The notes under the pieces were generated by a model. The model did not search any database. It was not told the origin of the DNA and saw only the letters and a program-made list of their open reading frames with translations. 64,000 nucleotides of DNA from the NCBI RefSeq assembly GCF_030503595.1, contig NZ_CP129966.1, positions 2,170,001-2,234,000 on the forward strand, given 5' to 3'. Below, in pieces: positions 1 to 64,000 of this stretch (position 1 is the stretch's first letter; every line of letters begins with the position of its first letter). Source of the DNA: Corynebacterium sp. P4-C1 (GTDB lineage Bacteria; Actinomycetota; Actinomycetes; Mycobacteriales; Mycobacteriaceae). The position numbers and the translations under genes are program-made.

Positions 1-1
1 G

Positions 2-1336
2 GTCGGCGGCATCACCAGACTCGAGCGGCCCGCCGCAGTGAGCGGAGCGGAAAGCAATGTAGAGCGCGACCCGCACCACGTCGTTGTCATGGCCGGCCAA
101 GGAGGGTCGACGTGGGAGCCGGGGGACTGGGCGGCGGTGGAGCAGGCCTGCCCCGATTACCGCTTCACGTTCCTCACCGGGGAGAACCGCGTGGAGGACC
201 CGACGGAGCTGATCGCCTCCGCGGGCGTCGTGGTCGCCGCGGGCGGCCAGAACTCCATCGCGGATATCGCCCACTTGGGCGCCCCGGCCGTGATTCTGCC
301 GCAGCCCCGGCCGTTCATCGAGCAGAAGGCGTCGGCCCAGCTGCTGGCACGCGAAGGCTTGGCGGTCGTACCCGAGCGCTTCCCGGCACCGGAAGAATGG
401 CCGGAGGTGCTCGCCGCCGCCCGCGCCTTGGATACGGACTGGTCGCGGTGGGAGACCGAAGGGTCCGCGCGCCGGGCTGCCGAGGTCGTCGCCGCGGTCG
501 CAGACGACCCCTCGGACGCAAAAGCAGCCATAGTGACGCTTGCCAACGCTGACCGCGTCAGCCACCTCACCCACCAGGTCAATCTCGCGCCCGAGGGCAC
601 TGACCACATCACAGTCGCGCTCGCCGACCGTGACGTCCTGGTGAAAGCAGTGCCGAAGAGCCACGTCGTGTCCGTCGACGGCGAGGAGGACGGTGCCAGC
701 ACCAATGCCGGCAGCAGCCACCCGAACCTCGCCCGGGCACGCAACCGCGGGGCAGCCGAGGCGATCGCGCGCGGAAATGATGTCATCGTCTTCCTCGATG
801 CCGACTGCGTCGCCGGCGGCGATCTTGTCCCGCTGTACATGAAGGCGCTCGCGCAGCACCCGAATGCGGTGGTCGCCGGGCCGGTGACGTACATGGGGGA
901 GTCGGAGCTGCGCACGGTGCGTCCCGACCCCCATCCAGCGCGCCCGAATCCCCCGGCGGGAGAGGTCGAACGCGCGGGGGATTACAACCTCTTCTGGTCC
1001 TTATCGTTCGCGTGCACGGCCGCGACGTGGCAGACGATCGTCGATAGCTTCGGCGGTTTCGACGAAGCCTTCACGGGGTACGGCGGGGAAGACACGGACT
1101 TCGCCTGGAACCTGCGCGAACACGGCATCGACCTGTTGTGGGTCGGTGGCGCGCACGCCTACCACCAGTGGCACCCCGTCTCTTCACCGCCGTGGGAGCA
1201 CCTCGACGACATCCTGCGCAACGCCTCCGTCTTCCACGGCAAATGGGGCACGTGGCCCATGCAGGGGTGGCTGCGCGCCTTCGAGGAGGCAGGAGCAATC
1301 GCGCTTAGCGACGGCTCCTTTAAGCGCACCCCCTAA
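2..1336 (+). CDS. Glycosyltransferase fusion, GT28-like C-terminal half plus GT2 domain (5' end outside window)
   Basis: The reading frame is open to the left edge of the window, so the true start is missing; about 444 residues are visible. Residues 1-170 look like the C-terminal, nucleotide-sugar-binding half of a GT28/GT1 enzyme (VVMAGQGG, GGQNSIADI, LGAPAVILPQPRPF). Residues about 180-440 are a family 2 glycosyltransferase with the metal-binding FLDADC motif and the late YGGEDTDFAW motif typical of a galactosyltransferase C-terminal region. The protein would join a sugar from a nucleotide donor to a cell-envelope or small-molecule acceptor; the acceptor cannot be read from sequence. The two families are normally separate proteins, so the fusion is unusual; an assembly frameshift cannot be excluded because the upstream part is not visible. 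Its stop codon lies four bases from the convergent efeB stop. Confidence 0.75.
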   Translation, partial: VGGITRLERPAAVSGAESNVERDPHHVVVMAGQGGSTWEPGDWAAVEQACPDYRFTFLTGENRVEDPTELIASAGVVVAAGGQNSIADIAHLGAPAVILPQPRPFIEQKASAQLLAREGLAVVPERFPAPEEWPEVLAAARALDTDWSRWETEGSARRAAEVVAAVADDPSDAKAAIVTLANADRVSHLTHQVNLAPEGTDHITVALADRDVLVKAVPKSHVVSVDGEEDGASTNAGSSHPNLARARNRGAAEAIARGNDVIVFLDADCVAGGDLVPLYMKALAQHPNAVVAGPVTYMGESELRTVRPDPHPARPNPPAGEVERAGDYNLFWSLSFACTAATWQTIVDSFGGFDEAFTGYGGEDTDFAWNLREHGIDLLWVGGAHAYHQWHPVSSPPWEHLDDILRNASVFHGKWGTWPMQGWLRAFEEAGAIALSDGSFKRTP

Positions 1337-1340
1337 GCCC

Positions 1341-2606
1341 TCAAGCGAACATCTTCTCGCCGACGAAGCCGGTCTCGCCCACGCCGGGCGGGATGAGATA
1401 CGTGCCCGTATTCGTCGTCTTCAGGTATTCGAGGAACATATCGTCGCGCGACAACGACTGATGCACGGTGGCGAACCGGTCGACGGTGCGCGTGTGGGCG
1501 ATGAAGAACAAACCCGCGTCCAGCCGCCCCTGGTCATTGGAACCGTCGACGAAATTGAACGAGCGGCGCAGCATACGGATGCCGCCGTTCTGGTCGGGGT
1601 GGACGTTGAAGAGGTGCGAGGTGTGGTCGATGACGGGCCGGCCGCGCTCATCCGTGGCGGTGAAATCTGGCTCGTCGAATTCGTCGGTGCCGGTCAGCGG
1701 TGCACCCTCGACCTTGTCGCGGCCGGTGACGCGTTCCTGCTCTTGGAGCTGCAGGGTGTCCCAGACCTCGATGTTCATGGCGATGCGCCGGACCGTCATA
1801 TACGACCCGCCCGCCGCCCACGGCTGCGAGGAATCCGCCGGGATCCACACGTGCTCGTCGAGTGCATCGGTGTCTTCAGCGCGGATATTCGCCGTGCCGT
1901 CCTTCTGGCCGAAGAGGTTGCGCGGGGTGGTCGCTTCGCGGGTGGTCACGGCTGCTTTGCCAAAGCCGATCTGGGACCAGCGCAGCACCGCATCCGGCAC
2001 CGCCAGCCGCGTCAGGTTGCGGATGGCGTGGGTGGCCACCTGCGGGTCGTTGGCGCATGCCTGGATGCATAGGTCGCCGTCGGACCGCTCGCGGTTGAGG
2101 AAGTCGTTGGTCATCGGGGGCATGTCCGTGAACTCGTCCGGCAGCTTGCCCGCCAGACCGAACTGGTCGCGGAACAGGCTGCGCCCGAACCCGAACGTGA
2201 GGGTCAGCGCGGACGGGCCGAGGTCGAACGCCTCCCCGGAATCATCCTGCGGGAAGTTCTCGTCGCCGCCGAACGCGCCCTTGGAGCTCACTTCACCGCC
2301 GAGAGTGAGTCGGCGTGCCGCCTCGGTCCAGCGGGTGAGCAGGTCGATCAGGTCGTCCCGGTCCGCCTTTTCGTCCATGTCGAAGGCCGCGAAGTGCAGG
2401 TTGTTCTGCATCGGACTGATGATCCCGGCCTGGTGGTCGCCCGCGAAGTCGATGATCATCTCCTCGTGGGCGGCACCGTCGATGTCGCCGCCAGAACTGC
2501 CGGAGCCGCCGGCGGAAGAGCCGTCCTTGGAGCAGGCGGCGGCAGCCGCACCGGCGGCGCCGACACCGCCGAGGGCCAGGAATTTGCGCCGGTTGAGCTT
2601 GCCCAT
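1341..2606 (-). CDS. efeB: Tat-exported DyP-type peroxidase / deferrochelatase EfeB
   Basis: 421 residues. The N-terminus carries a twin-arginine signal (NRRKFLALGG) followed by an alanine-rich hydrophobic stretch and a cysteine (AAAACSKDG), so it may be Tat-exported and possibly lipid-anchored. The DyP heme-peroxidase fingerprint GxxDG is present as GQKDG at about residue 228, and the heme-ligand region follows later (FNVHPDQNGG). In the EfeUOB system this periplasmic or surface protein oxidises ferrous iron or handles heme, supplying the EfeU permease. It is the last gene of the operon: its start codon directly abuts the efeO stop codon, so translational coupling is expected. Length and order are normal for the family. 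Confidence 0.93.
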   Translation of the reverse strand: MGKLNRRKFLALGGVGAAGAAAAACSKDGSSAGGSGSSGGDIDGAAHEEMIIDFAGDHQAGIISPMQNNLHFAAFDMDEKADRDDLIDLLTRWTEAARRLTLGGEVSSKGAFGGDENFPQDDSGEAFDLGPSALTLTFGFGRSLFRDQFGLAGKLPDEFTDMPPMTNDFLNRERSDGDLCIQACANDPQVATHAIRNLTRLAVPDAVLRWSQIGFGKAAVTTREATTPRNLFGQKDGTANIRAEDTDALDEHVWIPADSSQPWAAGGSYMTVRRIAMNIEVWDTLQLQEQERVTGRDKVEGAPLTGTDEFDEPDFTATDERGRPVIDHTSHLFNVHPDQNGGIRMLRRSFNFVDGSNDQGRLDAGLFFIAHTRTVDRFATVHQSLSRDDMFLEYLKTTNTGTYLIPPGVGETGFVGEKMFA

Positions 2607-3869
2607 TTAGGATTCCACCTCCGCGTCCACGTTGAGCCCGAGGACGGTGCCCGTCAGGTTGGACAACGGTTCACGCAGCGCGTCGAGCGAACGCGTCAGC
2701 TCCGCCTGCTCGCCGGAATCGACCTCGTCGTAGTCGACGAAACCGGATTCGAGGCTGCCGTACTGGTCGAGCAGTTCCTGGATGTCGTTGAATCGGGTCT
2801 CGATTTCGTCGACAAGCTTCTGGCCTTCCTCCCCGCGCTCGGTGGCGATGCCCTTGACCATGTCGAAAGCGATGCGCGAGCCCTGGATGTTGGCCTGGAA
2901 GTCGTACAGGTCCTTGTGCGACCACCAGTTCTCCTCGCCGGTGACCTTGGTGGTGGCCACCTCCTCGAGCAGCTCCATCGCGCCGTTGGAGACGAAGTCG
3001 ACGGTGATGTCCTGGTCCTCGATGAAATTCGGGGCGTTGACGGTGGTGTTCAGCTGCTCGACGTCGGCGATGAGCGTGTCCGCGATCTCGCGGCGCTTCG
3101 CGGGGTCGGACGGCTCCCAGTCCTCGCGGGCGGGCGAGCCGTCGGCGTTCTTGTCGTCCTCAGCCGGCGGCCACAGGTCCTTCTCAATGCGGTGGAAGCC
3201 GAGCCACTCGGTGAACGTCGGGTCGTCCTTTTCCAGCTCGTCGGCCTCGGCGATGTAGTCCACCTCGCGGTAGTCGATGCGCGGGTCGAGCACTCCGAGC
3301 GCCTCCGCGACGGGCTCGATGCGCTCGTAGTGCACGCGGGTGGTGGCATAGAGCTCTTTCGCTTTCTCGTCGTCGCCGGCTGCGTAGGCTTCCGCGAATT
3401 CCTCGACCTTGGGCAGCATCTCCTCGACTTCATTCTGGACAAAGGCGACGTAGTTGTCGCGTGCCTCGTTGAAGCGCTTCTCGTCGGACTCGGGGTGCTG
3501 GATCGGCTCGCCCGTCACCGTGAATTCGCTCTGGCCGACGTTCGCTCCGCGCAGACCCGGCTTGCAGGCCGTGTAGTAGCTGCCGGGCTCGAGCTGCACG
3601 GTGAGGTCCGCGGTGGAGCCTGGTGCGATGTTCTCGCGCTCGGCGATCACGCGCAGCCCGTCGTCGGCGAGCACATAGAATTCGGTGACGCGTTCACCGG
3701 CGTTCGTGATGGAGAATGTGTTGGTTCCGGACTCCACGGAATCCGTGGCCACCTTGCAGGAATCCTCGTTCGCCTGGACGTCGAGGGCGTCGCCCGAGCT
3801 ATTTTCCACGCACCCGGCGAGCGGCAGAGTGAGTGCGGCAGCGGCGAGTAGGGCGGGGGAGCGTTTCAT
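2607..3869 (-). CDS. efeO: Iron uptake lipoprotein EfeO (cupredoxin plus imelysin/M75 domain)
   Basis: 420 residues. A lipoprotein signal ends in LPLAGC, so the mature protein is anchored to the outer face of the membrane. Residues about 30-125 form the EfeO cupredoxin-like domain and residues about 135-410 the imelysin (peptidase M75) domain, including the HxxE iron-binding motif (HRIEKDLW). EfeO is thought to bind ferrous or ferric iron and pass it to the permease EfeU. The start codon overlaps the efeU stop (ATGA), so the two are translationally coupled. No missing residues were noticed. Confidence 0.94.
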   Translation of the reverse strand: MKRSPALLAAAALTLPLAGCVENSSGDALDVQANEDSCKVATDSVESGTNTFSITNAGERVTEFYVLADDGLRVIAERENIAPGSTADLTVQLEPGSYYTACKPGLRGANVGQSEFTVTGEPIQHPESDEKRFNEARDNYVAFVQNEVEEMLPKVEEFAEAYAAGDDEKAKELYATTRVHYERIEPVAEALGVLDPRIDYREVDYIAEADELEKDDPTFTEWLGFHRIEKDLWPPAEDDKNADGSPAREDWEPSDPAKRREIADTLIADVEQLNTTVNAPNFIEDQDITVDFVSNGAMELLEEVATTKVTGEENWWSHKDLYDFQANIQGSRIAFDMVKGIATERGEEGQKLVDEIETRFNDIQELLDQYGSLESGFVDYDEVDSGEQAELTRSLDALREPLSNLTGTVLGLNVDAEVES

Positions 3870-4846
3870 AGTGAGACCTTTCGTGCGTTTTCTTCGTGTG
3901 CGGAGACAGCGTCCGTTGCGCTTTCACGCTTATCGACGCGCCCCTGCTTCGCCGCCCTCACGTGCTTGATGAAGATGGGGACGATGACGGCGATGTAGAT
4001 GAACCAGGCGATGACCTGCAGCCAGGACATTTGAGGCATGAATCCGGTGAACGCCTGGAGCAGCGTGGCGGTGATGCCGGCCGGATCGACAACGTCCTCG
4101 AGATTGAACGCCCACCCGAACGGGAAGGATGCCATCCAGAACGGGTAGGAATCGAATCCGGTGAGCACTTCGCCGGTGCGCGGGTGCGTCGGGGCAATGG
4201 GGGCGCCGGAGAACGGGCCGGGGAGGAACTGCGCCTCTTGGAGGTCGTGGACGGCGTAGGCGAGAATGCCCGCCGCGACGACAATGAGCAGCGCACTGGA
4301 CCAGGTGAAGAAGGTGCCCAGGTCGAGCTTCAGTGCGCCGCGGTAGATCAGCCAGCCCATGACGACGGCGATGCCGATGCCGAGGAAAGCGCCCCCGACC
4401 GCGCTCGGAGTGGTGGTCCACCCCCAAAGCAGCAGCGTCAGTTCGATTCCTTCCCTGGCGACGGCCACGAACGCGAGCCAGAACAGCGCTTGCGTTCCTT
4501 TGGCGAGCGCTGCCCCGGTCTTGTCGTCGAGCATGGTGCGGAGCTTGCCGTTCTCGTTGCTCAAAGAGACGATCATGCCGGTGATCATGGCCACGGCGAT
4601 GAGCGACATGATGCCGCCGATCGCTTCCTGCGCCCGGAACGACAGGCCGTAACGCCCGAAGGTGAACAGGGCGCCGAGCGCGGTGCAGATCACCGCGGCG
4701 GAGACGACACCGACCCACACGGTGCGGCCCGCTTTTGCGGCCCCGCCGTCGTTTCCGCGACGTGCGATGGCAGCGAACAGCATACCGACAATGAGTGATG
4801 CTTCCAGGCCTTCGCGCAGGCCGACCAGGAATGCTGCAATGAACAT
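3866..4846 (-). CDS. efeU: Ferrous iron permease EfeU (FTR1 family)
   Basis: 326 residues. The start chosen is the ATG giving MFIAAFLVGLREGLEASL, because the FTR1 family begins exactly there; the longer open frame upstream adds 22 residues with no membrane character. The first helix holds the REGLEA form of the iron-permeation motif RExxE, and a second such motif, REGIE, lies near residue 130. Seven or so hydrophobic helices are visible, and the C-terminus is a charged tail of about 40 residues (HVRAAKQGRVDKRESATDA), longer than in E. coli EfeU. It moves iron across the membrane using the EfeO/EfeB surface partners. It is the first gene of efeUOB and lies downstream of a DtxR-type box. Confidence 0.94.
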   Translation of the reverse strand: MFIAAFLVGLREGLEASLIVGMLFAAIARRGNDGGAAKAGRTVWVGVVSAAVICTALGALFTFGRYGLSFRAQEAIGGIMSLIAVAMITGMIVSLSNENGKLRTMLDDKTGAALAKGTQALFWLAFVAVAREGIELTLLLWGWTTTPSAVGGAFLGIGIAVVMGWLIYRGALKLDLGTFFTWSSALLIVVAAGILAYAVHDLQEAQFLPGPFSGAPIAPTHPRTGEVLTGFDSYPFWMASFPFGWAFNLEDVVDPAGITATLLQAFTGFMPQMSWLQVIAWFIYIAVIVPIFIKHVRAAKQGRVDKRESATDAVSAHEENARKVSL

Positions 4847-4922
4847 GGCTGGAACTTTCTTGTGCGTGACACGGCTTGTCCGAATGCGGTGACCAGCGAA
4901 ACTTAGGGTCACCTTGACTAGC

Positions 4923-4941
4923 CAAGGTTAACCTTACCTAA
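4923..4941 (-). promoter_or_regulatory. DtxR iron-repressor box upstream of efeUOB
   Basis: Read on the minus strand the 19 bases are TTAGGTAAGGTTAACCTTG, matching the DtxR consensus TTAGGTTAGSCTAACCTAA at 15 of 19 positions with both inverted half-sites intact. It lies 77 bp before the efeU start codon, a normal operator distance. DtxR represses iron-uptake genes when iron is plentiful, so efeUOB should be induced by iron limitation. Family knowledge plus direct sequence match; binding itself is inferred. Confidence 0.85.
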
Positions 4942-4956
4942 CGCTCATTGCGGATG

Positions 4957-4991
4957 AAAAACGCCCTCCCCGCTTCAGTGCGGGAAGGGCG
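4957..4991 (-). terminator. Rho-independent terminator of the echA transcript
   Basis: Twelve-base arms at 4962-4973 and 4980-4991 pair with one mismatch around a six-base loop, and on the minus strand the stem is followed by five T residues (4957-4961). It ends the transcript that carries the enoyl-CoA hydratase gene and separates it from the efe promoter. Confidence 0.8.
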
Positions 4992-5037
4992 GAAAAGCGA
5001 GGTGGGCGTGCCGATGAAACTCCGGAAAGAACCCCGG

Positions 5038-5820
5038 TCAGAACTTCGGGGCGCGGCGCTCCAAGAAGGCGGCGACGCCCTCGGCGTGGCCGGGGCTTTG
5101 GAGCAGTTCGGTTTGGAACCTCGCCTCGTTGATCAGGCTGCCCGGCAACTGGGGCAACGCGACCCGGTTCACAGCGCGCTTGGTCTGGGCGATGGCGCCC
5201 CGCGGTGAGGTGGAGAAGCTCTCAGCCCACTGCTTCGCGTGGTCGAGGGCGACACCGTCGTCGGTGACATCGGCGAACAAGCCGAAATTCACGGCGTCGG
5301 CAGCCGGAATGCGCTCCTGCAAGAGGACCAGCTGCATCGTGCGGTGGCGGCCGATTGAAGCGGCGAGGGTGGCCACCGCGCCGCCGTCCGGCATGAGTCC
5401 AATGCGCCCGAAGGGGAGGGTGATGAAGGACGATTCAGCCGCGACGATGAGGTCGCACGCGCAGGCCAGCGATGCACCAACCCCGGCGACGGCACCCTCA
5501 GCGGCGGCGATCACCGGCACATCTGCGCGGGTGATCGAGCCGATCATGTGCTCGATGCCGCCCAGTGAGTGCGCGGCGGCTTCCGTGGAGCTCTCGGCGG
5601 TGAACGCCTCGATGTCCATGCCGGAGCAGAAAGACTTCTCGTCGCCGGTGACGATGATGCAGCGCACCGCCGGATCGGCGTTCGCCGCCTGAACGGCATC
5701 GCCGATCGCCCAATAAGAGTCCGGCTCCAGCGCGTTGCGCTTGGCGGGGTTGGAGATGCGGACGAGGGCGAGGGTGCCGTCGATAAGCGAGGTGATGTTC
5801 CCCTTGAGCTCGCGCGACAT
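5038..5820 (-). CDS. Enoyl-CoA hydratase/isomerase family protein
   Basis: 260 residues with the crotonase fold. The oxyanion-hole segments are visible (EKSFCSGMDIEAF near residue 65 and GAVAGVGASLACACDLIVA near residue 110), and the late stretch ends in AFLERRAPKF, typical of crotonases. Residues in the catalytic-glutamate positions are not both obvious, so hydratase versus isomerase activity is left open. A ribosome-binding site (AAAGG) precedes the ATG. The gene starts 11 bases after the nitronate monooxygenase stop, so the two form an operon ending in the terminator at 4957-4991. A role in acyl-CoA breakdown is likely given the fad genes at 24-33 kb. Confidence 0.88.
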   Translation of the reverse strand: MSRELKGNITSLIDGTLALVRISNPAKRNALEPDSYWAIGDAVQAANADPAVRCIIVTGDEKSFCSGMDIEAFTAESSTEAAAHSLGGIEHMIGSITRADVPVIAAAEGAVAGVGASLACACDLIVAAESSFITLPFGRIGLMPDGGAVATLAASIGRHRTMQLVLLQERIPAADAVNFGLFADVTDDGVALDHAKQWAESFSTSPRGAIAQTKRAVNRVALPQLPGSLINEARFQTELLQSPGHAEGVAAFLERRAPKF

Positions 5821-5831
5821 TGCAGCGGCCT

Positions 5832-6932
<1,101 letters not shown>

Positions 6933-7022
6933 TCAGTGCGCTGAATGAATCCGGCGGGGGATTCCCTGAAAGGCCACGTGGAATTAACTTCCCTGTCAGC
7001 TCCCTCGAATATTTTTCACAGT

Positions 7023-8522
7023 ATGTCTTCCACGTCCCGCCGCACGGTTCTCAAAGCTCTCGCCCTCGGTGCGGGGGCCACTCTGGTCGCGCCCGTTCAC
7101 GCGCTCGCGCAAACGGGACCAGGACTCAGCTCGTCGGGCTCGTCTGCCCTCCAGCTCTTCGGTCCAGCAGGCGGTCGTGCCGTGGGCTCCTCGGAATCCG
7201 GTCTCGTCGCTGGCAATGTCGGCTTCAACTCGCGCGGGCGCTTTCTCGTCGGCGACGTCCAGGTGGTCACTGTGACTGAGGACTCGGTGACGATCTCTTG
7301 GCTGACGTGGGATGCACAAACGGACACCGCCAAAGCACCTCAAGGATTTCCTACTGCGGGGGAGCTGCGCGTATGGCCGGTGGACAATCCGTCGGACACT
7401 ACCGTTGTCTCCAGTCCCTCGGACCGTTACTTCCACCAGCTCACCGCAACGGGGCTCAAGCCGGACACGACATACGCCTACCTGGCCACATCCCACGGCA
7501 CAGAAGCCGCTGCCACCCACAACCGCGCACAGGAAGAGACGCGGTTGTTCACCACGCTTCCACGGCTCACCGGGCCGCTGCTGGGGACCATCGTCGTTGC
7601 CAACGACACACACATCGGGGAGAACGGCGACGGCATCTGGAAGAACAACTTCCCGCCCCCGGCTCGATCGCTGCCGGGGGAGCGCCCGTACCCGGAAGTT
7701 TCCCTCGACGCGGTGATCGACACCGCCCATGAAGTCGGGGCCAGCCACCTGTTCGTCAACGGTGATGTCACCTCGGAGGCGCGTCCGCGGGAGATTGAGC
7801 GCGCGAAGGAGCTGCTCGGCCGCTTCAACGGGAAAGTCCGTTGCACCCGCGGTAACCACGACCGCCCGCACAAGCTTTCCGACGGCCCCGAATACGCCGA
7901 TGCCCCCGCATACGACGAGTCCCACACCGACGGGTGGGGTGCCGTCTTCGAGCCGCGCCAAACCGCTTGGGTTGAAGATGTACGCGGCGCGAACGGCGGT
8001 CTGATCGCCCGGGTAGTCGGGATTGACTCGACGAAGCTGGACACCAGCGGCGGGATGATCTCTCCGGAGCAATTCGAGCAGATTCAGGGCATTTTCGACG
8101 AAGACAGGGTGACACCGACCGTCGTCATGCTGCATCATCCCGCCACGCGGCAGGCGGCGTGGTCGAATCCGGCCGGCCCCGCCTTCGTCCTCCGCGACCG
8201 CGACATCATGAGGCTGCAGCGCATGATCGCCGCCCAGGACAACATCAAGCTCGTCCTCACCGGTCACACTCACCGCGGTCGGAAGAACCGCCCGGACGCG
8301 GCGAAGAATACTGTCTTTCTCGAAACCCCGGCCGCGAAGAACTGGCCGACCGGCGCGACCCAGATCCGCTTCTTCGCAGACGGCATGGCGGTGAATTTCC
8401 GCCAGAATTCCTCGGAGGAAGCCCTGCGCTGGGCTGCGCGTACCCGCTGGACTGTTTTCGGGCTCAGCCCGGAGACGATGCTCGGCCCGCTTGATTCCCG
8501 AGCGCTGGTGATCGGCTACTAA
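7023..8522 (+). CDS. Tat-exported calcineurin-like metallophosphoesterase
   Basis: 499 residues from the ATG giving MSSTSRRTVLKALALGAG, a twin-arginine signal; cleavage is likely near VHALAQ. A TATTTT element seven bases upstream suggests a leaderless transcript. An N-terminal fibronectin-like or purple-acid-phosphatase N domain (about 75-195) precedes the catalytic domain, in which all metal-binding blocks are visible: NDTH (about residue 200), NGDV (about 246), GNHD (about 277), LHHP (about 370) and GHTH (about 414). It should hydrolyse phosphomonoesters or diesters outside the cell. The stop codon overlaps that of the convergent DUF1542-like gene by four bases. The natural substrate cannot be read. 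Confidence 0.9.
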   Translation: MSSTSRRTVLKALALGAGATLVAPVHALAQTGPGLSSSGSSALQLFGPAGGRAVGSSESGLVAGNVGFNSRGRFLVGDVQVVTVTEDSVTISWLTWDAQTDTAKAPQGFPTAGELRVWPVDNPSDTTVVSSPSDRYFHQLTATGLKPDTTYAYLATSHGTEAAATHNRAQEETRLFTTLPRLTGPLLGTIVVANDTHIGENGDGIWKNNFPPPARSLPGERPYPEVSLDAVIDTAHEVGASHLFVNGDVTSEARPREIERAKELLGRFNGKVRCTRGNHDRPHKLSDGPEYADAPAYDESHTDGWGAVFEPRQTAWVEDVRGANGGLIARVVGIDSTKLDTSGGMISPEQFEQIQGIFDEDRVTPTVVMLHHPATRQAAWSNPAGPAFVLRDRDIMRLQRMIAAQDNIKLVLTGHTHRGRKNRPDAAKNTVFLETPAAKNWPTGATQIRFFADGMAVNFRQNSSEEALRWAARTRWTVFGLSPETMLGPLDSRALVIGY

Positions 8523-9355
8523 AAATCGAAGTCGAAGCCGCCGCCGCCGAAGTCTCCGAATCCATCGAAGAAGCCGCCGCCGTCGTCGGTGCCTCCCATC
8601 TCTCCGGCGTCCATGCCAGCGTCGCCCATGTCGCCAGAGTCAGCACCGTCAGCTCCGTCGGCACCTGTTCCGTCGAACCCGCCGGCCTCGAAGCTGTCCG
8701 CGCTGGCTGCGGTGGCCATGCCCGCGAACATTGTGGAGTAGAACATCATGGAGCTAGCCGCCCACATGCCGGTCATAGCGGCGGGTGCCCACCAAGCGGT
8801 GGAGTACCAGCCGGCCGGGACGGGGCGGCCGGCTACAGCGCCGCCGGGGTAGTAGTGCGGCGTGGCCGAGCTGGCGTAAGGGGAGGCCTGCACAGTCTCG
8901 CCGTCGAATTCGGCGCTGCGGGGTTCGCTCACGCGGCCGGCCTGGCGCTGCGCTTCCAGCTCTGGCAGTTGCGGGCCGGGCGCCAAACCGAGGATCTCGC
9001 GGGCAGCGTTGACGTAGTACATCCCCTCGAGGGCGGATTCGCGGGCCAGCTGCGCTTGGCGGACCGTCCGCGCCTGGGTCAGGGCGGAATTGGCGGCGTT
9101 GTAGCGCTCGGAAGCGTCGGCCATCGCTTGCTCGGAGGCGGTGTCGGTGCCGGAAATGGTGAGCACTTGGTGGCCGAGGCGGTCGACCCACCGTCGGGCG
9201 TCGGCAAGCGCGTCCTCGAAATTGGCTCCCTCGACCTGCGCGCGCTGGCTGTTGTTTTGCGTGCGGCCGATGAGCGTCACGGCACCGCCGACCACCGCCG
9301 CGATCACGGCACCGCCGACCACCGCCGCGATGACGAGCAAGCTGAGAAGTCCCAT
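8519..9355 (-). CDS. Membrane-anchored DUF1542-like protein
   Basis: 278 residues from the ATG that follows an AAGGAT ribosome site. One N-terminal membrane segment (MGLLSLLVIAAVVGG) is followed by a charged, probably coiled-coil region (about 40-130), a proline- and tyrosine-rich middle, a hydrophobic Met/Ala stretch near residue 205 and an extreme Gly/Asp/Phe-rich tail ending GGGGFDFDF. I recognise it only as a corynebacterial family annotated DUF1542; function unknown. The membrane-segment coding sequence contains a 27-bp tandem duplication (see separate entry). Transcribed alone, convergent with the phosphoesterase gene. Confidence 0.75.
   Translation of the reverse strand: MGLLSLLVIAAVVGGAVIAAVVGGAVTLIGRTQNNSQRAQVEGANFEDALADARRWVDRLGHQVLTISGTDTASEQAMADASERYNAANSALTQARTVRQAQLARESALEGMYYVNAAREILGLAPGPQLPELEAQRQAGRVSEPRSAEFDGETVQASPYASSATPHYYPGGAVAGRPVPAGWYSTAWWAPAAMTGMWAASSMMFYSTMFAGMATAASADSFEAGGFDGTGADGADGADSGDMGDAGMDAGEMGGTDDGGGFFDGFGDFGGGGFDFDF
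9281..9334. repeat. 27-bp tandem duplication in a membrane-segment coding sequence
   Basis: Two adjacent 27-base units (9281-9307 and 9308-9334) differ at a single base and encode the repeated nonapeptide AVIAAVVGG in the N-terminal hydrophobic segment of the DUF1542-like protein. A recent slippage or unequal-crossover event is the simplest explanation. Confidence 0.9.
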
Positions 9356-9498
9356 GTCCGATCCTTTCCGTAACTGTTTTCCCCAACGGTAGCTGAGCCT
9401 CAAACATTCCTTCCGAGATTCTTCCGTGGTGTCTTTTTGGAGTGGACCGTGCTGTGGGATACACTTGTCTGCGCGTATTCACACACGTTTACGCACGT

Positions 9499-9573
9499 GG
9501 GAATGTCGTATAGTGGCTAATACCTCAGCCTTCCAAGCTGAAGACGCGGGTTCGATTCCCGTCATTCCCTCCA
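9499..9573 (+). tRNA. tRNA-Gly (anticodon TCC)
   Basis: The acceptor arms GGGAATG (9499-9505) and CATTCCC (9563-9569) pair fully. The anticodon stem TCAGC/GCTGA encloses the loop CTTCCAA, giving anticodon TCC for glycine GGA codons. The T arm reads GCGGG-TTCGATT-CCCGT. The discriminator is T at 9570 and CCA is encoded at 9571-9573. Confidence 0.97.
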
Positions 9574-9579
9574 CTCGAG

Positions 9580-9612
9580 CCGGTTTCCGTGTCCATGCGG
9601 AGCCGGTTTTTT
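9580..9612 (+). terminator. Terminator downstream of tRNA-Gly
   Basis: CCGGTTTCCG (9580-9589) pairs with CGGAGCCGG (9598-9606) with one bulge, followed by six T residues. It ends the tRNA transcript. Confidence 0.8.
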
Positions 9613-9637
9613 CATGCAAAGGACGTGCACAGCAAAT

Positions 9638-9659
9638 GCCCCGGTGGTGAAACCGGGGC
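9638..9659 (-). terminator. Hairpin terminator of the secreted-protein gene
   Basis: GCCCCGGT (9638-9645) pairs with ACCGGGGC (9652-9659) around a six-base loop. It lies 30 bases beyond the stop codon of the minus-strand gene; the T run after it is short (ATTTG), so efficiency is uncertain. Confidence 0.6.
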
Positions 9660-9688
9660 GGGGATGTACGGGGGCGCGGAGGCGCGGC

Positions 9689-10276
9689 TTAGTTCTCTTT
9701 CGGGGCTTCCGTCTTGACGAATTCGATGGCCTTGCCCTGGCTGGCCAGAGCGACAGTGTTTTCGTCGAGCTGGTAGACCGCCGGGTTGGCCTGAAGGATC
9801 GTTTTCAGTGCATCAGCGTCGGCTGTTGCGGCGTCGTCGCAAAGCGCCAGCGTCTCGGCGAGGTCCCCGACGCGCAGGTTGCCGGCGGAATCGAAGTGGT
9901 ACGTGGCGTTGCCGGCGTTGCAGCCGTCGTTGTAGGCCAGGGTCCCGTCGGCGTTTCCGGCCGGCTTGAACTCAAGGGTGATGTCCTTGTTGTTCTTCGC
10001 CTGCAGCGGGGTGTTGAGCGCGGCCGTCGCCTTCACTGGGTCCAGGTGATTGGCACCCTGCGGCAGATCGACGGTCAGCTGGGAGTCCTGAGCCTTCCCG
10101 GGGCCGTGGATCGCGGAGCTCATCTGGGCGATGCGGCCTTGAATGCCGGAGGCTGAGGAGAGCTCCTGCGCGCCAGCGGTGCCGGTGCCGAGTGCGCCAC
10201 CAGCGAGGGCGACGGCGGCGGTTGCGACTGTCAGTTTCTTCACGTTCTTCACGGTTGCGCGTGTCTTGGAAGTCAT
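9689..10276 (-). CDS. Secreted protein of unknown function
   Basis: 195 residues from an ATG with a TACCGT element seven bases upstream (leaderless pattern) and no ribosome site, which favours this start over the longer frame. A basic N-terminus and hydrophobic core (KLTVATAAVALAGGALGTG) end in AGAQ, a good signal peptidase I site near residue 37. The mature part contains two cysteines (NDGCNAG and LALCDDA) that could form one disulfide, and ends in a lysine/glutamate tail. No domain recognised. It stands alone between tRNA genes. Confidence 0.75.
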   Translation of the reverse strand: MTSKTRATVKNVKKLTVATAAVALAGGALGTGTAGAQELSSASGIQGRIAQMSSAIHGPGKAQDSQLTVDLPQGANHLDPVKATAALNTPLQAKNNKDITLEFKPAGNADGTLAYNDGCNAGNATYHFDSAGNLRVGDLAETLALCDDAATADADALKTILQANPAVYQLDENTVALASQGKAIEFVKTEAPKEN

Positions 10277-10494
10277 GTTTTCAACGGTATGGGCGCTGCG
10301 CGCAGAATCAAGGACTTGAAGCAACACCAATGAGGTTATGACGTGCCGGCCACCGTCCCGCCAGGTTCGCGTGCGTCGAAGTCCAGGCTCACGGCCCTCT
10401 TCCCGCCCCCTATGATTCGGGGGTTTTCCGGAGCACGCTAGAATCGTCTCCCGTGAGCCAGCCCGGTGCCAAGCCGGCGGTTTTCACCGACCAA

Positions 10495-10568
10495 CGGGGC
10501 GTGGCGCAGTTTGGTAGCGCACCTGCTTTGGGAGCAGGGGGTCGCAGGTTCAAATCCTGTCGCCCCGA
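10495..10568 (+). tRNA. tRNA-Pro (anticodon TGG)
   Basis: Acceptor arms CGGGGCG (10495-10501) and CGCCCCG (10561-10567) pair fully; the discriminator is A at 10568 and CCA is not encoded. The anticodon stem CCTGC/GCAGG encloses TTTGGGA, giving anticodon TGG. The T arm reads GCAGG-TTCAAAT-CCTGT. Confidence 0.97.
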
Positions 10569-10639
10569 CAAGGAGACGAAGTCTCCCCGAAATACTTTGA
10601 ACGATTCCGCAATCTAGATCTAGCCAGGAGAGAATTTCC

Positions 10640-12052
10640 GTGAAGACTTCCGTGGACAAGCTCAGCGACACTCGCGCGAAGCTGACCGTGACCGTTCCGT
10701 TCGACGAGCTCGGCCCGGAAATCGACCAGGCGTATAAGGCCATCGCCCAGCAGGTCAACATCCCGGGTTTCCGTCGCGGCAAGGCACCCCGCCAGCTTAT
10801 CGATGCCCGCTTCGGCCGCGGCCCCATCCTCGAGCAGGTCGTCAACGACATGCTTCCGACCCGCTACGAGGCCGCTGTGACGGAGAACGACCTGAAGGTC
10901 ATCGGCCAGCCGGAGATCGACATCACCAAGATCGAGGACAACGACGTTGTCGAGTTCACCGCTGAGGTGGACGTCCGCCCGGAGATCACGGTTCCGGACT
11001 TCTCCAAGATCTCCGTCGAGGTCCCGGCCCTGAAGATCGACGACGAGGCTGTCGACGAGGAGCTAGACAACCTCCGCGCCCGTTTCGGCGAGCTGAAGGA
11101 CACCCGCCGCAAGATGAAGAAGGGCGACTTCGCTGTCATCGACATCGAGGCATCCATCGACGGCGAGAAGATCGAGGAAGCCTCCACCGAGGGCATCTCC
11201 TACGAGATCGGCCGCGACGACCTCATCGAGGGTCTGGACAAGGCCATCAAGGGCCTGAAGACCGGCGAGGAAGCCGAGTTCACCTCCGAGATTCAGTTTG
11301 GCGAGCACAAGGGTGAAGAGGCCACCATCAAGGCCACCGTCGTGCAGACCAAGGAGCGCAAGCTGCCGGAGCTGGACGAGGAGTTCGTCCAGATGGCATC
11401 CGAGTTCGACACCGTCGAGGAGCTGCGCGAGTCCACCCGCTCCCAGCTCGAGGAGAACAAGAAGGCGCAGCAGGCCGCCGACATCCGCGACGAGGTGCTG
11501 AAGGCCGCTCTCGAGCAGACCGAGTTCGAGCTGCCCGCCGCAGTCGTCGACGAGCAGGTCCACAACCAGCTGCACCAGATCCTCGGCCAGATGGCTCACG
11601 ACGAGGCCGCTTTCGCCCAGATGCTCGAGGCGCAGGGCACGACCCGCGAGGAGTTCGACAAGGAGTCCCGCGAGCAGGCGGAAGAGTCCGTCCGCACCCA
11701 GCTGTTCCTCGACGCAGTCGCCGACCAGGAAGAGCCGGAAGTCTCCCAGCAGGAGCTGACCGACCACATCCTGTTCACCGCGCAGTCCTACGGCATGGAC
11801 CCGAACCAGTTCATCATGCAGCTGCAGCAGTCCGGCCAGGTCGCCAACCTTTTCGCTGACGTCCGTCGTGGCAAGGCTCTGGCCGCCGCGATCTCCCGCA
11901 CCTCCGTCAAGGACGACGAGGGCAACACCATCGACCCGGACGACTACTTCGGCGAGATCGACGACGAAGAGATCGCTGAGGCGGAGGCCGCCGACAAGGA
12001 AGTCGCTGAACAGGCTGAGACGGAGCAGAAGGCCGACGAAGCCGACAAGTAG
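10640..12052 (+). CDS. tig: Trigger factor, ribosome-associated chaperone and prolyl isomerase
   Basis: 470 residues, starting at GTG with an AGGAG site ten bases before it. The ribosome-binding signature GFRRGKAP is at about residue 38, the FKBP-type peptidyl-prolyl isomerase domain spans about 150-240 ([16 protein letters not shown] onwards) and the helical chaperone arms follow to about 430. The C-terminal 40 residues are acidic, as in other actinobacterial trigger factors. It catches nascent chains at the ribosome exit. It lies directly before clpP1-clpP2, a common arrangement of folding and degradation functions. Its stop is followed by a large inverted repeat at 12078-12172. Confidence 0.97.
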
Positions 12053-12077
12053 GCCCCGGGGCTGACCCCGTCGCACC

Positions 12078-12172
12078 CCAAATACCTATTCCGCGATACC
12101 TATTCACTGGGTGATCGTGCTCCTGCCGAGTGAGCCGACCTTGACAATAGGCATCGAGGAATAGGTATTTGG
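12078..12172. repeat. Large imperfect inverted repeat between tig and clpP1
   Basis: Arms of 27 bases at 12078-12104 and 12146-12172 are complementary at 25 positions; the outer 15 bases (CCAAATACCTATTCC) match perfectly. The loop is 41 bases. Inside the left arm ATACCTATTC occurs twice (12082-12091 and 12096-12105), and the right arm holds two inverted near-copies (AATAGGCAT, AATAGGTAT), so the element is four 9-10 base units in a direct-then-inverted layout. There is no T run, so a simple terminator is not the best reading. Confidence 0.85.
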
Positions 12173-12269
12173 ACTTTGTGGGGGAGTTCTGCGCGGCGAT
12201 CCCGGCCCAGCCTCTTCCGCGGCATCCCGGCATCCTTGCATTCCGGCGCGGACCCGCGGCGCCGGCACC

Positions 12270-12287
12270 TCTACGCTGTCAGCGAAC
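12270..12287. promoter_or_regulatory. ClgR-type operator upstream of clpP1
   Basis: The 18 bases contain the palindromic core CGC-N5-GCG (ACGCTGTCAGCGAA) of the ClgR/ClpR regulator, which activates clpP1-clpP2 in corynebacteria and other actinobacteria. It lies about 85 bp before the clpP1 start, suited to an activator. Match judged from memory of the published consensus; one position in the half-site spacer deviates. Confidence 0.65.
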
Positions 12288-12371
12288 ACAGCCCCGCCCG
12301 CGGAATCCGCAACTAGGGTGGGGCGTTATCGTAGGCGAGAAACGATTGATATTGATTAAAGGAGCACATCG

Positions 12372-12953
12372 ATGACTTCTCCGGCAACCGGCATGAACTT
12401 GGGTGACTCGGTGTACGAGCGCCTCCTGCGCGAGCGCATCATCTTCCTAGGGCAGGAGGTGAACGACGAGATCGCCAACAAACTGTGCGCGCAGATCCTG
12501 CTGCTGTCCGCGGAGGACCCGAACCGCGACATCTCGCTGTACATCAACTCGCCGGGCGGCTCGGTGACGGCCGGTATGGCTATTTACGACACGATGAAGT
12601 ACTCCCCGTGCGACATCGCCACCTACGGCATGGGCCTGGCGGCGTCGATGGGCCAGTTCCTGCTGTCCGGCGGCACGAAGGGTAAGCGTTTCGCGCTGCC
12701 GCACGCGCGCATCATGATGCACCAGCCGTCCGCAGGTGTCGGCGGCACCGCCGCGGACATCGCCATCCAGGCTGAGCAGTTCGCCCAGACGAAGCGCGAG
12801 ATGGCGGAGCTCATCGCGGAGCACACCGGCCAGACCTTCGAGCAGATCACGAAGGACTCGGACCGCGACCGTTGGTTCAACGCCCAGGAGGCGAAGGAAT
12901 ACGGTCTCGTGGACCACGTGATCTCCAGCGCCCAGGGCACGATCAGCAACTAA
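12372..12953 (+). CDS. clpP1: ATP-dependent Clp protease proteolytic subunit ClpP1
   Basis: 193 residues with an AAAGGAG site upstream. The catalytic serine lies in GLAASMGQF (about residue 92), the histidine in ARIMMHQP (about 117) and the aspartate in DSDRDRWF (about 166). [20 protein letters not shown] resembles mycobacterial ClpP1 more than ClpP2. In actinobacteria ClpP1 and ClpP2 form a mixed double-ring peptidase that works with ClpX or ClpC. It lies 34 bases before clpP2 in one operon, under a ClgR-type box. Confidence 0.96.
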
Positions 12954-12986
12954 CCGGCAGAGCTACACACAGAGGAGAAAATCACT

Positions 12987-13607
12987 ATGTCTTTCCAGAT
13001 GCCCAACTCCCGTTACGTCCTGCCGAGCTTCATCGAGCAGTCCTCGTTCGGCACGAAGGAGACGAACCCGTACTCGAAGCTGTTCGAGGAGCGCATCATC
13101 TTCCTGGGCACCCAGGTCGACGACACGTCCGCGAACGACATCATGGCGCAGCTTCTCGTTCTGGAGTCGCAGGACCCGGACCGCGACATCACGATGTACA
13201 TCAATTCCCCGGGCGGCTCGTTCACGTCGCTGATGGCGATCTACGACACGATGCAGTACGTCCGCCCGGATGTCCAGACGGTGTGCCTGGGCCAGGCCGC
13301 GTCCGCCGCCGCCGTGATTCTCGCGGCCGGTGCGCCGGGCAAGCGCGCCGCGTTGCCGAATTCCCGTGTGCTCATCCACCAGCCGGCCACTGAGGGTGCG
13401 CGCGGACAGGTGTCCGACTTGGAGATCCAGGCGCAGGAGATTGAGCGTATGCGTCGCCTCATGGAGGACACGCTTGCCCGCCATTCGGGCCGCACGTCGG
13501 AGCAGGTCCGCATCGACACGGACCGCGACAAGATCCTCACCGCCGAAGAGGCTGTCGAGTACGGCATCATCGACCAGGTCTTCGACTACCGCAAGCTCAA
13601 CGCATAA
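12987..13607 (+). CDS. clpP2: ATP-dependent Clp protease proteolytic subunit ClpP2
   Basis: 206 residues preceded by a GAGGAG site. The serine is in GQAASAAAVIL (about residue 111), the histidine in SRVLIHQPA (about 136) and the aspartate in DTDRDKIL (about 187). The N-terminal extension (MSFQMPNSRYVLPSFIEQ) and the alanine after the catalytic serine are typical of ClpP2. It pairs with ClpP1 to form the active peptidase. A hairpin terminator follows the stop. Confidence 0.96.
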   Translation: MSFQMPNSRYVLPSFIEQSSFGTKETNPYSKLFEERIIFLGTQVDDTSANDIMAQLLVLESQDPDRDITMYINSPGGSFTSLMAIYDTMQYVRPDVQTVCLGQAASAAAVILAAGAPGKRAALPNSRVLIHQPATEGARGQVSDLEIQAQEIERMRRLMEDTLARHSGRTSEQVRIDTDRDKILTAEEAVEYGIIDQVFDYRKLNA

Positions 13608-13625
13608 GCTTATCGACGCAAGAAG

Positions 13626-13658
13626 CCCGCCGCTTCCCACGAGTGGAGCGGCGGGTTT
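13626..13658 (+). terminator. Terminator of the clpP1-clpP2 operon
   Basis: CCCGCCGCT (13626-13634) pairs perfectly with AGCGGCGGG (13647-13655) and is followed by TTT. One copy of the 11-mer CGTCGATAAGC (inverted) sits between the clpP2 stop and this hairpin. Confidence 0.8.
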
Positions 13659-13676
13659 CGGTGTTGCGGGCCCCGG

Positions 13677-14195
13677 CTAGTCGCAGAGGATCATCTGTTC
13701 TTTGAGTTCGGCCGGGACACCGAGTTCGTCGATCTGCGCCTCGTCGTAGCACTTGAAGCCGGTGTAGCTGGTGCCGGCGGACTCGATGCCGGCCCACTCC
13801 TTGCCGTCCCACCGCATGTAGCTGGTGGCATCAGTGGCGTACGAACCCACCTTTGCGAAGCGGCCGTCGCAGTAGACCGAGACTTCTTCGCCCGGCGTGC
13901 CCTCCTCCATGGGTGTCCAGTGGCACGGGCCCTTCTCGGAGCCCTGCTCTTCTTCCTTCTTCTTCTCGTCTTCAGCGTCGTCCGCGTCATCGTCGGCGGA
14001 CTCGTAGACCGTGGACACGGTGGTTGATGGGCGCTCGCTGGACGTCTCCTTCTCGCTTCCTTCCGCGGTGGAAGAGGTCTCCGGCGCGGAGGTCAGGTCC
14101 GGTTCCGCGAGGTTTTCATCGTCGGTACCGCAGGCGGCGGCAGCCAGCGGCAGGGTGAGTGCGAAGAATGCGGCGGTGAGGCGGCGAATGGTCAT
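13677..14195 (-). CDS. Putative lipoprotein of unknown function
   Basis: 172 residues from the ATG preceded by AAAGGAA. The signal ends in PLAAAAC, a lipobox, so the protein is anchored outside the membrane at the cysteine. A low-complexity Ser/Thr/Glu linker with a run of lysines and glutamates (about 25-85) leads to a C-terminal domain with four cysteines (GPCHW, VYCDG, FKCYD, ILCD). No known domain. It resembles the next gene upstream (14278-14820) in layout and in the EPxLT start of the linker, so the two are probably tandem paralogues. Convergent with clpP2. Confidence 0.75.
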   Translation of the reverse strand: MTIRRLTAAFFALTLPLAAAACGTDDENLAEPDLTSAPETSSTAEGSEKETSSERPSTTVSTVYESADDDADDAEDEKKKEEEQGSEKGPCHWTPMEEGTPGEEVSVYCDGRFAKVGSYATDATSYMRWDGKEWAGIESAGTSYTGFKCYDEAQIDELGVPAELKEQMILCD

Positions 14196-14277
14196 GGTGT
14201 GAGCTTCCTTTGTGCGTCGAATTTCGTTCACGGATACCTTAACGTTTCACCTGAACCACCCGACGGACCAGCGCTGG

Positions 14278-14820
14278 CTAATGGACCACAGTGCGGTCGG
14301 GTCCCGTCACGGTGAACGACGCGTCGTTATAGCCGCATTCGAGGCTTTCCTCATCGGGGGCTTGGCACCACCCGTTGAGATGCTCGAGGCGCTCACCTGG
14401 GGCGAGCTGCCCGTCGCCGGAAGGAATGCCTTCTAAAACGCCCCACGAAACGCCGTCGTCGCTGGCGAAGACGGCCCCTGGGCGCCCGGTGAACGGAGCC
14501 CACGGTTGCCCAGGCATGTCCTCGAGGTTCGGTACCGAATTGTCGGGGTTCGCCGAACACGCGACAGATGCCGCGCCCAGGACGCAGAAATAGTTCGTGC
14601 CCGCCTTGTCCATTTCGATGACGGCAGTCTCGCCCCGCTCATCCAAAAACGGAGTGGAAGAGACGAGGGAGTATTCGGGTTCGGCGGGCTCGCTGGACGT
14701 CTCGCTCGAGGATGAGACGGTCAATTTCGGCTCGGCGAATTCTTGGCTTCCGGAGCACCCGGTCGCGGTGAGCGAGAGAGTGAGGGCACAGCCGGCAGCG
14801 GCGAAGCGGCGGAACGTCAT
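14278..14820 (-). CDS. Putative lipoprotein of unknown function, likely paralogue of its neighbour
   Basis: 180 residues. The lipobox is LTATGC, followed by a Ser/Glu linker (about 25-50) and a C-terminal domain with four cysteines (YFCVL, VACSA, NGWCQA, LECGY) and a tryptophan-rich core. Start chosen at the ATG giving MTFRRF; a TAGTTT element whose TAG is the stop codon of the upstream hydrolase gene lies seven bases before it, so the transcript may be leaderless. Function unknown. Confidence 0.75.
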   Translation of the reverse strand: MTFRRFAAAGCALTLSLTATGCSGSQEFAEPKLTVSSSSETSSEPAEPEYSLVSSTPFLDERGETAVIEMDKAGTNYFCVLGAASVACSANPDNSVPNLEDMPGQPWAPFTGRPGAVFASDDGVSWGVLEGIPSGDGQLAPGERLEHLNGWCQAPDEESLECGYNDASFTVTGPDRTVVH

Positions 14821-14830
14821 AGGCTGCAAA

Positions 14831-15604
14831 CTACTTTTCCAAAAACGCCAGTAGCGCCTCGCTGAATTTGCCGGCTTGCTCTGTGGCGACTTGGTGGGAA
14901 GCGGATTCGATGGTGACGCACTGTGCCTCGCCCGTCACGCCCGCGGCGATTTCCTGGAGCTGCTTCGGGCCCGTTGAGGGGTCTTCGGCGCCGGCGATCG
15001 TGAGCACTGGCACGGTGATCTCCTGCAGGCGGTCGTCGAAGCCCCATTTCGCCAGGGCATCGCCGCACTGCGCGTAGGCCTCGGGATCGACGGAGCCGAC
15101 CATCGCCTTGAACTTGTCGACGACCTCTGGCGAGCTTTCCTTGAATCCCTCCGTGAACCAGTTGTCCACGGTGGGGTCGACGATGGGGGACATACCCTCG
15201 TTGCGCGCTGTGGCGGAGCGCTGATGCCATTTGCCGGCGCCGCCGAGGAAGGTCGCGGTGGACGCGAACACGGCCCGTTCGATTCGGTCGGAGGTGGCCG
15301 CCAGATACTGGGCGATCGCCCCGCCCATCGAGAGCCCGACGATGGTGCAGCGCTCGATACCCAGGGAGGAAAGGGTCTCCAGGACATCCTTGGCGAGGTC
15401 GTCGACACTCGTTGTCCCCGCATCCACGGCAGGGGTGGGGGAATCGCCGTGGCCGCGGTGGTCGATGCGCACGACGCGGTAATCAGCTTCCAGTGCGGGA
15501 AGCTGCGGCTCCCACGCCTCGTGCGTGGTGCCTATCGACGGGAGGAGCACCACAGTTTTCTCACTGGTTTCGTTGCCGGATACGATGGAATGCAGTGTGG
15601 TCAT
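14831..15604 (-). CDS. Alpha/beta hydrolase, 3-oxoadipate enol-lactonase-like
   Basis: 257 residues from the ATG with a GACAAT element seven bases upstream. The nucleophile elbow GLSMGG is at about residue 91, the acid in AGAEDPST (about 209) and the histidine in ESASHQV (about 238), completing a Ser-Asp-His triad. The oxyanion-hole stretch is LLPSIGTTHEAW and the DHRGHGDS motif follows. Overall it resembles PcaD enol-lactonases, but no other catechol-branch gene is nearby, so the substrate is open. Confidence 0.85.
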   Translation of the reverse strand: MTTLHSIVSGNETSEKTVVLLPSIGTTHEAWEPQLPALEADYRVVRIDHRGHGDSPTPAVDAGTTSVDDLAKDVLETLSSLGIERCTIVGLSMGGAIAQYLAATSDRIERAVFASTATFLGGAGKWHQRSATARNEGMSPIVDPTVDNWFTEGFKESSPEVVDKFKAMVGSVDPEAYAQCGDALAKWGFDDRLQEITVPVLTIAGAEDPSTGPKQLQEIAAGVTGEAQCVTIESASHQVATEQAGKFSEALLAFLEK

Positions 15605-15808
15605 GCCTCTCATTGTCCCCAAAAATTCGACGGTGTGCAGGCACCCGGCGATGCTTCCCGCGGTCGGGCGCAGCCATCTGAGATAGTGGGGGAATAATCA
15701 GGGCAGTGGCCGCTGTACCGGCAGTATCCGGAATGTTCACCCCACGGGGTAGCGTTGGGGTCTAACACGGACGAATTAGACGAGTTAAAGCGAGAAGTAG
15801 AACACCAC

Positions 15809-17080
15809 ATGGCAGTGACACAAGACAGCTCGGACCTGTTGAAGTGCTCTTTTTGCGGCAAGAGCCAGAAGCAAGTGCGCAAGCTCATCGCCGGCGGCGG
15901 TGTGTACATCTGCGACGAGTGTATCGAGCTGTGCAACGAGATCATCGAGGAAGAGCTGGCGGGTTCCCAGTCCCAGGACAACGGGGACGACGGCAAGCTG
16001 CCGCGCCCGTCGGAGATCACGGCTTTCCTCGACCAGTACGTGATCGGCCAGGATCAGGCTAAGCGCACTTTGGCCGTGGCGGTCTACAACCACTACAAGC
16101 GCGTGCGCACCGAAAAGGACGGGCTGCGGAAGAAAGACGAGGACGTCGAGATCGCCAAGTCCAACATCCTGCTGCTCGGCCCCACCGGCTCCGGCAAGAC
16201 CTACTTGGCGCAGACGTTGGCTCGGATGCTCAACGTGCCGTTCGCCATCGCGGATGCCACGAGCCTGACTGAAGCCGGCTACGTGGGCGAGGATGTGGAG
16301 AACATTCTGCTCAAGCTGCTCCAGGCCGCGGATTTCGATGTGGACCGGGCGCAGCACGGCATCATTTACGTCGACGAGGTGGACAAGATCTCCCGGAAGT
16401 CGGAGAATCCGTCGATCACCCGCGATGTCTCCGGTGAAGGCGTGCAGCAGGCGCTGCTGAAAATTCTCGAGGGCACGGTGGCCTCTGTCCCGCCGCAGGG
16501 CGGCCGCAAGCACCCGAACCAGGAATTCATCCAGGTGGACACCACCAACATCCTGTTCGTGGTCGCGGGTGCGTTCGCAGGGCTGGACAAGGTCATCGCG
16601 GAGCGCGTGGGTAAGAAGGGCATCGGCTTCGGCGCGGAGATCGACAGCGCCGCCGAACGCGAGGAACAGAATATGCTCGCCCAGGTGCAGCCGGAGGACT
16701 TGGTCAAATTCGGCCTCATTCCCGAGTTCATCGGCCGCCTTCCCATCGTGGCCGCGGTGGAGAACCTCGACGAAAAATCCCTCGTGCGGGTGCTCACCGA
16801 GCCGAAGAACTCGCTGGTGAAGCAGTACCAGCGTCTGTTCTCCATGGACGGTGCGGAGCTGCGCTTCACCGATGGTGCCCTCTCCGCCGTGGCCAAGAAG
16901 GCCGCCGACCGTGGCACCGGTGCCCGTGGCCTGCGCGCGATCATGGAGGACACCCTCGTCCCCATCATGTACGACCTGCCCGACCGCGAGGATGTGGAGG
17001 AAGTCGTCGTCGACGCCGATGTCATCAACGGCGCGGGCGAACCGGAGTACGTCCTGCGCAAGACCAAGAAGTCCGCGTAG
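15809..17080 (+). CDS. clpX: ATP-dependent Clp protease ATP-binding subunit ClpX
   Basis: 423 residues from the ATG giving [18 protein letters not shown]; the longer frame adds 18 residues not found in the family. The N-terminal zinc domain has CSFC and CDEC, the AAA+ domain has Walker A GPTGSGKT (about residue 127), Walker B YVDEVDK (about 190) and the pore and arginine-finger regions, and IGF appears in KKGIGFGAE, the loop that docks on ClpP. It unfolds substrates and feeds them to the ClpP1P2 ring encoded 2.2 kb upstream. No strong ribosome site is visible. Confidence 0.97.
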
Positions 17081-17087
17081 CCGGCTG

Positions 17088-17114
17088 AAAAACCGGGGCG
17101 CAGACCGTCCCCGC
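17088..17114 (-). terminator. Possible terminator of the TetR gene at 17115
   Basis: CGGGG and CCCCG pair around a short GC-rich loop and the minus strand continues into five T residues. The stem is short, so this is tentative; it may serve both convergent genes. Confidence 0.45.
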
Positions 17115-17930
17115 TTATTCCCCTGAAGGTGTGGCGGTGTAGTTGGGGTCGTAGATGTCGTCGATAAGCGTGTCGGCGATGTAGTCGCCCTCGCTGGACT
17201 CCTCCTCGTCTTGCTGTTCGGTTATCTGAGGCGTGGGGTAAGACAGGTAGGACTCGTAGCCCGAGTTCGGGATATTCGACGTCAGGAACGTCAGCACCGC
17301 GTCGATGGTGAGGCGACGCATGCCCTCAGTGTTCGCGGGGCTGAGCAGGTTGATCGAGCCGAATTCTTCCACTGCCGCGTGGTTGCCCACGCGGAAGAAC
17401 GTCAGCGACGCGATGAGGACGACCACATCGGTCGCGGAAACACCCGGGCGGAACGCGCCGGCGTCCTGCCCCATGAGCAGGAGACGCTCGATCTGCAGGA
17501 GCACCTCCGAATCGTTGCGCGCCGCGTTGATCTCCTCCGGTGTGAGCACCGGATCGAGGTTCTCTCGAAGTAACAGGCGGATGGAATCCGGGTGCTGGAT
17601 CATGCGGTTGTACAGCACGTCCACAAAGCGGCGGATGCCCTCGACGGGAACGGCGTAGGACCGGTCCAGGAATTCCTGGAGCGGAGAGAAACTCCACGCC
17701 GCGCGGGTGAGCGCCCGGTGGTACAGACCGCGTTTGTCGCCGAAGTGGTAATGCAGCATGCGCTTGGACATGCCCGCCTCGCGGGCAATCGTCTCGAGCT
17801 TGGTCGCGGCGTAACCCTCGCGCGCGAAATGGGTCAGCGCAATGTCCACGGCGCGGTCCAGGGTGGCGGAATCGGCCTTGTCGGCCGGCTCGCCGCCGGA
17901 CAGGGGGCCGGGTTGCGGGGACTCCGTCAC
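17115..17930 (-). CDS. TetR family transcriptional regulator
   Basis: 271 residues from GTG, chosen because AAAGGAG lies five bases before it; the longer ATG frame has this site inside it. The helix-turn-helix is at about residues 35-75 (REGYAATKLETIAREAGMSK then LHYHFGDKRGLYHRAL). The ligand-binding half follows, and a 45-residue acidic tail (EQQDEEESSEGDYIADTLIDD) extends the C-terminus, making it longer than the usual 200 residues. Its ligand and target are unknown; the divergent neighbour mdh, 236 bp away, is a possible target by position only. Confidence 0.85.
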   Translation of the reverse strand: MTESPQPGPLSGGEPADKADSATLDRAVDIALTHFAREGYAATKLETIAREAGMSKRMLHYHFGDKRGLYHRALTRAAWSFSPLQEFLDRSYAVPVEGIRRFVDVLYNRMIQHPDSIRLLLRENLDPVLTPEEINAARNDSEVLLQIERLLLMGQDAGAFRPGVSATDVVVLIASLTFFRVGNHAAVEEFGSINLLSPANTEGMRRLTIDAVLTFLTSNIPNSGYESYLSYPTPQITEQQDEEESSEGDYIADTLIDDIYDPNYTATPSGE

Positions 17931-18070
17931 AGCGTCTCCTTTGAAAGCTCGCAAAAAGAGTTCAGGGAGGGGCGCGGACGCCCCGCCCTCTCCCTATCAT
18001 CGTGCCCAAACGGGGTAGCTCGCGCCGAATGAACGGAAGAAAGTGGGCGCAAGATGTGGAAATTGCCTAG

Positions 18071-19159
<1,089 letters not shown>

Positions 19160-19202
19160 CACCTCGGAGCCCGCGGGGAAGCGGCAGCTACACTGTCTTA
19201 CC

Positions 19203-21941
19203 GTGACTGAATCTAGCGGGAAGTACAACGAGCAGCTCATCGGTGTTAGCCGGGCGGATGCCTTGCCGAAGAGCTGGGAGCCTCAGGACCACGAGCAGGG
19301 CATCTACGAAGATTGGGTGGCCAAGGGGTATTTCACGGCCGACCCGTCATCGGGCAAGCCCGCCTATTCGATCGTGTTGCCGCCGCCGAACGTGACCGGC
19401 CAGCTGCACATGGGGCACGCGCTCGACCACACGCTGATGGATTCGCTGGTCCGCCGCAAGCGCATGCAGGGCTACGAGGCGCTCTGGTTGCCGGGCATGG
19501 ACCACGCCGGCATCGCCACCCAGACGAAGGTCGAGGCGATGCTGAAGGAGACCGAGGGCAAGGACCGCTACGACTACGGCCGCGAGGAGTTCATCTCCCG
19601 CGTGTGGGAGTGGAAAGAGAAGTACGGCGGCACGATCACGTCGCAGATGCGCGCGATCGGCGATTCCGTTGACTGGTCCCGCGAGCGCTTCACGCTCGAC
19701 GAGGGGCTGAACCGCGCCGTCGTGACCATTTTCAAGCAGCTTTTCGACGCTGGCATGATCTACCAGGATTACCGCCTGGTCAACTGGTCGCCGGTGCTCG
19801 AGACCGCCGTGTCCGATATCGAGGTCGTGTACAAGGACGTCGAGGGAGAGTTCGTCTCCATCCGCTACGGCTCGCTCAACGACGATGAACCCCACCTGGT
19901 CGTCGCCACCACCCGCGTGGAAACGATGCTCGGCGATGTGGCCATCGCCGTCCACCCCGACGACGAGCGCTACCAGCACCTGATCGGCGCCGAATTCGAC
20001 CACCCGTTCCGTGACGACCTGAAGCTGAAGGTCATCGCCGACGACTACGTTGACCGGGAGCTGGGCACCGGCGCGGTGAAGATCACCCCGGCCCATGACC
20101 CGAACGACTACGAGATGGGCCTGCGCCACAACCTGGACATGCCGATCATCATGGACAAAACAGGCCGGATCGCCGATACCGGTACCGAATTCGACGGCTT
20201 GACTCGCGAGGAAGCCCGCGTGAAGGTGCGCGAGGCGTTGGCGGAGCAGGGCCGCATCGTCAAGGAAGTCCGGCCATACGTCCACTCCGTCGGCCACTCC
20301 GAGCGCACCGGCGAGCCGATCGAGCCGCGCCTGTCGCTGCAGTGGTTTGTGAAGGTCTCCGAGCTCGCGCGCATGTCAGGTGAGGCTGTCCGCGAGGGCG
20401 ACACCGTCATTCACCCGGAATCCCTGGAGAAGCGCTACTTCGACTGGGTGGACAACATGCACGACTGGACGATCTCGCGCCAGCTGTGGTGGGGGCACCG
20501 CATCCCGATCTGGTACGGCCCGGAGGATGCCGACGGTAACCGCGACATCATCTGCCTCGGCCCCGACGAGGAAGCGCCGGAGGGCTACGAGCAGGACCCG
20601 GATGTCCTGGACACCTGGTTCTCGTCTGCCCTGTGGCCGTTCTCCACTATGGGCTGGCCGGACAGCACTCCGGAGCTGGAGAAGTTCTACCCGACGTCGG
20701 TGCTGGTCACTGCCTACGACATTCTGTTCTTCTGGGTTGCCCGCATGATGATGTTCGGCACCTTCGCCGGCACCCAGACCCCGGAGATCCTCGGGGCCGG
20801 GACCGACGGGCGCCCCCAGATTCCGTTCGATAACATCTTCCTCCACGGCCTCGTCCGCGACGAGAAGGGGCGGAAGATGTCTAAGTCGCTGGGCAACGGC
20901 ATCGACCCGATGGACTGGGTGCGCGACTACGGTGCGGACGCCCTCCGCTTCGCCCTGGCCCGCGGCTCGAACCCGGGCATCGACCTGCCGATCGGCGACG
21001 ACAACGCGGCGGCCGCCCGCAATTTCGCCACCAAGCTCTACAACGCCACCAAATTCGCCCTGATGAACGGCGCGGCCGTCGGTCAGCTGCCAGCGCGCGA
21101 GGAACTCACCGACGCAGACCGCTGGATTTTGGACAGGCTCGAAACAGTGCGCGGACACGTCGATACGCTTCTCGATGACTACCAGTTCTCTAAAGCCAAC
21201 GAGGAGCTCTACCACTTCGCGTGGGATGAGCTGTGCGACTGGTACCTCGAGATCGCCAAGACCCAGATCCCGCGCGACGGCGAGACGGCGCGCGGCCGCA
21301 CCACCCAGATCGTGCTCGGCCGAGTCATCGACGTGGTTTTGCGCCTCCTGCACCCGACGATGCCGTTCGTCACCGAGGTCCTCTGGAAAGCGCTCACCGG
21401 GGAAGAATCCCTCTGCCTCGCCCCGTGGCCGACCGCCGACGACACCAACGGCGGCGCCGAGGTCGACGCAACCGCCCAGCGACGCATCGAGGATGCCATT
21501 GCGCTTATCACCGAACTGCGCCGTTTCCGCTCCGACCAGGGCGTCAAGCCGTCGCAGAAGGTGCCGGCGCGCCTCGATTTCGCCGCCGCGGACCTCGCGG
21601 GACAGGAAGAGATGATCCGCTCCATCGCCAGGGTGGAGGTGCCGGGCGAGGATTTCGAGGCCTCGGCAAGCGTTGAGGTGCGCCTGAGCGAAACCACCCT
21701 CGACGCGGCCCTGGACACCTCGGGCACCGTCGACGTCGCGGCCGAGCGCAAGCGCCTGGAAAAGGAGCTCGCCGCCGCGCAGAAGGAGCTGGACACCACG
21801 GGCAAGAAGCTCGGCAATGAGTCCTTCCTGTCCAAGGCCCCGGCCGAGGTCGTGGAGAAGATCCGCGAGCGCCAGAAGATCGCGCAGGAAGAGGTCGAGC
21901 GCGTCACCGCCCGCCTCGAGGCGCTGCCGGAGGCGAAGTAG
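19203..21941 (+). CDS. valS: Valyl-tRNA synthetase
   Basis: 912 residues from GTG, placed by a TACACT -10 element ending eight bases upstream (leaderless) and by the family N-terminus. Class I motifs HMGH ([11 protein letters not shown], about residue 70) and KMSKS ([11 protein letters not shown], about 560) are present, with the editing domain between them and the anticodon-binding domain followed by a C-terminal coiled coil (about 845-912). It charges tRNA-Val. The stop codon shares one base with the folC start. Confidence 0.97.
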
Positions 21942-23434
21942 TGGCGGACGGATACGAGATCCGGATGGACGAGGACGGGCTCGTGCTCAACCTGGGAGAC
22001 GAGAGCGTCGCCGAGTCCGCTGAATCCGACGAGTCCGGCGACGGCGCAGCGGCGGTCCCTGTTCCGCGCCCCGTGAGCGAGTCCGACCTCGCCGACCTCG
22101 CCCGCGTGGAGGCCGAACTGCTCGCCCGCTGGCCCGAGACGACAATCGACCCGAGCCTCGAACGCATCGAGATGCTCATGGATTTCCTCGGCCACCCGGA
22201 ACGCGCCTACAAGGTGATCCACGTCGCCGGCACGAACGGCAAGACCTCCACCGTGCGCATGATCGAGTCGCTGCTGCGCTCCTTCGGCGCGCGCGTCGGG
22301 CGCGCGACGAGCCCGCACCTGCAGTCGATCACCGAGCGCGTCGGCATCGACGGCGAGCCGATCCACCCCGCGGATTTCGTGCGCGTCTACGAAGAGATCA
22401 AGCCCTTCATCGAGCTTGTCGACGCGAAAAGCAGCCACCCGATGTCCTACTTCGAGGTCACCGTGGCCATCGCTCTCGCCGCCTTCGCCGACGCACCCGT
22501 CGACATCGCGGTCGTGGAAGTGGGCATGGGCGGCACGTGGGACGCGACGAATGTCGTCGAATCCGACGTCGACGTCGTCATGCCCGTCGGCCTCGATCAC
22601 ACCGACTACCTCGGCGAAACCATCGCGGAGATCGCGGGGGAGAAGGCCGGCATCATCCGCCGCCCGGAGTCGGTCACCGTCGTCGCCGACCAAGAGCCTG
22701 AGGCGATGCGCGTCATTCTCGAACGCACAGTGTCTGTCGGCACCGCAGTCGCTCGCCTGGACAGCGAATTCGGTGTCGAGGAAGCCGGCGTCGCCGTCGG
22801 CGGGCAGACCCTGACCCTGCGCGGGCTCTCCGGCACCTACGACAACATCTTCCTGCCGCTTTCCGGTCCGCACCAGGCCCGCAACGCCTCCGTCGCGCTT
22901 GCCGCTGTGGAAGCATTCTTCGGGGCGGGGGCGGAGAAACCTCTCGACGCCGACACTGTCCGCGCCGGGTTCGCCGCCGCTGTCTCCCCGGGCCGCCTCG
23001 AGCGTGTCCGCTCCACGCCGACCACGTTCGTCGACGCCACCCACAACCCCCACGGCGCGCGTGCGCTCGCAGCCGCTATCGAGCGCGACTTCAACTTCGC
23101 CCGCCTCATCGGCGTGGTGGGCATTCTCGACGACAAGGACGCCGCCGGCGTCTTCGAGGCGCTGGAGCCGGTACTGAGCGAGGTCGTCGTCACGCAAAAC
23201 TCCTCGCCGCGCGCCGCCGACGCGTACGAGCTCGCCGAGACCGCCCGCGACATCTTCGGCGAAGAGCGCGTCCACGTCGAAGAGCACCTCCCGTCGGCCT
23301 ACTCGCTGGCTGTCGAACTCGCCGAAGAGGCCCTCGAGGCCGTCGGAATGCAGTCCGGATCCGGTGTGCTCATCACCGGCTCCGTCGTCACCGCCGGCGA
23401 GGCCCGCGCCTTGTTTGGAAAGGACCCCGAATAA
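21941..23434 (+). CDS. folC: Bifunctional folylpolyglutamate synthase / dihydrofolate synthase
   Basis: 497 residues from GTG overlapping the valS stop by one base. An acidic N-terminal extension of about 60 residues precedes the Mur-ligase-like core, whose P-loop is AGTNGKTSTVR (about residue 92); the mobile-loop and Mg-binding stretch EVGMGGTWDATNVV and the C-terminal VDATHNPHGARAL motif follow. It adds glutamate to dihydropteroate and folates. Overlapping starts make valS-folC-DUF4233 one tightly coupled unit, as in other corynebacteria. Confidence 0.95.
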   Translation: MADGYEIRMDEDGLVLNLGDESVAESAESDESGDGAAAVPVPRPVSESDLADLARVEAELLARWPETTIDPSLERIEMLMDFLGHPERAYKVIHVAGTNGKTSTVRMIESLLRSFGARVGRATSPHLQSITERVGIDGEPIHPADFVRVYEEIKPFIELVDAKSSHPMSYFEVTVAIALAAFADAPVDIAVVEVGMGGTWDATNVVESDVDVVMPVGLDHTDYLGETIAEIAGEKAGIIRRPESVTVVADQEPEAMRVILERTVSVGTAVARLDSEFGVEEAGVAVGGQTLTLRGLSGTYDNIFLPLSGPHQARNASVALAAVEAFFGAGAEKPLDADTVRAGFAAAVSPGRLERVRSTPTTFVDATHNPHGARALAAAIERDFNFARLIGVVGILDDKDAAGVFEALEPVLSEVVVTQNSSPRAADAYELAETARDIFGEERVHVEEHLPSAYSLAVELAEEALEAVGMQSGSGVLITGSVVTAGEARALFGKDPE

Positions 23435-23892
23435 TGTCCCGCCGCACCCCGCGCTCGCACCAGGAAGTCGAATACGGCCCGCTCGGCCCCGGCTCCGCGC
23501 CCGTCAAAGACCCAATCAAGGGGCTGAGTGGCGTGCTGTCCGGAACGCTGGTGATGGAAGCGATCACTATCTGGCTGTGCCTGACCGTGATCCTCAAGAT
23601 CAACGAAGGCGAAATGTGGACCACCTTCAACTGGGTCTTCATCACCGTCATGGGTTTCGCGCACTTCATCGCCGCTTTCCTGCAGCGCCGCCCCGGCGCG
23701 CTGTGGATTGACGTGGCGCTGCAGGTCCCCCTGATCGTCATCGGTTTCTTCATCCACTGGTCCGTCGGCGCCGTGGGAATCATGTTCGGAATCGTCTGGT
23801 TCCTCATCGTGAAAATGCGGGCCGACATCTTGGAGCGCCAGCGCCGCGGCCTGCTCACCACGCAGCACCTCGGCACCGCCGACGAGGGGTAG
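23434..23892 (+). CDS. DUF4233 membrane protein
   Basis: 152 residues, ATG overlapping the folC stop (TAATG). Four hydrophobic segments are visible (about 37-53, 67-83, 92-107, 110-127) with a basic N-terminus and a charged tail. DUF4233 proteins occur next to folC in actinobacteria; function unknown. Tight coupling suggests co-expression with folate synthesis rather than a proven shared role. Confidence 0.88.
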   Translation: MSRRTPRSHQEVEYGPLGPGSAPVKDPIKGLSGVLSGTLVMEAITIWLCLTVILKINEGEMWTTFNWVFITVMGFAHFIAAFLQRRPGALWIDVALQVPLIVIGFFIHWSVGAVGIMFGIVWFLIVKMRADILERQRRGLLTTQHLGTADEG

Positions 23893-23994
23893 CGGGCTCG
23901 AGGGGCGACCGTCGATAAGCTCCGCGAACATGTGAGCGGGGCTACCCCGAACGAAAAAAGTGATCGGGGCTCGAAACTCGAGTGTGATCTTTCC

Positions 23995-24026
23995 TATAAT
24001 TGTGGAGATGTGTAATCCAGCACAAT
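23995..24026 (+). promoter_or_regulatory. Promoter and possible operator of fadA
   Basis: A perfect TATAAT -10 element is at 23995-24000. It is overlapped by an inverted repeat ATTGTG (23999-24004) and CACAAT (24021-24026) with 16 bases between, at the expected transcription start, a good position for a repressor. The -35 region is weak. The gene also has a GAAGGAG ribosome site at 24031-24037. Confidence 0.6.
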
Positions 24027-24041
24027 CTTTGAAGGAGATCC

Positions 24042-25193
24042 ATGTCTGAGCCTATTTACATCACCCAGGCCAAGCGCTCGCCCGTCGGCACGTTCGGCGG
24101 TTCGCTGTCGCGTATGGCCACCATCGACCTCGGCACTCACGTTGCTAAGGCCGTGATCGAAGCCTCCGGCGTCCCCGCCGAGAAATTCGACTCCTCCGTG
24201 TGGGCCAACGTGGTCACCACGATCCCGCGCGACAACTACACCTCCCGCGCAGTCGCCCTCGAGGCTGGGTTGCCGAAGAGCTCCCACGCTTACGGTGTGA
24301 ACCGCCTCTGCGGCTCCGGCGTCCAGGCCATTGTTTCCGCGGCGCAGCAGCTGATCACCGGCGATGCCAAGCTGTCCCTCGCCGGCGGCGTTGAGGTCAT
24401 GTCCCAGGCACCGTACTCCGTCGAGGGCATGCGCCAGGGCCGCAAGATGGGCGACGGCCGCCTCATCGACTGGCTCACCGGCGCGCTGACCGACCCGATG
24501 GGCAACGGCGGCATGGGCGTCACCGCCGAGAACATCGCCGCGAAGTACGACATCTCCCGCGAGCGCCAGGACGAGTACGCTCTGCAGTCTCAGGAGCGTG
24601 CGGCCGCCGCGATCGCGAACGGCGAATTCGACGAGCAGATCGTCCCGGTCGGCGACTTCACCACCGACGAGCACCCGCGCCAGACCACCCTGGAGAAGCT
24701 CGGCGGCCTGCGCCCGACCTTCAAGAAGGATGGCACCGTCACCGCCGGAAACTCCTCCGGCATCAACGATGCCGCTGCCGCCACCGTCATGACCACCGAG
24801 TCCGGCCTGAAGGAATTCGGCCTGGAACCGCTGGCCAAGATCGTCTCCTGGGGTGTCGCTGGCTGTGACCCGGCCACCATGGGCCTGGGCCCCGTCGCCG
24901 CTGTGCCGAAGGCGCTGGACAAGGCCGGCCTGAAGATCGAGGACATCAAACTCATCGAGTCCAACGAGGCGTTCGCCGCCCAGTGCATCGCTGTCGCGGA
25001 CCAACTCGGCTTCGACAATGACAAGACCAATATCCAGGGCGGCGCTATCGCGCTCGGCCACCCGATCGGCGCTACCGGCGTCATTCTGACCACCAAGCTC
25101 ATCCACCAGCTGAAGAACGCCGGTGGCGGATACGGCCTCGTCACCGCCTGCATCGGCGGCGGCCAGGGCATCGCACTCATTCTGGAGGTTTAA
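24042..25193 (+). CDS. fadA: Acetyl-CoA acyltransferase (thiolase)
   Basis: 383 residues. The acyl-accepting cysteine is in NRLCGSGVQ (about residue 90), the NEAFAAQ block at about 307, the histidine in GHPIGATG (about 340) and the second cysteine in TACIGGGQG (about 370), so the full thiolase set is present. It cleaves 3-ketoacyl-CoA to acetyl-CoA in beta-oxidation, or runs in reverse as acetoacetyl-CoA synthase. The fadB start lies five bases after its stop, so the two form an operon of the trifunctional type. Confidence 0.94.
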   Translation: MSEPIYITQAKRSPVGTFGGSLSRMATIDLGTHVAKAVIEASGVPAEKFDSSVWANVVTTIPRDNYTSRAVALEAGLPKSSHAYGVNRLCGSGVQAIVSAAQQLITGDAKLSLAGGVEVMSQAPYSVEGMRQGRKMGDGRLIDWLTGALTDPMGNGGMGVTAENIAAKYDISRERQDEYALQSQERAAAAIANGEFDEQIVPVGDFTTDEHPRQTTLEKLGGLRPTFKKDGTVTAGNSSGINDAAAATVMTTESGLKEFGLEPLAKIVSWGVAGCDPATMGLGPVAAVPKALDKAGLKIEDIKLIESNEAFAAQCIAVADQLGFDNDKTNIQGGAIALGHPIGATGVILTTKLIHQLKNAGGGYGLVTACIGGGQGIALILEV

Positions 25194-25198
25194 AACAC

Positions 25199-27397
25199 AT
25201 GGCAGCTAAAGACATCACGACAGCAGCAGTCCTCGGCGCCGGCTCCATGGGTGCCGGCATCGCCGCGCACATGGCCAACGCGGGCATCAAGGTCCACCTC
25301 CTGGACCTGCCGCTCGAGGAGGGCGACAACCGCGACGGCCGCGCCCAGAAGGGCATCGACACCCAGCTGAAGCGCCACGGCTTCCAGCGCCCGGAGAACG
25401 CGGAGCTAGTCACTCCGGGCAACACGGAGGACCACCTGGACCGTCTCGGCGAGGTCGACTGGATTGTCGAGGCCGTCTTCGAGGACATCGACGTCAAGCG
25501 CGACACTTTCGCCAAGGTCGACGCGCACCGCGCACCGGGCACTCCGGTGTCCTCCAACACCTCCACCATCCCGCTGGAGGTCCTCCTGGGTGAGGCATCC
25601 GACGAGTTCAAGCGCGACTTCTCCATCACCCACTTCTTCAACCCGCCGCGCGTGATGCGCCTGGTGGAGTACGTCGAGGGGCCGGACACCTCCGCCGAGG
25701 TCAAGGAGCAGATGCACCACGTCCTGGAGCGCCAGATGGGCAAGGTCGTCGTGGATTGCCGCGACACCCCGGGCTTCATCGCCAACCGCATCGGCAATTT
25801 CTGGATGGCTGTCGGCGCGAAGACCGCGTTCGACACCGGCATCAAGCCAGAGCAGGCTGACGTCGCGTTTGGCCGCCCGTTCGGCGTGCCGCGCACCGGC
25901 ATCTTCGGCCTGTTCGATTACGTCGGCATCCAGCTCGTCCCGGGCATTTGGGGTTCGCTGCTGAAGGCCCTGCCGGAGTCCGACGCGTACCACGACTACA
26001 ACATTGTCGAGCGCGACGAGTTTAAGACTCTCCTGGACAAGGGCTTCACCGGCCGCACCGCCGAGTCCGGTTTCTACCGAGGCCGCGACGAGGTCTACGA
26101 CTTCGCGGCGGGGGACTACCGTCCGAAGGAGAAGTTCGAGGTCGGCAAGGACCCGAAGGAGCTCATCGAATCGGGCACGCCGGAGGGCGATTACGCGAAG
26201 GAGGTTTTCGCGACCTTCATCAAGTACTGCTGCGATACCGCCCCGGAGATCGCCGACACGGTCGACCAGATCGACATCGCGATGCAGCTCGGTTACGGCT
26301 GGAAGAAGGGCCCGTTCGCGCTCGCGGATTCGCTGGGTATCGACTTCGTCGCATCGCTTATCGACGACACCCCGGCCCTCCTCAAGTCTGCCCAGCAGGC
26401 CGGCGGCTTCTATGCCGACGGCAAGGTTCTTGGCACTGACGGAAACCTGACTGACCTGCCGAACCGCGAGGGCGTCATCCGCGTGGCTGACTTGGTCGCT
26501 GGTGCAGAAGAGATCGCCGGCAACGGCGACGCCACGGTGTACAAGCTGACCGAGGGCGACTACGCCGGTTTCGGTGTCTTCGTCTACAAGACCCCGATGA
26601 ACTCCAACTCTAATGCCGTCACCGAGCTGTGGACCCACGCGCCGGAATGGGACCTCAAGGGCCTGGTCATCGCTAACGACGAGGAGCGCGCCTTCTCCGC
26701 CGGCGCCGATCTGGGCACCCTGGCAAAGCTGTCCGGCCCGGAGGGCGACCGTGAGGAGCTCGCCCGCACCATCAAGCAGGGCATCGACGGTCTGCACGGC
26801 GCCCGTGTCGCCCCGTACCCGGTCGTCGGTGCTGTCCGCGGTGTGGCGCTCGGCGGCGGCATGGAGCTGCTGCTGCACACCGATGCGTCCGTGATCCACG
26901 CCGAGTCCCGCGTGGGCTTCCCGGAGCGCAACGTCGGTTTGTTCCCGGCCTGGTCCGGCCCGGTTCGACTCCTGGAGCGCCTGGTCGAGATCGGCGCACC
27001 GAACCCGCACGCGACGGCGTTCGGCGTCCTGCTCAACGTCAAGCCTGTCCCGGCGGTCAACGTCGACTTCTGGCGCGAGCACGACGAGGTCATCCAGTCC
27101 CCGGACCACGTCGTCGAGGGCGCCCTTGAGCTGGTGAAGAAGCTTGCCGAGGGTTACTCCGCACCCGCTGACGCCGAGCTCCCGCTCACCGGCGACACCC
27201 TCGCCTACACCGACGGTTCCGAGACGGACAAGGCCATCGGCGAAGCCCTGGCCAAGGTCTTCACCGGCGAGGGCACCGCGACCGAGGACGAACTGGCCCA
27301 GCGCCAGGTCGACGCCGCGACCGAGGTGCTGCAGCGCCAGGAGAACCACGATCGCGCCGTCGCCATGGCGACCACGCGCAAGCCGCTGAATAACTAG
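25199..27397 (+). CDS. fadB: 3-hydroxyacyl-CoA dehydrogenase / enoyl-CoA hydratase fusion
   Basis: 732 residues. The NAD-binding domain comes first (VLGAGSMGAGIAAHMANAG, about residue 10), with the HAD signature ITHFFNPPRVMRLVEYV near 142 and the C-terminal HAD domain to about 430. The crotonase domain is at the C-terminus (about 455-660: AFSAGADLG, GVALGGGMELLLH, RVGFPERNVGLFP). This order is the reverse of E. coli FadB, which has the hydratase first. It carries out the two middle steps of beta-oxidation and is coupled to fadA. A clear terminator follows. Confidence 0.94.
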   Translation: MAAKDITTAAVLGAGSMGAGIAAHMANAGIKVHLLDLPLEEGDNRDGRAQKGIDTQLKRHGFQRPENAELVTPGNTEDHLDRLGEVDWIVEAVFEDIDVKRDTFAKVDAHRAPGTPVSSNTSTIPLEVLLGEASDEFKRDFSITHFFNPPRVMRLVEYVEGPDTSAEVKEQMHHVLERQMGKVVVDCRDTPGFIANRIGNFWMAVGAKTAFDTGIKPEQADVAFGRPFGVPRTGIFGLFDYVGIQLVPGIWGSLLKALPESDAYHDYNIVERDEFKTLLDKGFTGRTAESGFYRGRDEVYDFAAGDYRPKEKFEVGKDPKELIESGTPEGDYAKEVFATFIKYCCDTAPEIADTVDQIDIAMQLGYGWKKGPFALADSLGIDFVASLIDDTPALLKSAQQAGGFYADGKVLGTDGNLTDLPNREGVIRVADLVAGAEEIAGNGDATVYKLTEGDYAGFGVFVYKTPMNSNSNAVTELWTHAPEWDLKGLVIANDEERAFSAGADLGTLAKLSGPEGDREELARTIKQGIDGLHGARVAPYPVVGAVRGVALGGGMELLLHTDASVIHAESRVGFPERNVGLFPAWSGPVRLLERLVEIGAPNPHATAFGVLLNVKPVPAVNVDFWREHDEVIQSPDHVVEGALELVKKLAEGYSAPADAELPLTGDTLAYTDGSETDKAIGEALAKVFTGEGTATEDELAQRQVDAATEVLQRQENHDRAVAMATTRKPLNN

Positions 27398-27411
27398 TCA
27401 GTGCGGCACGG

Positions 27412-27446
27412 AACCGGCATCCCGCATCGCGCGGGGTGCCGGTTTT
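27412..27446 (+). terminator. Terminator of the fadA-fadB operon
   Basis: AACCGGCATCCCGC (27412-27425) pairs with GCGGGGTGCCGGTT (27431-27444), with one G-T pair, then continues into T residues. A strong bent stem of 14 pairs. Confidence 0.88.
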
Positions 27447-27507
27447 GCGCATTATAGTGCGCAAACAACGCTTTCGGTTCGGGCTGCGGGGCAGTAGCGT
27501 GCGAACC

Positions 27508-28662
27508 ATGAACTTCTCCGGACTGCTCCAGGCACTGGCCGACAGTGTCGTGGATTCGCTCGCCGACTTCGATCGGGAGGCCGCGCTCGCCGCCGGGCTC
27601 GATCCGCGGCGCGTCCGCGAGTGGGAAGCAGTGCACCGCACGTATTTCGGCCGCACGAAGTGGACGAAATGGCAGCGAAAGGCCCTCGATAAAGCACGGA
27701 CCAGTGAGCTTTCTATCGACCAGCTCGCATTCATTGAATCACGCCTTTTGCTTATCAGCGACCCCTCCACCTCCTGGCACACCCGCCTTTCCCTCCTGAA
27801 TTTCCGCGGCAGTTTCGACGCTTTGAAACGCCGCGCGAAGAAGCTGGGGCCGGATCCTGAACCGGCTCCGCCCAAAAACGCCGTGAAATTCGGCCGCTCG
27901 CGGATGGGGAAGCGGTCCATGACGGTGACCGCCAACGAGCGCCTGCTCGCAGATACCGAGCATTTCCTCCGCGACGGCATCGATTCCTCAAAGCCCGCCA
28001 TGCCCCAGATGGTGTCCAGATTCGAGGACCTGTTGCGCGGCAACCTCGACGGCACCCCCGACGGCAAAACCGACGACGAGCCCGCATCTGCCCGTGCCTC
28101 CGCCGCGGGCGTCCCACACTCGCAACCGCGGCCACTCGTTCTTGTTGGTCTGCCGGACTTCGTGGATATTGTCCGCGGCGACGGCGACGAGGTCGTCCTT
28201 GGACTCACCGACGGCACGACCATGACCGGCGCCGAGTTCCTGAACCGGTTCATCGCTACTGCCAGCAATGAGCTGGAAGCGGCGGTGTTCCACCCGGCGG
28301 AGGGCGCGGTGAATCTGTACCGCCTGAGCCGCTTTGCCAACCAGAAGCAGCGCGATCTGGCGCGGGCGGCGATGCCGACGTGCTCCCAGCCGTTCTGCCG
28401 GCACGGTGCGGATGCCTGCGAAATCCACCACGTCACCCCTTGGTCGCGGGGAGGTGAGACCAATGTGGAGAATCTCGCGCCCCTGTGTCGCTACCACAAC
28501 CGCATCAACGACGATGATCCGTCGCGGCAGAAGCGTGGGCGCATTGAGCTCCGCGGCGGGACGCCCGTCTGGATCTCGCCTCGCGGCACCCCTGTCCCGC
28601 AGACCTGGCATCCGTTCGGCGCGATGAGGACGCTGTTCGGCCCCGACCCGCCAACGAGATAG
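27508..28662 (+). CDS. HNH endonuclease domain protein (corynebacterial multicopy type)
   Basis: 384 residues from an ATG with a TAGCGT element seven bases upstream (leaderless pattern). A long helical, charged N-terminal region (about 1-290) is followed by an HNH nuclease motif at about 315-345: CEIHHVTPWSRGG, then NVENLAPLCRYHN, with zinc-type cysteines in TCSQPFC before it. Such proteins occur in several copies per genome in corynebacteria and mycobacteria (13E12-like). They may nick DNA at the element that carries them, but no element ends are visible here. It interrupts the fatty-acid region and is bounded by terminators. Confidence 0.82.
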   Translation: MNFSGLLQALADSVVDSLADFDREAALAAGLDPRRVREWEAVHRTYFGRTKWTKWQRKALDKARTSELSIDQLAFIESRLLLISDPSTSWHTRLSLLNFRGSFDALKRRAKKLGPDPEPAPPKNAVKFGRSRMGKRSMTVTANERLLADTEHFLRDGIDSSKPAMPQMVSRFEDLLRGNLDGTPDGKTDDEPASARASAAGVPHSQPRPLVLVGLPDFVDIVRGDGDEVVLGLTDGTTMTGAEFLNRFIATASNELEAAVFHPAEGAVNLYRLSRFANQKQRDLARAAMPTCSQPFCRHGADACEIHHVTPWSRGGETNVENLAPLCRYHNRINDDDPSRQKRGRIELRGGTPVWISPRGTPVPQTWHPFGAMRTLFGPDPPTR

Positions 28663-28674
28663 CCCCTGGAAAAG

Positions 28675-28720
28675 CGGAAGCCGCCTTAGCCCAGCAAAGC
28701 GGAGCTAAAGCGGCCTTCCG
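28675..28720. terminator. Bidirectional terminator between HNH and acyl-CoA dehydrogenase genes
   Basis: CGGAAGCCGCCTTAGC (28675-28690) pairs with GCTAAAGCGGCCTTCCG (28703-28719) with one bulge, between two convergent stops. It should end both transcripts. Confidence 0.75.
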
Positions 28721-28737
28721 GCGTGCCCGGAGCGCTT

Positions 28738-29946
28738 TTAGGAGCGGTAGGCGGAAACACCGGTGATGGACTTGCCCACGATGAGGGACTGGATGGTGTC
28801 GGTGCCCTCGTATGTGTGCAGGGATTCGATGTCGGCGTGGTGGCGTGCCACGTCGTTTTCGAGGAGGATCCCGACGCCGCCGAACATGTCGCGCGCGTCG
28901 GCAGCGATCTTGCGGGCGCCGCGGGTGTTGTGGACCTTGGCCAGCGCTGCCTGCTTCTCCGTCAGCGTGCCGGACTCCTCGAGCTCCAGCAGTCGGCGGC
29001 AATACAGCGCCATGGAAGTCACTTCCTGCAGCATGTCGGCGAGACGCAGCTGGATGATCTGGTTTTTCACCAGCGGGCGGCCGAACTGGACGCGGCGCTG
29101 CGCGTAGTCGAGGGCCTTCTCGTAGCAGTCGATCGCCATGCCGAGCGCGACCCAGGCAACAGCGATGCGGGTGCCGGTGAGCACCTTCGCGGTGTCGCGG
29201 AACGTGTGGGAGTTGGGCAGGCGGCGGTCGTCGGAGACGCGGACGTCGTTAAGCTTGATGTGCGCCTGCGGAATGCCGCGCAGCGACGCCTTGCCGACGA
29301 TCGTCTCTGCCTCGTAGCCCTCTTGGTCCTGGTCGACGATGAAGCCCTTGACCTCGCCGTCTTCCTCGTCGCGGGCCCAGATGATCGAGATGTGGCCGAC
29401 CGAGCCGTGGCCGATCCACTTCTTCTCGCCGTTGATGACCCACTCGTCACCTTCGCGGCGCGCGGAGGTCTCCAGGCCGATCGAGTCCGAACCGTGGTCC
29501 GGTTCGGTCAGGGCGAACGCACCGCGAATCTCCATCCGCGACATCGGGCCCAAGTACTTCGCCTTCTGCTCCTCGGAGCCGCACTCAGAAATCGAGCGCA
29601 TGGCCAGGCCGGACTGCACGATGTGCGCGGTCGCGGTGGAGGCGTCCGTGCGGGCGAGTTCCATCTGGATCAGTCGGTTGGCGCGGATCGAGATTCCGGG
29701 CTTACCGTCGATGGAGATGCCGTCGGTGACCAGGCCGCGGCGCGCTGCTTCCTCGACACCCGGGATGTTGTACTCGGCTTTTTCCCACGCCTCGTTGATC
29801 GACGGGCGGGCGAATTCCATGAACTCGCGGGCTTTCTTCCACCATTCCAAATCTTCGCCGTCCACGTCGGCGAAGACCTGGTAGTAGTCCGTCTTCGGGT
29901 CGAGGAGGGAGGCGACCCCGGTCAGGTTCTCGTCAGTCTGAGTCAT
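28738..29946 (-). CDS. Acyl-CoA dehydrogenase (first of a tandem pair)
   Basis: 402 residues with AAGGAAAAG before the ATG. The flavin-binding stretch is FALTEPDHGSDS (about residue 150), the arginine cluster RRVQFGRPL lies near 285, and the catalytic glutamate is in HTYEGTDT (about 384). The ALTEPDHGSD form and the tail SLIVGKSITGVSAY resemble glutaryl-CoA-dehydrogenase-like members. It is highly similar along its whole length to the neighbour at 30064-31257, so a tandem duplication is clear. It starts the oxidation of an acyl-CoA; the chain type is unknown. Confidence 0.93.
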   Translation of the reverse strand: MTQTDENLTGVASLLDPKTDYYQVFADVDGEDLEWWKKAREFMEFARPSINEAWEKAEYNIPGVEEAARRGLVTDGISIDGKPGISIRANRLIQMELARTDASTATAHIVQSGLAMRSISECGSEEQKAKYLGPMSRMEIRGAFALTEPDHGSDSIGLETSARREGDEWVINGEKKWIGHGSVGHISIIWARDEEDGEVKGFIVDQDQEGYEAETIVGKASLRGIPQAHIKLNDVRVSDDRRLPNSHTFRDTAKVLTGTRIAVAWVALGMAIDCYEKALDYAQRRVQFGRPLVKNQIIQLRLADMLQEVTSMALYCRRLLELEESGTLTEKQAALAKVHNTRGARKIAADARDMFGGVGILLENDVARHHADIESLHTYEGTDTIQSLIVGKSITGVSAYRS

Positions 29947-30001
29947 GTCTTTTCCTTAAGCGTCCTTGAACGTCCTTGAAAACCGTCAGTTGTGAAGTCG
30001 G

Positions 30002-30042
30002 CAAAAGCTGCACCGCGGGCTCGGGCCCACTAACGGTGCAGC
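30002..30042 (-). terminator. Terminator between the two acyl-CoA dehydrogenase genes
   Basis: On the minus strand GCTGCACCG (30042-30034) pairs perfectly with CGGTGCAGC (30015-30007) and is followed by TTTTGC. It ends the transcript of the gene at 30064-31257, so the two paralogues can be expressed separately. Confidence 0.88.
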
Positions 30043-30063
30043 TCATAGCCAGAGGGGAGGGGA

Positions 30064-31257
30064 CTAGCCGGCGAATGCGCCGACGCCGGTGATGGACTTG
30101 CCCACGATGAGGGACTGCATGGTGTCGGTGCCCTCGTAGGTGTGCAGCGCCTCGATGTCGGCGTGGTGGCGCGCGACATCGTTCTCGAGCAGGATGCCCA
30201 CGCCGCCGAACATGTCGCGGGCGTCAGCGGAGATCTTGCGTGCGGCGCGGGTGCAGTGGACCTTTGCCAGCGCGGCCTGCTGCTCGGTCAGCGTGCCTGA
30301 CTCCTCGAGCTCCAGCAGGCGGCGGCAGTACAGGAACATCGAGGTGAGGTCCTGCAGCATGTCGGCGAGGCGCAGCTGGATGATCTGATTCTTGACCAGC
30401 GGGCGGCCGAACTGGACGCGGCGCTGCGCGTAGTCGAGCGCCTTCTCATAGCAGTCGGTGGCAAGGCCCAGCGAAGCCCATGCGACGGAGACGCGGGTGC
30501 CGGCAAGCACCTTCGCGCAGTCGCGGAAGGAATTCGCGCCGGGCAGTCGGCGGTCGTCGGAGACGCGGACGTTGTTCAGCTTGATGTGCGCCTGCGGGAT
30601 GCCGCGCAGTGATGCCTTGCCGACGATCGTCTCCGCCTCGTAGCCCTCCTGGTCCTGGTCGACGATGAAGCCCTTGACCTGGCCGTCTGCGGTGTCGCGC
30701 GCCCACACGATGGTGATGTGGCCGACCGAGCCGTGGCCGATCCACTTCTTCTCGCCGTTGATGACCCACTCGTCGCCGTCCTTCTCGGCGGTGGTCTCCA
30801 GGGCGATGGAGTCGGAGCCGTGGTCCGGCTCGGTCAGCGCGAAGGCGCCGCGGATCTCCAGGTGGCACATCGGCCTCAGGTACTTGGCCTTCTGCTCTTC
30901 GGAGCCGCACATCGCGATGGACTGCATCGCCAGGCCGGCCTGCACGCCGAACGCGGTGCCCAGGGAGGCATCGGTGCGTGCGAACTCGAATGCCATCAGG
31001 CGGGAAGCGCGCACGGACATGTGCGGCTCGCCCTCGATTTCGATGGCGTCGCGGAACAGGCCGCGCTTGCCGGCCTCGGCGACGACGGGGATTTGGTACT
31101 CGGCCTTCTCCCAACCCTCGTTGATGTGGGGGCGGGCGAATTCACCGAAGTCGCGGGCCTTCTTCCACCACTCCAGGTCCTCGCCTTCGATGTCGGCGAA
31201 TACCTGGTAGTAGTCGGTCTTCGGGTCCAGCAGCTCGTGGACTGGGTTGTCAGCCAT
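30064..31257 (-). CDS. Acyl-CoA dehydrogenase (second of a tandem pair)
   Basis: 397 residues from the ATG giving MADNPVHELL, preceded by GAGGGA; the longer frame adds 19 unsupported residues. It shares the motifs of its neighbour (FALTEPDHGSDS, RRVQFGRPL, HTYEGTDTM) and most residues in between, with differences concentrated near residues 50-110 where substrates bind (for example HMSVRASRLMAFEFARTD). A divergence in acyl-chain preference is therefore plausible. It uses FAD and electron-transfer flavoprotein. No electron-transfer gene is in the window. Confidence 0.93.
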   Translation of the reverse strand: MADNPVHELLDPKTDYYQVFADIEGEDLEWWKKARDFGEFARPHINEGWEKAEYQIPVVAEAGKRGLFRDAIEIEGEPHMSVRASRLMAFEFARTDASLGTAFGVQAGLAMQSIAMCGSEEQKAKYLRPMCHLEIRGAFALTEPDHGSDSIALETTAEKDGDEWVINGEKKWIGHGSVGHITIVWARDTADGQVKGFIVDQDQEGYEAETIVGKASLRGIPQAHIKLNNVRVSDDRRLPGANSFRDCAKVLAGTRVSVAWASLGLATDCYEKALDYAQRRVQFGRPLVKNQIIQLRLADMLQDLTSMFLYCRRLLELEESGTLTEQQAALAKVHCTRAARKISADARDMFGGVGILLENDVARHHADIEALHTYEGTDTMQSLIVGKSITGVGAFAG

Positions 31258-31432
31258 GATTCCCTCTTTTCTTGGGTCCGGGGTCCGCCCCTTGGAAATG
31301 TGGAGCAAAACCATAACACCCTTAATTGTGACTTATGTCGCAGTGCTTTACAAACGAATTCGCGCAGATTTTTGCGGCGTTCGTCGCACGCCCCGCGACG
31401 GATGGGGTGCTCGGCGGAAAAGAGGAGTCCGG

Positions 31433-32974
31433 CTACGCCTCCAGCGGAATGAGGCGCAGGTCCTTGCGCAGAATCTTGCCGGTGGGGTTCTTCGGGATCT
31501 CGTTGAGGAATGTCACCGCGCGCACCTTCTTATAGGGGGTGACGCGTTCGGCGACCCAGGCCATGAGCTCGTCGGCGGTGAGCTCCGCCCCTTGCTGGAG
31601 CACGACGAAAGCGCGCGGAATCTCGAGGCCGTCGCGTTCGACGCCGACCACGCCGGCGTCGGCAATTGCGTCGTGAGTGAGCAGCAGGGCCTCGAGTTCG
31701 GCGGGCGCGACCTGGTAGCCCTTGTATTTGATCACCTCTTTGGCGCGGTCGACGATGTAGAAGTGGCCGCCTTCGTCGACACGCGCGACGTCGCCGGTGC
31801 GCAGCCAGCCGTCGACGAAGGTCTCGTCGGTGGCCTCCTGGTTGTTGAGGTAGCCCTGCATGACTTGCGGTCCGCGGACGAGGAGTTCGCCGGTCTCGCC
31901 TTGCGGGACGTCCTGGAGCGTCTCGATATCCACCACGCGGCATTCCGTGTTGGGGACGGGGAAACCGATGGAGCCCGGGTTGGTGTCGCCCTTGATTCCG
32001 ATGTTGACCGCCGGGGATGTTTCCGTCATGCCGTAGCCCTGGATGCAGTCGGTGCCGAGACGCCGCTCGACGGCACGCGCGATCTCCTCGTCGAGCGGCG
32101 CGGCACCGGAGAACATGAGTTTGTTCGCTGCGAAGGCGGCGGGGTCGACGGCCGGGTGCTTTGCCAGCGCGACGGCCATGGGCGGGGCGATGAAGGTCAG
32201 TTCGATGCGGTGCTCGCCGTGCGCCCGCAGGAAGGTCTCGAGGTCGAATTTCGGCATGGTGTGCACGTTGGAGCGGAGCAGCAGCGGGGTGAGCAGCAGT
32301 GCCGTCATGCCGTAGATGTGGGAAAACGGCAGGGGAGACAGCGTCGCGGAGTTCTGCGCCATTCCGTTCCTTTCAAGCATGTACCGCGCCTGCAGCACGT
32401 TCGAGGTGAGGTTGCTGTGCGTGAGCATCACGCCTTTCGGCATGCCGGTCGTGCCCGAGGAAAAGGGGACCGAGGCGAGCGTGGTTCCGTCGACATCGAC
32501 GTCGGGAGCGGGCAACCGCTTATCGACGATCCCTTCCAGCTCACTTTCCCCCACATGGTCCACATTCCCGGTGTCCGTGAGACCGATGAAGAGGTCCGCC
32601 CCGGCCATGCCGGAGATTTTCTCCACGTCGTCGGTGTTCATGAGAACACCGATCGGGTTGACGGTGGCGCCGGCGCGGAAAATGCCGAACAGGGCGACGG
32701 CGAAATTGATCGAGTTGGGGATCTGCAGCGAGACGACGCTGCCGGGCCCGATCCCGCGCTCTGCCAGGTAGCCGGCGACCGCGTCGGCGCGCCGCTGCAG
32801 TTCGCCGTAGGTAATGGTCGCGCCCGTGGTCAGTTCGGTGACTGCGGTGAGTCCGGCTTCCTCAGCGGTGAGGCCCTCGAAGATCTGCTCGTAGACGGCC
32901 CCGGGGAAGAGCTCCAGGTCCGGATACGGGCTGGAGTAAATGGTGGAAGGCGTCGAAGTCAGGGTCGCAGTCAT
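31433..32974 (-). CDS. Acyl-CoA ligase (4-coumarate-CoA ligase / FadD type)
   Basis: 513 residues with AAAGGA before the ATG. ANL-family motifs are complete: SSGTTGMPKGV (A3, about residue 172), GYGMTE (A5, about 312), the GWLRTGD hinge (about 390) and NPTGKILRKDLR with the adenylation lysine near the C-terminus. It activates a carboxylic acid to its CoA thioester with ATP. Its place after two acyl-CoA dehydrogenases suggests it feeds the same beta-oxidation pathway. It has its own promoter region, as 175 bases separate it from the dehydrogenase gene. Confidence 0.92.
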   Translation of the reverse strand: MTATLTSTPSTIYSSPYPDLELFPGAVYEQIFEGLTAEEAGLTAVTELTTGATITYGELQRRADAVAGYLAERGIGPGSVVSLQIPNSINFAVALFGIFRAGATVNPIGVLMNTDDVEKISGMAGADLFIGLTDTGNVDHVGESELEGIVDKRLPAPDVDVDGTTLASVPFSSGTTGMPKGVMLTHSNLTSNVLQARYMLERNGMAQNSATLSPLPFSHIYGMTALLLTPLLLRSNVHTMPKFDLETFLRAHGEHRIELTFIAPPMAVALAKHPAVDPAAFAANKLMFSGAAPLDEEIARAVERRLGTDCIQGYGMTETSPAVNIGIKGDTNPGSIGFPVPNTECRVVDIETLQDVPQGETGELLVRGPQVMQGYLNNQEATDETFVDGWLRTGDVARVDEGGHFYIVDRAKEVIKYKGYQVAPAELEALLLTHDAIADAGVVGVERDGLEIPRAFVVLQQGAELTADELMAWVAERVTPYKKVRAVTFLNEIPKNPTGKILRKDLRLIPLEA

Positions 32975-33157
32975 GCTGCACCGTCCTTTCTGGATCGAAG
33001 GCTGTCACGTTTCGCCCAGGAAGTTACCGGAGCAAAACTATGCTGCTATTGCGGCTCGGATCTCATCATTTTGCACGGAAAAGCAGATCAATTTTCACGC
33101 GCGCAGCCAGGTACGCCGCAGATTCACCTCATGTACGCTGCAGGTACGCTGAATGCC

Positions 33158-33475
33158 ATGCAAGCTTTCTCACTCGCTCTCGCCGCCATGTTCTCGCTGA
33201 TCGCGATCGTCCTCGCGTTCATGAACGTGCCCAAGTGGGTGGCTATCGCATTGCTTGCGGCGGCCGCGGTGTTCCTCTTTCTCGGTCTGCGGGAGAAGTA
33301 CAACGCCCTCAGCGCGGCGGGGGATGCGCCGATTGAGCTCGATGATGAGCAGCGGGAGACGGTGCGGCGCCTGAAGGGGGAGGGGCGCGAGGATTCGGCG
33401 ATCCGCCAAGTGCAGTTGTGGTTCCGTAACACGGACTACGAGACTGCGTCGGCTGTTGTGCGCGGCGTCGTTTAG
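33158..33475 (+). CDS. Small two-helix membrane protein
   Basis: 105 residues from the ATG seven bases after TACGCT (leaderless pattern). Two hydrophobic helices (about 5-25 and 28-45) are followed by a soluble charged half ([31 protein letters not shown]). Most corynebacteria carry such a gene just before ndk, 20 bases away here. Function unknown. An in-frame ATG at 33131 could add nine residues. Confidence 0.75.
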
Positions 33476-33495
33476 CAGGCGGTAGTGTTGGGGCC

Positions 33496-33906
33496 ATGAC
33501 TGAACGCACTCTGATTCTGATTAAGCCTGACGGTGTCGCAAACGGCCACGTGGGAGAGATCATCTCCCGCATCGAGCGCAAGGGCCTGAAGCTCGTCGAG
33601 ATGGATCTGCGCACCGCAGACCGTGAGACCGCCGAGAAGCACTACGCCGAGCACAAGGACAAGCCGTTCTTCGGTGAGCTGGTCGACTTCATCACCTCTG
33701 CACCGCTGGTCGCGGGCATCGTGGAGGGCGAGTCCGCGATCGCCGCATGGCGTCAGCTGGCCGGCGGCACTCATCCGGTTGAGAAGGCTACCCCGGGCAC
33801 GATCCGCGGCGACTTCGCTCTGACTGTCGGCGAGAATGTCGTCCACGGCTCCGATTCCCCGGAGTCCGCTGAGCGCGAGATCGCTATCTGGTTCCCGAAC
33901 CTCTAA
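33496..33906 (+). CDS. ndk: Nucleoside diphosphate kinase
   Basis: 136 residues, the normal length. The family starts [10 protein letters not shown] and has the phosphorylated histidine in [12 protein letters not shown] (about residue 117). It balances nucleoside triphosphates by moving the terminal phosphate of ATP. A TAGTGT element lies seven bases before the ATG, a leaderless pattern, and a strong terminator follows. Confidence 0.97.
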
Positions 33907-33923
33907 GCCGTTTCACCGCTTTA

Positions 33924-33949
33924 AGCCCGCGCCGCCTGCGCGGGCTTTT
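33924..33949 (+). terminator. Terminator of ndk
   Basis: AGCCCGCGC (33924-33932) pairs perfectly with GCGCGGGCT (33938-33946) around a five-base loop, followed by TTT and C. Confidence 0.92.
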
Positions 33950-34074
33950 CGCATGCTTGCCGACGCCTCCACCCCACCCCATCAAAGTGAACCCACCGTG
34001 AATTCGTGCGGAACACTTGTGGGCGGGGAGACATTCCGGTTGCGCACCCCAGTGGGGCATTCGAGAGTTATCGC

Positions 34075-35772
34075 ATGACTGAAAATAAGAACCTTCCCCG
34101 TCGCCGCTTCCTCGCTGGCTCCGCCGCAGCCGCCGCTGGTGTCGCTGTGGCCGGTAACGCCCAGGCGAATGCGCAGCTGTCCTCGTCGCGGGCGTTGTCG
34201 TCGGCACGCCTGCCGGAGGCTCCGAAGCCCCCTGAATACGCAGCCTTCATGCACGGTGTCGCCTCAGGTGATCCGACGCCGGACTCCGTGATTATCTGGA
34301 CCCGCGTGACGGTGTCCCCGGAAGCTATGCCCGGCTCCGGGGCCGGTGCGGACGCGACTGTCGAGTGGGAGATCGCCACCGACCGCGACTTTGCGTCTGT
34401 GGTGCGCAAGGGCACCCACCGCGCCAGCGCGGCGAGCGACCACACGGTGAAAGTCGACCCGCGCGGCCTGAAGCCGGCGACGGACTATTTCTACCGTTTC
34501 CGCTGGAACGGCCAGGTCTCCCCGGTGGGCGCCACCCACACGGCTCCGGCGTACACGGCGAAGGTGGATGAATACAAGCTCGTCGTCGCCTCCTGCGCCA
34601 ACTACGAGTGCGGCTATTTCACCGCGTACCGTGACATGGCGGAGCGCGCCGCAGCCGGCGAGATCGACCTCGTGGTCTTTCTCGGCGACTACATCTACGA
34701 GTACCCGACCGGGGAGTACGCCGGTAAGAGCGGTGTGTCCCGCCCGCACCACCCGGCGCACGAGATCGTGTCCCTGCAGGATTACCGCATCCGTTACGGC
34801 CGTTACCGCACGGATAAGCACCTGCAGGCGGCGCACGCGGCCGCGCCGTGGGTGGTCGTGTGGGACGACCACGAGACCGCCAACGACTCGTGGGCCGGCG
34901 GCGCCGAGAACCACACCGAAGGGGCGGAAGGCGAGTGGAAGCAGCGCGAGTCCTGGGCGCAGCAGGCGTATTTCGAGTGGTTGCCGGTGCGCGCGGTGCG
35001 TCCTTCGGAAGGCGGGCACATCTACCGCAGCTACCAGTTCGGCGACTTGATCAAGCTCACGATGATGGACCTGCGTTCCTACCGTGACAAGCAGGTCAAG
35101 GCACTTAGCCGCGACAAGGATGCGACGGACCGCACGATGCTCGGCTCCGAGCAGTTCAACTGGGTCAAGGGCGAGGTGGAAACTGCCACCACGGCGTGGA
35201 ACGTGCTCGGCAATTCCGTAATGGTCTCGCCGATGGAGATCGGCCACTTGCCGCCGACGAGCTCCGATAACCGCACGGCTAACGATGTGCTGAACGAGTT
35301 CACGAAGTCCGCGGGCATTGCAGTCAACACTGACCAGTGGGACGGTTATCGCGCCGAGCGGGCACGGCTTTTCGACGTCCTCTCCAACACCGCACCCCAC
35401 ACCCTCTTTCTCACCGGCGATATCCACTCGGAGTGGGCCCACTCGGTGCAGCACAAGGGCCAGGAGATCGGCTGCGAGATGGTCTGCGCGTCGATCACGG
35501 CACCGAACGTGGATGAGATCGTCACCAAATACACGAAGACATACGCCCCGGAGGACAACCGCATCACCCACCTCGTCGAGGGGGTGATGTACTCGGCGAA
35601 CCCGTGGGTGAACCACGTGGACTTCGATTCCCACGGCTATGGCATCGCGCGTGTGTCCAAGGACAAGGTGGTCATGGACTTCTACCGCGTTTCTGACGTG
35701 GAGGATCCGGGCGCGTCTGCGGGTCTGGCGGTTTCCCGCACGTGGGTGGCTGGGAAGGGTTTCCAGAAATAG
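34075..35772 (+). CDS. phoD: Tat-exported alkaline phosphatase/phosphodiesterase PhoD
   Basis: 565 residues from the ATG giving MTENKNLPRRRFLAGSAAA, a twin-arginine signal with a likely cleavage near NAQANA. The PhoD N-terminal domain (about 60-165) is followed by the phosphatase domain with FLGDYIYEYPTG (about 203), WDDHETANDSW (about 265) and LTGDIHSEWA (about 446), the calcium and iron ligands of the family. It releases phosphate from phosphodiesters outside the cell. No Pho box is evident just upstream. No clear ribosome site is seen. Confidence 0.93.
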   Translation: MTENKNLPRRRFLAGSAAAAAGVAVAGNAQANAQLSSSRALSSARLPEAPKPPEYAAFMHGVASGDPTPDSVIIWTRVTVSPEAMPGSGAGADATVEWEIATDRDFASVVRKGTHRASAASDHTVKVDPRGLKPATDYFYRFRWNGQVSPVGATHTAPAYTAKVDEYKLVVASCANYECGYFTAYRDMAERAAAGEIDLVVFLGDYIYEYPTGEYAGKSGVSRPHHPAHEIVSLQDYRIRYGRYRTDKHLQAAHAAAPWVVVWDDHETANDSWAGGAENHTEGAEGEWKQRESWAQQAYFEWLPVRAVRPSEGGHIYRSYQFGDLIKLTMMDLRSYRDKQVKALSRDKDATDRTMLGSEQFNWVKGEVETATTAWNVLGNSVMVSPMEIGHLPPTSSDNRTANDVLNEFTKSAGIAVNTDQWDGYRAERARLFDVLSNTAPHTLFLTGDIHSEWAHSVQHKGQEIGCEMVCASITAPNVDEIVTKYTKTYAPEDNRITHLVEGVMYSANPWVNHVDFDSHGYGIARVSKDKVVMDFYRVSDVEDPGASAGLAVSRTWVAGKGFQK

Positions 35773-35883
35773 GTCTACCCCCGCTCCGGGTTTGAGCAGC
35801 TGTACCAGTTCGAGTTTCCCTAGCCTTGCGTATACATTCTGTCTCGACACATAAGTTTCTGCGAATTAGAGCGGTCGAGAGGG

Positions 35884-36459
35884 GTGGCACCGGTGCCTCA
35901 ACGCGCTGAACAGTCCCGTGCTGTGGCGAAGCGCCGTGCGATCTTGGAGGCCGCCACGGAGCTGCTCTACAGCGAGGGACTGCGCGGGGTGACCCACAGG
36001 AACGTCGCCGCGCACGCGGGCGTCCCCGTTGGGTCGATCGGGTACTACTACTCCAACCGCGAGCGGTTGCTGGCCACGTGCTTCGACAGTATCGCGCAGG
36101 CCCGCCGTGAGCTGGTGGACCGCGAACTCGCTGCCGGCGACGTGCCCGCGGACCCGACTGCGCTGGCGGAACTCGTTGTCCGCGTCGTCGCGGGCGGCGA
36201 GATCCCGCATGTTGCCGGCCTCGTCACTGCGACCGTCGACGTCCAGCACGAGAGTCCCGAACTCATCTCTGAGCTCACCGCCCACTGGCGTGGCGTGATC
36301 GCGTCCGTTCAGGCTGTGCTCGATGCCGCCCAGTACACCGCCTTGACGGGCCGCCAGGTGGTGCGTTCGCTCGTCGGTGTCACCGTATGCGCCATGCTCG
36401 ACGAGGACACCTCCCAGTCCATCGTGGCTCTCGCCGAAGAGATCCTCCGCGGCAACTAA
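35884..36459 (+). CDS. TetR family transcriptional regulator
   Basis: 191 residues from GTG; a second in-frame GTG at 35893 is also possible because the GAGAGG ribosome site is closer to ideal distance for that one. The helix-turn-helix spans about 18-62 (YSEGLRGVTHRNVAAHAG then SIGYYYSNRERLL). The C-terminal half has the TetR_C all-helical look. Target and ligand unknown. The intergenic gap to phoD (111 bp) and the lack of a divergent partner mean position gives little guidance. Confidence 0.83.
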   Translation: MAPVPQRAEQSRAVAKRRAILEAATELLYSEGLRGVTHRNVAAHAGVPVGSIGYYYSNRERLLATCFDSIAQARRELVDRELAAGDVPADPTALAELVVRVVAGGEIPHVAGLVTATVDVQHESPELISELTAHWRGVIASVQAVLDAAQYTALTGRQVVRSLVGVTVCAMLDEDTSQSIVALAEEILRGN

Positions 36460-36671
36460 GCCCACGGGCCGCGCCCACCTCGGGCACGAGCTGTGCAACA
36501 ATGGGGCCGTAGCATTCGGCCCTCCCTCTACGGTGGGTGCGGAGGCTTAGAAGCTTTCATATTTCCCGCGCTTTCTGCGAAGCGGCGCGCCACTGTGCGG
36601 CGGCGGTGAACCCACGTTCCACCAGCGCCCGGTGAGCGCCATCGTGCGCGGCAATTCAATAGGAGATTTCC
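36460..36671 (+). other. 5' region of the RNase E gene, probably a structured leader
   Basis: 212 bases with no credible gene. It contains GC-rich complementary stretches (for example CCGCGC with GCGGCG, and the GCGGCGG block) before an AGGAGA ribosome site at 36660-36665. Long structured leaders are used for autoregulation of rne in other bacteria, so this is a reasonable but unproven candidate. Confidence 0.35.
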
Positions 36672-39593
36672 GTGGCTGACAGCGACGAGACAACCACCCC
36701 GCGCAAGCGCCGGGCACGTTCGACCGCCAAGAAGACGACGAAGAAGACAACTAAGAAAACCGCCAACAAGACCGCCAGGAAGACCGCGAGGAAGACCAGC
36801 AAGGCAACAAGCAAAAAGACGGCGGAAGCCGTGAAGAACACTGGGATGGCGCAGTTTGACCGTTCCCAGCTGGGGGAGAAAGTCCGTGTGTTCACGCTGG
36901 CGAAGGCGCTCGGCATGACCTCGAAAGAGCTGGTGCTCAAGCTTAACGAGCTCGGCCTGGTCAAGGTTGCGCAGTCGTCGTTGAGCAAGGCGGAGACCGA
37001 GCAGGTTCTCGATGCGCTTGAGGCGGAACCTCAACCTGCCGCGGAAGGAGCGGGCGAGGAACCGGACGGGGCGGTTGACGGAGCTGAGCCGTCCGATACC
37101 GACGAGCCCGGCACGGCCTCAAACCAAATCCAAACACAGACCCAAACCCAAGCCCCGTCCCAGGACGAGGCTGAGGAGAAGATCCGCCACCGCGTCCGCA
37201 AGGACGTCGAGAACGAGATCCATCAGATCGAGGAGAAGGTCGAAGCGGACCTGCTTACCGATATCGAGCCGGAGATCACTCCGGTGCCTGAAGAGGTCGA
37301 GGAGGCCGCTGGCCTCTACACCCCGGTGTTCAAGGCGGCTCCCCGGAACTCGCGGAGGAGGGCGCGGAGGGCGGGGGATGCGTCGTCAAGCGAGGCTCCC
37401 GAACAGAAGACATCCAGCGACTCCGCTGAGGCGGAGACCGTCGACGAGCCGATTCAGGAGCCGAAGGCGATCAAGGGTTCCTCGCGCCTTGAGGCGCAAC
37501 GTCGCCGCCGCAGCGAGCGCCGTGAGGAGGAGCGCAAACGTTCCCGCGTCGTGTCGCAGGCGGAATTCCTCGCCCGCCGCGAGTCCGTCGAGCGCACCAT
37601 GGTCGTGCGCGAACGCAAGCGTCACGACGGCCCCGGCACCATCACCCAGGTCGGCGTTCTCGAGGATGGCCTGCTGGTCGAGCACTTCGTCGACGCGGAC
37701 GACAACACGTCCATGATCGGCAACATCTACCTCGGCCGTGTGCAGAATGTGCTGCCCAGCATGGAGGCCGCCTTCATCGACATCGGGCAAGGCCGCAACG
37801 GTGTGCTCTACGCCGGCGAGGTGGACTGGAAGGCCGCCGGGCTGGGCGGCCGCTCCCGCCGCATCGAGCAGGCGCTGAAGTCCGGTGACCAAGTGCTCGT
37901 CCAGGTGACCAAGGATCCGGTGGGCCACAAAGGAGCGCGTCTGACCACCCAGATTTCCCTGGCGGGCCGATTCCTCGTGTACGTCCCGGGCGGCCGCAGC
38001 GCCGGTATTTCCCGTAAACTTCCCGCGCCTGAGCGCAAGCGCCTAAAGGACATCCTTGTCCGCGTCGTTCCGGGCAAGGGCGGAACGATCATCCGCACCG
38101 CTGCCGAGGGCGCCCCGGAGGAGGCCATCGCCGCCGACGTCAACCGCCTGCACACCCAGTGGGAGAGCATTAAGGAAGAGGCGGAGAAGGAGAAGTCCTC
38201 CAAGGGCGCCAAGCCCGTCACCCTCTACGAGGAGCCGCGACTGCTGGTGAAAGTCGTGCGCGACCTCTTCAACGAGGACTTCGACAAACTCGTCGTCGGC
38301 GGCAAGAAATCGTGGAATGTAGTGCACAACTACGTCCAGTCGGTCGCACCCGACCTCATGGACCGCCTGGAGAAATTCGACCGCCGCGACCACGACGGCC
38401 GCGACGCGTTCGACGTGTACCGCGTCGACGAGCAGATCCAGAAAGCCCTGTCGCGCACGGTGTGGCTGCCGTCCGGCGGCACGCTCGTCATCGACCGTAC
38501 GGAGGCGATGACGGTCATCGACGTCAATACCGGCAAGTTCACAGGTTCCGGCGGTTCCCTCGAGGAGACGGTGACCAGCAACAACCTGGAGGCCGCCGAG
38601 GAGATCGTCCGCCAGCTGCGTCTGCGCGACATCGGCGGGATGATCATCATCGACTTCATCGACATGATCCTCCCCGAGAACCAGGATCTGGTCCTGCGCC
38701 GTCTCAAGGAGGCCCTCGGCCGCGACCGCACCCGCCACCAGGTTTCCGAGGTCACGTCGCTCGGCTTGGTCCAGCTCACCCGAAAGCGCCTGGGCACCGG
38801 GCTGGTGGAAACCTTCTCCACCACGTGCGAACACTGCGGCGGCCGGGGCATCTTGCTCACCGAGGACCCCGTGGACCCCGACTCCCACACCCACTCCAGC
38901 TCCCGCAAGCCGCCCCAGGACCAGGGCAACAGCACGGCGGCGAAGTCGAAGGACAAGCGCGGGAAGAGCGCAGAGGAGCTTGTCGACGCCGTCATCGCCG
39001 CCCCCGAAGAGTCCGAAGAGTCCGACTCCCCCTCCGATGACAGTTCTGACCACAGTTCTGACAGTTCCGGTGGACAGAACAGGCGCAGCTCCCGCCGTCG
39101 TGGCCGGCGCGGTTCGGGCCGCGGCCGGGGGCGCCAGCAGGAGCAGCAGAACGAGTCCCGTCAAGCACCCGAGTCTGAGCAGACTGACACGTATGAGGAG
39201 GCGGTCGCGGAATTCGAGCGTTCGCCGCGCCGCAAGCGCAAGACCCGCGGCAACTCCATATCGGACTACCGTCCGGACCCGAAGGACTACGAGGATGTCT
39301 CCACCGGGGACGTGATCAACGAGGCCGCCGCGGCATTGGCCCAGGCGGAATCCGCCGCACCGACGGAAACGAAAGAATCCTCGCGTGCGTCCCAGCCTTC
39401 GCGTGGCACGCGCCGTCGCCGCCGCGCGACGCGGAAGTCCGTTACCTCCGCAGCGCCGAAGCAGGACCAGAATTCCGGGAATTCCGGCAAGCCTGGCAAG
39501 CCCGGGAAGGGGCAGCAGGAGCGGAAGCAGGGGGCGGCGTCGATAAGCAAGAGCCCCGGCGGACGCCGTCGCGCAACGCGGAAGTCGCGCTAA
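36672..39593 (+). CDS. rne: Ribonuclease E/G
   Basis: 973 residues from GTG. Residues 1-50 are extremely Lys/Thr-rich (repeats of KKT and RKT), histone-like, followed by an IF2-N-like domain at about 70-105 (VRVFTLAKALGMTSKELV), a long acidic linker with coiled-coil character, an S1 domain at about 330-400 (GNIYLGRV then GQGRNGVLYAGEV) and the catalytic core with aspartates in VIDVNTGKF (about 617) and IIIDFIDM (about 660), and the zinc-link CEHCGGRG (about 720). The C-terminal 230 residues are Arg- and Ser-rich and disordered, a probable RNA- and partner-binding arm. It cleaves single-stranded RNA in decay and rRNA processing. Confidence 0.95.
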   Translation: MADSDETTTPRKRRARSTAKKTTKKTTKKTANKTARKTARKTSKATSKKTAEAVKNTGMAQFDRSQLGEKVRVFTLAKALGMTSKELVLKLNELGLVKVAQSSLSKAETEQVLDALEAEPQPAAEGAGEEPDGAVDGAEPSDTDEPGTASNQIQTQTQTQAPSQDEAEEKIRHRVRKDVENEIHQIEEKVEADLLTDIEPEITPVPEEVEEAAGLYTPVFKAAPRNSRRRARRAGDASSSEAPEQKTSSDSAEAETVDEPIQEPKAIKGSSRLEAQRRRRSERREEERKRSRVVSQAEFLARRESVERTMVVRERKRHDGPGTITQVGVLEDGLLVEHFVDADDNTSMIGNIYLGRVQNVLPSMEAAFIDIGQGRNGVLYAGEVDWKAAGLGGRSRRIEQALKSGDQVLVQVTKDPVGHKGARLTTQISLAGRFLVYVPGGRSAGISRKLPAPERKRLKDILVRVVPGKGGTIIRTAAEGAPEEAIAADVNRLHTQWESIKEEAEKEKSSKGAKPVTLYEEPRLLVKVVRDLFNEDFDKLVVGGKKSWNVVHNYVQSVAPDLMDRLEKFDRRDHDGRDAFDVYRVDEQIQKALSRTVWLPSGGTLVIDRTEAMTVIDVNTGKFTGSGGSLEETVTSNNLEAAEEIVRQLRLRDIGGMIIIDFIDMILPENQDLVLRRLKEALGRDRTRHQVSEVTSLGLVQLTRKRLGTGLVETFSTTCEHCGGRGILLTEDPVDPDSHTHSSSRKPPQDQGNSTAAKSKDKRGKSAEELVDAVIAAPEESEESDSPSDDSSDHSSDSSGGQNRRSSRRRGRRGSGRGRGRQQEQQNESRQAPESEQTDTYEEAVAEFERSPRRKRKTRGNSISDYRPDPKDYEDVSTGDVINEAAAALAQAESAAPTETKESSRASQPSRGTRRRRRATRKSVTSAAPKQDQNSGNSGKPGKPGKGQQERKQGAASISKSPGGRRRATRKSR

Positions 39594-39610
39594 CGGCGGC
39601 AACGTGAAAC

Positions 39611-39648
39611 GGCCCCGCTCCCGCCGGTGATCCGGCAGGAGCGGGGCC
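39611..39648. terminator. Bidirectional hairpin after rne
   Basis: GGCCCCGCTCCCGCCGG (39611-39627) pairs with CCGGCAGGAGCGGGGCC (39632-39648) with one mismatch and a four-base loop. It lies between convergent genes; the T run is absent, so factor-assisted termination is likely. Confidence 0.7.
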
Positions 39649-39662
39649 ACCCGTGTAGGTGG

Positions 39663-40010
39663 TTATGCGATGTCGGTCGGGGCGTCGTCGCCGTAGCTGT
39701 CCTCGTAGCCGGCGTTTGCGCCGCCGTAGCCGAGCTGGTCAGTCGTCGGCATGTCCGGTGCGATGTTCTCGGTTGTGATCTCCTGCTCCTGGTCGTAGTA
39801 CCCGTCGCCGCCGGCGTCGACCTCGAGGTGGTCGACGATGCCGTCGGCGTTGTTGTCGTAGGCCGCCATGTCCGCGTAACCGTCGCCGTCCAGGTCGACG
39901 AGGATGCCGCCGTCGCCGCTCTCAGTGGACGCCGCCCGGCCCTTCTCGTCGCCCGCCTGGGCTTTGGCCACCAACTCCAGTTCGCGTTCGCGGTCCACGT
40001 CAATCCTCAC
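39663..40010 (-). CDS. Small acidic protein with EF-hand-like calcium loops
   Basis: 115 residues from GTG (a GGTGA stretch precedes it, a weak ribosome site). Two adjacent loops look like calcium-binding dockerin or EF-hand repeats: DLDGDGYADMAAYDNNADG and DAGGDGYYDQE (about residues 39-75). The rest is acidic and lacks a signal peptide. No known function. It lies 27 bases after a second acidic gene (40037-40444), and the two probably form an operon convergent with rne. Confidence 0.72.
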   Translation of the reverse strand: MRIDVDRERELELVAKAQAGDEKGRAASTESGDGGILVDLDGDGYADMAAYDNNADGIVDHLEVDAGGDGYYDQEQEITTENIAPDMPTTDQLGYGGANAGYEDSYGDDAPTDIA

Positions 40011-40036
40011 TCACCTATGTCCTAGGCACTAAGCAC

Positions 40037-40444
40037 CTAGAAATCCGCCAAGGGGTCGTCGGGCAGCTCCTCCCCCGCACCGCCGGCCGGGTCCTGCGGG
40101 AACTGGTCGGAGTAATCGTCTCCGTAGTCAACCGGGGTGTCGGGCACGGGGGAGCTGGCGAAGGGGTCTTCCGATTCGTCGAGAAGCGGGTCGTTGTTGT
40201 TGGAGTTGTCGGAGTTGTCGTAATCGCCGTGGTCGGGCACCTCGCCGTCGTCAAGCGAAACGTGCTCGTCGAAATCGTCGAGCGCGACATCCTGCGAATC
40301 CGGGACGAGGGAATCGCTGAGATCCGGCATCGACGGGTCGACCGCAATGTCGAGCATACGCTGCAGGGCATCGTCGGTGGGGGCGGAGTCGGCGAAAAGT
40401 TCGCCGAACGGTGGAAGAACCGTGGGTTCGTTGAACTCGTTCAT
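40037..40444 (-). CDS. Small, very acidic protein of unknown function
   Basis: 135 residues from an ATG with an excellent AAAGGAGG site, which argues it is real and well translated. The composition is dominated by Asp, Pro, Ser and Asn (DNSDNSNNNDPLLDESEDP) with only a few basic residues, and there is no membrane segment or signal. The layout suggests a disordered protein; a DNA mimic, a partner of the Lys/Arg-rich RNase E arm, or calcium binding are possible but unproven. Upstream partner of the EF-hand-like gene. Confidence 0.72.
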   Translation of the reverse strand: MNEFNEPTVLPPFGELFADSAPTDDALQRMLDIAVDPSMPDLSDSLVPDSQDVALDDFDEHVSLDDGEVPDHGDYDNSDNSNNNDPLLDESEDPFASSPVPDTPVDYGDDYSDQFPQDPAGGAGEELPDDPLADF

Positions 40445-40530
40445 CGTTGGACCTCCTTTCGCCGAGTGAAACCTTATGTCTTCCGCCAGTGTAATGAGGC
40501 GGATCCGCAAAATGTTCCCGTTCGAGCAGT

Positions 40531-40560
40531 TTGGTCTTTACCGTGCGCGCGGTGTAGTCT
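40531..40560 (+). promoter_or_regulatory. Tentative promoter of rplU-rpmA
   Basis: TTGGTC (40531-40536) and TAGTCT (40555-40560) are spaced 18 bases apart as possible -35 and -10 elements, giving a leader of about 155 bases before rplU. A structured leader is common for ribosomal protein operons. Weak evidence. Confidence 0.4.
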
Positions 40561-40721
40561 TTGACAGTCGCTGTTTTGGGGCGCGCCCTTGCGCTGAACA
40601 CGCATGCGAGCGAGGTTGCGACGTATATCCACGTAAACCCCCGGAACGCTTGAAGTATTAGATGGTATTCGGTGCCGATGCATGCCGGCGCCGTCCGAGT
40701 TGAAGAAAGGGGTAACCCGCT

Positions 40722-41027
40722 ATGTACGCGATCGTCAAGACCGGCGGCAAGCAGTACAAGGTTGCCGAAGGCGACCTCGTCCGGGTCGAGAAGATCGAGG
40801 GTGAAGCTGGCGATTCTGTGGCGCTCACCCCGGTTCTCCTCGTCGACGGCGCAAACGTCACCTCCAAGTCCGAGGACCTCGCCAAGGTCAACGTTTCCGC
40901 TGAGATCGTTGAGCACGGCAAGGGCAAGAAGATCGACATCCTGAAGTACAAGAACAAGACCGGTTACAAGGTCCGCCAGGGCCACCGTCAGCCGAACACG
41001 ACGCTGAAGATCACCGGCATCAAGTAA
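40722..41027 (+). CDS. rplU: 50S ribosomal protein L21
   Basis: 101 residues, the standard length: [14 protein letters not shown] at the N-terminus and [15 protein letters not shown] near the C-terminus are family marks. Preceded by a GAAAGGGG ribosome site. It binds 23S rRNA. The rpmA start follows 29 bases later, and obg lies after a terminator, the usual order. Confidence 0.98.
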
Positions 41028-41056
41028 ACCGAGACGCCACTTAGGAGGCAACCACA

Positions 41057-41401
41057 ATGGCACACAAGAAAGGTGCATCGAGCTCCTCGAACGGCCGCGA
41101 CTCCGAGTCCAAGCGCCTCGGCGTGAAGCGCTTCGGCGGCCAGCAGGTCAAGGCGGGCGAGATCCTCGTCCGTCAGCGCGGCACGAAGTTCCACCCGGGC
41201 GACAACGTCGGCCGCGGCGGCGACGACACCCTGTTCGCTCTGGCTGCGGGCTCTGTCCAGTTCGGCATCAAGAAGAAGCGCCGCATCGTCAACATCATCC
41301 CGGCTGACGCAGAGGGCGTTTCCTCTGAGGTTCTCGAGGCCGCCAACGAGGCTGGCCTGGTCGACGACGCTGTCGTCGAGGAGAAGTCCGCCACCGCGTA
41401 A
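41057..41401 (+). CDS. rpmA: 50S ribosomal protein L27
   Basis: 114 residues, longer than the usual 85-90. The family core ([20 protein letters not shown], then [18 protein letters not shown]) is intact and the extra length is an acidic C-terminal tail (about 85-114) rich in Val and Glu. The N-terminus starts directly with the AHKK sequence, so no N-terminal processing as in firmicutes is needed. An AGGAGG site precedes it. Confidence 0.97.
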
Positions 41402-41426
41402 GCCGTTTACGCGACATTCTTTGAAG

Positions 41427-41463
41427 GCGCCGTGGACCCGTTTGCCGGGTCTTACGGCGCTTT
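41427..41463 (+). terminator. Terminator of rplU-rpmA
   Basis: GCGCCGT (41427-41433) pairs with ACGGCGC (41454-41460) and an inner stem ACCCG/CGGGT stacks on it; TTT follows. A copy of the 11-mer CGTCGATAAGC (inverted) starts two bases later. Confidence 0.83.
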
Positions 41464-41549
41464 CGCTTATCGACGGCTCCCTGTCCCAGCTCGTAGACTC
41501 GCTGGCACAGGGATCACCACCTCCCCGACACTGAAAGGCAGGCATCCGC

Positions 41550-43073
41550 GTGGCGCAGTTTGTTGACCGTGCAGTGCTCCATCTCCAAGCCGGCGACGGC
41601 GGCCACGGGTGTGTGTCTGTGCACCGTGAGAAATTCAAGCCCTTGGGCGGCCCCGACGGCGGCAATGGCGGGCACGGCGGAGACATCATTCTCGAGGTGT
41701 CGACGCAGGTGCACACCCTCCTCGATTTCCAGTACCGTCCGCACGTCAAGGCGAAGCGCGGTGGCAATGGCGAGGGCGACCACCGCAACGGTGCGCGCGG
41801 GGAGGATCTCGTGCTGCCGGTGCCGGTGGGCACGGTGGTCCGCGACGAGGACGGCAACATGCTCGCCGACCTGGTGGTGCCGGGGACCCGGTTCATCGCG
41901 GCGGAGGGCGGCTACGGCGGTCTCGGCAACGCGGCGCTGGCGACCGCGAAGCGGAAGGCCCCCGGTTTCGCCCTCAAGGGCGAGCCCGGGGAGGCCCACG
42001 ACCTGATTCTCGAGCTGAAATCCATGGCTGATGTCGGCCTGGTGGGCTTTCCCTCGGCGGGGAAGTCCTCCCTGATCTCCGTGCTGTCGGCGGCGAAGCC
42101 GAAGATCGCGGACTACCCGTTCACGACACTGCAGCCGAATCTCGGTGTGGTGTCGGTCGGCCACGATACTTTCACGATCGCCGACGTTCCCGGCCTCATC
42201 CCTGGGGCGAGCCAGGGCAAGGGTCTCGGCTTGGATTTTCTGCGCCACATTGAGCGCACGGCTGTCCTCGCCCACGTCGTGGACACCGCCTCGCTCGAGC
42301 CGGGCCGCGACCCGCAGTCCGATATTGAGGCGCTGGAAGCCGAGCTCGATTCCTATGCCGATCTGATCGAGGCCGAAGACGGCGATTCCGGTCTGGGTGA
42401 TCTGCGACAGCGTCCACGCATCATCGTGCTGAACAAGCTCGATATCCCGGAGGCGAAGGAGCTCGCCGAGTTCTTGCATGACGACCTCGCCGAGGCCTTC
42501 GGGTGGCCGATCTACATGATTTCCACCGCAACCCGAGAGGGCCTCGACGAGCTGAAGTGGGCTTTGTGGGAGATCGTGCAGACCGCCCGCAAGTCCCAGC
42601 CGAAGGTCAAGCACGAGGCGGCCAAAGGGCAGGTCATCCGGCCGAAGGCAGTCGACCACAACGACGACATCATGGTCGTCAGAGATCCGCTGTACCCCGA
42701 AGGCTGGCTGGTCACCGGTGAGAAGGCCGAACGGTGGATCCGCCAGACCGACTTCGAGAACGACGAAGCGGTGGGCTACCTGTCCGACCGCCTGAACAAG
42801 GCCGGGGTAGAGGACCAGCTGCGCAAGATTGGAGCGCAGGAGGGCGACACGGTCACCATCGGTGAGATCTCCTTCGACTGGGAGCCGTCCATCGGCGGCG
42901 ATCCGACAGCCGCGGGCCGTGGCCAGGATGCCCGTCTGGGCGGCACGAACCGCATGTCGGCGGCGGAGCGCAAGCGCGCTTCCCAGGCGCGTCGCGGGCT
43001 CATCGACGAATACGACTTCGGCGATGACCTCCTGGACCGCCAGGAAGCCGACCGCGAGCGCTGGCAGGGATAA
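41550..43073 (+). CDS. obg: GTPase ObgE/CgtA
   Basis: 507 residues from GTG. The glycine-rich Obg fold covers about 1-158 ([20 protein letters not shown]), the GTPase domain has G1 [10 protein letters not shown] (about 167), G3 DVPGLI (about 213) and G4 NKLD (about 292), and an OCT domain (about 360-440) ends before a charged tail. It monitors late large-subunit assembly and growth. It lies between rpmA and proB as in most corynebacteria. Confidence 0.97.
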
Positions 43074-43125
43074 TCGCCCTCTCGTTTCATAGATTTATCG
43101 TATCGGCTCGTTACAATAGATAAGC

Positions 43126-44244
43126 ATGAGTGAAGAGCTGAGAAACGAGATAGCCGGCGCGAAAAAGATTGTGGTCAAGCTGGGCACAAGCTCCCTTGTC
43201 GACAGTTCCTCCGCCGTCTCCCGCGAGAAGATCGACCGCATTGTCGACGCCATTGAGGCCCGCACTGACCGCGGGGGCGACGTTATCGTCGTGTCCTCCG
43301 GCGCCGTCGCGGCTGGCATGCTCCCTCTCGGCCTGACGGTGCGCCCCAAAGACCTGGCCACCAAGCAGGCGTCCGCGTCGGTCGGGCAAATTCACTTGGC
43401 CCAGGCCTGGGGCGAGTCCTTCGCCCGCTACGGCCGCACCATCGGGCAGGTCCTGTTGACCCAGTCCGACGCCGGTGTCCGCGAGCGCGCCCGGAATGCG
43501 CAGCGCACCATCGACCGGCTGCGCCAGATGGCGGCCGTCCCGATCGTGAATGAGAACGACACAGTGGCCACGTCGGAAATGCGGTTCGGTGACAACGACC
43601 GGTTGTCGGCGATCGTCGCAACGCTCACCGCCGCCGATGCCCTCATTCTCCTGTCGGACGTGGACGGCCTGTACGACCGCAACCCGAAAGAACCGGGCGC
43701 CACCTTCGTGCGGGAGGTGCGCTCCGGCAAGGACCTCGAAGGAATTGTCGCCGGCGACGGCGGCGTCTACGGCACCGGCGGCATGGCCTCGAAAGTCTCC
43801 GCGGCACGCCTGGCCACGCGCGGGGGAGTGCCCGTGCTGCTCACCTCTTCGGAGAACATCGAGCAGGCGCTCGGCGACGCCAGCGTGGGCACCGTCTTCC
43901 ACACCCGCCCCGAATCGCAGCTGTCCGCCTGGAAATTCTGGGTCCTCTACGCCGCCGATGCCGAGGGCGTGCTCAGACTCGACCAAGGCGCCGTCGATGC
44001 TGTCACCCGGGGCGGAACCTCCCTGCTCGCAGTCGGAATCACTGGCGTGGACGGCGACTTCCACGCCGGCGACATCGTGGAGATCCTCGGCCCCGACGGC
44101 CAAGCTATCGGGCGCGGCGTGGTCGGCTATGACGCCGCCGAGCTCACCGGCATGCTGGGCAAGCGCACCGACGAGCTGCCCGAGCATCAGCGCCGCTCCG
44201 TGGTGCACGCGGACTACCTGTCCAATTACGCATCTAGGCTTTAA
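43126..44244 (+). CDS. proB: Glutamate 5-kinase
   Basis: 372 residues. The amino-acid-kinase domain (about 10-260: [27 protein letters not shown]) is followed by a C-terminal PUA domain (about 280-360: [18 protein letters not shown]). It makes glutamyl-5-phosphate, the first step of proline synthesis; proA lies two genes downstream. A TACAAT element ends eight bases before the ATG, so the transcript is likely leaderless and independent of obg. Confidence 0.96.
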
Positions 44245-44247
44245 GGC

Positions 44248-45162
44248 ATGAAGTTCGCGATCTTGCCCTCGCCGTGGTCCTTAACCGTCGACGAGCTGGA
44301 AGGCCACGGCCACCATCATGTGGACATCGAAGACAACCCCGACGTGCTGATTTATCACGGTGGCGCGGAGGAATTCCCGGAAGCCCTGCCGGACAGTGTC
44401 CAACTCGTCCAGTTCGCGTGGGCGGGCATCGACGCTCTCGACGGGGCGGGGACTCTCAAGCGCTCAGGTGTGCGGTGGGCGAATGCGGCGGGGCTGTACG
44501 ACGATGCAGTGGCCGAATCCGCTCTCGCGCTCATCCTTGGGGCGCTGCACCAGTTCGAGCGGGTCACCCCGGATGGTACGGCGAAGAAAGTCATCGAGGA
44601 AGAATCCCGCTACCTCGTGGAGGACATGACGGTGGCCATTATCGGTGCGGGAGGTATCGGCAAGAAACTGATAGATTTCTTGGCCCCGTTCAAACCAGAG
44701 ATTCTCGCGGTGAACCGGTCCGGCAACCCCGTCGACGGTGCGGATGAGACCATTCCGATCAATGACGCGGACGGGGTGTGGGGCCGTGCGGATGTCGTTG
44801 TCCTCATTGCGCCGTTGACGCAGCAGACGCGCGGCATGGTCGATGCGTCAGTGCTAGCGAAGATGAAGAAGAATTCGGTCCTAATCAATGTTGGACGAGG
44901 TCCGCTGGTGGTCACCGATGATCTCGTAGCGGCGCTTAACGACGGCACGATCGCGGGGGCAGCTCTGGATGTCACCGACCCGGAACCGTTGCCCGCCGAT
45001 CATCCGTTGTGGGAATCAGATCGCTGCCTGATCACTCCGCACACCGGAAGCACCCCGCGATTCGGTAAGGAGCGTATTGGAGGACTCGCCCTGCAGAACT
45101 GGGATGCGTTCAATCGCGGCGAGCAAATGCTCACCGAAGTCGACGTGGAGCAGGGGTATTAA
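44248..45162 (+). CDS. D-isomer-specific 2-hydroxyacid dehydrogenase
   Basis: 304 residues, starting three bases after the proB stop. The NAD loop is IIGAGGIG (about residue 131), the catalytic arginine in VGRGPLV (about 216), glutamate in DPEPLP (about 245) and histidine in TPHTGS (about 267). Substrate cannot be told. In corynebacteria a gene of this family sits between proB and proA, as here, so co-expression with proline synthesis is likely although the family does not belong to that pathway. Confidence 0.92.
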   Translation: MKFAILPSPWSLTVDELEGHGHHHVDIEDNPDVLIYHGGAEEFPEALPDSVQLVQFAWAGIDALDGAGTLKRSGVRWANAAGLYDDAVAESALALILGALHQFERVTPDGTAKKVIEEESRYLVEDMTVAIIGAGGIGKKLIDFLAPFKPEILAVNRSGNPVDGADETIPINDADGVWGRADVVVLIAPLTQQTRGMVDASVLAKMKKNSVLINVGRGPLVVTDDLVAALNDGTIAGAALDVTDPEPLPADHPLWESDRCLITPHTGSTPRFGKERIGGLALQNWDAFNRGEQMLTEVDVEQGY

Positions 45163-45180
45163 TCGGTAGGATCGGCCATC

Positions 45181-46458
45181 ATGAGTGATACGAGAGACTT
45201 GGAACGCGAAGAGGTAATGGCCAAAGCACAGGCGGCTAAAGCCGTCGCCCCGAGGTTGGCGACGTTGCCCACCGCCGAAAAGGATGCGGTGTTGCACGCG
45301 GCGGCGGAGGAACTCGTCGCGCGCACCGAGGAGATTCTCGCCGCGAACCAGCGCGATATCGAGGAAGGAAAAGCAGTCGGGTTGAGCGGCTCCCTCATCG
45401 ACAGGCTGGCACTCGATGCCGACCGGATCGAGGGGATCGCCGGCGGGCTGCGCCAGGTCGCCTCGCTGCAGGATCCGGTGGGGGAGGTCCTGCGCGGCCG
45501 AGTCATGTACAACGGCATCCAAATGAAGCAGGTCCGCGTGCCCCTCGGCGTCATGGGCATGGTCTACGAAGCCCGTCCGAATGTGACGGTCGACGCCTTC
45601 GGTCTTGCGTTGAAGTCGGGCAACGTGGCGCTTCTGCGCGGGTCGAAGTCGGCGCGGAACTCGAATGAGGCGCTCGTGGAAATCCTCCAGGACGTCGCGG
45701 AGAAGTATGGCCTGCCGCGCGAGATCGTGCAGCTCCTCCCGTGCGAGTCCCACGATTCGGTCCAGGACCTCATCACCGCGCGCGGACTCGTCGACGTTGT
45801 CATTCCGCGCGGCTCGGCCCGCCTCATCGAGGCGGTGGTCACAGGAGCGACCGTGCCCGCTATCGAGACCGGCACGGGCAACTGCCACTTCTACATTGAC
45901 GCCGATGCGGACCTCGACCAAGCAATCGCCATGGCGATCAACGGAAAGACGCGCCGTTGCTCCGTGTGCAACGCGACCGAAACAGTGCTTATCGACGGCG
46001 CCCTCGACCCCCGCGACCAGCTCCGCGTCATCACTGAGCTGCAGGAGGCGGGGGTGACGGTGCACGGGGACGTCGATAAGCTCTCTGCTCTCGGCGCGGA
46101 GAACGTGGTCGCCGCGACGGAGGAAGATTGGACCGACGAATATCTCTCGATGGACATCGCCGTGCAGATCGTCGACGGGGTGGACGGGGCAATTGCCCAC
46201 ATCGCGCAGTACACGTCGGGACACACTGAGGCGATTGCGTCGCTCAACGCGTACACCTGCCAGAAATTCGCCGCGGAGGTCGACGCCGCCGCCGTCATGA
46301 TCAACGCTTCGACCGCCTTCACTGACGGCGAGCAGTACGGAATGGGAGCCGAGATCGGCATTTCCACCCAGAAGTTCCACGCCCGCGGCCCCATGGCGCT
46401 ACCGGAGTTGACTAGCACGAAGTGGATTTTGGAGGGTACTGGACAGACGCGCGACTAG
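45181..46458 (+). CDS. proA: Gamma-glutamyl phosphate reductase
   Basis: 425 residues. The catalytic cysteine lies in RCSVCNATE (about residue 260), the NADPH-binding region around [12 protein letters not shown] (about 158) and the [13 protein letters not shown] signature at about 125. It reduces glutamyl phosphate to the semialdehyde, the second step of proline synthesis. TAGGAT ends eight bases before the ATG, a leaderless pattern. It contains two copies of the 11-mer CGTCGATAAGC in opposite orientation (45987 and 46071). Confidence 0.96.
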
Positions 46459-46514
46459 TTTCGGTTTAGGATGTTCCCGTCATTGAAAACTTCACACAGA
46501 GGAACATCCCCGCC

Positions 46515-47435
46515 GTGTCCCACCTTGTCTCGCGCCGTCGCGCGCTCGCAGTCGTCCTCGCCTTCGTCCTCGCTGTCACCTGCACCGTCGTTCCCGCCGC
46601 ACCCAAGCGCGCTGAAGCCCGCGCGTGCCCGGCTGTCGCCGTCGTCGCCGCCCGCGGCTCCGGGCAGCCCAACATCGGCCGCACTAGCTACGCGAGTAGC
46701 CCCTGGGTGTCCAACGGCTGGGAGGGCGAGCATATCCGCGCCTTCCTGCGTACCTCGGAAAGCCGCTACCGCGCCACCCACAGTGGCAAGTCCCTGATGA
46801 ATAACGTCGAGGTCCTGGGGCTCGGCCCCGAGTACTACCCGGCGTTCATGCCCGAGTATCACGGCACCGTCCCGGCGCTGCCGCGCACCCTCGCGCAGAC
46901 GTTGAACCTCGTGGGCGTTTACGCGCTCCCGCTGTTCCAGATGGGAGCACAGGCGGCCCGCGACTTCGTCGGTTCAGTGGGCACTGGCCGCGTCGGAGTG
47001 ATCCGCCAGATCGACGACTACCAGCGCGCCACCGGATGCCGCCCCCAGTACGTCGTCGTCGGATTCTCGCAGGGAGCGATGATCCTGCAGGACGCTGAGC
47101 GTGAACTCGCGCGCCGCGGACAGCTCGCCGGTGCCGTCTACCTGGGCAACCCGATGACCGCGCCGGGCGATCCTGCCACCGTCGGTGTGGCCGGCGGCGG
47201 TGCGGGCGGTCTGGTCGGCTGGTCGCCGCTGAATTCTAAGACTGCTGCCGCGACCCGCAACCGCGCCAACTACTGCCTGCCGCTCGACGGCGTGTGCGAC
47301 TTCTCGCTGGCCACCCTCCGTGCGTCCGAGGCGACTGGCGGTAACCACGGACGCTATTTCGTCTGGCCGTCGCGGTGGGACAACGTCGTCGCCGATCGTT
47401 TCGGTAAATGGGTCGATGGGGTACGATACCGGTAG
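46515..47435 (+). CDS. Secreted cutinase-family hydrolase
   Basis: 306 residues from GTG with an AGAGGAAC stretch upstream. A signal peptide (RRRALAVVLAFVLAVTCTVV then AEA) is followed by the mature start ACPAVAVVAARGSGQ, the cutinase disulfide and GSG motif, and the serine elbow VGFSQGA (about residue 186); acid and histidine lie near the end (DGVCDF and TGGNHGRYF). Such enzymes hydrolyse lipids or envelope esters. Mycolate-containing bacteria carry several. A small secreted membrane protein follows. Confidence 0.9.
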   Translation: MSHLVSRRRALAVVLAFVLAVTCTVVPAAPKRAEARACPAVAVVAARGSGQPNIGRTSYASSPWVSNGWEGEHIRAFLRTSESRYRATHSGKSLMNNVEVLGLGPEYYPAFMPEYHGTVPALPRTLAQTLNLVGVYALPLFQMGAQAARDFVGSVGTGRVGVIRQIDDYQRATGCRPQYVVVGFSQGAMILQDAERELARRGQLAGAVYLGNPMTAPGDPATVGVAGGGAGGLVGWSPLNSKTAAATRNRANYCLPLDGVCDFSLATLRASEATGGNHGRYFVWPSRWDNVVADRFGKWVDGVRYR

Positions 47436-47533
47436 AAGCTGGTTAACGGGGTCTGTGTGTTTCCGTAAAACGCGCGCTGCGGAAACCGCAAAAGCCCAGC
47501 AAAAGGGTGATTTTTAGGAGAAAGAAGATCGGG

Positions 47534-47977
47534 ATGCGTTTCGCTTCATTGGTTGTGGCTGCAACAGTCGCAGTGGCAAGTAGCGTCTGCGCCACACCTG
47601 CCGCCCACGCCCAAATTGAGGTAGTGGACACCCCGGTCGAGGTTCCTAAGTCCGCGCCGCCGGCAGTGATTATCGGTGATGCGGTCTACGTTCTCGTCGA
47701 CGGCACCTACCGCAAGGTTGACAGCGAGCTACCCGTGGATCCGAACGTGCCCGACCGAGGCCTGCCGTACCCGGACCCGAACGGGAAAGTGGAAGAGAAA
47801 GAACCGGCCAAGCCGAAAGAAGACGGGAACAAGCCGAAACCGACTGTCGTCGATTGGCTCGTGCCGTTGCTGGTCACAGGCGGGGTCATAGCGGGGTTGG
47901 CGGCGCTGTTCCACAAGCTTTACCCCTCGGGCCGGTTGATCATGTACTACCAGCCGGGCACACCCATCACGCTATGA
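47534..47977 (+). CDS. Secreted or membrane protein with a C-terminal helix, upstream of nadD
   Basis: 147 residues from ATG 47534, since an AGGAG site lies within the longer GTG frame. A signal peptide ([18 protein letters not shown], cleavage near AAHAQ) leads to a Pro- and Lys-rich linker ([17 protein letters not shown]) and a C-terminal membrane helix at about 107-130, then a short basic cytoplasmic-type tail. The stop overlaps the nadD start (ATGA). Function unknown; the cutinase is its only secreted neighbour. Confidence 0.75.
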
Positions 47978-48633
47978 CGGGCGCGAACACACCGGCTGCG
48001 TTCCCTACCGAGGGCAAGCCCGCGGGCGCGTCCCCGCGCCGTATCGGGATCATGGGTGGCACCTTCGACCCGATCCATAACGGCCACCTTGTCGCCGCGA
48101 GCGAAGTCGCGGATGTCTTCGGCCTCGAAGAGGTCGTGTTCGTGCCTACGGGGGAGCCGTGGCAGAAAGCGGACCGGCGTGTGTCGGACGCCGAGGACCG
48201 TTACCTGATGACGGTGATCGCCACCGCCTCCAACCCGCGCTTCCATGTCTCCCGCGTCGATATCGACCGCGGCGGCCCGACCTACACCGTGGACACCCTC
48301 ACGGACATTGCCGAGCTGTACCCGGACGACGACTTGTTCTTCATCACCGGCGCCGACGCGTTGGCCTCCATCATGTCGTGGCACGACTGGGAGAAGATGT
48401 TCGACCTCGCCGAATTCGTCGGTGTCACGCGGCCGGGGTACGAGCTGGCGGAGGACATGCTGCCGGAAGTGCAGCGCGGACGCACCCACCTGATCAAGAT
48501 TCCGGCCATGGCGATCTCTTCGACCGACTGCCGCGAGCGCGCGTCCCAGGGGCGCCCCGTGTGGTACTTGGTGCCAGACGGGGTGGTGCAGTACATCGCC
48601 AAGAACGAGATGTACGCCAATTGGCCAGACTGA
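47974..48633 (+). CDS. nadD: Nicotinate-mononucleotide adenylyltransferase
   Basis: 219 residues, ATG overlapping the previous stop. The nucleotidyltransferase signature [11 protein letters not shown] is at about residue 28, and SSTDCRER, the ISSTxIR-like motif, near 183. It adenylates nicotinate mononucleotide in NAD synthesis. nadD-rsfS-gpgP order matches mycobacteria (Rv2421c-Rv2420c-Rv2419c from memory). A variable N-terminal 20 residues precede the core, so a later start is possible. Confidence 0.95.
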
Positions 48634-48697
48634 CGCCGACGTGGAACAATGCGTAGGTTGAGATCGCTCTGACCCAGCTCGAGTAAGGATTGCACGT

Positions 48698-49165
48698 TTG
48701 ACTGCTTCGGACACCGCCCGGGAATTGGCCGTCGTCGCCGCGAAAGCTGCCGACGAGAAGCTCGGCCGCGACATTGCCGTTATCGACGTCACAGACGTTA
48801 TGGCCATCACTGATATTTTTGTCGTCGTTTCCGCCGACAACGAGCGCCAGGTGGCTGCCATCGTCGAGGAAGTCGAGGACGAGTTGACCAAGGCGGGCGC
48901 GGAGCCGAAACGCCGCGAGGGCAACCGTGAATTCCGCTGGGTGTTGCTGGATTACGGCATGTTCGTCGTGCACGTGCAGCGCGACGCCGAGCGCGAATTC
49001 TACGGACTGGACCGTCTCTACGCGGACTGCCCCCTCATCGAGGTCGAGGGAATCGAGCCGCCGGCGCGCCCCGGCCAATTCGCCGACGGCGCGAATGTGC
49101 GCGGGCTCGAGGACATCGACGACTTGCCGCTCGCCGGCGAGGGCCCCGCGAACGACGACCTGTAG
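48698..49165 (+). CDS. rsfS: Ribosome silencing factor RsfS
   Basis: 155 residues from TTG with a TAAGGA site eight bases upstream; no ATG is possible in the right place. The DUF143 core (ITDIFVVVSADNERQVAAIV, then EGNREFRWVLLDYGMFVVHV) is complete, and the last 45 residues are an acidic tail. It binds L14 and blocks subunit joining when cells starve. Between nadD and gpgP as expected. Confidence 0.93.
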   Translation: MTASDTARELAVVAAKAADEKLGRDIAVIDVTDVMAITDIFVVVSADNERQVAAIVEEVEDELTKAGAEPKRREGNREFRWVLLDYGMFVVHVQRDAEREFYGLDRLYADCPLIEVEGIEPPARPGQFADGANVRGLEDIDDLPLAGEGPANDDL

Positions 49166-49171
49166 GCAGTC

Positions 49172-49813
49172 ATGAGCCGACGTTTGATCATGATGCGGCA
49201 CGGCGAGACCACGTACAACGCTGGTCGCCGCATGCAGGGACAGTTGGACACGCCGCTTTCCGATGTCGGTCTGACTCAAGCCCACGCCGCCGCCGAATGG
49301 GTCGCGGGCATGGGAATCACCAAAATCGTGTCGTCCGATCTGAGCCGCGCCCGCACCACAGCCGAGATTATCGGAAAGAAGCTGGATCTCGAGGTGGAAC
49401 TTGAGCCGCGCCTGCGTGAAACCCACTTGGGCACGTGGCAGGGAATGACGCACGACGAGGTAGACGGCGCGTTCAGCGGAGCCCGCGCGGCCTGGCGCCA
49501 TAATCCGGCGTGGGCGCCGCCGGAGGGGGAGTCGCGGCTGGATGTGGCGGAAAGAGCGCGTCCGGTCGTCGATAAGCTCATGCTTGACGACGCCTGGGAC
49601 GGTGCCACTATCCTCCTCGTCGCGCACGGCGGTACCATCTCGGCGCTGACGTCGAACCTGCTGGGGCTTGCGCACTCGCAATACCCCCTGCTCAAAGGGC
49701 TGGGGAACACGAACACCTCGCAGCTGTCTGCGCGCCCGCGTCTCGGCGGTGACGGCTCGTGGGACGACCCGCAGTGGTACCTCGAGGCGTGGAACCAGGG
49801 GGCCGCGCGCTGA
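49172..49813 (+). CDS. gpgP: Histidine phosphatase, probable glucosyl-3-phosphoglycerate phosphatase
   Basis: 213 residues. The phosphohistidine motif is RHGETTYN (about residue 9), the second histidine in VAHGGTISA (about 153) and arginines in SDLSRARTT. The family includes phosphoglycerate mutases and phosphatases; the position next to rsfS matches mycobacterial gpgP (Rv2419c), which dephosphorylates glucosyl-3-phosphoglycerate during methylglucose lipopolysaccharide and glucosylglycerate synthesis. The gene symbol rests on position more than on residues. The degV start overlaps the stop. Confidence 0.75.
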   Translation: MSRRLIMMRHGETTYNAGRRMQGQLDTPLSDVGLTQAHAAAEWVAGMGITKIVSSDLSRARTTAEIIGKKLDLEVELEPRLRETHLGTWQGMTHDEVDGAFSGARAAWRHNPAWAPPEGESRLDVAERARPVVDKLMLDDAWDGATILLVAHGGTISALTSNLLGLAHSQYPLLKGLGNTNTSQLSARPRLGGDGSWDDPQWYLEAWNQGAAR

Positions 49814-50607
49814 TGGCAGTCCGCGTCGTCACTGATTCATCGTCGGGTATTCCGGCGAAACTGGCAGAAGAACTGGATATCACCGTCCTCGACCTGCATG
49901 TGCTCGAGGACGAGGAAGCATCCACCTCCGGGCTCTCGGCGCTCGAGCTCGCTGCTGCCTACGCCCGACAGTTGGAGCGCGGTGGCGACGACGGGATCGT
50001 GGCCCTCCACCTGTCGAAGCGCCTCTCCTCGACCTGGTCTGCGGCGGTGAGTGCGTCGGCCGTGTTCGACGATGCTGTTCGCGTCGTTGACACCGACTCC
50101 GCAGGCATGGCGGTGGGGGCGGCGGCGATTGCCGCGGCGTCCTTCGCGCGCGCCGGGGCCGACCTCGACGGGTGCGCCGCAGCCGCGGAAGCCGCCCTCG
50201 CCATGTCGGAGACCTGGCTGTACCTGCGGCAGCTCGACGACATGCGCAAGTCCGGCCGCCTCTCCGCGACGACCGCTATGCTGTCCGCCGCGCTGCTGGC
50301 CACGAAGCCCATCCTGCGGGTCAACGACGGCAAGCTCGAACTGGCGATCAAGACCCGCACGCAGTCGAAGGCGTTCTCGAAGCTCGTCTCCCATGTCGTC
50401 GACCGCGCCGACGGCATGCCTGTCGCCGCCGCCGTGCAGTACAGCGGCGACGCGGACAACGCGGCAACGCTGAAAGAATTGCTGGAAGAAGCACTCGTCA
50501 GCGGTTCGTCCGTCCACCTCACCCCGCTCACCGACGCAGTGGCCGCCCACACCGGTGAAGGCGCAATCGGGCTATCGGTGTTCTACACCACGCCGGCGAA
50601 GGACTAG
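49813..50607 (+). CDS. DegV family fatty-acid-binding protein
   Basis: 264 residues from ATG overlapping the gpgP stop (TGATG). The family starts VRVVTDSSSGIP and carries the TKPILRVNDGKL motif (about 175) that holds the bound fatty acid. DegV proteins bind long-chain fatty acids, in some bacteria for the acyl kinase system; the role here is unknown. The middle region is slightly short for the family. Confidence 0.88.
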   Translation: MAVRVVTDSSSGIPAKLAEELDITVLDLHVLEDEEASTSGLSALELAAAYARQLERGGDDGIVALHLSKRLSSTWSAAVSASAVFDDAVRVVDTDSAGMAVGAAAIAAASFARAGADLDGCAAAAEAALAMSETWLYLRQLDDMRKSGRLSATTAMLSAALLATKPILRVNDGKLELAIKTRTQSKAFSKLVSHVVDRADGMPVAAAVQYSGDADNAATLKELLEEALVSGSSVHLTPLTDAVAAHTGEGAIGLSVFYTTPAKD

Positions 50608-50609
50608 CT

Positions 50610-50649
50610 CTGTCCACAGTTCGGTGACGCGTCAACGCGGTTATCCACA
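50610..50649 (+). promoter_or_regulatory. Two DnaA-box-like sites before comEA
   Basis: TTATCCACA at 50641-50649 is a perfect DnaA box; CTGTCCACA at 50610-50618 differs from TTGTCCACA at one base. Centres are 31 bases apart, in the gap between degV and comEA, 54-85 bases before the comEA start. Biological use is unknown. Confidence 0.55.
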
Positions 50650-50702
50650 GGTCCAGGACAAAGCTCTTTGGGGCTCGCTCCGCGCGCCGTAGCGTGAGCG
50701 CC

Positions 50703-51326
50703 ATGAACGTATCGCAGCGTCTCGCCGAACTCACCCGCCCGACTGGGGAAGAAGACCTGATGGCGGTGGACTACCCCGAACCCCGAATTTCTGTCCCGCC
50801 GAAACATGCCGCCGCGGCCGTCGGCGCCGTACTCGTGCTCGTCGCCGGATGGTTCCTCATACGCGGGGACACCGCGCCGGAGCCCGAGTGGGAGCACACC
50901 CAAGCCCAAGCCCCGACCGCCGAAATCGTCGTCTCAGTCGTCGGTGCCGTGGCCGCGCCGGGACTGGTCACCCTCGACGACGGTGCGCGCATCGCCGATG
51001 CCCTCGACCACGCCCAGCCGCTCCCGGAGGCGGACTTGATCAGCCTCAACCTTGCTCAAGTGCTTGCCGACGGCCAGCAGATCGTCGTCCAGAAACAAGG
51101 AGAGGCGCCCGCGGGGAGCAGCGACGGCGGCAGCAGCGGAATCTCTCTCAACTCGGCGTCCGCGCAGGAACTCACTGAACTTCCGGGTGTGGGGGAGGCG
51201 ACGGCGGCGGCGATCGTGGCGCACCGCGAATCCATCGGCACCTTCAGCAGCATCGAGCAGCTTCTCGACGTCAAGGGCATCGGCCCCGCCAAATTCGACG
51301 CCATCAAAGATCTGGTCAGTCTCTGA
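50703..51326 (+). CDS. comEA: ComEA-like DNA-binding membrane protein
   Basis: 207 residues from the ATG seven bases after TAGCGT, which favours it over the GTG nine bases upstream. One membrane helix (about 35-53) anchors an extracellular part with a SLBB-like domain (about 80-135: VSVVGAVAAPGLVTLDDG) and a C-terminal helix-hairpin-helix pair (about 145-205: LNSASAQELTELPGVGEATA, then LLDVKGIGPAKFDAI). It binds double-stranded DNA outside the membrane. Coupled to comEC, whose ATG overlaps its stop. Confidence 0.9.
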   Translation: MNVSQRLAELTRPTGEEDLMAVDYPEPRISVPPKHAAAAVGAVLVLVAGWFLIRGDTAPEPEWEHTQAQAPTAEIVVSVVGAVAAPGLVTLDDGARIADALDHAQPLPEADLISLNLAQVLADGQQIVVQKQGEAPAGSSDGGSSGISLNSASAQELTELPGVGEATAAAIVAHRESIGTFSSIEQLLDVKGIGPAKFDAIKDLVSL

Positions 51327-52888
51327 TGGGGGAGCTCCGCCTGGTGCCTGCCGCGGCGGCGGTGTGGGCTGCCGCCTTGGCCGTCATTCTCGCCGGCCCG
51401 CTGTGGGCGGTGGGAACCATAGCGGCGTTCGCCGCCGCGTGCGCCCTGCTGCGCGAATACGGCCAGGCGATTCTCTCCGGCGGCATCGGCGCGTGCTCCG
51501 CCGCCGTGGCATGGGCCCGCCGCACGCTCGCCGAAACAGCTGAATTCGGCGGCGCCATCACAGGCACAGTCAGCGGTGCCCCGAAGCAGCTCGACACGGC
51601 CGGTAACTGGATCGTCAACGTCAACGTGGAGGGCTACCCGGTCCCCGTGCCCGTCTTCGCGGAGGATATCCCAGACGGCATTGTCGCCGGCACCACCGTG
51701 ACAGTGGACGGCACCGCCTCCGAATCGACACGCCCCGGCCTCGGGACCGTGACCTTCAACGGGGATGTGGAAACGGTGGCGCCCCCAGAAGGCTTCGCGG
51801 CTTTCGCGGCGGCTGTGCGGGAACGTTTCGCCGGAGCGGTGGAAGCGTCGGTGGGCGAGCATGCCCAAGGTCTCATTCCGGGAATGGTGCTGGGAGATGT
51901 GTCGATGCAGTCGGCGGAGGAGCAGCAGTCCTACATCGACACCGGCCTGAGCCACCTGAGTGCGGTGAGCGGCGCGAACTGCATGTACGTCGCCACCGCG
52001 GCGCTGCTCATCGCGCGGGCATGCCGGCTCGGACTGCGTGGGCAGCTTCTCGCGGCGGGAACCGCCCTGCTGGTCTATGCGGGCCTCGTCGGCCCGGAAC
52101 CCAGCGTGCTGCGGGCGACAGTTTCAGGGCTCGTCGGCTTCACGGCGGTCATCTGCTCGGCCCGCGCCGAACCCATCCATGTGCTGTGCCTAGCGGTGAT
52201 TGGCCTGATCCTCGTGGACTCCGACCTCGCGGTCAACTACGCATTCGCCCTCTCCACCGCGGCGACTGCGGGCATCGTGGCCATTTCACCGCTGATCTAC
52301 CGTGCGTTGGCGCCGCTCGGTTGGCCCGACATCGTGGGCAAAGCGGTCGCGGTGGCGGTTGCCGCGGATGTGGCCACAGCGCCGATCATCGCGGGCATGG
52401 CGGGCAGGGTCTCGCTGGTCGCCGTCATCGCCAACGTGCTCGTGGCTCCCGTCGTCGGGGCCGTCACAGTGCTGGGCATGGCCGCTGCGATTCTGGCGCA
52501 GTTCCACCACCTTCTGGCCGCGCCGTTGCTGTGGATCATCCAGCCGCTCGCCGGGTGGATCCGCACCGTCGCGGATTCGGCCGACCACCTTCCCGCCACT
52601 ACGGTCCAGGCACGTCCGGCAGTGGTGGCGGTGTTCTACGGCTGGGTCATCGCAGGCTTCATCGCGTCGCGCCCGCGGGCCACGGTGGCCGCGGCAGCGC
52701 TCGTCGTGGGGATTGCGATGGTGGGGGAGGTGGAACGTGTGGACGTCGATAAGCGGCATCCGCACGTCGTCGATTCCGAAGCCGAGATCGAGCCCATCCC
52801 GCCCGGAACCACCGTCGTGGTGGTGCGCGACGGGCATCGGGACCGGCCTACCGTCACGCAGGACGGCATCCCCGTGATCTATCCGTAG
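51326..52888 (+). CDS. comEC: ComEC/Rec2-type DNA transporter (no metallo-beta-lactamase domain)
   Basis: 520 residues from the ATG overlapping the comEA stop. An N-terminal DUF4131-like region (about 1-160) precedes the competence domain with GLIPGMVLGD (about 187) and LSHLSAVSGANC (about 208), followed by a series of hydrophobic helices to about 455. The last 65 residues are a short polar tail, so the C-terminal nuclease-like metallo-beta-lactamase domain of full-length ComEC is missing, as in many actinobacteria. It should form the channel for incoming single-stranded DNA. Confidence 0.9.
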   Translation: MGELRLVPAAAAVWAAALAVILAGPLWAVGTIAAFAAACALLREYGQAILSGGIGACSAAVAWARRTLAETAEFGGAITGTVSGAPKQLDTAGNWIVNVNVEGYPVPVPVFAEDIPDGIVAGTTVTVDGTASESTRPGLGTVTFNGDVETVAPPEGFAAFAAAVRERFAGAVEASVGEHAQGLIPGMVLGDVSMQSAEEQQSYIDTGLSHLSAVSGANCMYVATAALLIARACRLGLRGQLLAAGTALLVYAGLVGPEPSVLRATVSGLVGFTAVICSARAEPIHVLCLAVIGLILVDSDLAVNYAFALSTAATAGIVAISPLIYRALAPLGWPDIVGKAVAVAVAADVATAPIIAGMAGRVSLVAVIANVLVAPVVGAVTVLGMAAAILAQFHHLLAAPLLWIIQPLAGWIRTVADSADHLPATTVQARPAVVAVFYGWVIAGFIASRPRATVAAAALVVGIAMVGEVERVDVDKRHPHVVDSEAEIEPIPPGTTVVVVRDGHRDRPTVTQDGIPVIYP

Positions 52889-52898
52889 AATGACCGGC

Positions 52899-53825
52899 AT
52901 GATGAGTCCGGTCCACTTCGTCGTCGGCGAAGATGAGTTTCTCGCCGAGCGCGCCATGCAGAGCATCATCGACGAAGCTGGCCCCGCCGCGGAAGTGACC
53001 AAACTGCGCGCCGGGGAAGTGACCGCCTCCGAGCTTGCGCAGGCAACGAGCCCGTCGCTGTTCGCTGAAGAGCGCGTTGTGGTGGTCACCAACACCGAAC
53101 TTGCCGGAAAAGAACCGACGGAGCTGCTCCTGCAGGCCGCCGTCGACCCCGCGCCGGGCATGACCCTCGTGATCGTGCACAGCGGCAAAGGCCGCAACAA
53201 GTCGTACGTGCCGAAATTCAGCAAAGCTGCCGAAGTGCACGAAGCGAAAACACTCAACCAGAGGGAAAGGCAAAGCTGGGTCACGTCAGAATTCCGCCGC
53301 CGCGGGGTGCGCCCCACCCCGGACGTGATCGGGGCACTGCTGGAATCGGTCGGATCGGACCTCCGTGAACTTGCATCCGCGATCGAGCAGCTCGTCGAGG
53401 ACACCGAAGGGGAAATCACCGTTTCGGCCGTGCGCGCCTACTACACAGGCGTGGCGGAGGTCTCCGGCTTCGACATCGCGGACCAGGCGGTCGCGGGTCG
53501 CACCGACCGCGCGTTGGCCAGTACCCGCCGCGCCCTCCAACTCGGGATCAGTCCGGTCGCCATCACGGCGGCGTTGGCCAACAAAGTCGGCGACATCGCG
53601 AAGCTGTACCAGACCCGCGGCAATCCCGACCAGATTGCGCGGACGGTGGGGATGCACCCGTTCGTCGCGAAGAAAACAATGCAGGTGGCCCGCAACTGGT
53701 CCGGCCACGCCGTCAGCGAGGCGGTGATCATCGTCGCCGAACTCGACGCCGTGGTCAAAGGTCAGGGCGGCGACCCCGAATTCGCAGTTGAGGATGCTGT
53801 CCGGCGCATTGCCCAACTCGCGTGA
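52899..53825 (+). CDS. holA: DNA polymerase III subunit delta
   Basis: 308 residues from ATG 52899, chosen because TAGAAT (whose TAG is the comEC stop codon) ends seven bases before it, rather than the ATG at 52890. N-terminal AAA-like part starts VHFVVGEDEFLAERA; the family region RRRGVRPTPDVIGALLESVGSD (16-residue core) and GHAVSEAVIIVAELDAVVKGQ near the end are visible. It opens the sliding clamp in the clamp loader. Position between comEC and rpsT matches mycobacteria. Confidence 0.93.
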   Translation: MMSPVHFVVGEDEFLAERAMQSIIDEAGPAAEVTKLRAGEVTASELAQATSPSLFAEERVVVVTNTELAGKEPTELLLQAAVDPAPGMTLVIVHSGKGRNKSYVPKFSKAAEVHEAKTLNQRERQSWVTSEFRRRGVRPTPDVIGALLESVGSDLRELASAIEQLVEDTEGEITVSAVRAYYTGVAEVSGFDIADQAVAGRTDRALASTRRALQLGISPVAITAALANKVGDIAKLYQTRGNPDQIARTVGMHPFVAKKTMQVARNWSGHAVSEAVIIVAELDAVVKGQGGDPEFAVEDAVRRIAQLA

Positions 53826-53839
53826 TAATGTGCGTCAGC

Positions 53840-54223
53840 GTGACTGAGATTCCCGCAGACGTGCAAGAATTCGCCACCCGCCTGTTCAACATGGCGCGCT
53901 CCGGCGACACGACCTTGTTGGATTACGTCGACCAGGGCGTCGCCGTGGACATGACCAACCAGGACGGCAACACGTTCCTCATGCTCGCGTCCTACTCCGG
54001 CCATGTTGAGCTGGTCAAAGGCCTCATCGAGCGTGGCGCGGACGTGAACAAGCTCAACGACCGCGGCCAGGCGCCGCTCGCGGGCGTTGTGTTCAAGAAG
54101 GAGGACGCGCTTATCGACGTCCTCCTTGACGCCGGTGCCGACCCCACCGCCGGAACCCCCGACGCGATCGCCACGGCGAAGATGTTCGAGCGCGACGACC
54201 TCGTGGAGAAGATGAGCAAGTGA
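53840..54223 (+). CDS. Small ankyrin-repeat protein
   Basis: 127 residues from GTG 53840, eight bases after TAATGT; an ATG frame at 53822 would add six residues. Two to three ankyrin repeats are readable (about 40-70: NQDGNTFLMLASYSGHVELV, then GADVNKLNDRGQAPLAGV, then GADPTAGTPDAIATAKMF). A helical N-terminus precedes them. Such proteins are found beside the com-holA region in corynebacteria; partners unknown. The stop overlaps the exporter start. Confidence 0.8.
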   Translation: MTEIPADVQEFATRLFNMARSGDTTLLDYVDQGVAVDMTNQDGNTFLMLASYSGHVELVKGLIERGADVNKLNDRGQAPLAGVVFKKEDALIDVLLDAGADPTAGTPDAIATAKMFERDDLVEKMSK

Positions 54224-54867
54224 ATCCCGCGGACCTCGCGGCGATCGTTCTCCTCAACCTGGCCGGTGCAGCCACCCCTGGGCCAGATATTGTCCTGCTC
54301 ACGCGCCTGGCAACACGTTCACGCCGGCATGCCATCGCGGCGACGCTGGGGATCTACGTCGGGGCGTTCTTCTGGATCACCCTGACGGTTCTCGGTGCCG
54401 CGGCTGTTCTGACCGCGTTCCCGTGGTTGCTGGAGCTGATCCAAGTTGCCGGCGGCTCCTGGATCATGTTCATGGGCTACACCACCGCGCGCCAGGGGTG
54501 GAGGGACCGCGAAAACCCGCCGCTGGACCTCGATGACGCGGAGGACCGGTTGGGCACGACGCGCGACAGCTTCATCAAGGGGTTGACCACGAACCTGTCG
54601 AACCCGAAGATCGTGCTGTTCCTTGCGGCGCTGGTCGCGCCGCTGCTGCCGCCGAGTCCCAGCATTGGCACCGCCGCCGTCGTGATTTTCGCGCTGTGGT
54701 TCACGGCATTCCTGCTGTTTATCAGCTTCAGCTTGGTCGTGTCCACCAACCGTGTGCGCCGCCGCCTGTTCAGCGCCGGGCCCTATATCGACATGGGTGC
54801 CGGCGGTTTCTTCATCGCCGCCGGTACCTTCCTGGTCGTGCGCGGAATCGTCGGTTTGGGCTCCTAA
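54220..54867 (+). CDS. LysE/RhtB family amino acid exporter
   Basis: 215 residues from GTG overlapping the previous stop. The family motif GAATPGPD is at residues about 16-23 and five or six hydrophobic helices follow, with a hydrophilic loop of 40 residues in the middle (ARQGWRDRENPPLDLDDAED). It should export an amino acid or a similar small molecule; which one is not readable. The stop overlaps the convergent esterase gene by four bases. Confidence 0.87.
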   Translation: MNPADLAAIVLLNLAGAATPGPDIVLLTRLATRSRRHAIAATLGIYVGAFFWITLTVLGAAAVLTAFPWLLELIQVAGGSWIMFMGYTTARQGWRDRENPPLDLDDAEDRLGTTRDSFIKGLTTNLSNPKIVLFLAALVAPLLPPSPSIGTAAVVIFALWFTAFLLFISFSLVVSTNRVRRRLFSAGPYIDMGAGGFFIAAGTFLVVRGIVGLGS

Positions 54868-55715
54868 CCCAGGAAGAAGCGCACCACACGGTCGGTGGCG
54901 CCGGGGAACCAGATGTGGCCGCCGCCGTGGATCTTGTGCAGCTCGGTGCGGGCGTCGCAGCCAGTGAGCGTGCCGTCTTTCTGCGTTTCGCAGCCGTTGC
55001 GGCGGCCGAAGTCGGCGAAAACACTCGGCACGGAGCGGTACGGTGCGCCATGGCGGGAGCCGCCGTCGAAATGCATGGTGTCGTCGTTATCCGCGTGCAT
55101 GATCAATGCGGGCACTTTGCCCGGGGCGCAGTTGCTCACCGTCGGGTTGTAGTACGCCCCGGCGACGCTCGCCACACCGGCGACGAGATCTGGTGCGTGG
55201 CAGGCCAGCGCCGCCGCCATGCCGCCGCCGTTGGACAGGCCAGCCGCGTAAATGCGTTTGCGGTCCACCTTGTGCATCGAGGCGACATTATTCACCACGG
55301 CGCGGACGAAACGGATATCGCCGCTCATAGACGTGCGGGCGTACGGGGCGCCGCCCCACGCGTTGTCCAAGCCCTGCGGGTAGACGACGATTGCACGGTC
55401 GCCTGCCGCGCGCTCCAGCTGCTGGTACGACCGGGTCCCGCCAGCGCTGTGCTGCCAGCCGCCGAAACCGATGATCACCGGGTACGCCCGCAGCGGGTTG
55501 TAGTTGCGCGGCAGCACCAGCGTGTACGGGCGGACCATGCCGTCGACGGTGACGACGCGGAAGTCCAGCCCCGATTCGGAGAGTGACTTGGCCACGCCGG
55601 CAGCCTGGCTGGAACCGGTGGAGGAAAGCTGCGCGGAGGCCTCAGCGGGCGGGACCGAAAGCGCGATCATTGCGGCGGTGAATGCTGCGCACGAAACTCG
55701 GCGAAATTTTTTCAT
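54864..55715 (-). CDS. Secreted PHB-depolymerase-family esterase (LpqC-like)
   Basis: 283 residues from the ATG giving MKKFRRVSCAAF; a signal peptide ends near EASAQ. The serine elbow is AAGLSNGGGMAA (about residue 157), and the HADNDDTMHFDGG acid region and GGGHIWFPGA histidine region complete the triad. The fold matches extracellular poly(3-hydroxybutyrate) depolymerase-like esterases, but binding domains are absent, so an oligomer or ester substrate is more likely. Two cysteines near the end may pair. Confidence 0.86.
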   Translation of the reverse strand: MKKFRRVSCAAFTAAMIALSVPPAEASAQLSSTGSSQAAGVAKSLSESGLDFRVVTVDGMVRPYTLVLPRNYNPLRAYPVIIGFGGWQHSAGGTRSYQQLERAAGDRAIVVYPQGLDNAWGGAPYARTSMSGDIRFVRAVVNNVASMHKVDRKRIYAAGLSNGGGMAAALACHAPDLVAGVASVAGAYYNPTVSNCAPGKVPALIMHADNDDTMHFDGGSRHGAPYRSVPSVFADFGRRNGCETQKDGTLTGCDARTELHKIHGGGHIWFPGATDRVVRFFLG

Positions 55716-55765
55716 GAGGGGGATATTACGGCTCCGGGACCGCGGTGTCACTTTGGGGGCTCAAA

Positions 55766-55800
55766 GGAAAAATCCCGCCCGCCGTGAAGGCGGACGGGAT
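55766..55800 (-). terminator. Terminator of rpsT
   Basis: ATCCCGCCCGCC (55772-55783) pairs with GGCGGACGGGAT (55789-55800) with one mismatch, and on the minus strand TTTTTCC follows. It ends rpsT transcription. Confidence 0.9.
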
Positions 55801-55816
55801 GGAAGCCGGCAGATAA

Positions 55817-56080
55817 TTAGCCGAGCTTGTTCAGGGCGCGGGCCATGTTGGACTTCTTGTTGGCCGCGTTGTTGCGGTGGAAGACGCCCTTGGTCACTGC
55901 CTTGTCCAGCTTGCGGGACGCGATGCGGAGCTGCTCCTCAGCCGCGGTCTTGTCGCCGCCGGCAACGATCTCGTTGAACTTGCGGATCTCGGTGCGGACT
56001 GCGGAACGGATGCTCTTGTTGCGGACGCGGCGCTTCTCGTTGGTCAGGACGCGCTTCTGCTGCTGCTTGATGTTAGCCAT
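55817..56080 (-). CDS. rpsT: 30S ribosomal protein S20
   Basis: 87 residues, standard length: MANIKQQQKRVLTNEKRRVRN at the N-terminus and FHRNNAANKKSNMARALN at the C-terminus. It binds 16S rRNA. Its gene stands alone with a terminator downstream and a leader of about 190 bases upstream. Confidence 0.98.
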   Translation of the reverse strand: MANIKQQQKRVLTNEKRRVRNKSIRSAVRTEIRKFNEIVAGGDKTAAEEQLRIASRKLDKAVTKGVFHRNNAANKKSNMARALNKLG

Positions 56081-56273
56081 GAGGTACCTCTTGAATCTTG
56101 TCGGATGATCTCGTGCATTCGACTACCTGACTGGTTCTGGGACTACTGCGCCACGTCTTGTGGAGGGGAGCCGCGGACCCAAGGTCCTGCCCGCGGCGCG
56201 CGGCGCACCCGAACAATCAGTGCGAATAACCTGTCATACCCTAGCAGCCGGAACGTCGTCGTCCAAAATCGTC

Positions 56274-56768
56274 CTAGGCCCAGTCGAAGCGCTTGCGCAG
56301 GTGCTCGGCGATGTGCTCGAAGAGGCGGGCGGGAAACAGCGCTCCGCGCCGGCGCAGGTCGGTCTCGGGAACGTAGAGGGTCTTGTCCAGCCGCACCCAG
56401 CACGGCTCACCGGAAGGGTTCCACTCGCCGCATCCGATGGGAAGCCAATTCGCCTCGTCGGCGTGGTCTTCGTTGGCGGAGATCAGCAGCCCCAGGACAT
56501 CGTGGTGGTCGCGCCCCACGACGAGCAGAGCCCTTTCACGCAGCGGAACAGTCGGAATGTTGAACCATACCACTTCGCCGGGTTCGGCTTGCCCGTCCAT
56601 GTCAGGGGCGTAGAAGATGTTGCGTGAGATCTCCCCGGTGGGCACGACGCGCGCCCGGGCGGCACGGCGGCGTTGGCTGGTGGGGGAGTTGCCCATGCGG
56701 TCGTTGAGGATCTCCAGCCCCTGGTCGAGCGCCGTCGTCCTATCGGCAAACCGCCGTAAGAATTTCAT
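56274..56768 (-). CDS. PemK/MazF-like toxin-fold protein without visible antitoxin
   Basis: 164 residues with an AGGA site eight bases before the ATG. Residues about 55-150 show the PemK/MazF pattern: DGQAEPGEVVWFNI, then RALLVVGRDHHDVLGLLIS, and a tail with a conserved arginine (LRRRGALFPARLFEHI). MazF-type proteins are sequence-specific RNA endonucleases. No small antitoxin gene lies next to it; the only close neighbour is the membrane protein gene nine bases upstream, its probable operon partner. The N-terminal 45 residues are an extra, basic segment. Confidence 0.72.
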   Translation of the reverse strand: MKFLRRFADRTTALDQGLEILNDRMGNSPTSQRRRAARARVVPTGEISRNIFYAPDMDGQAEPGEVVWFNIPTVPLRERALLVVGRDHHDVLGLLISANEDHADEANWLPIGCGEWNPSGEPCWVRLDKTLYVPETDLRRRGALFPARLFEHIAEHLRKRFDWA

Positions 56769-56777
56769 TGTGTAGTC

Positions 56778-57470
56778 CTAGAGTTCCAGGCGCTCAATAT
56801 TCGCGCGCAGATCGGCCAGCGCCTCTGGCTCGCCGTTGTGGCGCGCGAAGCGGGTTTGGGCCAGGGCCTGCTGGGTGAGCGCGCGCCAGTGGTCGGCGCT
56901 GAGGGGGAGCCGATTGGCCTGGCAGTAGTTGTACATGCCCAAGCATTGATCGAGAACGTCGTTTTCCTCGGCTGTCATGGTCAGCCGGTCCACGATGAAC
57001 ACGGGAAGGGCCGCTGCCGGTTCGCCGCCGAATTTCTGGATCAACCGTTGCTGCGGCGGAAGTTGCCGTTTCTGGGCGGAGCTAAAGATCATCTGTTGGC
57101 CCATGGCGACGAGACCGAAAACAAAGGCGGCGAAAGCGGCACCGATGCCGGCCAGGACGGCATCGAGGTTGGGGATCACCGCACCGGCCGCGATAGCGAT
57201 CACGGAGATGACGGCGCAGGTCGCCGCCAAGACTGAACACGACGTGGCCATGCCCGAGGTCTTCCGGGCGGGCGGCGCGGGTGCGACGGGCTCGATGAAG
57301 CGGATGAACTCGTCGTAGGTGCGGAAGGTGTGCGCGTTGGTGCCGTCCATGAGCTGGTCGAGGTTCTGGGGCAGCACGAAGCGGCTGAAGTCTTTCGGGA
57401 ACAGTTCGGTCGACGCCTGCCAGTCGCGGCGCACCGGTTGCGCACCGAGCCACGGACTGTTGTCGTTCAT
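56778..57470 (-). CDS. Two-helix membrane protein in operon with the PemK-like gene
   Basis: 230 residues from the ATG preceded by GGGAGG, an excellent ribosome site. The N-terminal 75 residues are soluble ([19 protein letters not shown]), two hydrophobic helices lie at about 77-103 and 105-126, and the C-terminal 100 residues are soluble and helical. No domain recognised. It is divergent from lepA, with 101 bases between the start codons. Confidence 0.75.
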
Positions 57471-57571
57471 TGCAGCCTCCCTTTCTGCTGCATACTTTAG
57501 CGCGTGACGGCGATTGCCCTCCGGCAGTGCGCTCACGGTATGGTGACCTTAGTTTTTCAGGAGGGATGGCG

Positions 57572-59422
57572 ATGGCGAAGACGAGCACCAATTTCGCGTT
57601 GACGACGTTCACGGATCCGGCGCAGATCCGGAATTTCTGCATCATCGCGCATATCGACCACGGCAAATCCACCCTCGCGGACCGGATCCTCCAGTTGTCC
57701 AACGTGGTCGAGGCGCGCGACATGCGCGACCAGTACCTCGACAACATGGATATCGAGCGCGAGCGCGGCATCACGATCAAGGCCCAGAACGTTCGCCTGC
57801 CGTGGACCACGAAGGACGGCCAGCAGACGATTCTGCAGATGATCGACACCCCGGGCCACGTGGATTTCTCGTACGAGGTGTCGCGTTCGCTCGACGCGTG
57901 CGAAGGCGCCATTCTGCTTGTCGACGCAGCCCAGGGCATCGAGGCCCAGACCCTCGCCAACCTGTACATGGCGATGGAGAACGACCTCGAGATCATCCCG
58001 GTGCTGAACAAGATTGACCTGCCCGCCGCCGACCCAGAGAAGTACGCGGGAGAGATCGCCCACATCATCGGCTGTGAGCCGGAGGAAGTCCTGCGCGTAT
58101 CCGGTAAAACCGGCGAAGGCGTGGCGGAGCTCCTGGACAAGGTCGTCGAGCTGATTCCGCCGCCGACGTCTCTTGCCGAAGAGGGGGCCGACGCGCCGGC
58201 CCGCGCGCTCGTCTTCGACTCCGTCTACGACACGTTCCGCGGCGTGGTCACCTACATCCGCATGATCGACGGCAAGCTCGAGTCAGGCCAGAAGGTGACC
58301 ATGATGAACACTGGTGTCACCCACGACATCCTCGAGATCGGCATTGTCTCCCCGACGATGCAGAAGACGAAGGGGCTCGGGCCCGGCGAGGTCGGCTACC
58401 TCATCACCGGCGTGAAGGATGTCCGCGAGACCCGTGTCGGCGACACCGTCACCTGGGCTTCCAAGGGTGCCTCCGAACCCCTCGCCGGCTTCGAGGACGT
58501 GAAGCCGATGGTGTATTCGGGCCTGTTCCCGGTGTCCCAGGAGGACTTCCCGACGTTGCGCGAGAGCTTGGAGAAGCTTCAGCTTAACGACGCCTCCCTC
58601 ACCTGGGAGCCGGAGACTTCCGTCGCCCTCGGCTTCGGTTTCCGCTGCGGCTTCCTTGGCCTGCTGCACATGGAGATCACCCGCGACCGCCTTGAGCGCG
58701 AGTTCGATCTCGACCTGATCTCCACCGCGCCGTCCGTCACGTACCGCGTCATTGCGGAGGATGGCTCCGAGTCCTTGGTGCACAACCCTTCCGACTGGCC
58801 GGGCGGGAAACTGCAGGAAATCTACGAGCCGGTCGTGAATATGACGCTCATCGTCCCGCAGGAATTCGTGGGCGCCACCATGGAGCTGTGCCAGTCCAAG
58901 CGCGGCCAGATGAAGAATATGGAGTACCTCTCTGAGGAGCGCGTCGAGCTGCGCTACATCATGCCGCTCGGCGAGATCATCTTCGACTTCTTCGACATGC
59001 TCAAATCCCGCACGAAGGGCTACGCCTCCCTTAACTACGAGGAAGCCGGTGAGCAGCCCGCCGACCTTGTCAAGGTGGATATCCTTCTGCAGGGCGACCC
59101 GGTCGATGCCTTCTCCGCCATCGTCCACCGCGATTCCGCCCAGTGGTACGGCAACAAGATGACCAAGAAGCTGAAGGAATTGATTCCCCGCCAGCAGTTC
59201 GAGGTTCCTGTGCAGGCGGCCATCGGCTCCAAGATCATCGCCCGCGAGAATATCCGCGCGCTGCGCAAGGACGTCTTGTCCAAGTGCTACGGCGGCGATA
59301 TTTCCCGTAAGCGTAAGCTGCTGGAAAAGCAGAAGGCCGGTAAGAAGCGCATGAAGTCGATTGGTTCCGTCACGGTGCCCCAGGAAGCATTCGTCGAGGC
59401 CCTGTCCACCGACGAGGAATAG
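57572..59422 (+). CDS. lepA: Elongation factor 4 (LepA)
   Basis: 616 residues from ATG 57572; the ATG six bases earlier is only two bases from the AGGAGG site and is therefore less likely. The GTPase starts [10 protein letters not shown] (about residue 25) and has DTPGHVDF (about 93) and NKID (about 147); the C-terminal LepA-specific domain ends with [17 protein letters not shown]. It moves ribosomes back or helps late assembly. Its TAG stop codon lies inside the first of two long palindromes. Confidence 0.97.
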
Positions 59423-59451
59423 TTTTTCAGGTATACCTGAAAAACTATTCC
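59416..59451. repeat. Perfect 36-bp palindrome at the lepA stop codon
   Basis: The left half is GGAATAGTTTTTCAGGTA and the right half is its exact reverse complement, centred between 59433 and 59434. It includes the lepA stop (59420-59422). Its inner 24 bases are identical to the second palindrome at 59462-59485, and the two centres are 40 bases apart. It can act as a lepA terminator in both directions and as a binding site. Confidence 0.95.
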
Positions 59452-59461
59452 AGGTCTGCGA

Positions 59462-59485
59462 GTTTTTCAGGTATACCTGAAAAAC
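59462..59485. promoter_or_regulatory. Perfect 24-bp palindrome abutting the ATPase start, with embedded -10-like element
   Basis: Half-site GTTTTTCAGGTA and its reverse complement; the last base is directly before the ATG at 59486. The central GGTATACC contains TATACC eight bases before the ATG, so a leaderless promoter can lie within the palindrome, and a dimeric protein bound here would block it. Promoter and operator roles are inferred; the palindrome itself is seen. Confidence 0.7.
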
Positions 59486-60691
59486 ATGAGGGCTTTTCCG
59501 CGAGACGACTACCTAGATTTTCTCCGCCGCGTTCACGAACGAGACTTGGTGCGAATCATCACCGGTGTGCGCCGCTGCGGCAAGAGCACGCTACTTGAGC
59601 TGTACCGGGAAGAACTCGTGGCCTCAGGAGCGGACCCGCGGTCGATCCTGACCATCAACTTCGAGGATGCCGCCAACGACGCTTTGCGCTCACCTGATGC
59701 GTTTCTCCTTCATGTTCTCGAGCAGGTCGAAGTGAATTCTGTCCGGTATCTCCACGTCGACGAGGTTCAAGAGCTAGGTGACTGGTCCCGTGTAGTCAAT
59801 TCATTGCGGGTGAATCCCGGTCTCGAAATATGCGTCACGGGATCAAATGCCACGATGTTCTCCGGTGAGTCGTTGACGTACCTCGCCGGCAGGTATATCG
59901 AGCTCCATATGCTCCCCCTGTCGCTCGCCGAGTTCCGGAGATTCAGGAAGGATTCGGGCAGCAGCGCGGAGGCGTATCGGACGTGGATGGATATCGGTGG
60001 GTTTCCAGCGGCAGTGCTGGCTGGGGACCCGGACATCACAGACCAGATCAATTCCAGCCTGTTCGATTCGATCTTCACCCGGGACATCGCCACCCGCGGC
60101 CAGATCCGCGACACCGAAGTCTTCCTTCGCGTGGCGCGCTTCGTTTTCGATAACGCGGGATCCCCGTTGTCGACCAACAAAATCAGTAGCCATTTGAAGA
60201 GCCAGGGCTACTCCTCCTCGCCGGAGTCGGTCGACCGCTACCTAGGGTTGATGGAAGATGCCCACTTGATATACCGGTGCTCCCGGTACGATACCCAGGG
60301 AAAACAGTGGTTGAAAACGAACGGGAAGTTCTATTTCGTCGACCCCGGTCTCCGGACTGCTCTCCTCGGATCGCGGGATGTGAACCGGGGGCACGATCTG
60401 GAGAACATGGTTTACCTGGAATTGAGGAGACGCCGGTACCGGGTCTCCACCGGGCATTCGAAAAACGCAGAGATTGATTTCGTGGCCACGCGGGGCAAGG
60501 ATACGGCTTTCATCCAGGTGGCGTACTCCACCGATGATGCGTCGACGCTCGAGCGCGAGCTGCGCCCCTTGGCGGCAAACGCGGACCGCGCCCGCACCTA
60601 TCTGATCACTGCTGACCGGATTCCTCCCTCCACGGGCTCCGTGACATGGATTGATGCATTTGAATTCCTTGCCGGAGCACCCCTCGACTGA
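59486..60691 (+). CDS. Orphan AAA ATPase with DUF4143 and nuclease-like C-terminal domain
   Basis: 401 residues, ATG directly after a 24-bp palindrome. The P-loop is ITGVRRCGKST (about residue 24) and Walker B YLHVDEVQE (about 88), typical of AAA_14 ATPases; DUF4143 follows with a winged-helix-like stretch (STNKISSHLKSQGYSSSPES, about 228). The C-terminal domain (about 300-360) has the look of the PD-(D/E)XK nuclease fold, with ENMVYLELRRRRYRV, then AEIDFVA and FIQVAYS. The usual catalytic lysine is an alanine in QVAYS, so it may be inactive. Function is unknown; base composition appears lower in GC than the neighbours, and it sits alone between lepA and the hydrolase gene. Confidence 0.85.
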   Translation: MRAFPRDDYLDFLRRVHERDLVRIITGVRRCGKSTLLELYREELVASGADPRSILTINFEDAANDALRSPDAFLLHVLEQVEVNSVRYLHVDEVQELGDWSRVVNSLRVNPGLEICVTGSNATMFSGESLTYLAGRYIELHMLPLSLAEFRRFRKDSGSSAEAYRTWMDIGGFPAAVLAGDPDITDQINSSLFDSIFTRDIATRGQIRDTEVFLRVARFVFDNAGSPLSTNKISSHLKSQGYSSSPESVDRYLGLMEDAHLIYRCSRYDTQGKQWLKTNGKFYFVDPGLRTALLGSRDVNRGHDLENMVYLELRRRRYRVSTGHSKNAEIDFVATRGKDTAFIQVAYSTDDASTLERELRPLAANADRARTYLITADRIPPSTGSVTWIDAFEFLAGAPLD

Positions 60692-60709
60692 CCCCCTTAT
60701 ACTCGGGTC

Positions 60710-61939
60710 GTGTTTTCAACGATCATTCCGCCGAACGCGTCCACCCGTGAGCATGAGTTAAAGGTGCCGTGGGACCGGACAAACTCGGATCTCGGCACGT
60801 TCACGCTCTTTGCGCGCGAGCTGTACACGGACGAGTCCCTTCCGCCCCTGTTGTTCCTGCAGGGCGGTCCGGGCAATCCGGCGCCGCGCATGGTGCAGGG
60901 ATGGATCCCGGAGGCGCTCAAGCACTACCGCGTTTTTCTTCTCGACGAACGCGGCACCGGCCGGTCCGGCAAGATCGACAAGGGCACCCCGGACCTCATC
61001 CGCCCAGAGATCCTGTCGAAATTGCGCTGCCCGGACGTGGTGGCGGACGCGGAAGATCTGCGGCGCCATCTCGGATTCGAGACGTGGGACGTGCTGGGTA
61101 ATTCCTTCGGCGCGTTGTGCGTGGGCGCCTATCTATCGTTCGCTCCGGAAGGACTCGGAAGGGCATTTCTCACCGGCGCTCTTCCCCACATCGGCTGGAC
61201 CCCGGACGAGTATAATGAGATCACGCTGAATCTCGTCGATAAGCGCTGCCAAGAGTTCTACGACGCTGTTCCCTTCGCCGAGGAGAACGTCCGAAAAGTG
61301 TGCGCGCACCTGCAAGAAACAGACGAATTCTTGCCGACGGGGGAGAAACTCTCCGCGAACCGCTTCCGTTTCATCGGCGTGGCGTTGGGCGCAGAATTCG
61401 GCTTCACCATGCTGGCTAACCTGCTGGAATCACCCTTCTACGAACACGAAAAGCGGCTCCGAAAGGATTTTCTCGCCCAGGTCAGCGGCTTCATCAGCAC
61501 GGAGGTCAACCCGCTGTGGCCGGTCGTCCACCAAACCCTCATCGGTTCTTCGGATGCGGTGGGGCAATCGCACCTCGCAGCAGATCCGGCCTCAGCTGAG
61601 TCCTACTATTTGCTCGGCAACCATTTCTTCCGGCACCATTTTGAGGAAGATCCCGCGCTAAAGCCGTTCAGAGCCGCGGTCGAGGAGATGGAAACATACG
61701 ACTGGCCCCCGCTTTTCGACGAAACCCAGCTCGCCAAAAACGAGGTCCCCGCCACCGTCGCCCTCTTCGAGCGCGATATGTTCGTCCCTATTGACCTGGC
61801 AAAACAGGCGGCCTCCGCGATCGGCAATCTCACCGTCTGGACCCACCCGGAGTGGGACCACGACGCTATCTACAACCACGGACAAGAACTATTCCGCGCG
61901 ATTCACGAGATATCGCCCGCCCAGGGGAACGAGGGCTGA
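60710..61939 (+). CDS. Alpha/beta hydrolase, proline iminopeptidase-like (S33)
   Basis: 409 residues from GTG, six bases after TATACT (leaderless pattern). The oxyanion stretch is QGGPGNPAPR (about residue 50), DERGTGRSG follows (about 82), the serine elbow is LGNSFGAL (about 137) and HPEWDHDAIYN near the end supplies the histidine. Family members release N-terminal proline or act on esters; the exact activity is open. The 3' end overlaps the convergent ribokinase gene by 37 bases. Confidence 0.85.
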   Translation: MFSTIIPPNASTREHELKVPWDRTNSDLGTFTLFARELYTDESLPPLLFLQGGPGNPAPRMVQGWIPEALKHYRVFLLDERGTGRSGKIDKGTPDLIRPEILSKLRCPDVVADAEDLRRHLGFETWDVLGNSFGALCVGAYLSFAPEGLGRAFLTGALPHIGWTPDEYNEITLNLVDKRCQEFYDAVPFAEENVRKVCAHLQETDEFLPTGEKLSANRFRFIGVALGAEFGFTMLANLLESPFYEHEKRLRKDFLAQVSGFISTEVNPLWPVVHQTLIGSSDAVGQSHLAADPASAESYYLLGNHFFRHHFEEDPALKPFRAAVEEMETYDWPPLFDETQLAKNEVPATVALFERDMFVPIDLAKQAASAIGNLTVWTHPEWDHDAIYNHGQELFRAIHEISPAQGNEG

Positions 61940-62778
61940 GCGCCGGGGCGCGTGACCGCGAAAGCACCCACCTTCGCCGCGAAACGGGCGGCTTCCACGA
62001 GAGAATCGCCCTGAATGAGGCGGTGGCACAGCGCGCCCGTGAAGGCGTCGCCTGCGCCAACGGAATCGACAGACTCCACACGGGGAGATGCGACCCGCAC
62101 GACTCCGCCGCCATTTCCCACCAGCGCCCCGTCTGCACCCAACGTGACGACGACAGAAGGAAATTCGCGCAACAGCTCGTCCGCACAGACCTCAGGCGAA
62201 GACTTCTTTCCGAGCACCAGCTGCGCCTCGTGCTCGTTGACGATCAGCGGATCGGCTCTTCGCAGAGCTTCCCGGTCCACCTCGATCACCGGCGCCAGAT
62301 TCACCACCACGCGCCCGCGCGCCAGCTGGACCGCCCGCGCGAAACCATCCGCGGGGATCTCGCCCTGCAACAAAACAAGTTCCGCGTCGGCAATCAACGC
62401 AGCATGCTTATCGACGACACCTGCCCCCACCACACCGTTCGCCCCCGGCACCACCATCACGGTGTTCTCTCCGTCCGCCGCAACTGTGATGACCGCCAGT
62501 CCGGTCGGGGTGGGGGATGTCTCGACGGCTGTGAGGTCGACGCCGGCGTCGATAAGCAACTGCTTCGCGTCGTCGGCGTGCGCGTCGTTTCCTGTCGCCC
62601 CCACGAGCGCTACGGAGCTTCCCAGACGCGCCGCCGCGACGGCCTGGTTCGCCCCTTTTCCGCCGGGCGTGATGCCGCCGCCGCTGCCCAGCAGCGTCTC
62701 GCCGGGGTGGGGATGCCGCTGAACGTTAACGGTCAGATCGGCGTTGACGGAGCCGACCACGACGATGTTGAAAGCCAT
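61903..62778 (-). CDS. rbsK: Ribokinase
   Basis: 291 residues from an ATG six bases after TAGGGT, whose TAG is the stop of the upstream ABC gene. PfkB family: GSVNADLTVNV at the N-terminus, GGKGANQAVAAARLG at about 39, and the anion-hole and catalytic aspartate in VGAGDAFTGA (about 245). It phosphorylates ribose or a related sugar. No ribose transporter is in view; the ABC genes upstream look like peptide importers. Confidence 0.91.
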   Translation of the reverse strand: MAFNIVVVGSVNADLTVNVQRHPHPGETLLGSGGGITPGGKGANQAVAAARLGSSVALVGATGNDAHADDAKQLLIDAGVDLTAVETSPTPTGLAVITVAADGENTVMVVPGANGVVGAGVVDKHAALIADAELVLLQGEIPADGFARAVQLARGRVVVNLAPVIEVDREALRRADPLIVNEHEAQLVLGKKSSPEVCADELLREFPSVVVTLGADGALVGNGGGVVRVASPRVESVDSVGAGDAFTGALCHRLIQGDSLVEAARFAAKVGAFAVTRPGAQPSFPWAGDIS

Positions 62779-62787
62779 GCTTTTACC

Positions 62788-64000
62788 CTACGGAATCGCC
62801 GCGAGCAATTTCCTGGTGTACTCGTGCCGCGGGTTCGCCCACACCTCCTCGGTAGGGCCTGTCTCCACGATGCGGCCGTGGTGGAGCACCGCGATCGTCG
62901 GGCAGACCTGCCGGACAACGGACAGATCGTGGGACACGAAGACGAGGGTGACGTTGTCGTGGACGACCAGTTCGTCGATAAGCTCCAGCACCTGCGCCCG
63001 TACGGACACGTCGAGGGCTGAGACCGGTTCGTCCGCGATGAGGATCTCCGGGTGCGGGGCCGCGGCGCGCGCGATCGAGATCCTCTGCCGCTGGCCGCCC
63101 GAAAATTGGCTCGGGTAGCGGCCGCCAACTCCCTCAAGTCCGACCTGCGCGAGAACCTCGTCTGCCCGTGTGTCGCCTGCGCCCGCCTCCTTGATCGAAT
63201 CGCGGACCGTGCGGCGCGGGTTGAGCGACGAGTACGGGTCCTGGAAGACCATCTGCAGGCCCCCGTCGACGTTCACCGTTCCCGAATCCGGTTGGTTGAG
63301 CCCCGAAATGATCCGCAGGAGCGACGTCTTGCCCGAGCCGGAACCGCCCACGATGCCGATCCGCTCGCCCTTGCGCACCGACAAGCTCACGTCGTCGAGC
63401 GCCACCGTGCCGCCGCGTCTCCAAGTCACGTTGCGCAATTCGATCGCCGGCCCGCCGGTCTCCCTGAGCTTCGCGGGAAGGCCCGGTTTCGACGCCGCCA
63501 CCAACTGCGCGGTGTAGTCGACCTGCGGGTTATCCAAATCAGCGTCGGGGTCCACAATCTGTCCGTGCTTGAGCACAATGACCCGGTCGGTCATTTTCTT
63601 GATCACGGCGAGGTCGTGGGTGATGAACAGCAGCGCCATCCCCCGTTCCCGCACCAGTGTGTCCAGCAGGACGAGAATCTGCCGCTGCACCTCCACGTCG
63701 AGAGCCGTCGTCGGCTCATCGCAGATCAGCAGGTCCGGGTCGCCCGCGATGGCCATGGCGATCAGAACTCGTTGCCGCTGTCCGCCCGAAAGCTGGTGGG
63801 GGTACGCGTCCGTGCGGTCGACACCCACCTCTCGCAGAAGCTCGCGCGCCTTATGAATGGAGCACGCTTCCGCCACCTGGCGCTCCACCGTCATCAGCGG
63901 GTCGAGCGCCGTCATCGGCTCCTGAAAGACCATGGACACCGTCGAACCGCGCTGCTTACGCTTCACCCGCGGCGACGAGCCGATCATGTCCGTCCCGTTG
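62788..64000 (-). CDS. Peptide/nickel-type ABC transporter ATPase, two fused ATP-binding domains (5' end outside window)
   Basis: The frame stays open to the window edge; about 404 residues are visible. The first domain lacks its Walker A (outside the window) but shows the Q-loop MVFQEPMTALDP, signature LSGGQRQRV and Walker B LLICDEPTTALD. The second is complete: Walker A GGSGSGKTS (about residue 215), Q-loop MVFQDPYSSLNP, signature FSGGQRQRI, Walker B ILIADEPVSALD and the H-loop SHDLSVV. DppD and DppF are normally separate; corynebacteria often have them fused as here. It powers import of di- or oligopeptides, by family likeness. Confidence 0.88.
   Translation of the reverse strand, partial: NGTDMIGSSPRVKRKQRGSTVSMVFQEPMTALDPLMTVERQVAEACSIHKARELLREVGVDRTDAYPHQLSGGQRQRVLIAMAIAGDPDLLICDEPTTALDVEVQRQILVLLDTLVRERGMALLFITHDLAVIKKMTDRVIVLKHGQIVDPDADLDNPQVDYTAQLVAASKPGLPAKLRETGGPAIELRNVTWRRGGTVALDDVSLSVRKGERIGIVGGSGSGKTSLLRIISGLNQPDSGTVNVDGGLQMVFQDPYSSLNPRRTVRDSIKEAGAGDTRADEVLAQVGLEGVGGRYPSQFSGGQRQRISIARAAAPHPEILIADEPVSALDVSVRAQVLELIDELVVHDNVTLVFVSHDLSVVRQVCPTIAVLHHGRIVETGPTEEVWANPRHEYTRKLLAAIP

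Follow-up and report, generated by a model that had tools for sequence, protein, structure and literature searches.

The window, by which we mean the whole 64,000-nucleotide stretch of Corynebacterium DNA analysed here, contains the genes comEA and comEC, both found where the initial annotation had reported them, together with 18 exact copies of the 11-base word CGTCGATAAGC between positions 3928 and 62983, 10 on the forward and eight on the reverse strand (Table 1). This count, its division between strands and the 0.03 copies expected by chance were all reproduced, and 18 copies were reached in none of 100 shuffles. One-mismatch versions, which had been described as rare, are not so: the window has 17, against an expectation of 1.45 for exact and one-mismatch copies combined. 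In a 464 kb sample, these versions cluster at word positions 6-9.

Table 1. Copies of the word and competence genes in the window.
Feature	Position	Strand	Context
word CGTCGATAAGC	3928..3938	-	coding, gene strand, VDK register
word CGTCGATAAGC	5778..5788	+	coding, opposite to gene, LID register
word CGTCGATAAGC	13608..13618	-	intergenic, immediately after called gene 12987-13607
word CGTCGATAAGC	17159..17169	+	coding, LID register
word CGTCGATAAGC	23910..23920	+	intergenic
word CGTCGATAAGC	26356..26366	-	coding, LID register
word CGTCGATAAGC	32518..32528	-	coding, VDK register
word CGTCGATAAGC	39538..39548	+	coding; sole window copy in another register
word CGTCGATAAGC	41465..41475	-	intergenic
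word CGTCGATAAGC	45987..45997	-	LID register; 84 bp from opposite-strand copy 46071
word CGTCGATAAGC	46071..46081	+	VDK register
word CGTCGATAAGC	49567..49577	+	VDK register
comEA	50694..51326	+	helix-hairpin-helix HHH_3; SLBB just under cut-off
comEC	51326..52888	+	Competence domain PF03772
word CGTCGATAAGC	52744..52754	+	within comEC, VDK register
word CGTCGATAAGC	54109..54119	-	LID register
word CGTCGATAAGC	61234..61244	+	VDK register
word CGTCGATAAGC	62406..62416	-	VDK register; 141 bp from opposite-strand copy 62547
word CGTCGATAAGC	62547..62557	+	LID register
word CGTCGATAAGC	62973..62983	+	LID register

The repetition is real and extends beyond the window. The 2.31 Mb Corynebacterium genome holds 493 copies, split between the forward (248) and reverse (245) strands, against two (1+1) of the reversed word used as a control, and in 484 kb 95 copies were observed where an order-3 Markov model expects 0.35; the comparison of genome count with Markov expectation that had been proposed as a check thus ends far above expectation. 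Among 242 Corynebacterium genomes, 113 contain at least 100 copies (100-782 in these word-rich genomes) and 73 contain 10 or fewer; 229 genomes of other genera hold 0-7 each. Pooling the 113 word-rich genomes gives 15301 forward and 15377 reverse copies, and a strand difference at p<0.01 was found in none of them. An exact short word occurring genome-wide far above chance, equally on both strands, is also what characterises the uptake words of Neisseriaceae (DUS) and Pasteurellaceae (USS).

Coding copies had been claimed to lie in different frames. Instead, 14 of the 15 in the window share one register, as do 64 of 73 in the 464 kb sample; it reads VDK (C-GTC-GAT-AAG-C) on the gene strand, or LID (G-CTT-ATC-GAC-G) when the word is on the strand opposite to the gene. 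This common register, and the fact that CTT-ATC-GAC spells 44 of 85 LID tripeptides and GTC-GAT-AAG 23 of 49 VDK tripeptides, would fit an origin in which these tripeptides, written in preferred codons, create the word. Such a codon constraint can practically be dismissed. Synonymous shuffling leaves 2.8 copies (highest, 7 in 100 shuffles) against 72 observed, and therefore coding does not explain the word, as had been claimed; CTT makes up 7.7% of Leu codons; 15 of 88 copies in the sample are intergenic, approximately the non-coding share (three of the 18 in the window by our gene calls, in agreement with the earlier count); and the same codons drift elsewhere while the word stays. In the relatives G009, G172 and G229 (~80% identity), 21 of 25 words are exact, versus 14-17% of all 11-mers. 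Pooling these three, CTT is retained in 11/11 cases inside words versus 27/122 outside, and GAT in 13/14 versus 76/230, the contrast being smaller for common codons (ATC, 9/11 versus 478/630). The copy at 46071..46081 is exact in nine of 10 related loci compared (eight genomes, two counted twice). The word is maintained at the nucleotide level and not by the protein, a property shared with DUS and USS.

The 11-mer is only the core of the motif. A G-rich, C-poor tract of ~31 nt precedes it on the 5' side, for every coding class as well as for intergenic copies: G exceeds C by five or more within 31 nt at 90% of 86 sites, against 15% of random stretches, and the flank carries 4.3 bits of information over a phase-matched background, compared with 0.06 downstream. 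This tract is compositional, with no fixed sequence, and thus no longer mobile repeat, the finding that was to speak against the initial reading, is seen. The high copy number could point to insertion of the word by a mobile element or a small repeat. We consider this very improbable, since the flanks share composition but no sequence, the copies are in register with codons, and relatives at 73-76% identity are exact in four of 20 aligned places, with related or different codons in the others.

Some species poor in the main word carry CATCGGCAAGC or CGTCGTCAAGC instead. The former reaches 133-478 copies in 14 of the 242 genomes, 13 of which hold 13 main words or fewer, and the latter up to 488 copies; 58 of the 242 have at most 13 main words and fewer than 100 copies of either dialect. 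On a tree of 61 genomes, built from HolA, DegV and ComEC itself and midpoint-rooted without an outgroup, the words group, and word-less species are nested within the word-bearing clade. A LepA tree was dropped, because 7 of the 61 loci lacked LepA and two of the matches, on long branches, resembled paralogues. Dialects following species groups and sharing fixed positions are likewise a feature of DUS and USS. In samples of 40-140 kb from each word-less species, a size at which a rarer word could escape, no comparably scoring word was found in G007, G043, G011, G008, G029, G021, G066 or G081, barring repeats in G008; array-like repeats occur in G008 and G132. CGCG[GA]CGTCAT in G012, over-represented (47 with flanks in 140 kb) but without the G-rich flank, was rejected as a dialect. 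The dialects, the nucleotide-level maintenance and the excess over synonymous shuffles add to the initial reading of the word as an uptake sequence.

The orientation of the word is independent of replichore. There are 43 leading versus 45 lagging copies in the 464 kb sample (arm borders drawn by eye from GC skew, with L017 and L020 assigned to the + arm despite slightly negative skew) and 94 versus 104 for the 198 positions in 0-1.038 Mb, so the claimed lack of strand bias holds; neither the leading-strand bias of Chi nor the replichore-dependent orientation of KOPS/FtsK words appears in these two regions. Even spacing in general was rejected, as gaps are randomly spread (CV 0.977; simulation, 0.86-1.14) and depletion is limited to same-strand pairs. 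Twelve same-strand pairs lie within 2 kb versus 37.1 expected (the lowest of 500 jitters being 19), and opposite-strand pairs are as numerous as expected; in the window, the copies at 62547 and 62973, 426 bp apart, are among the few close same-strand pairs. This exclusion holds for the main dialect and for G056. It was not seen in the CATCGGCAAGC dialect in G097 (adjacent pairs: four same and six opposite below 1 kb; 13 and eight below 2 kb) or G001 (two and one; two and two). These cases, and G013 with two same-strand and no opposite-strand pairs, count against the uptake reading. Separately, a word-poor bin at 600-650 kb was considered as a possible island; the 10 proteins seen in 20 kb of it include those of a kdp operon, a photolyase and several transporters.

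The genome-wide balance of strands and the nearly random overall spacing would suit a chromosome-organisation word, that is, a site for a nucleoid-associated or segregation protein across the chromosome. This seems improbable, given that neither a polar flank nor exclusion between same-strand copies would be anticipated for sites of this type, that the replichore orientation needed by KOPS-type words is lacking, and that the 58 genomes mentioned above are poor in all three spellings.

The main rival of the uptake or exchange reading is a Chi-like recombination word, which we judge unlikely. An AdnAB-type helicase-nuclease travelling on DNA would read one orientation and favour RecA loading on the G-rich strand, on the 5' side; close copies in the same orientation would be redundant, and copies in the opposite orientation would act on enzymes that approach from the other direction. 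The motif is polar with its G-rich tract 5', and, as exclusion acts in the same orientation with no effect between opposite ones, a polar recombination enzyme fits too. PDDEXK_1 was found in 20 of 20 genomes, in each of which our reading of the match list gives an adjoining pair of large proteins (~1000-1500 aa) that we take, though not on a family call, to be putatively AdnA/AdnB-like; some second members have a stop inside the match and one ends at a contig end. Against this, such pairs occur in word-less genomes too, RecC (PF04257) was found in 0 of 20 genomes, and there is no leading-strand bias. Known Chi words are shorter and over-represented just a few-fold, and an 11-base word that is retained exactly and has dialects does not resemble them; to our knowledge, no response of mycobacterial AdnAB to Chi is known.

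As for the transformation genes, the presence of comEA and comEC had been offered as support for uptake. ComEA, ComEC and a Tad cluster, machinery of the kind that goes with DUS and USS, are indeed present, but equally so in word-poor genomes: ComEC and TadA were each found in all 80 genomes compared, half of them (40) rich and half (40) poor in the main word, and therefore finding the two genes in the window argues neither for nor against uptake. Neither Tad cluster content in 20 genomes nor the part inspected of a 61-genome ComEA alignment gave a receptor candidate. By our reading of the scores, TadZ reaches at least 92 bits in 39 of 40 word-bearing versus 12 of 40 word-less genomes, a difference confounded with phylogeny, as low scores come mainly from a single deep clade without the word; G168, a word-rich draft, gave no notable TadZ match. 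The mycolate synthase Pks13 (the family accession used agrees with the name given in the search output) is over the cut-off in 26 of 28 genomes, so the mycolate membrane is not a general switch; Pks13 is split over two frames in G097 and gives only a 51-bit match in G124. None of ComEC, TadA, TadZ, Tad content, ComEA and Pks13 explains where the word is present or absent. In G124, a word-less member of the word-bearing clade, the comEC match is interrupted by an in-frame stop, a point in favour of the uptake reading. G129 has a ComEC frame of 325 aa and a ComEA of 121 aa, yet 267 copies of CATCGGCAAGC; ComEC extends over two frames in G229, yet this genome has 529 copies; and G131 has a damaged-looking com gene (350 aa), yet 322 copies. 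Such damaged-looking com genes in word-rich genomes speak against that reading, but may reflect assembly error or recent loss. In a limited literature search, natural transformation of Corynebacterium did not come up; judged by title, none of the papers retrieved dealt with an uptake word of the genus, and none of those listed as containing at least one of four spellings dealt with such a repeat, which does not establish absence from print. Overall, the uptake reading is partly supported: it gains from the Markov excess, the lack of replichore bias and the lack of a mobile repeat, and does not gain from the machinery, which is non-discriminating and yielded no receptor.

Taking these data together, it is fairly probable that a polar tag for DNA exchange, read by the natural-transformation route of Corynebacterium, has the word as its core. 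We infer uptake, a receptor, a per-strand mechanism and drive, which could act as follows. The tag would comprise ~31 G-rich bases and then C[A/G]TCGNNAAGC in lineage-specific spellings, and a surface DNA-binding protein of the transformation route (Tad-type pilus, ComEA, ComEC) would prefer tagged DNA. Since ComEC-type channels pass one strand, a copy would promote the entry or recombination of its own strand over a distance of about 1-2 kb, and a nearby second copy on that strand would become redundant. Alleles with the word would enter cells more often than alleles without it and would spread through biased gene conversion; this would keep the word exact and scatter copies on either strand, within genes and between them. 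A receptor change in a lineage would lead to a dialect, and loss of the process to loss of the word. A broader proposal, to which we give somewhat less than an even chance, is that this is a sequence-tagged, strand-reading exchange system outside the proteobacterial families, in which a G-rich landing tract and an 11-base dialect word mark kin DNA over 1-2 kb of their own strand, and which has shaped more than 100 genomes by drive and been lost or respelled several times in the genus.

Such exchange tags are known from proteobacterial families. Should the word prove to be an uptake tag, Actinobacteria too would have evolved sequence-selective DNA exchange, the genus would share an exchange language divided by dialect barriers, and its three spellings and nested losses would be a natural experiment for finding the receptor. 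If it is Chi-like, it would be the strongest such word known to us and would change beliefs on AdnAB.

Among known systems, cyanobacterial HIP1 is also a very abundant short word spread widely in its group, but it is a palindrome, whereas the Corynebacterium word lacks symmetry and has a polar flank. Chi and KOPS words are, like ours, polar and G-rich on one strand; Chi of E. coli has a leading-strand bias, which the Corynebacterium word lacks, and the latter differs from both in its far higher over-representation and its dialects, in genomes in which RecC was found in 0 of 20. The USS of Pasteurellaceae combines a core word with an asymmetric flank and differs between species groups, as the Corynebacterium word does, but its flank consists of A/T tracts instead of a G-rich tract, and phylum and envelope are different. 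In Neisseria, DUS has the receptor ComP, whereas no ComP-like receptor is known for the Corynebacterium word. In the Neisseriaceae, as described by Frye et al. 2013 (PMC3630211), DUS dialects share fixed positions and follow phylogeny. The likeness to our word includes a short sequence far above chance, dialects, some genomes of the family without the word, and the possibility that one genome holds two dialects; copies number thousands in Neisseriaceae, against 100-782 in word-rich Corynebacterium genomes. The terms orientation and spacing have no occurrence in the main text of Frye et al. If the word is an uptake tag, the same-strand exclusion gives a testable statement on per-strand entry that was not met in this paper. 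The Corynebacterium word differs from the proteobacterial DUS in belonging to Actinobacteria and in combining a polar G-rich flank with exclusion between copies on the same strand.

The 18 exact copies of the 11-mer CGTCGATAAGC (the main word) reported for the window by the initial annotation, 10 on the + strand and 8 on the - strand, were recovered, with 0.03 expected from dinucleotide-preserving shuffles. One-mismatch forms had been described there as rare; however, 35 matches with at most one mismatch occur in the window against 1.45 expected, so that such forms are in fact common. The whole genome (G000; one contig, 2,313,418 bases) carries 248 forward and 245 reverse copies, against one in each orientation for a control, the word read backwards. 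In 484 kb of this genome (the window plus 21 stretches of 20 kb), 95 copies are counted where an order-3 Markov model predicts 0.35, and CGTCGATAAGC is the highest-scoring word among 9- to 12-mers. Corynebacterium sp. p3-SID1145 has a ComEC identical to the one encoded here. A repeat, CAGGTATACCTGAAAAAC, detected as overlapping 13-mers, has four occurrences in the window.

Regions of the Corynebacterium sp. P4-C1 genome
Region	Locus	Content
G000:C1:600000-650000		1 main word in 50 kb (mean, 9.6)
600001-620000	L006	kdp, photolyase and transporter genes, in 20 kb of the word-poor region
outside ~0.7-1.6 Mb		leading strand = + (GC skew, judged by eye)

Using a simple codon-usage gene caller, 15 of 88 copies are intergenic, the non-coding share of the sequence being 15%, while 43 lie in the LID register (word opposite to the gene), 21 in the VDK register (word on the gene strand) and 9 in other coding registers. 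The earlier claim that protein constraint fails to explain the word is borne out by synonymous-codon shuffles, which retain 2.8 copies (maximum 7 in 100 shuffles) against the 72 observed wholly within called genes. In relatives at ~80% identity (genomes G009, G172 and G229), the word is intact at 21 of 25 aligned places, compared with 14-17% of all 11-mers, a count from which L022 and L023 (loci that are apparent duplicates of G172 and G229) and p3-SID1145 (99% identity; 8/8 exact) were excluded. At 73-76% identity (G059, G010, G153, G061) this falls to 4 of 20, the figure for all 11-mers being 5-8%; thus, word places turn over and numbers stay high. When G009, G172 and G229 are pooled, CTT is kept in 11/11 cases within words versus 27/122 outside, and GAT in 13/14 versus 76/230, the contrast being small for the common codon ATC (9/11 versus 478/630).

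Across 242 Corynebacterium genomes, the main-word count is two-humped: 113 have at least 100 copies (74 of these at least 200; maximum 782), 56 have 11-99, and 73 have 10 or fewer. Genomes of other genera in a family search (229, of 1.9-9.7 Mb) contain only 0-7 copies, and therefore the main word belongs to Corynebacterium. A search for over-represented words in the 20 kb around comEC of 60 genomes (one locus of 11.9 kb) revealed another 11-mer, built on the common frame C[A/G]TCGNNAAGC, in several species with few main words. Whole-genome counts of CATCGGCAAGC are 133-478 in 14 genomes and at most 37 in the remaining 228; main words number at most 13 in 13 of these 14, the exception being G024 (45). 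CGTCGTCAAGC reaches 488 copies, with six genomes that carry at least 133 having at most 4 main words, and is a minority form in many main-word genomes (88 in G000). Neither dialect reaches 100 copies in 58 of the 77 genomes with at most 13 main words, and a few of the 58 contain intermediate numbers of CATCGGCAAGC (e.g., G032, 37; G128, 29) or CGTCGTCAAGC (e.g., G169, 87; G188, 67). In a midpoint-rooted tree of HolA, DegV and ComEC (61 genomes), one large clade unites the main-word genomes with the CATCGGCAAGC group; nested in it are the word-less G132, G124 and G043, and G128, which is reduced to 29 copies. The species carrying CGTCGTCAAGC (G056, G070 and G071) branch next to a deep word-less clade.

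Alignment on the word reveals ~31 bases on its 5' side that are G-rich and C-poor on the word strand, with G at 0.65 or more at no fewer than nine positions, the 3' side being close to background except for G at +12 and +14. This 5' tract holds 4.3 bits over phase-matched background, against 0.06 for the 3' control, and in it G outnumbers C by five or more at 90% of 86 sites versus 15% of random stretches. It is present with genes on either strand, in other registers and at copies lying between genes (G 0.45-0.58, C 0.11-0.23); synonymous non-word sites show it less strongly. In G097, GGGG and a G-rich tract lie ahead of the CATCGGCAAGC copies (49 sites); the upstream tract of G056 is weaker (41 sites).

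Other repeats were also observed. G012 (L126-L130, L030, L102), with neither main word nor dialect, has an abundant different word, CGCG[GA]CGTCAT (47 with flanks in 140 kb), devoid of a G-rich flank. The word-less genomes G132 (L062, L136-L140; ~49 copies) and G008 (L149-L151; ~24) contain array-like repeats, CRISPR-like by appearance, and L078 (G085), L054 (G107), and L060 and L105 (G128) show local AGGTTTACCCA repeats (7 in 20 kb) and clustered DnaA-box-like TTATCCACAG sites.

The initial annotation noted a lack of strand bias, and no bias by replichore is seen, with 43 leading and 45 lagging copies in the sample and 94 and 104 among 198 listed positions. Pooled strands in the 113 word-rich genomes amount to 15301 and 15377, and none of the 113 shows strand inequality at p<0.01. 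Same-strand pairs less than 2 kb apart number 12, where local jittering predicts 37.1 (lowest of 500 runs, 19); convergent (22 versus 20.8) and divergent (22 versus 21.0) pairs within 2 kb, and same-strand pairs at 2-4 kb (37 versus 37.4), match expectation. In further stretches of this genome, outside the pair-test set, adjacent pairs are 2 same-strand and 8 opposite below 1 kb, and 5 and 15 below 2 kb. Adjacent pairs below 2 kb in other main-dialect species, sampled by one or two 20 kb loci each and, as relatives, mutually non-independent, are 0/6 (same/opposite) in G153, 0/9 in G199, 0/3 in G085, and 0/1 in both G065 and G010; G030 and G061 have none, and G013 is contrary (2/0). CGTCG[TC][CA]AAGC gives 9/25 in G056 and 6/16 in G070 plus G071. 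The CATCGGCAAGC dialect lacks the exclusion in adjacent pairs below 2 kb (13/8 for the 11-mer in G097, 2/2 in G001), related forms in G097 giving 8/12 (GCATCGGCAAG) and 29/37 (GGCATCGGCA).

This exclusion says that two words within 1-2 kb on one strand do the work of one, opposite-strand words standing without interference. It points to a process reading one strand: DNA may enter single-stranded via ComEC, or a polar enzyme may act, a Chi-regulated nuclease for example. Regarding the enzyme, RecC was found in 0/20 genomes, and AdnAB-like pairs in 20/20, word-bearing and word-less alike. The dialects, the exactness of the word and the extent of its over-representation lead us to infer that uptake is the preferable reading. 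Judged from sequence, the hallmarks of a DNA-exchange tag are there: the word is kept exact, lies on both strands in the registers open to it under the code, has dialects and has been lost in places.

Some observations argue against uptake. ComEC and TadA are each present in 80/80 genomes, half of which are poor in the main word; com genes look broken in a few word-rich genomes (G129, G229, G131); and TadZ scores split groups mainly along one deep branch, the word-rich draft G168 having no notable TadZ match. In G124 (L059), word-less inside the word clade, the comEC match is interrupted by an in-frame stop and the Pks13 (mycolate synthase) match reaches only 51 bits, although it is a single case whose locus includes 530 masked letters. 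As a separate observation, ComEC frames in the 80 genomes are short (~480-610 aa) or long (~650-810 aa); the long form is typical of a deep, mostly word-less clade, and the word-bearing G153, G107, G056, G070 and G071 have it as well.

Our literature survey being partial, priority for the Corynebacterium word is not claimed. In Neisseriaceae, Frye et al. (2013, PMC3630211) describe eight DUS dialects tracking phylogeny, and some genomes without an obvious DUS word. In the sequence features tested, the Corynebacterium word resembles the DUS so described and is a candidate uptake word.
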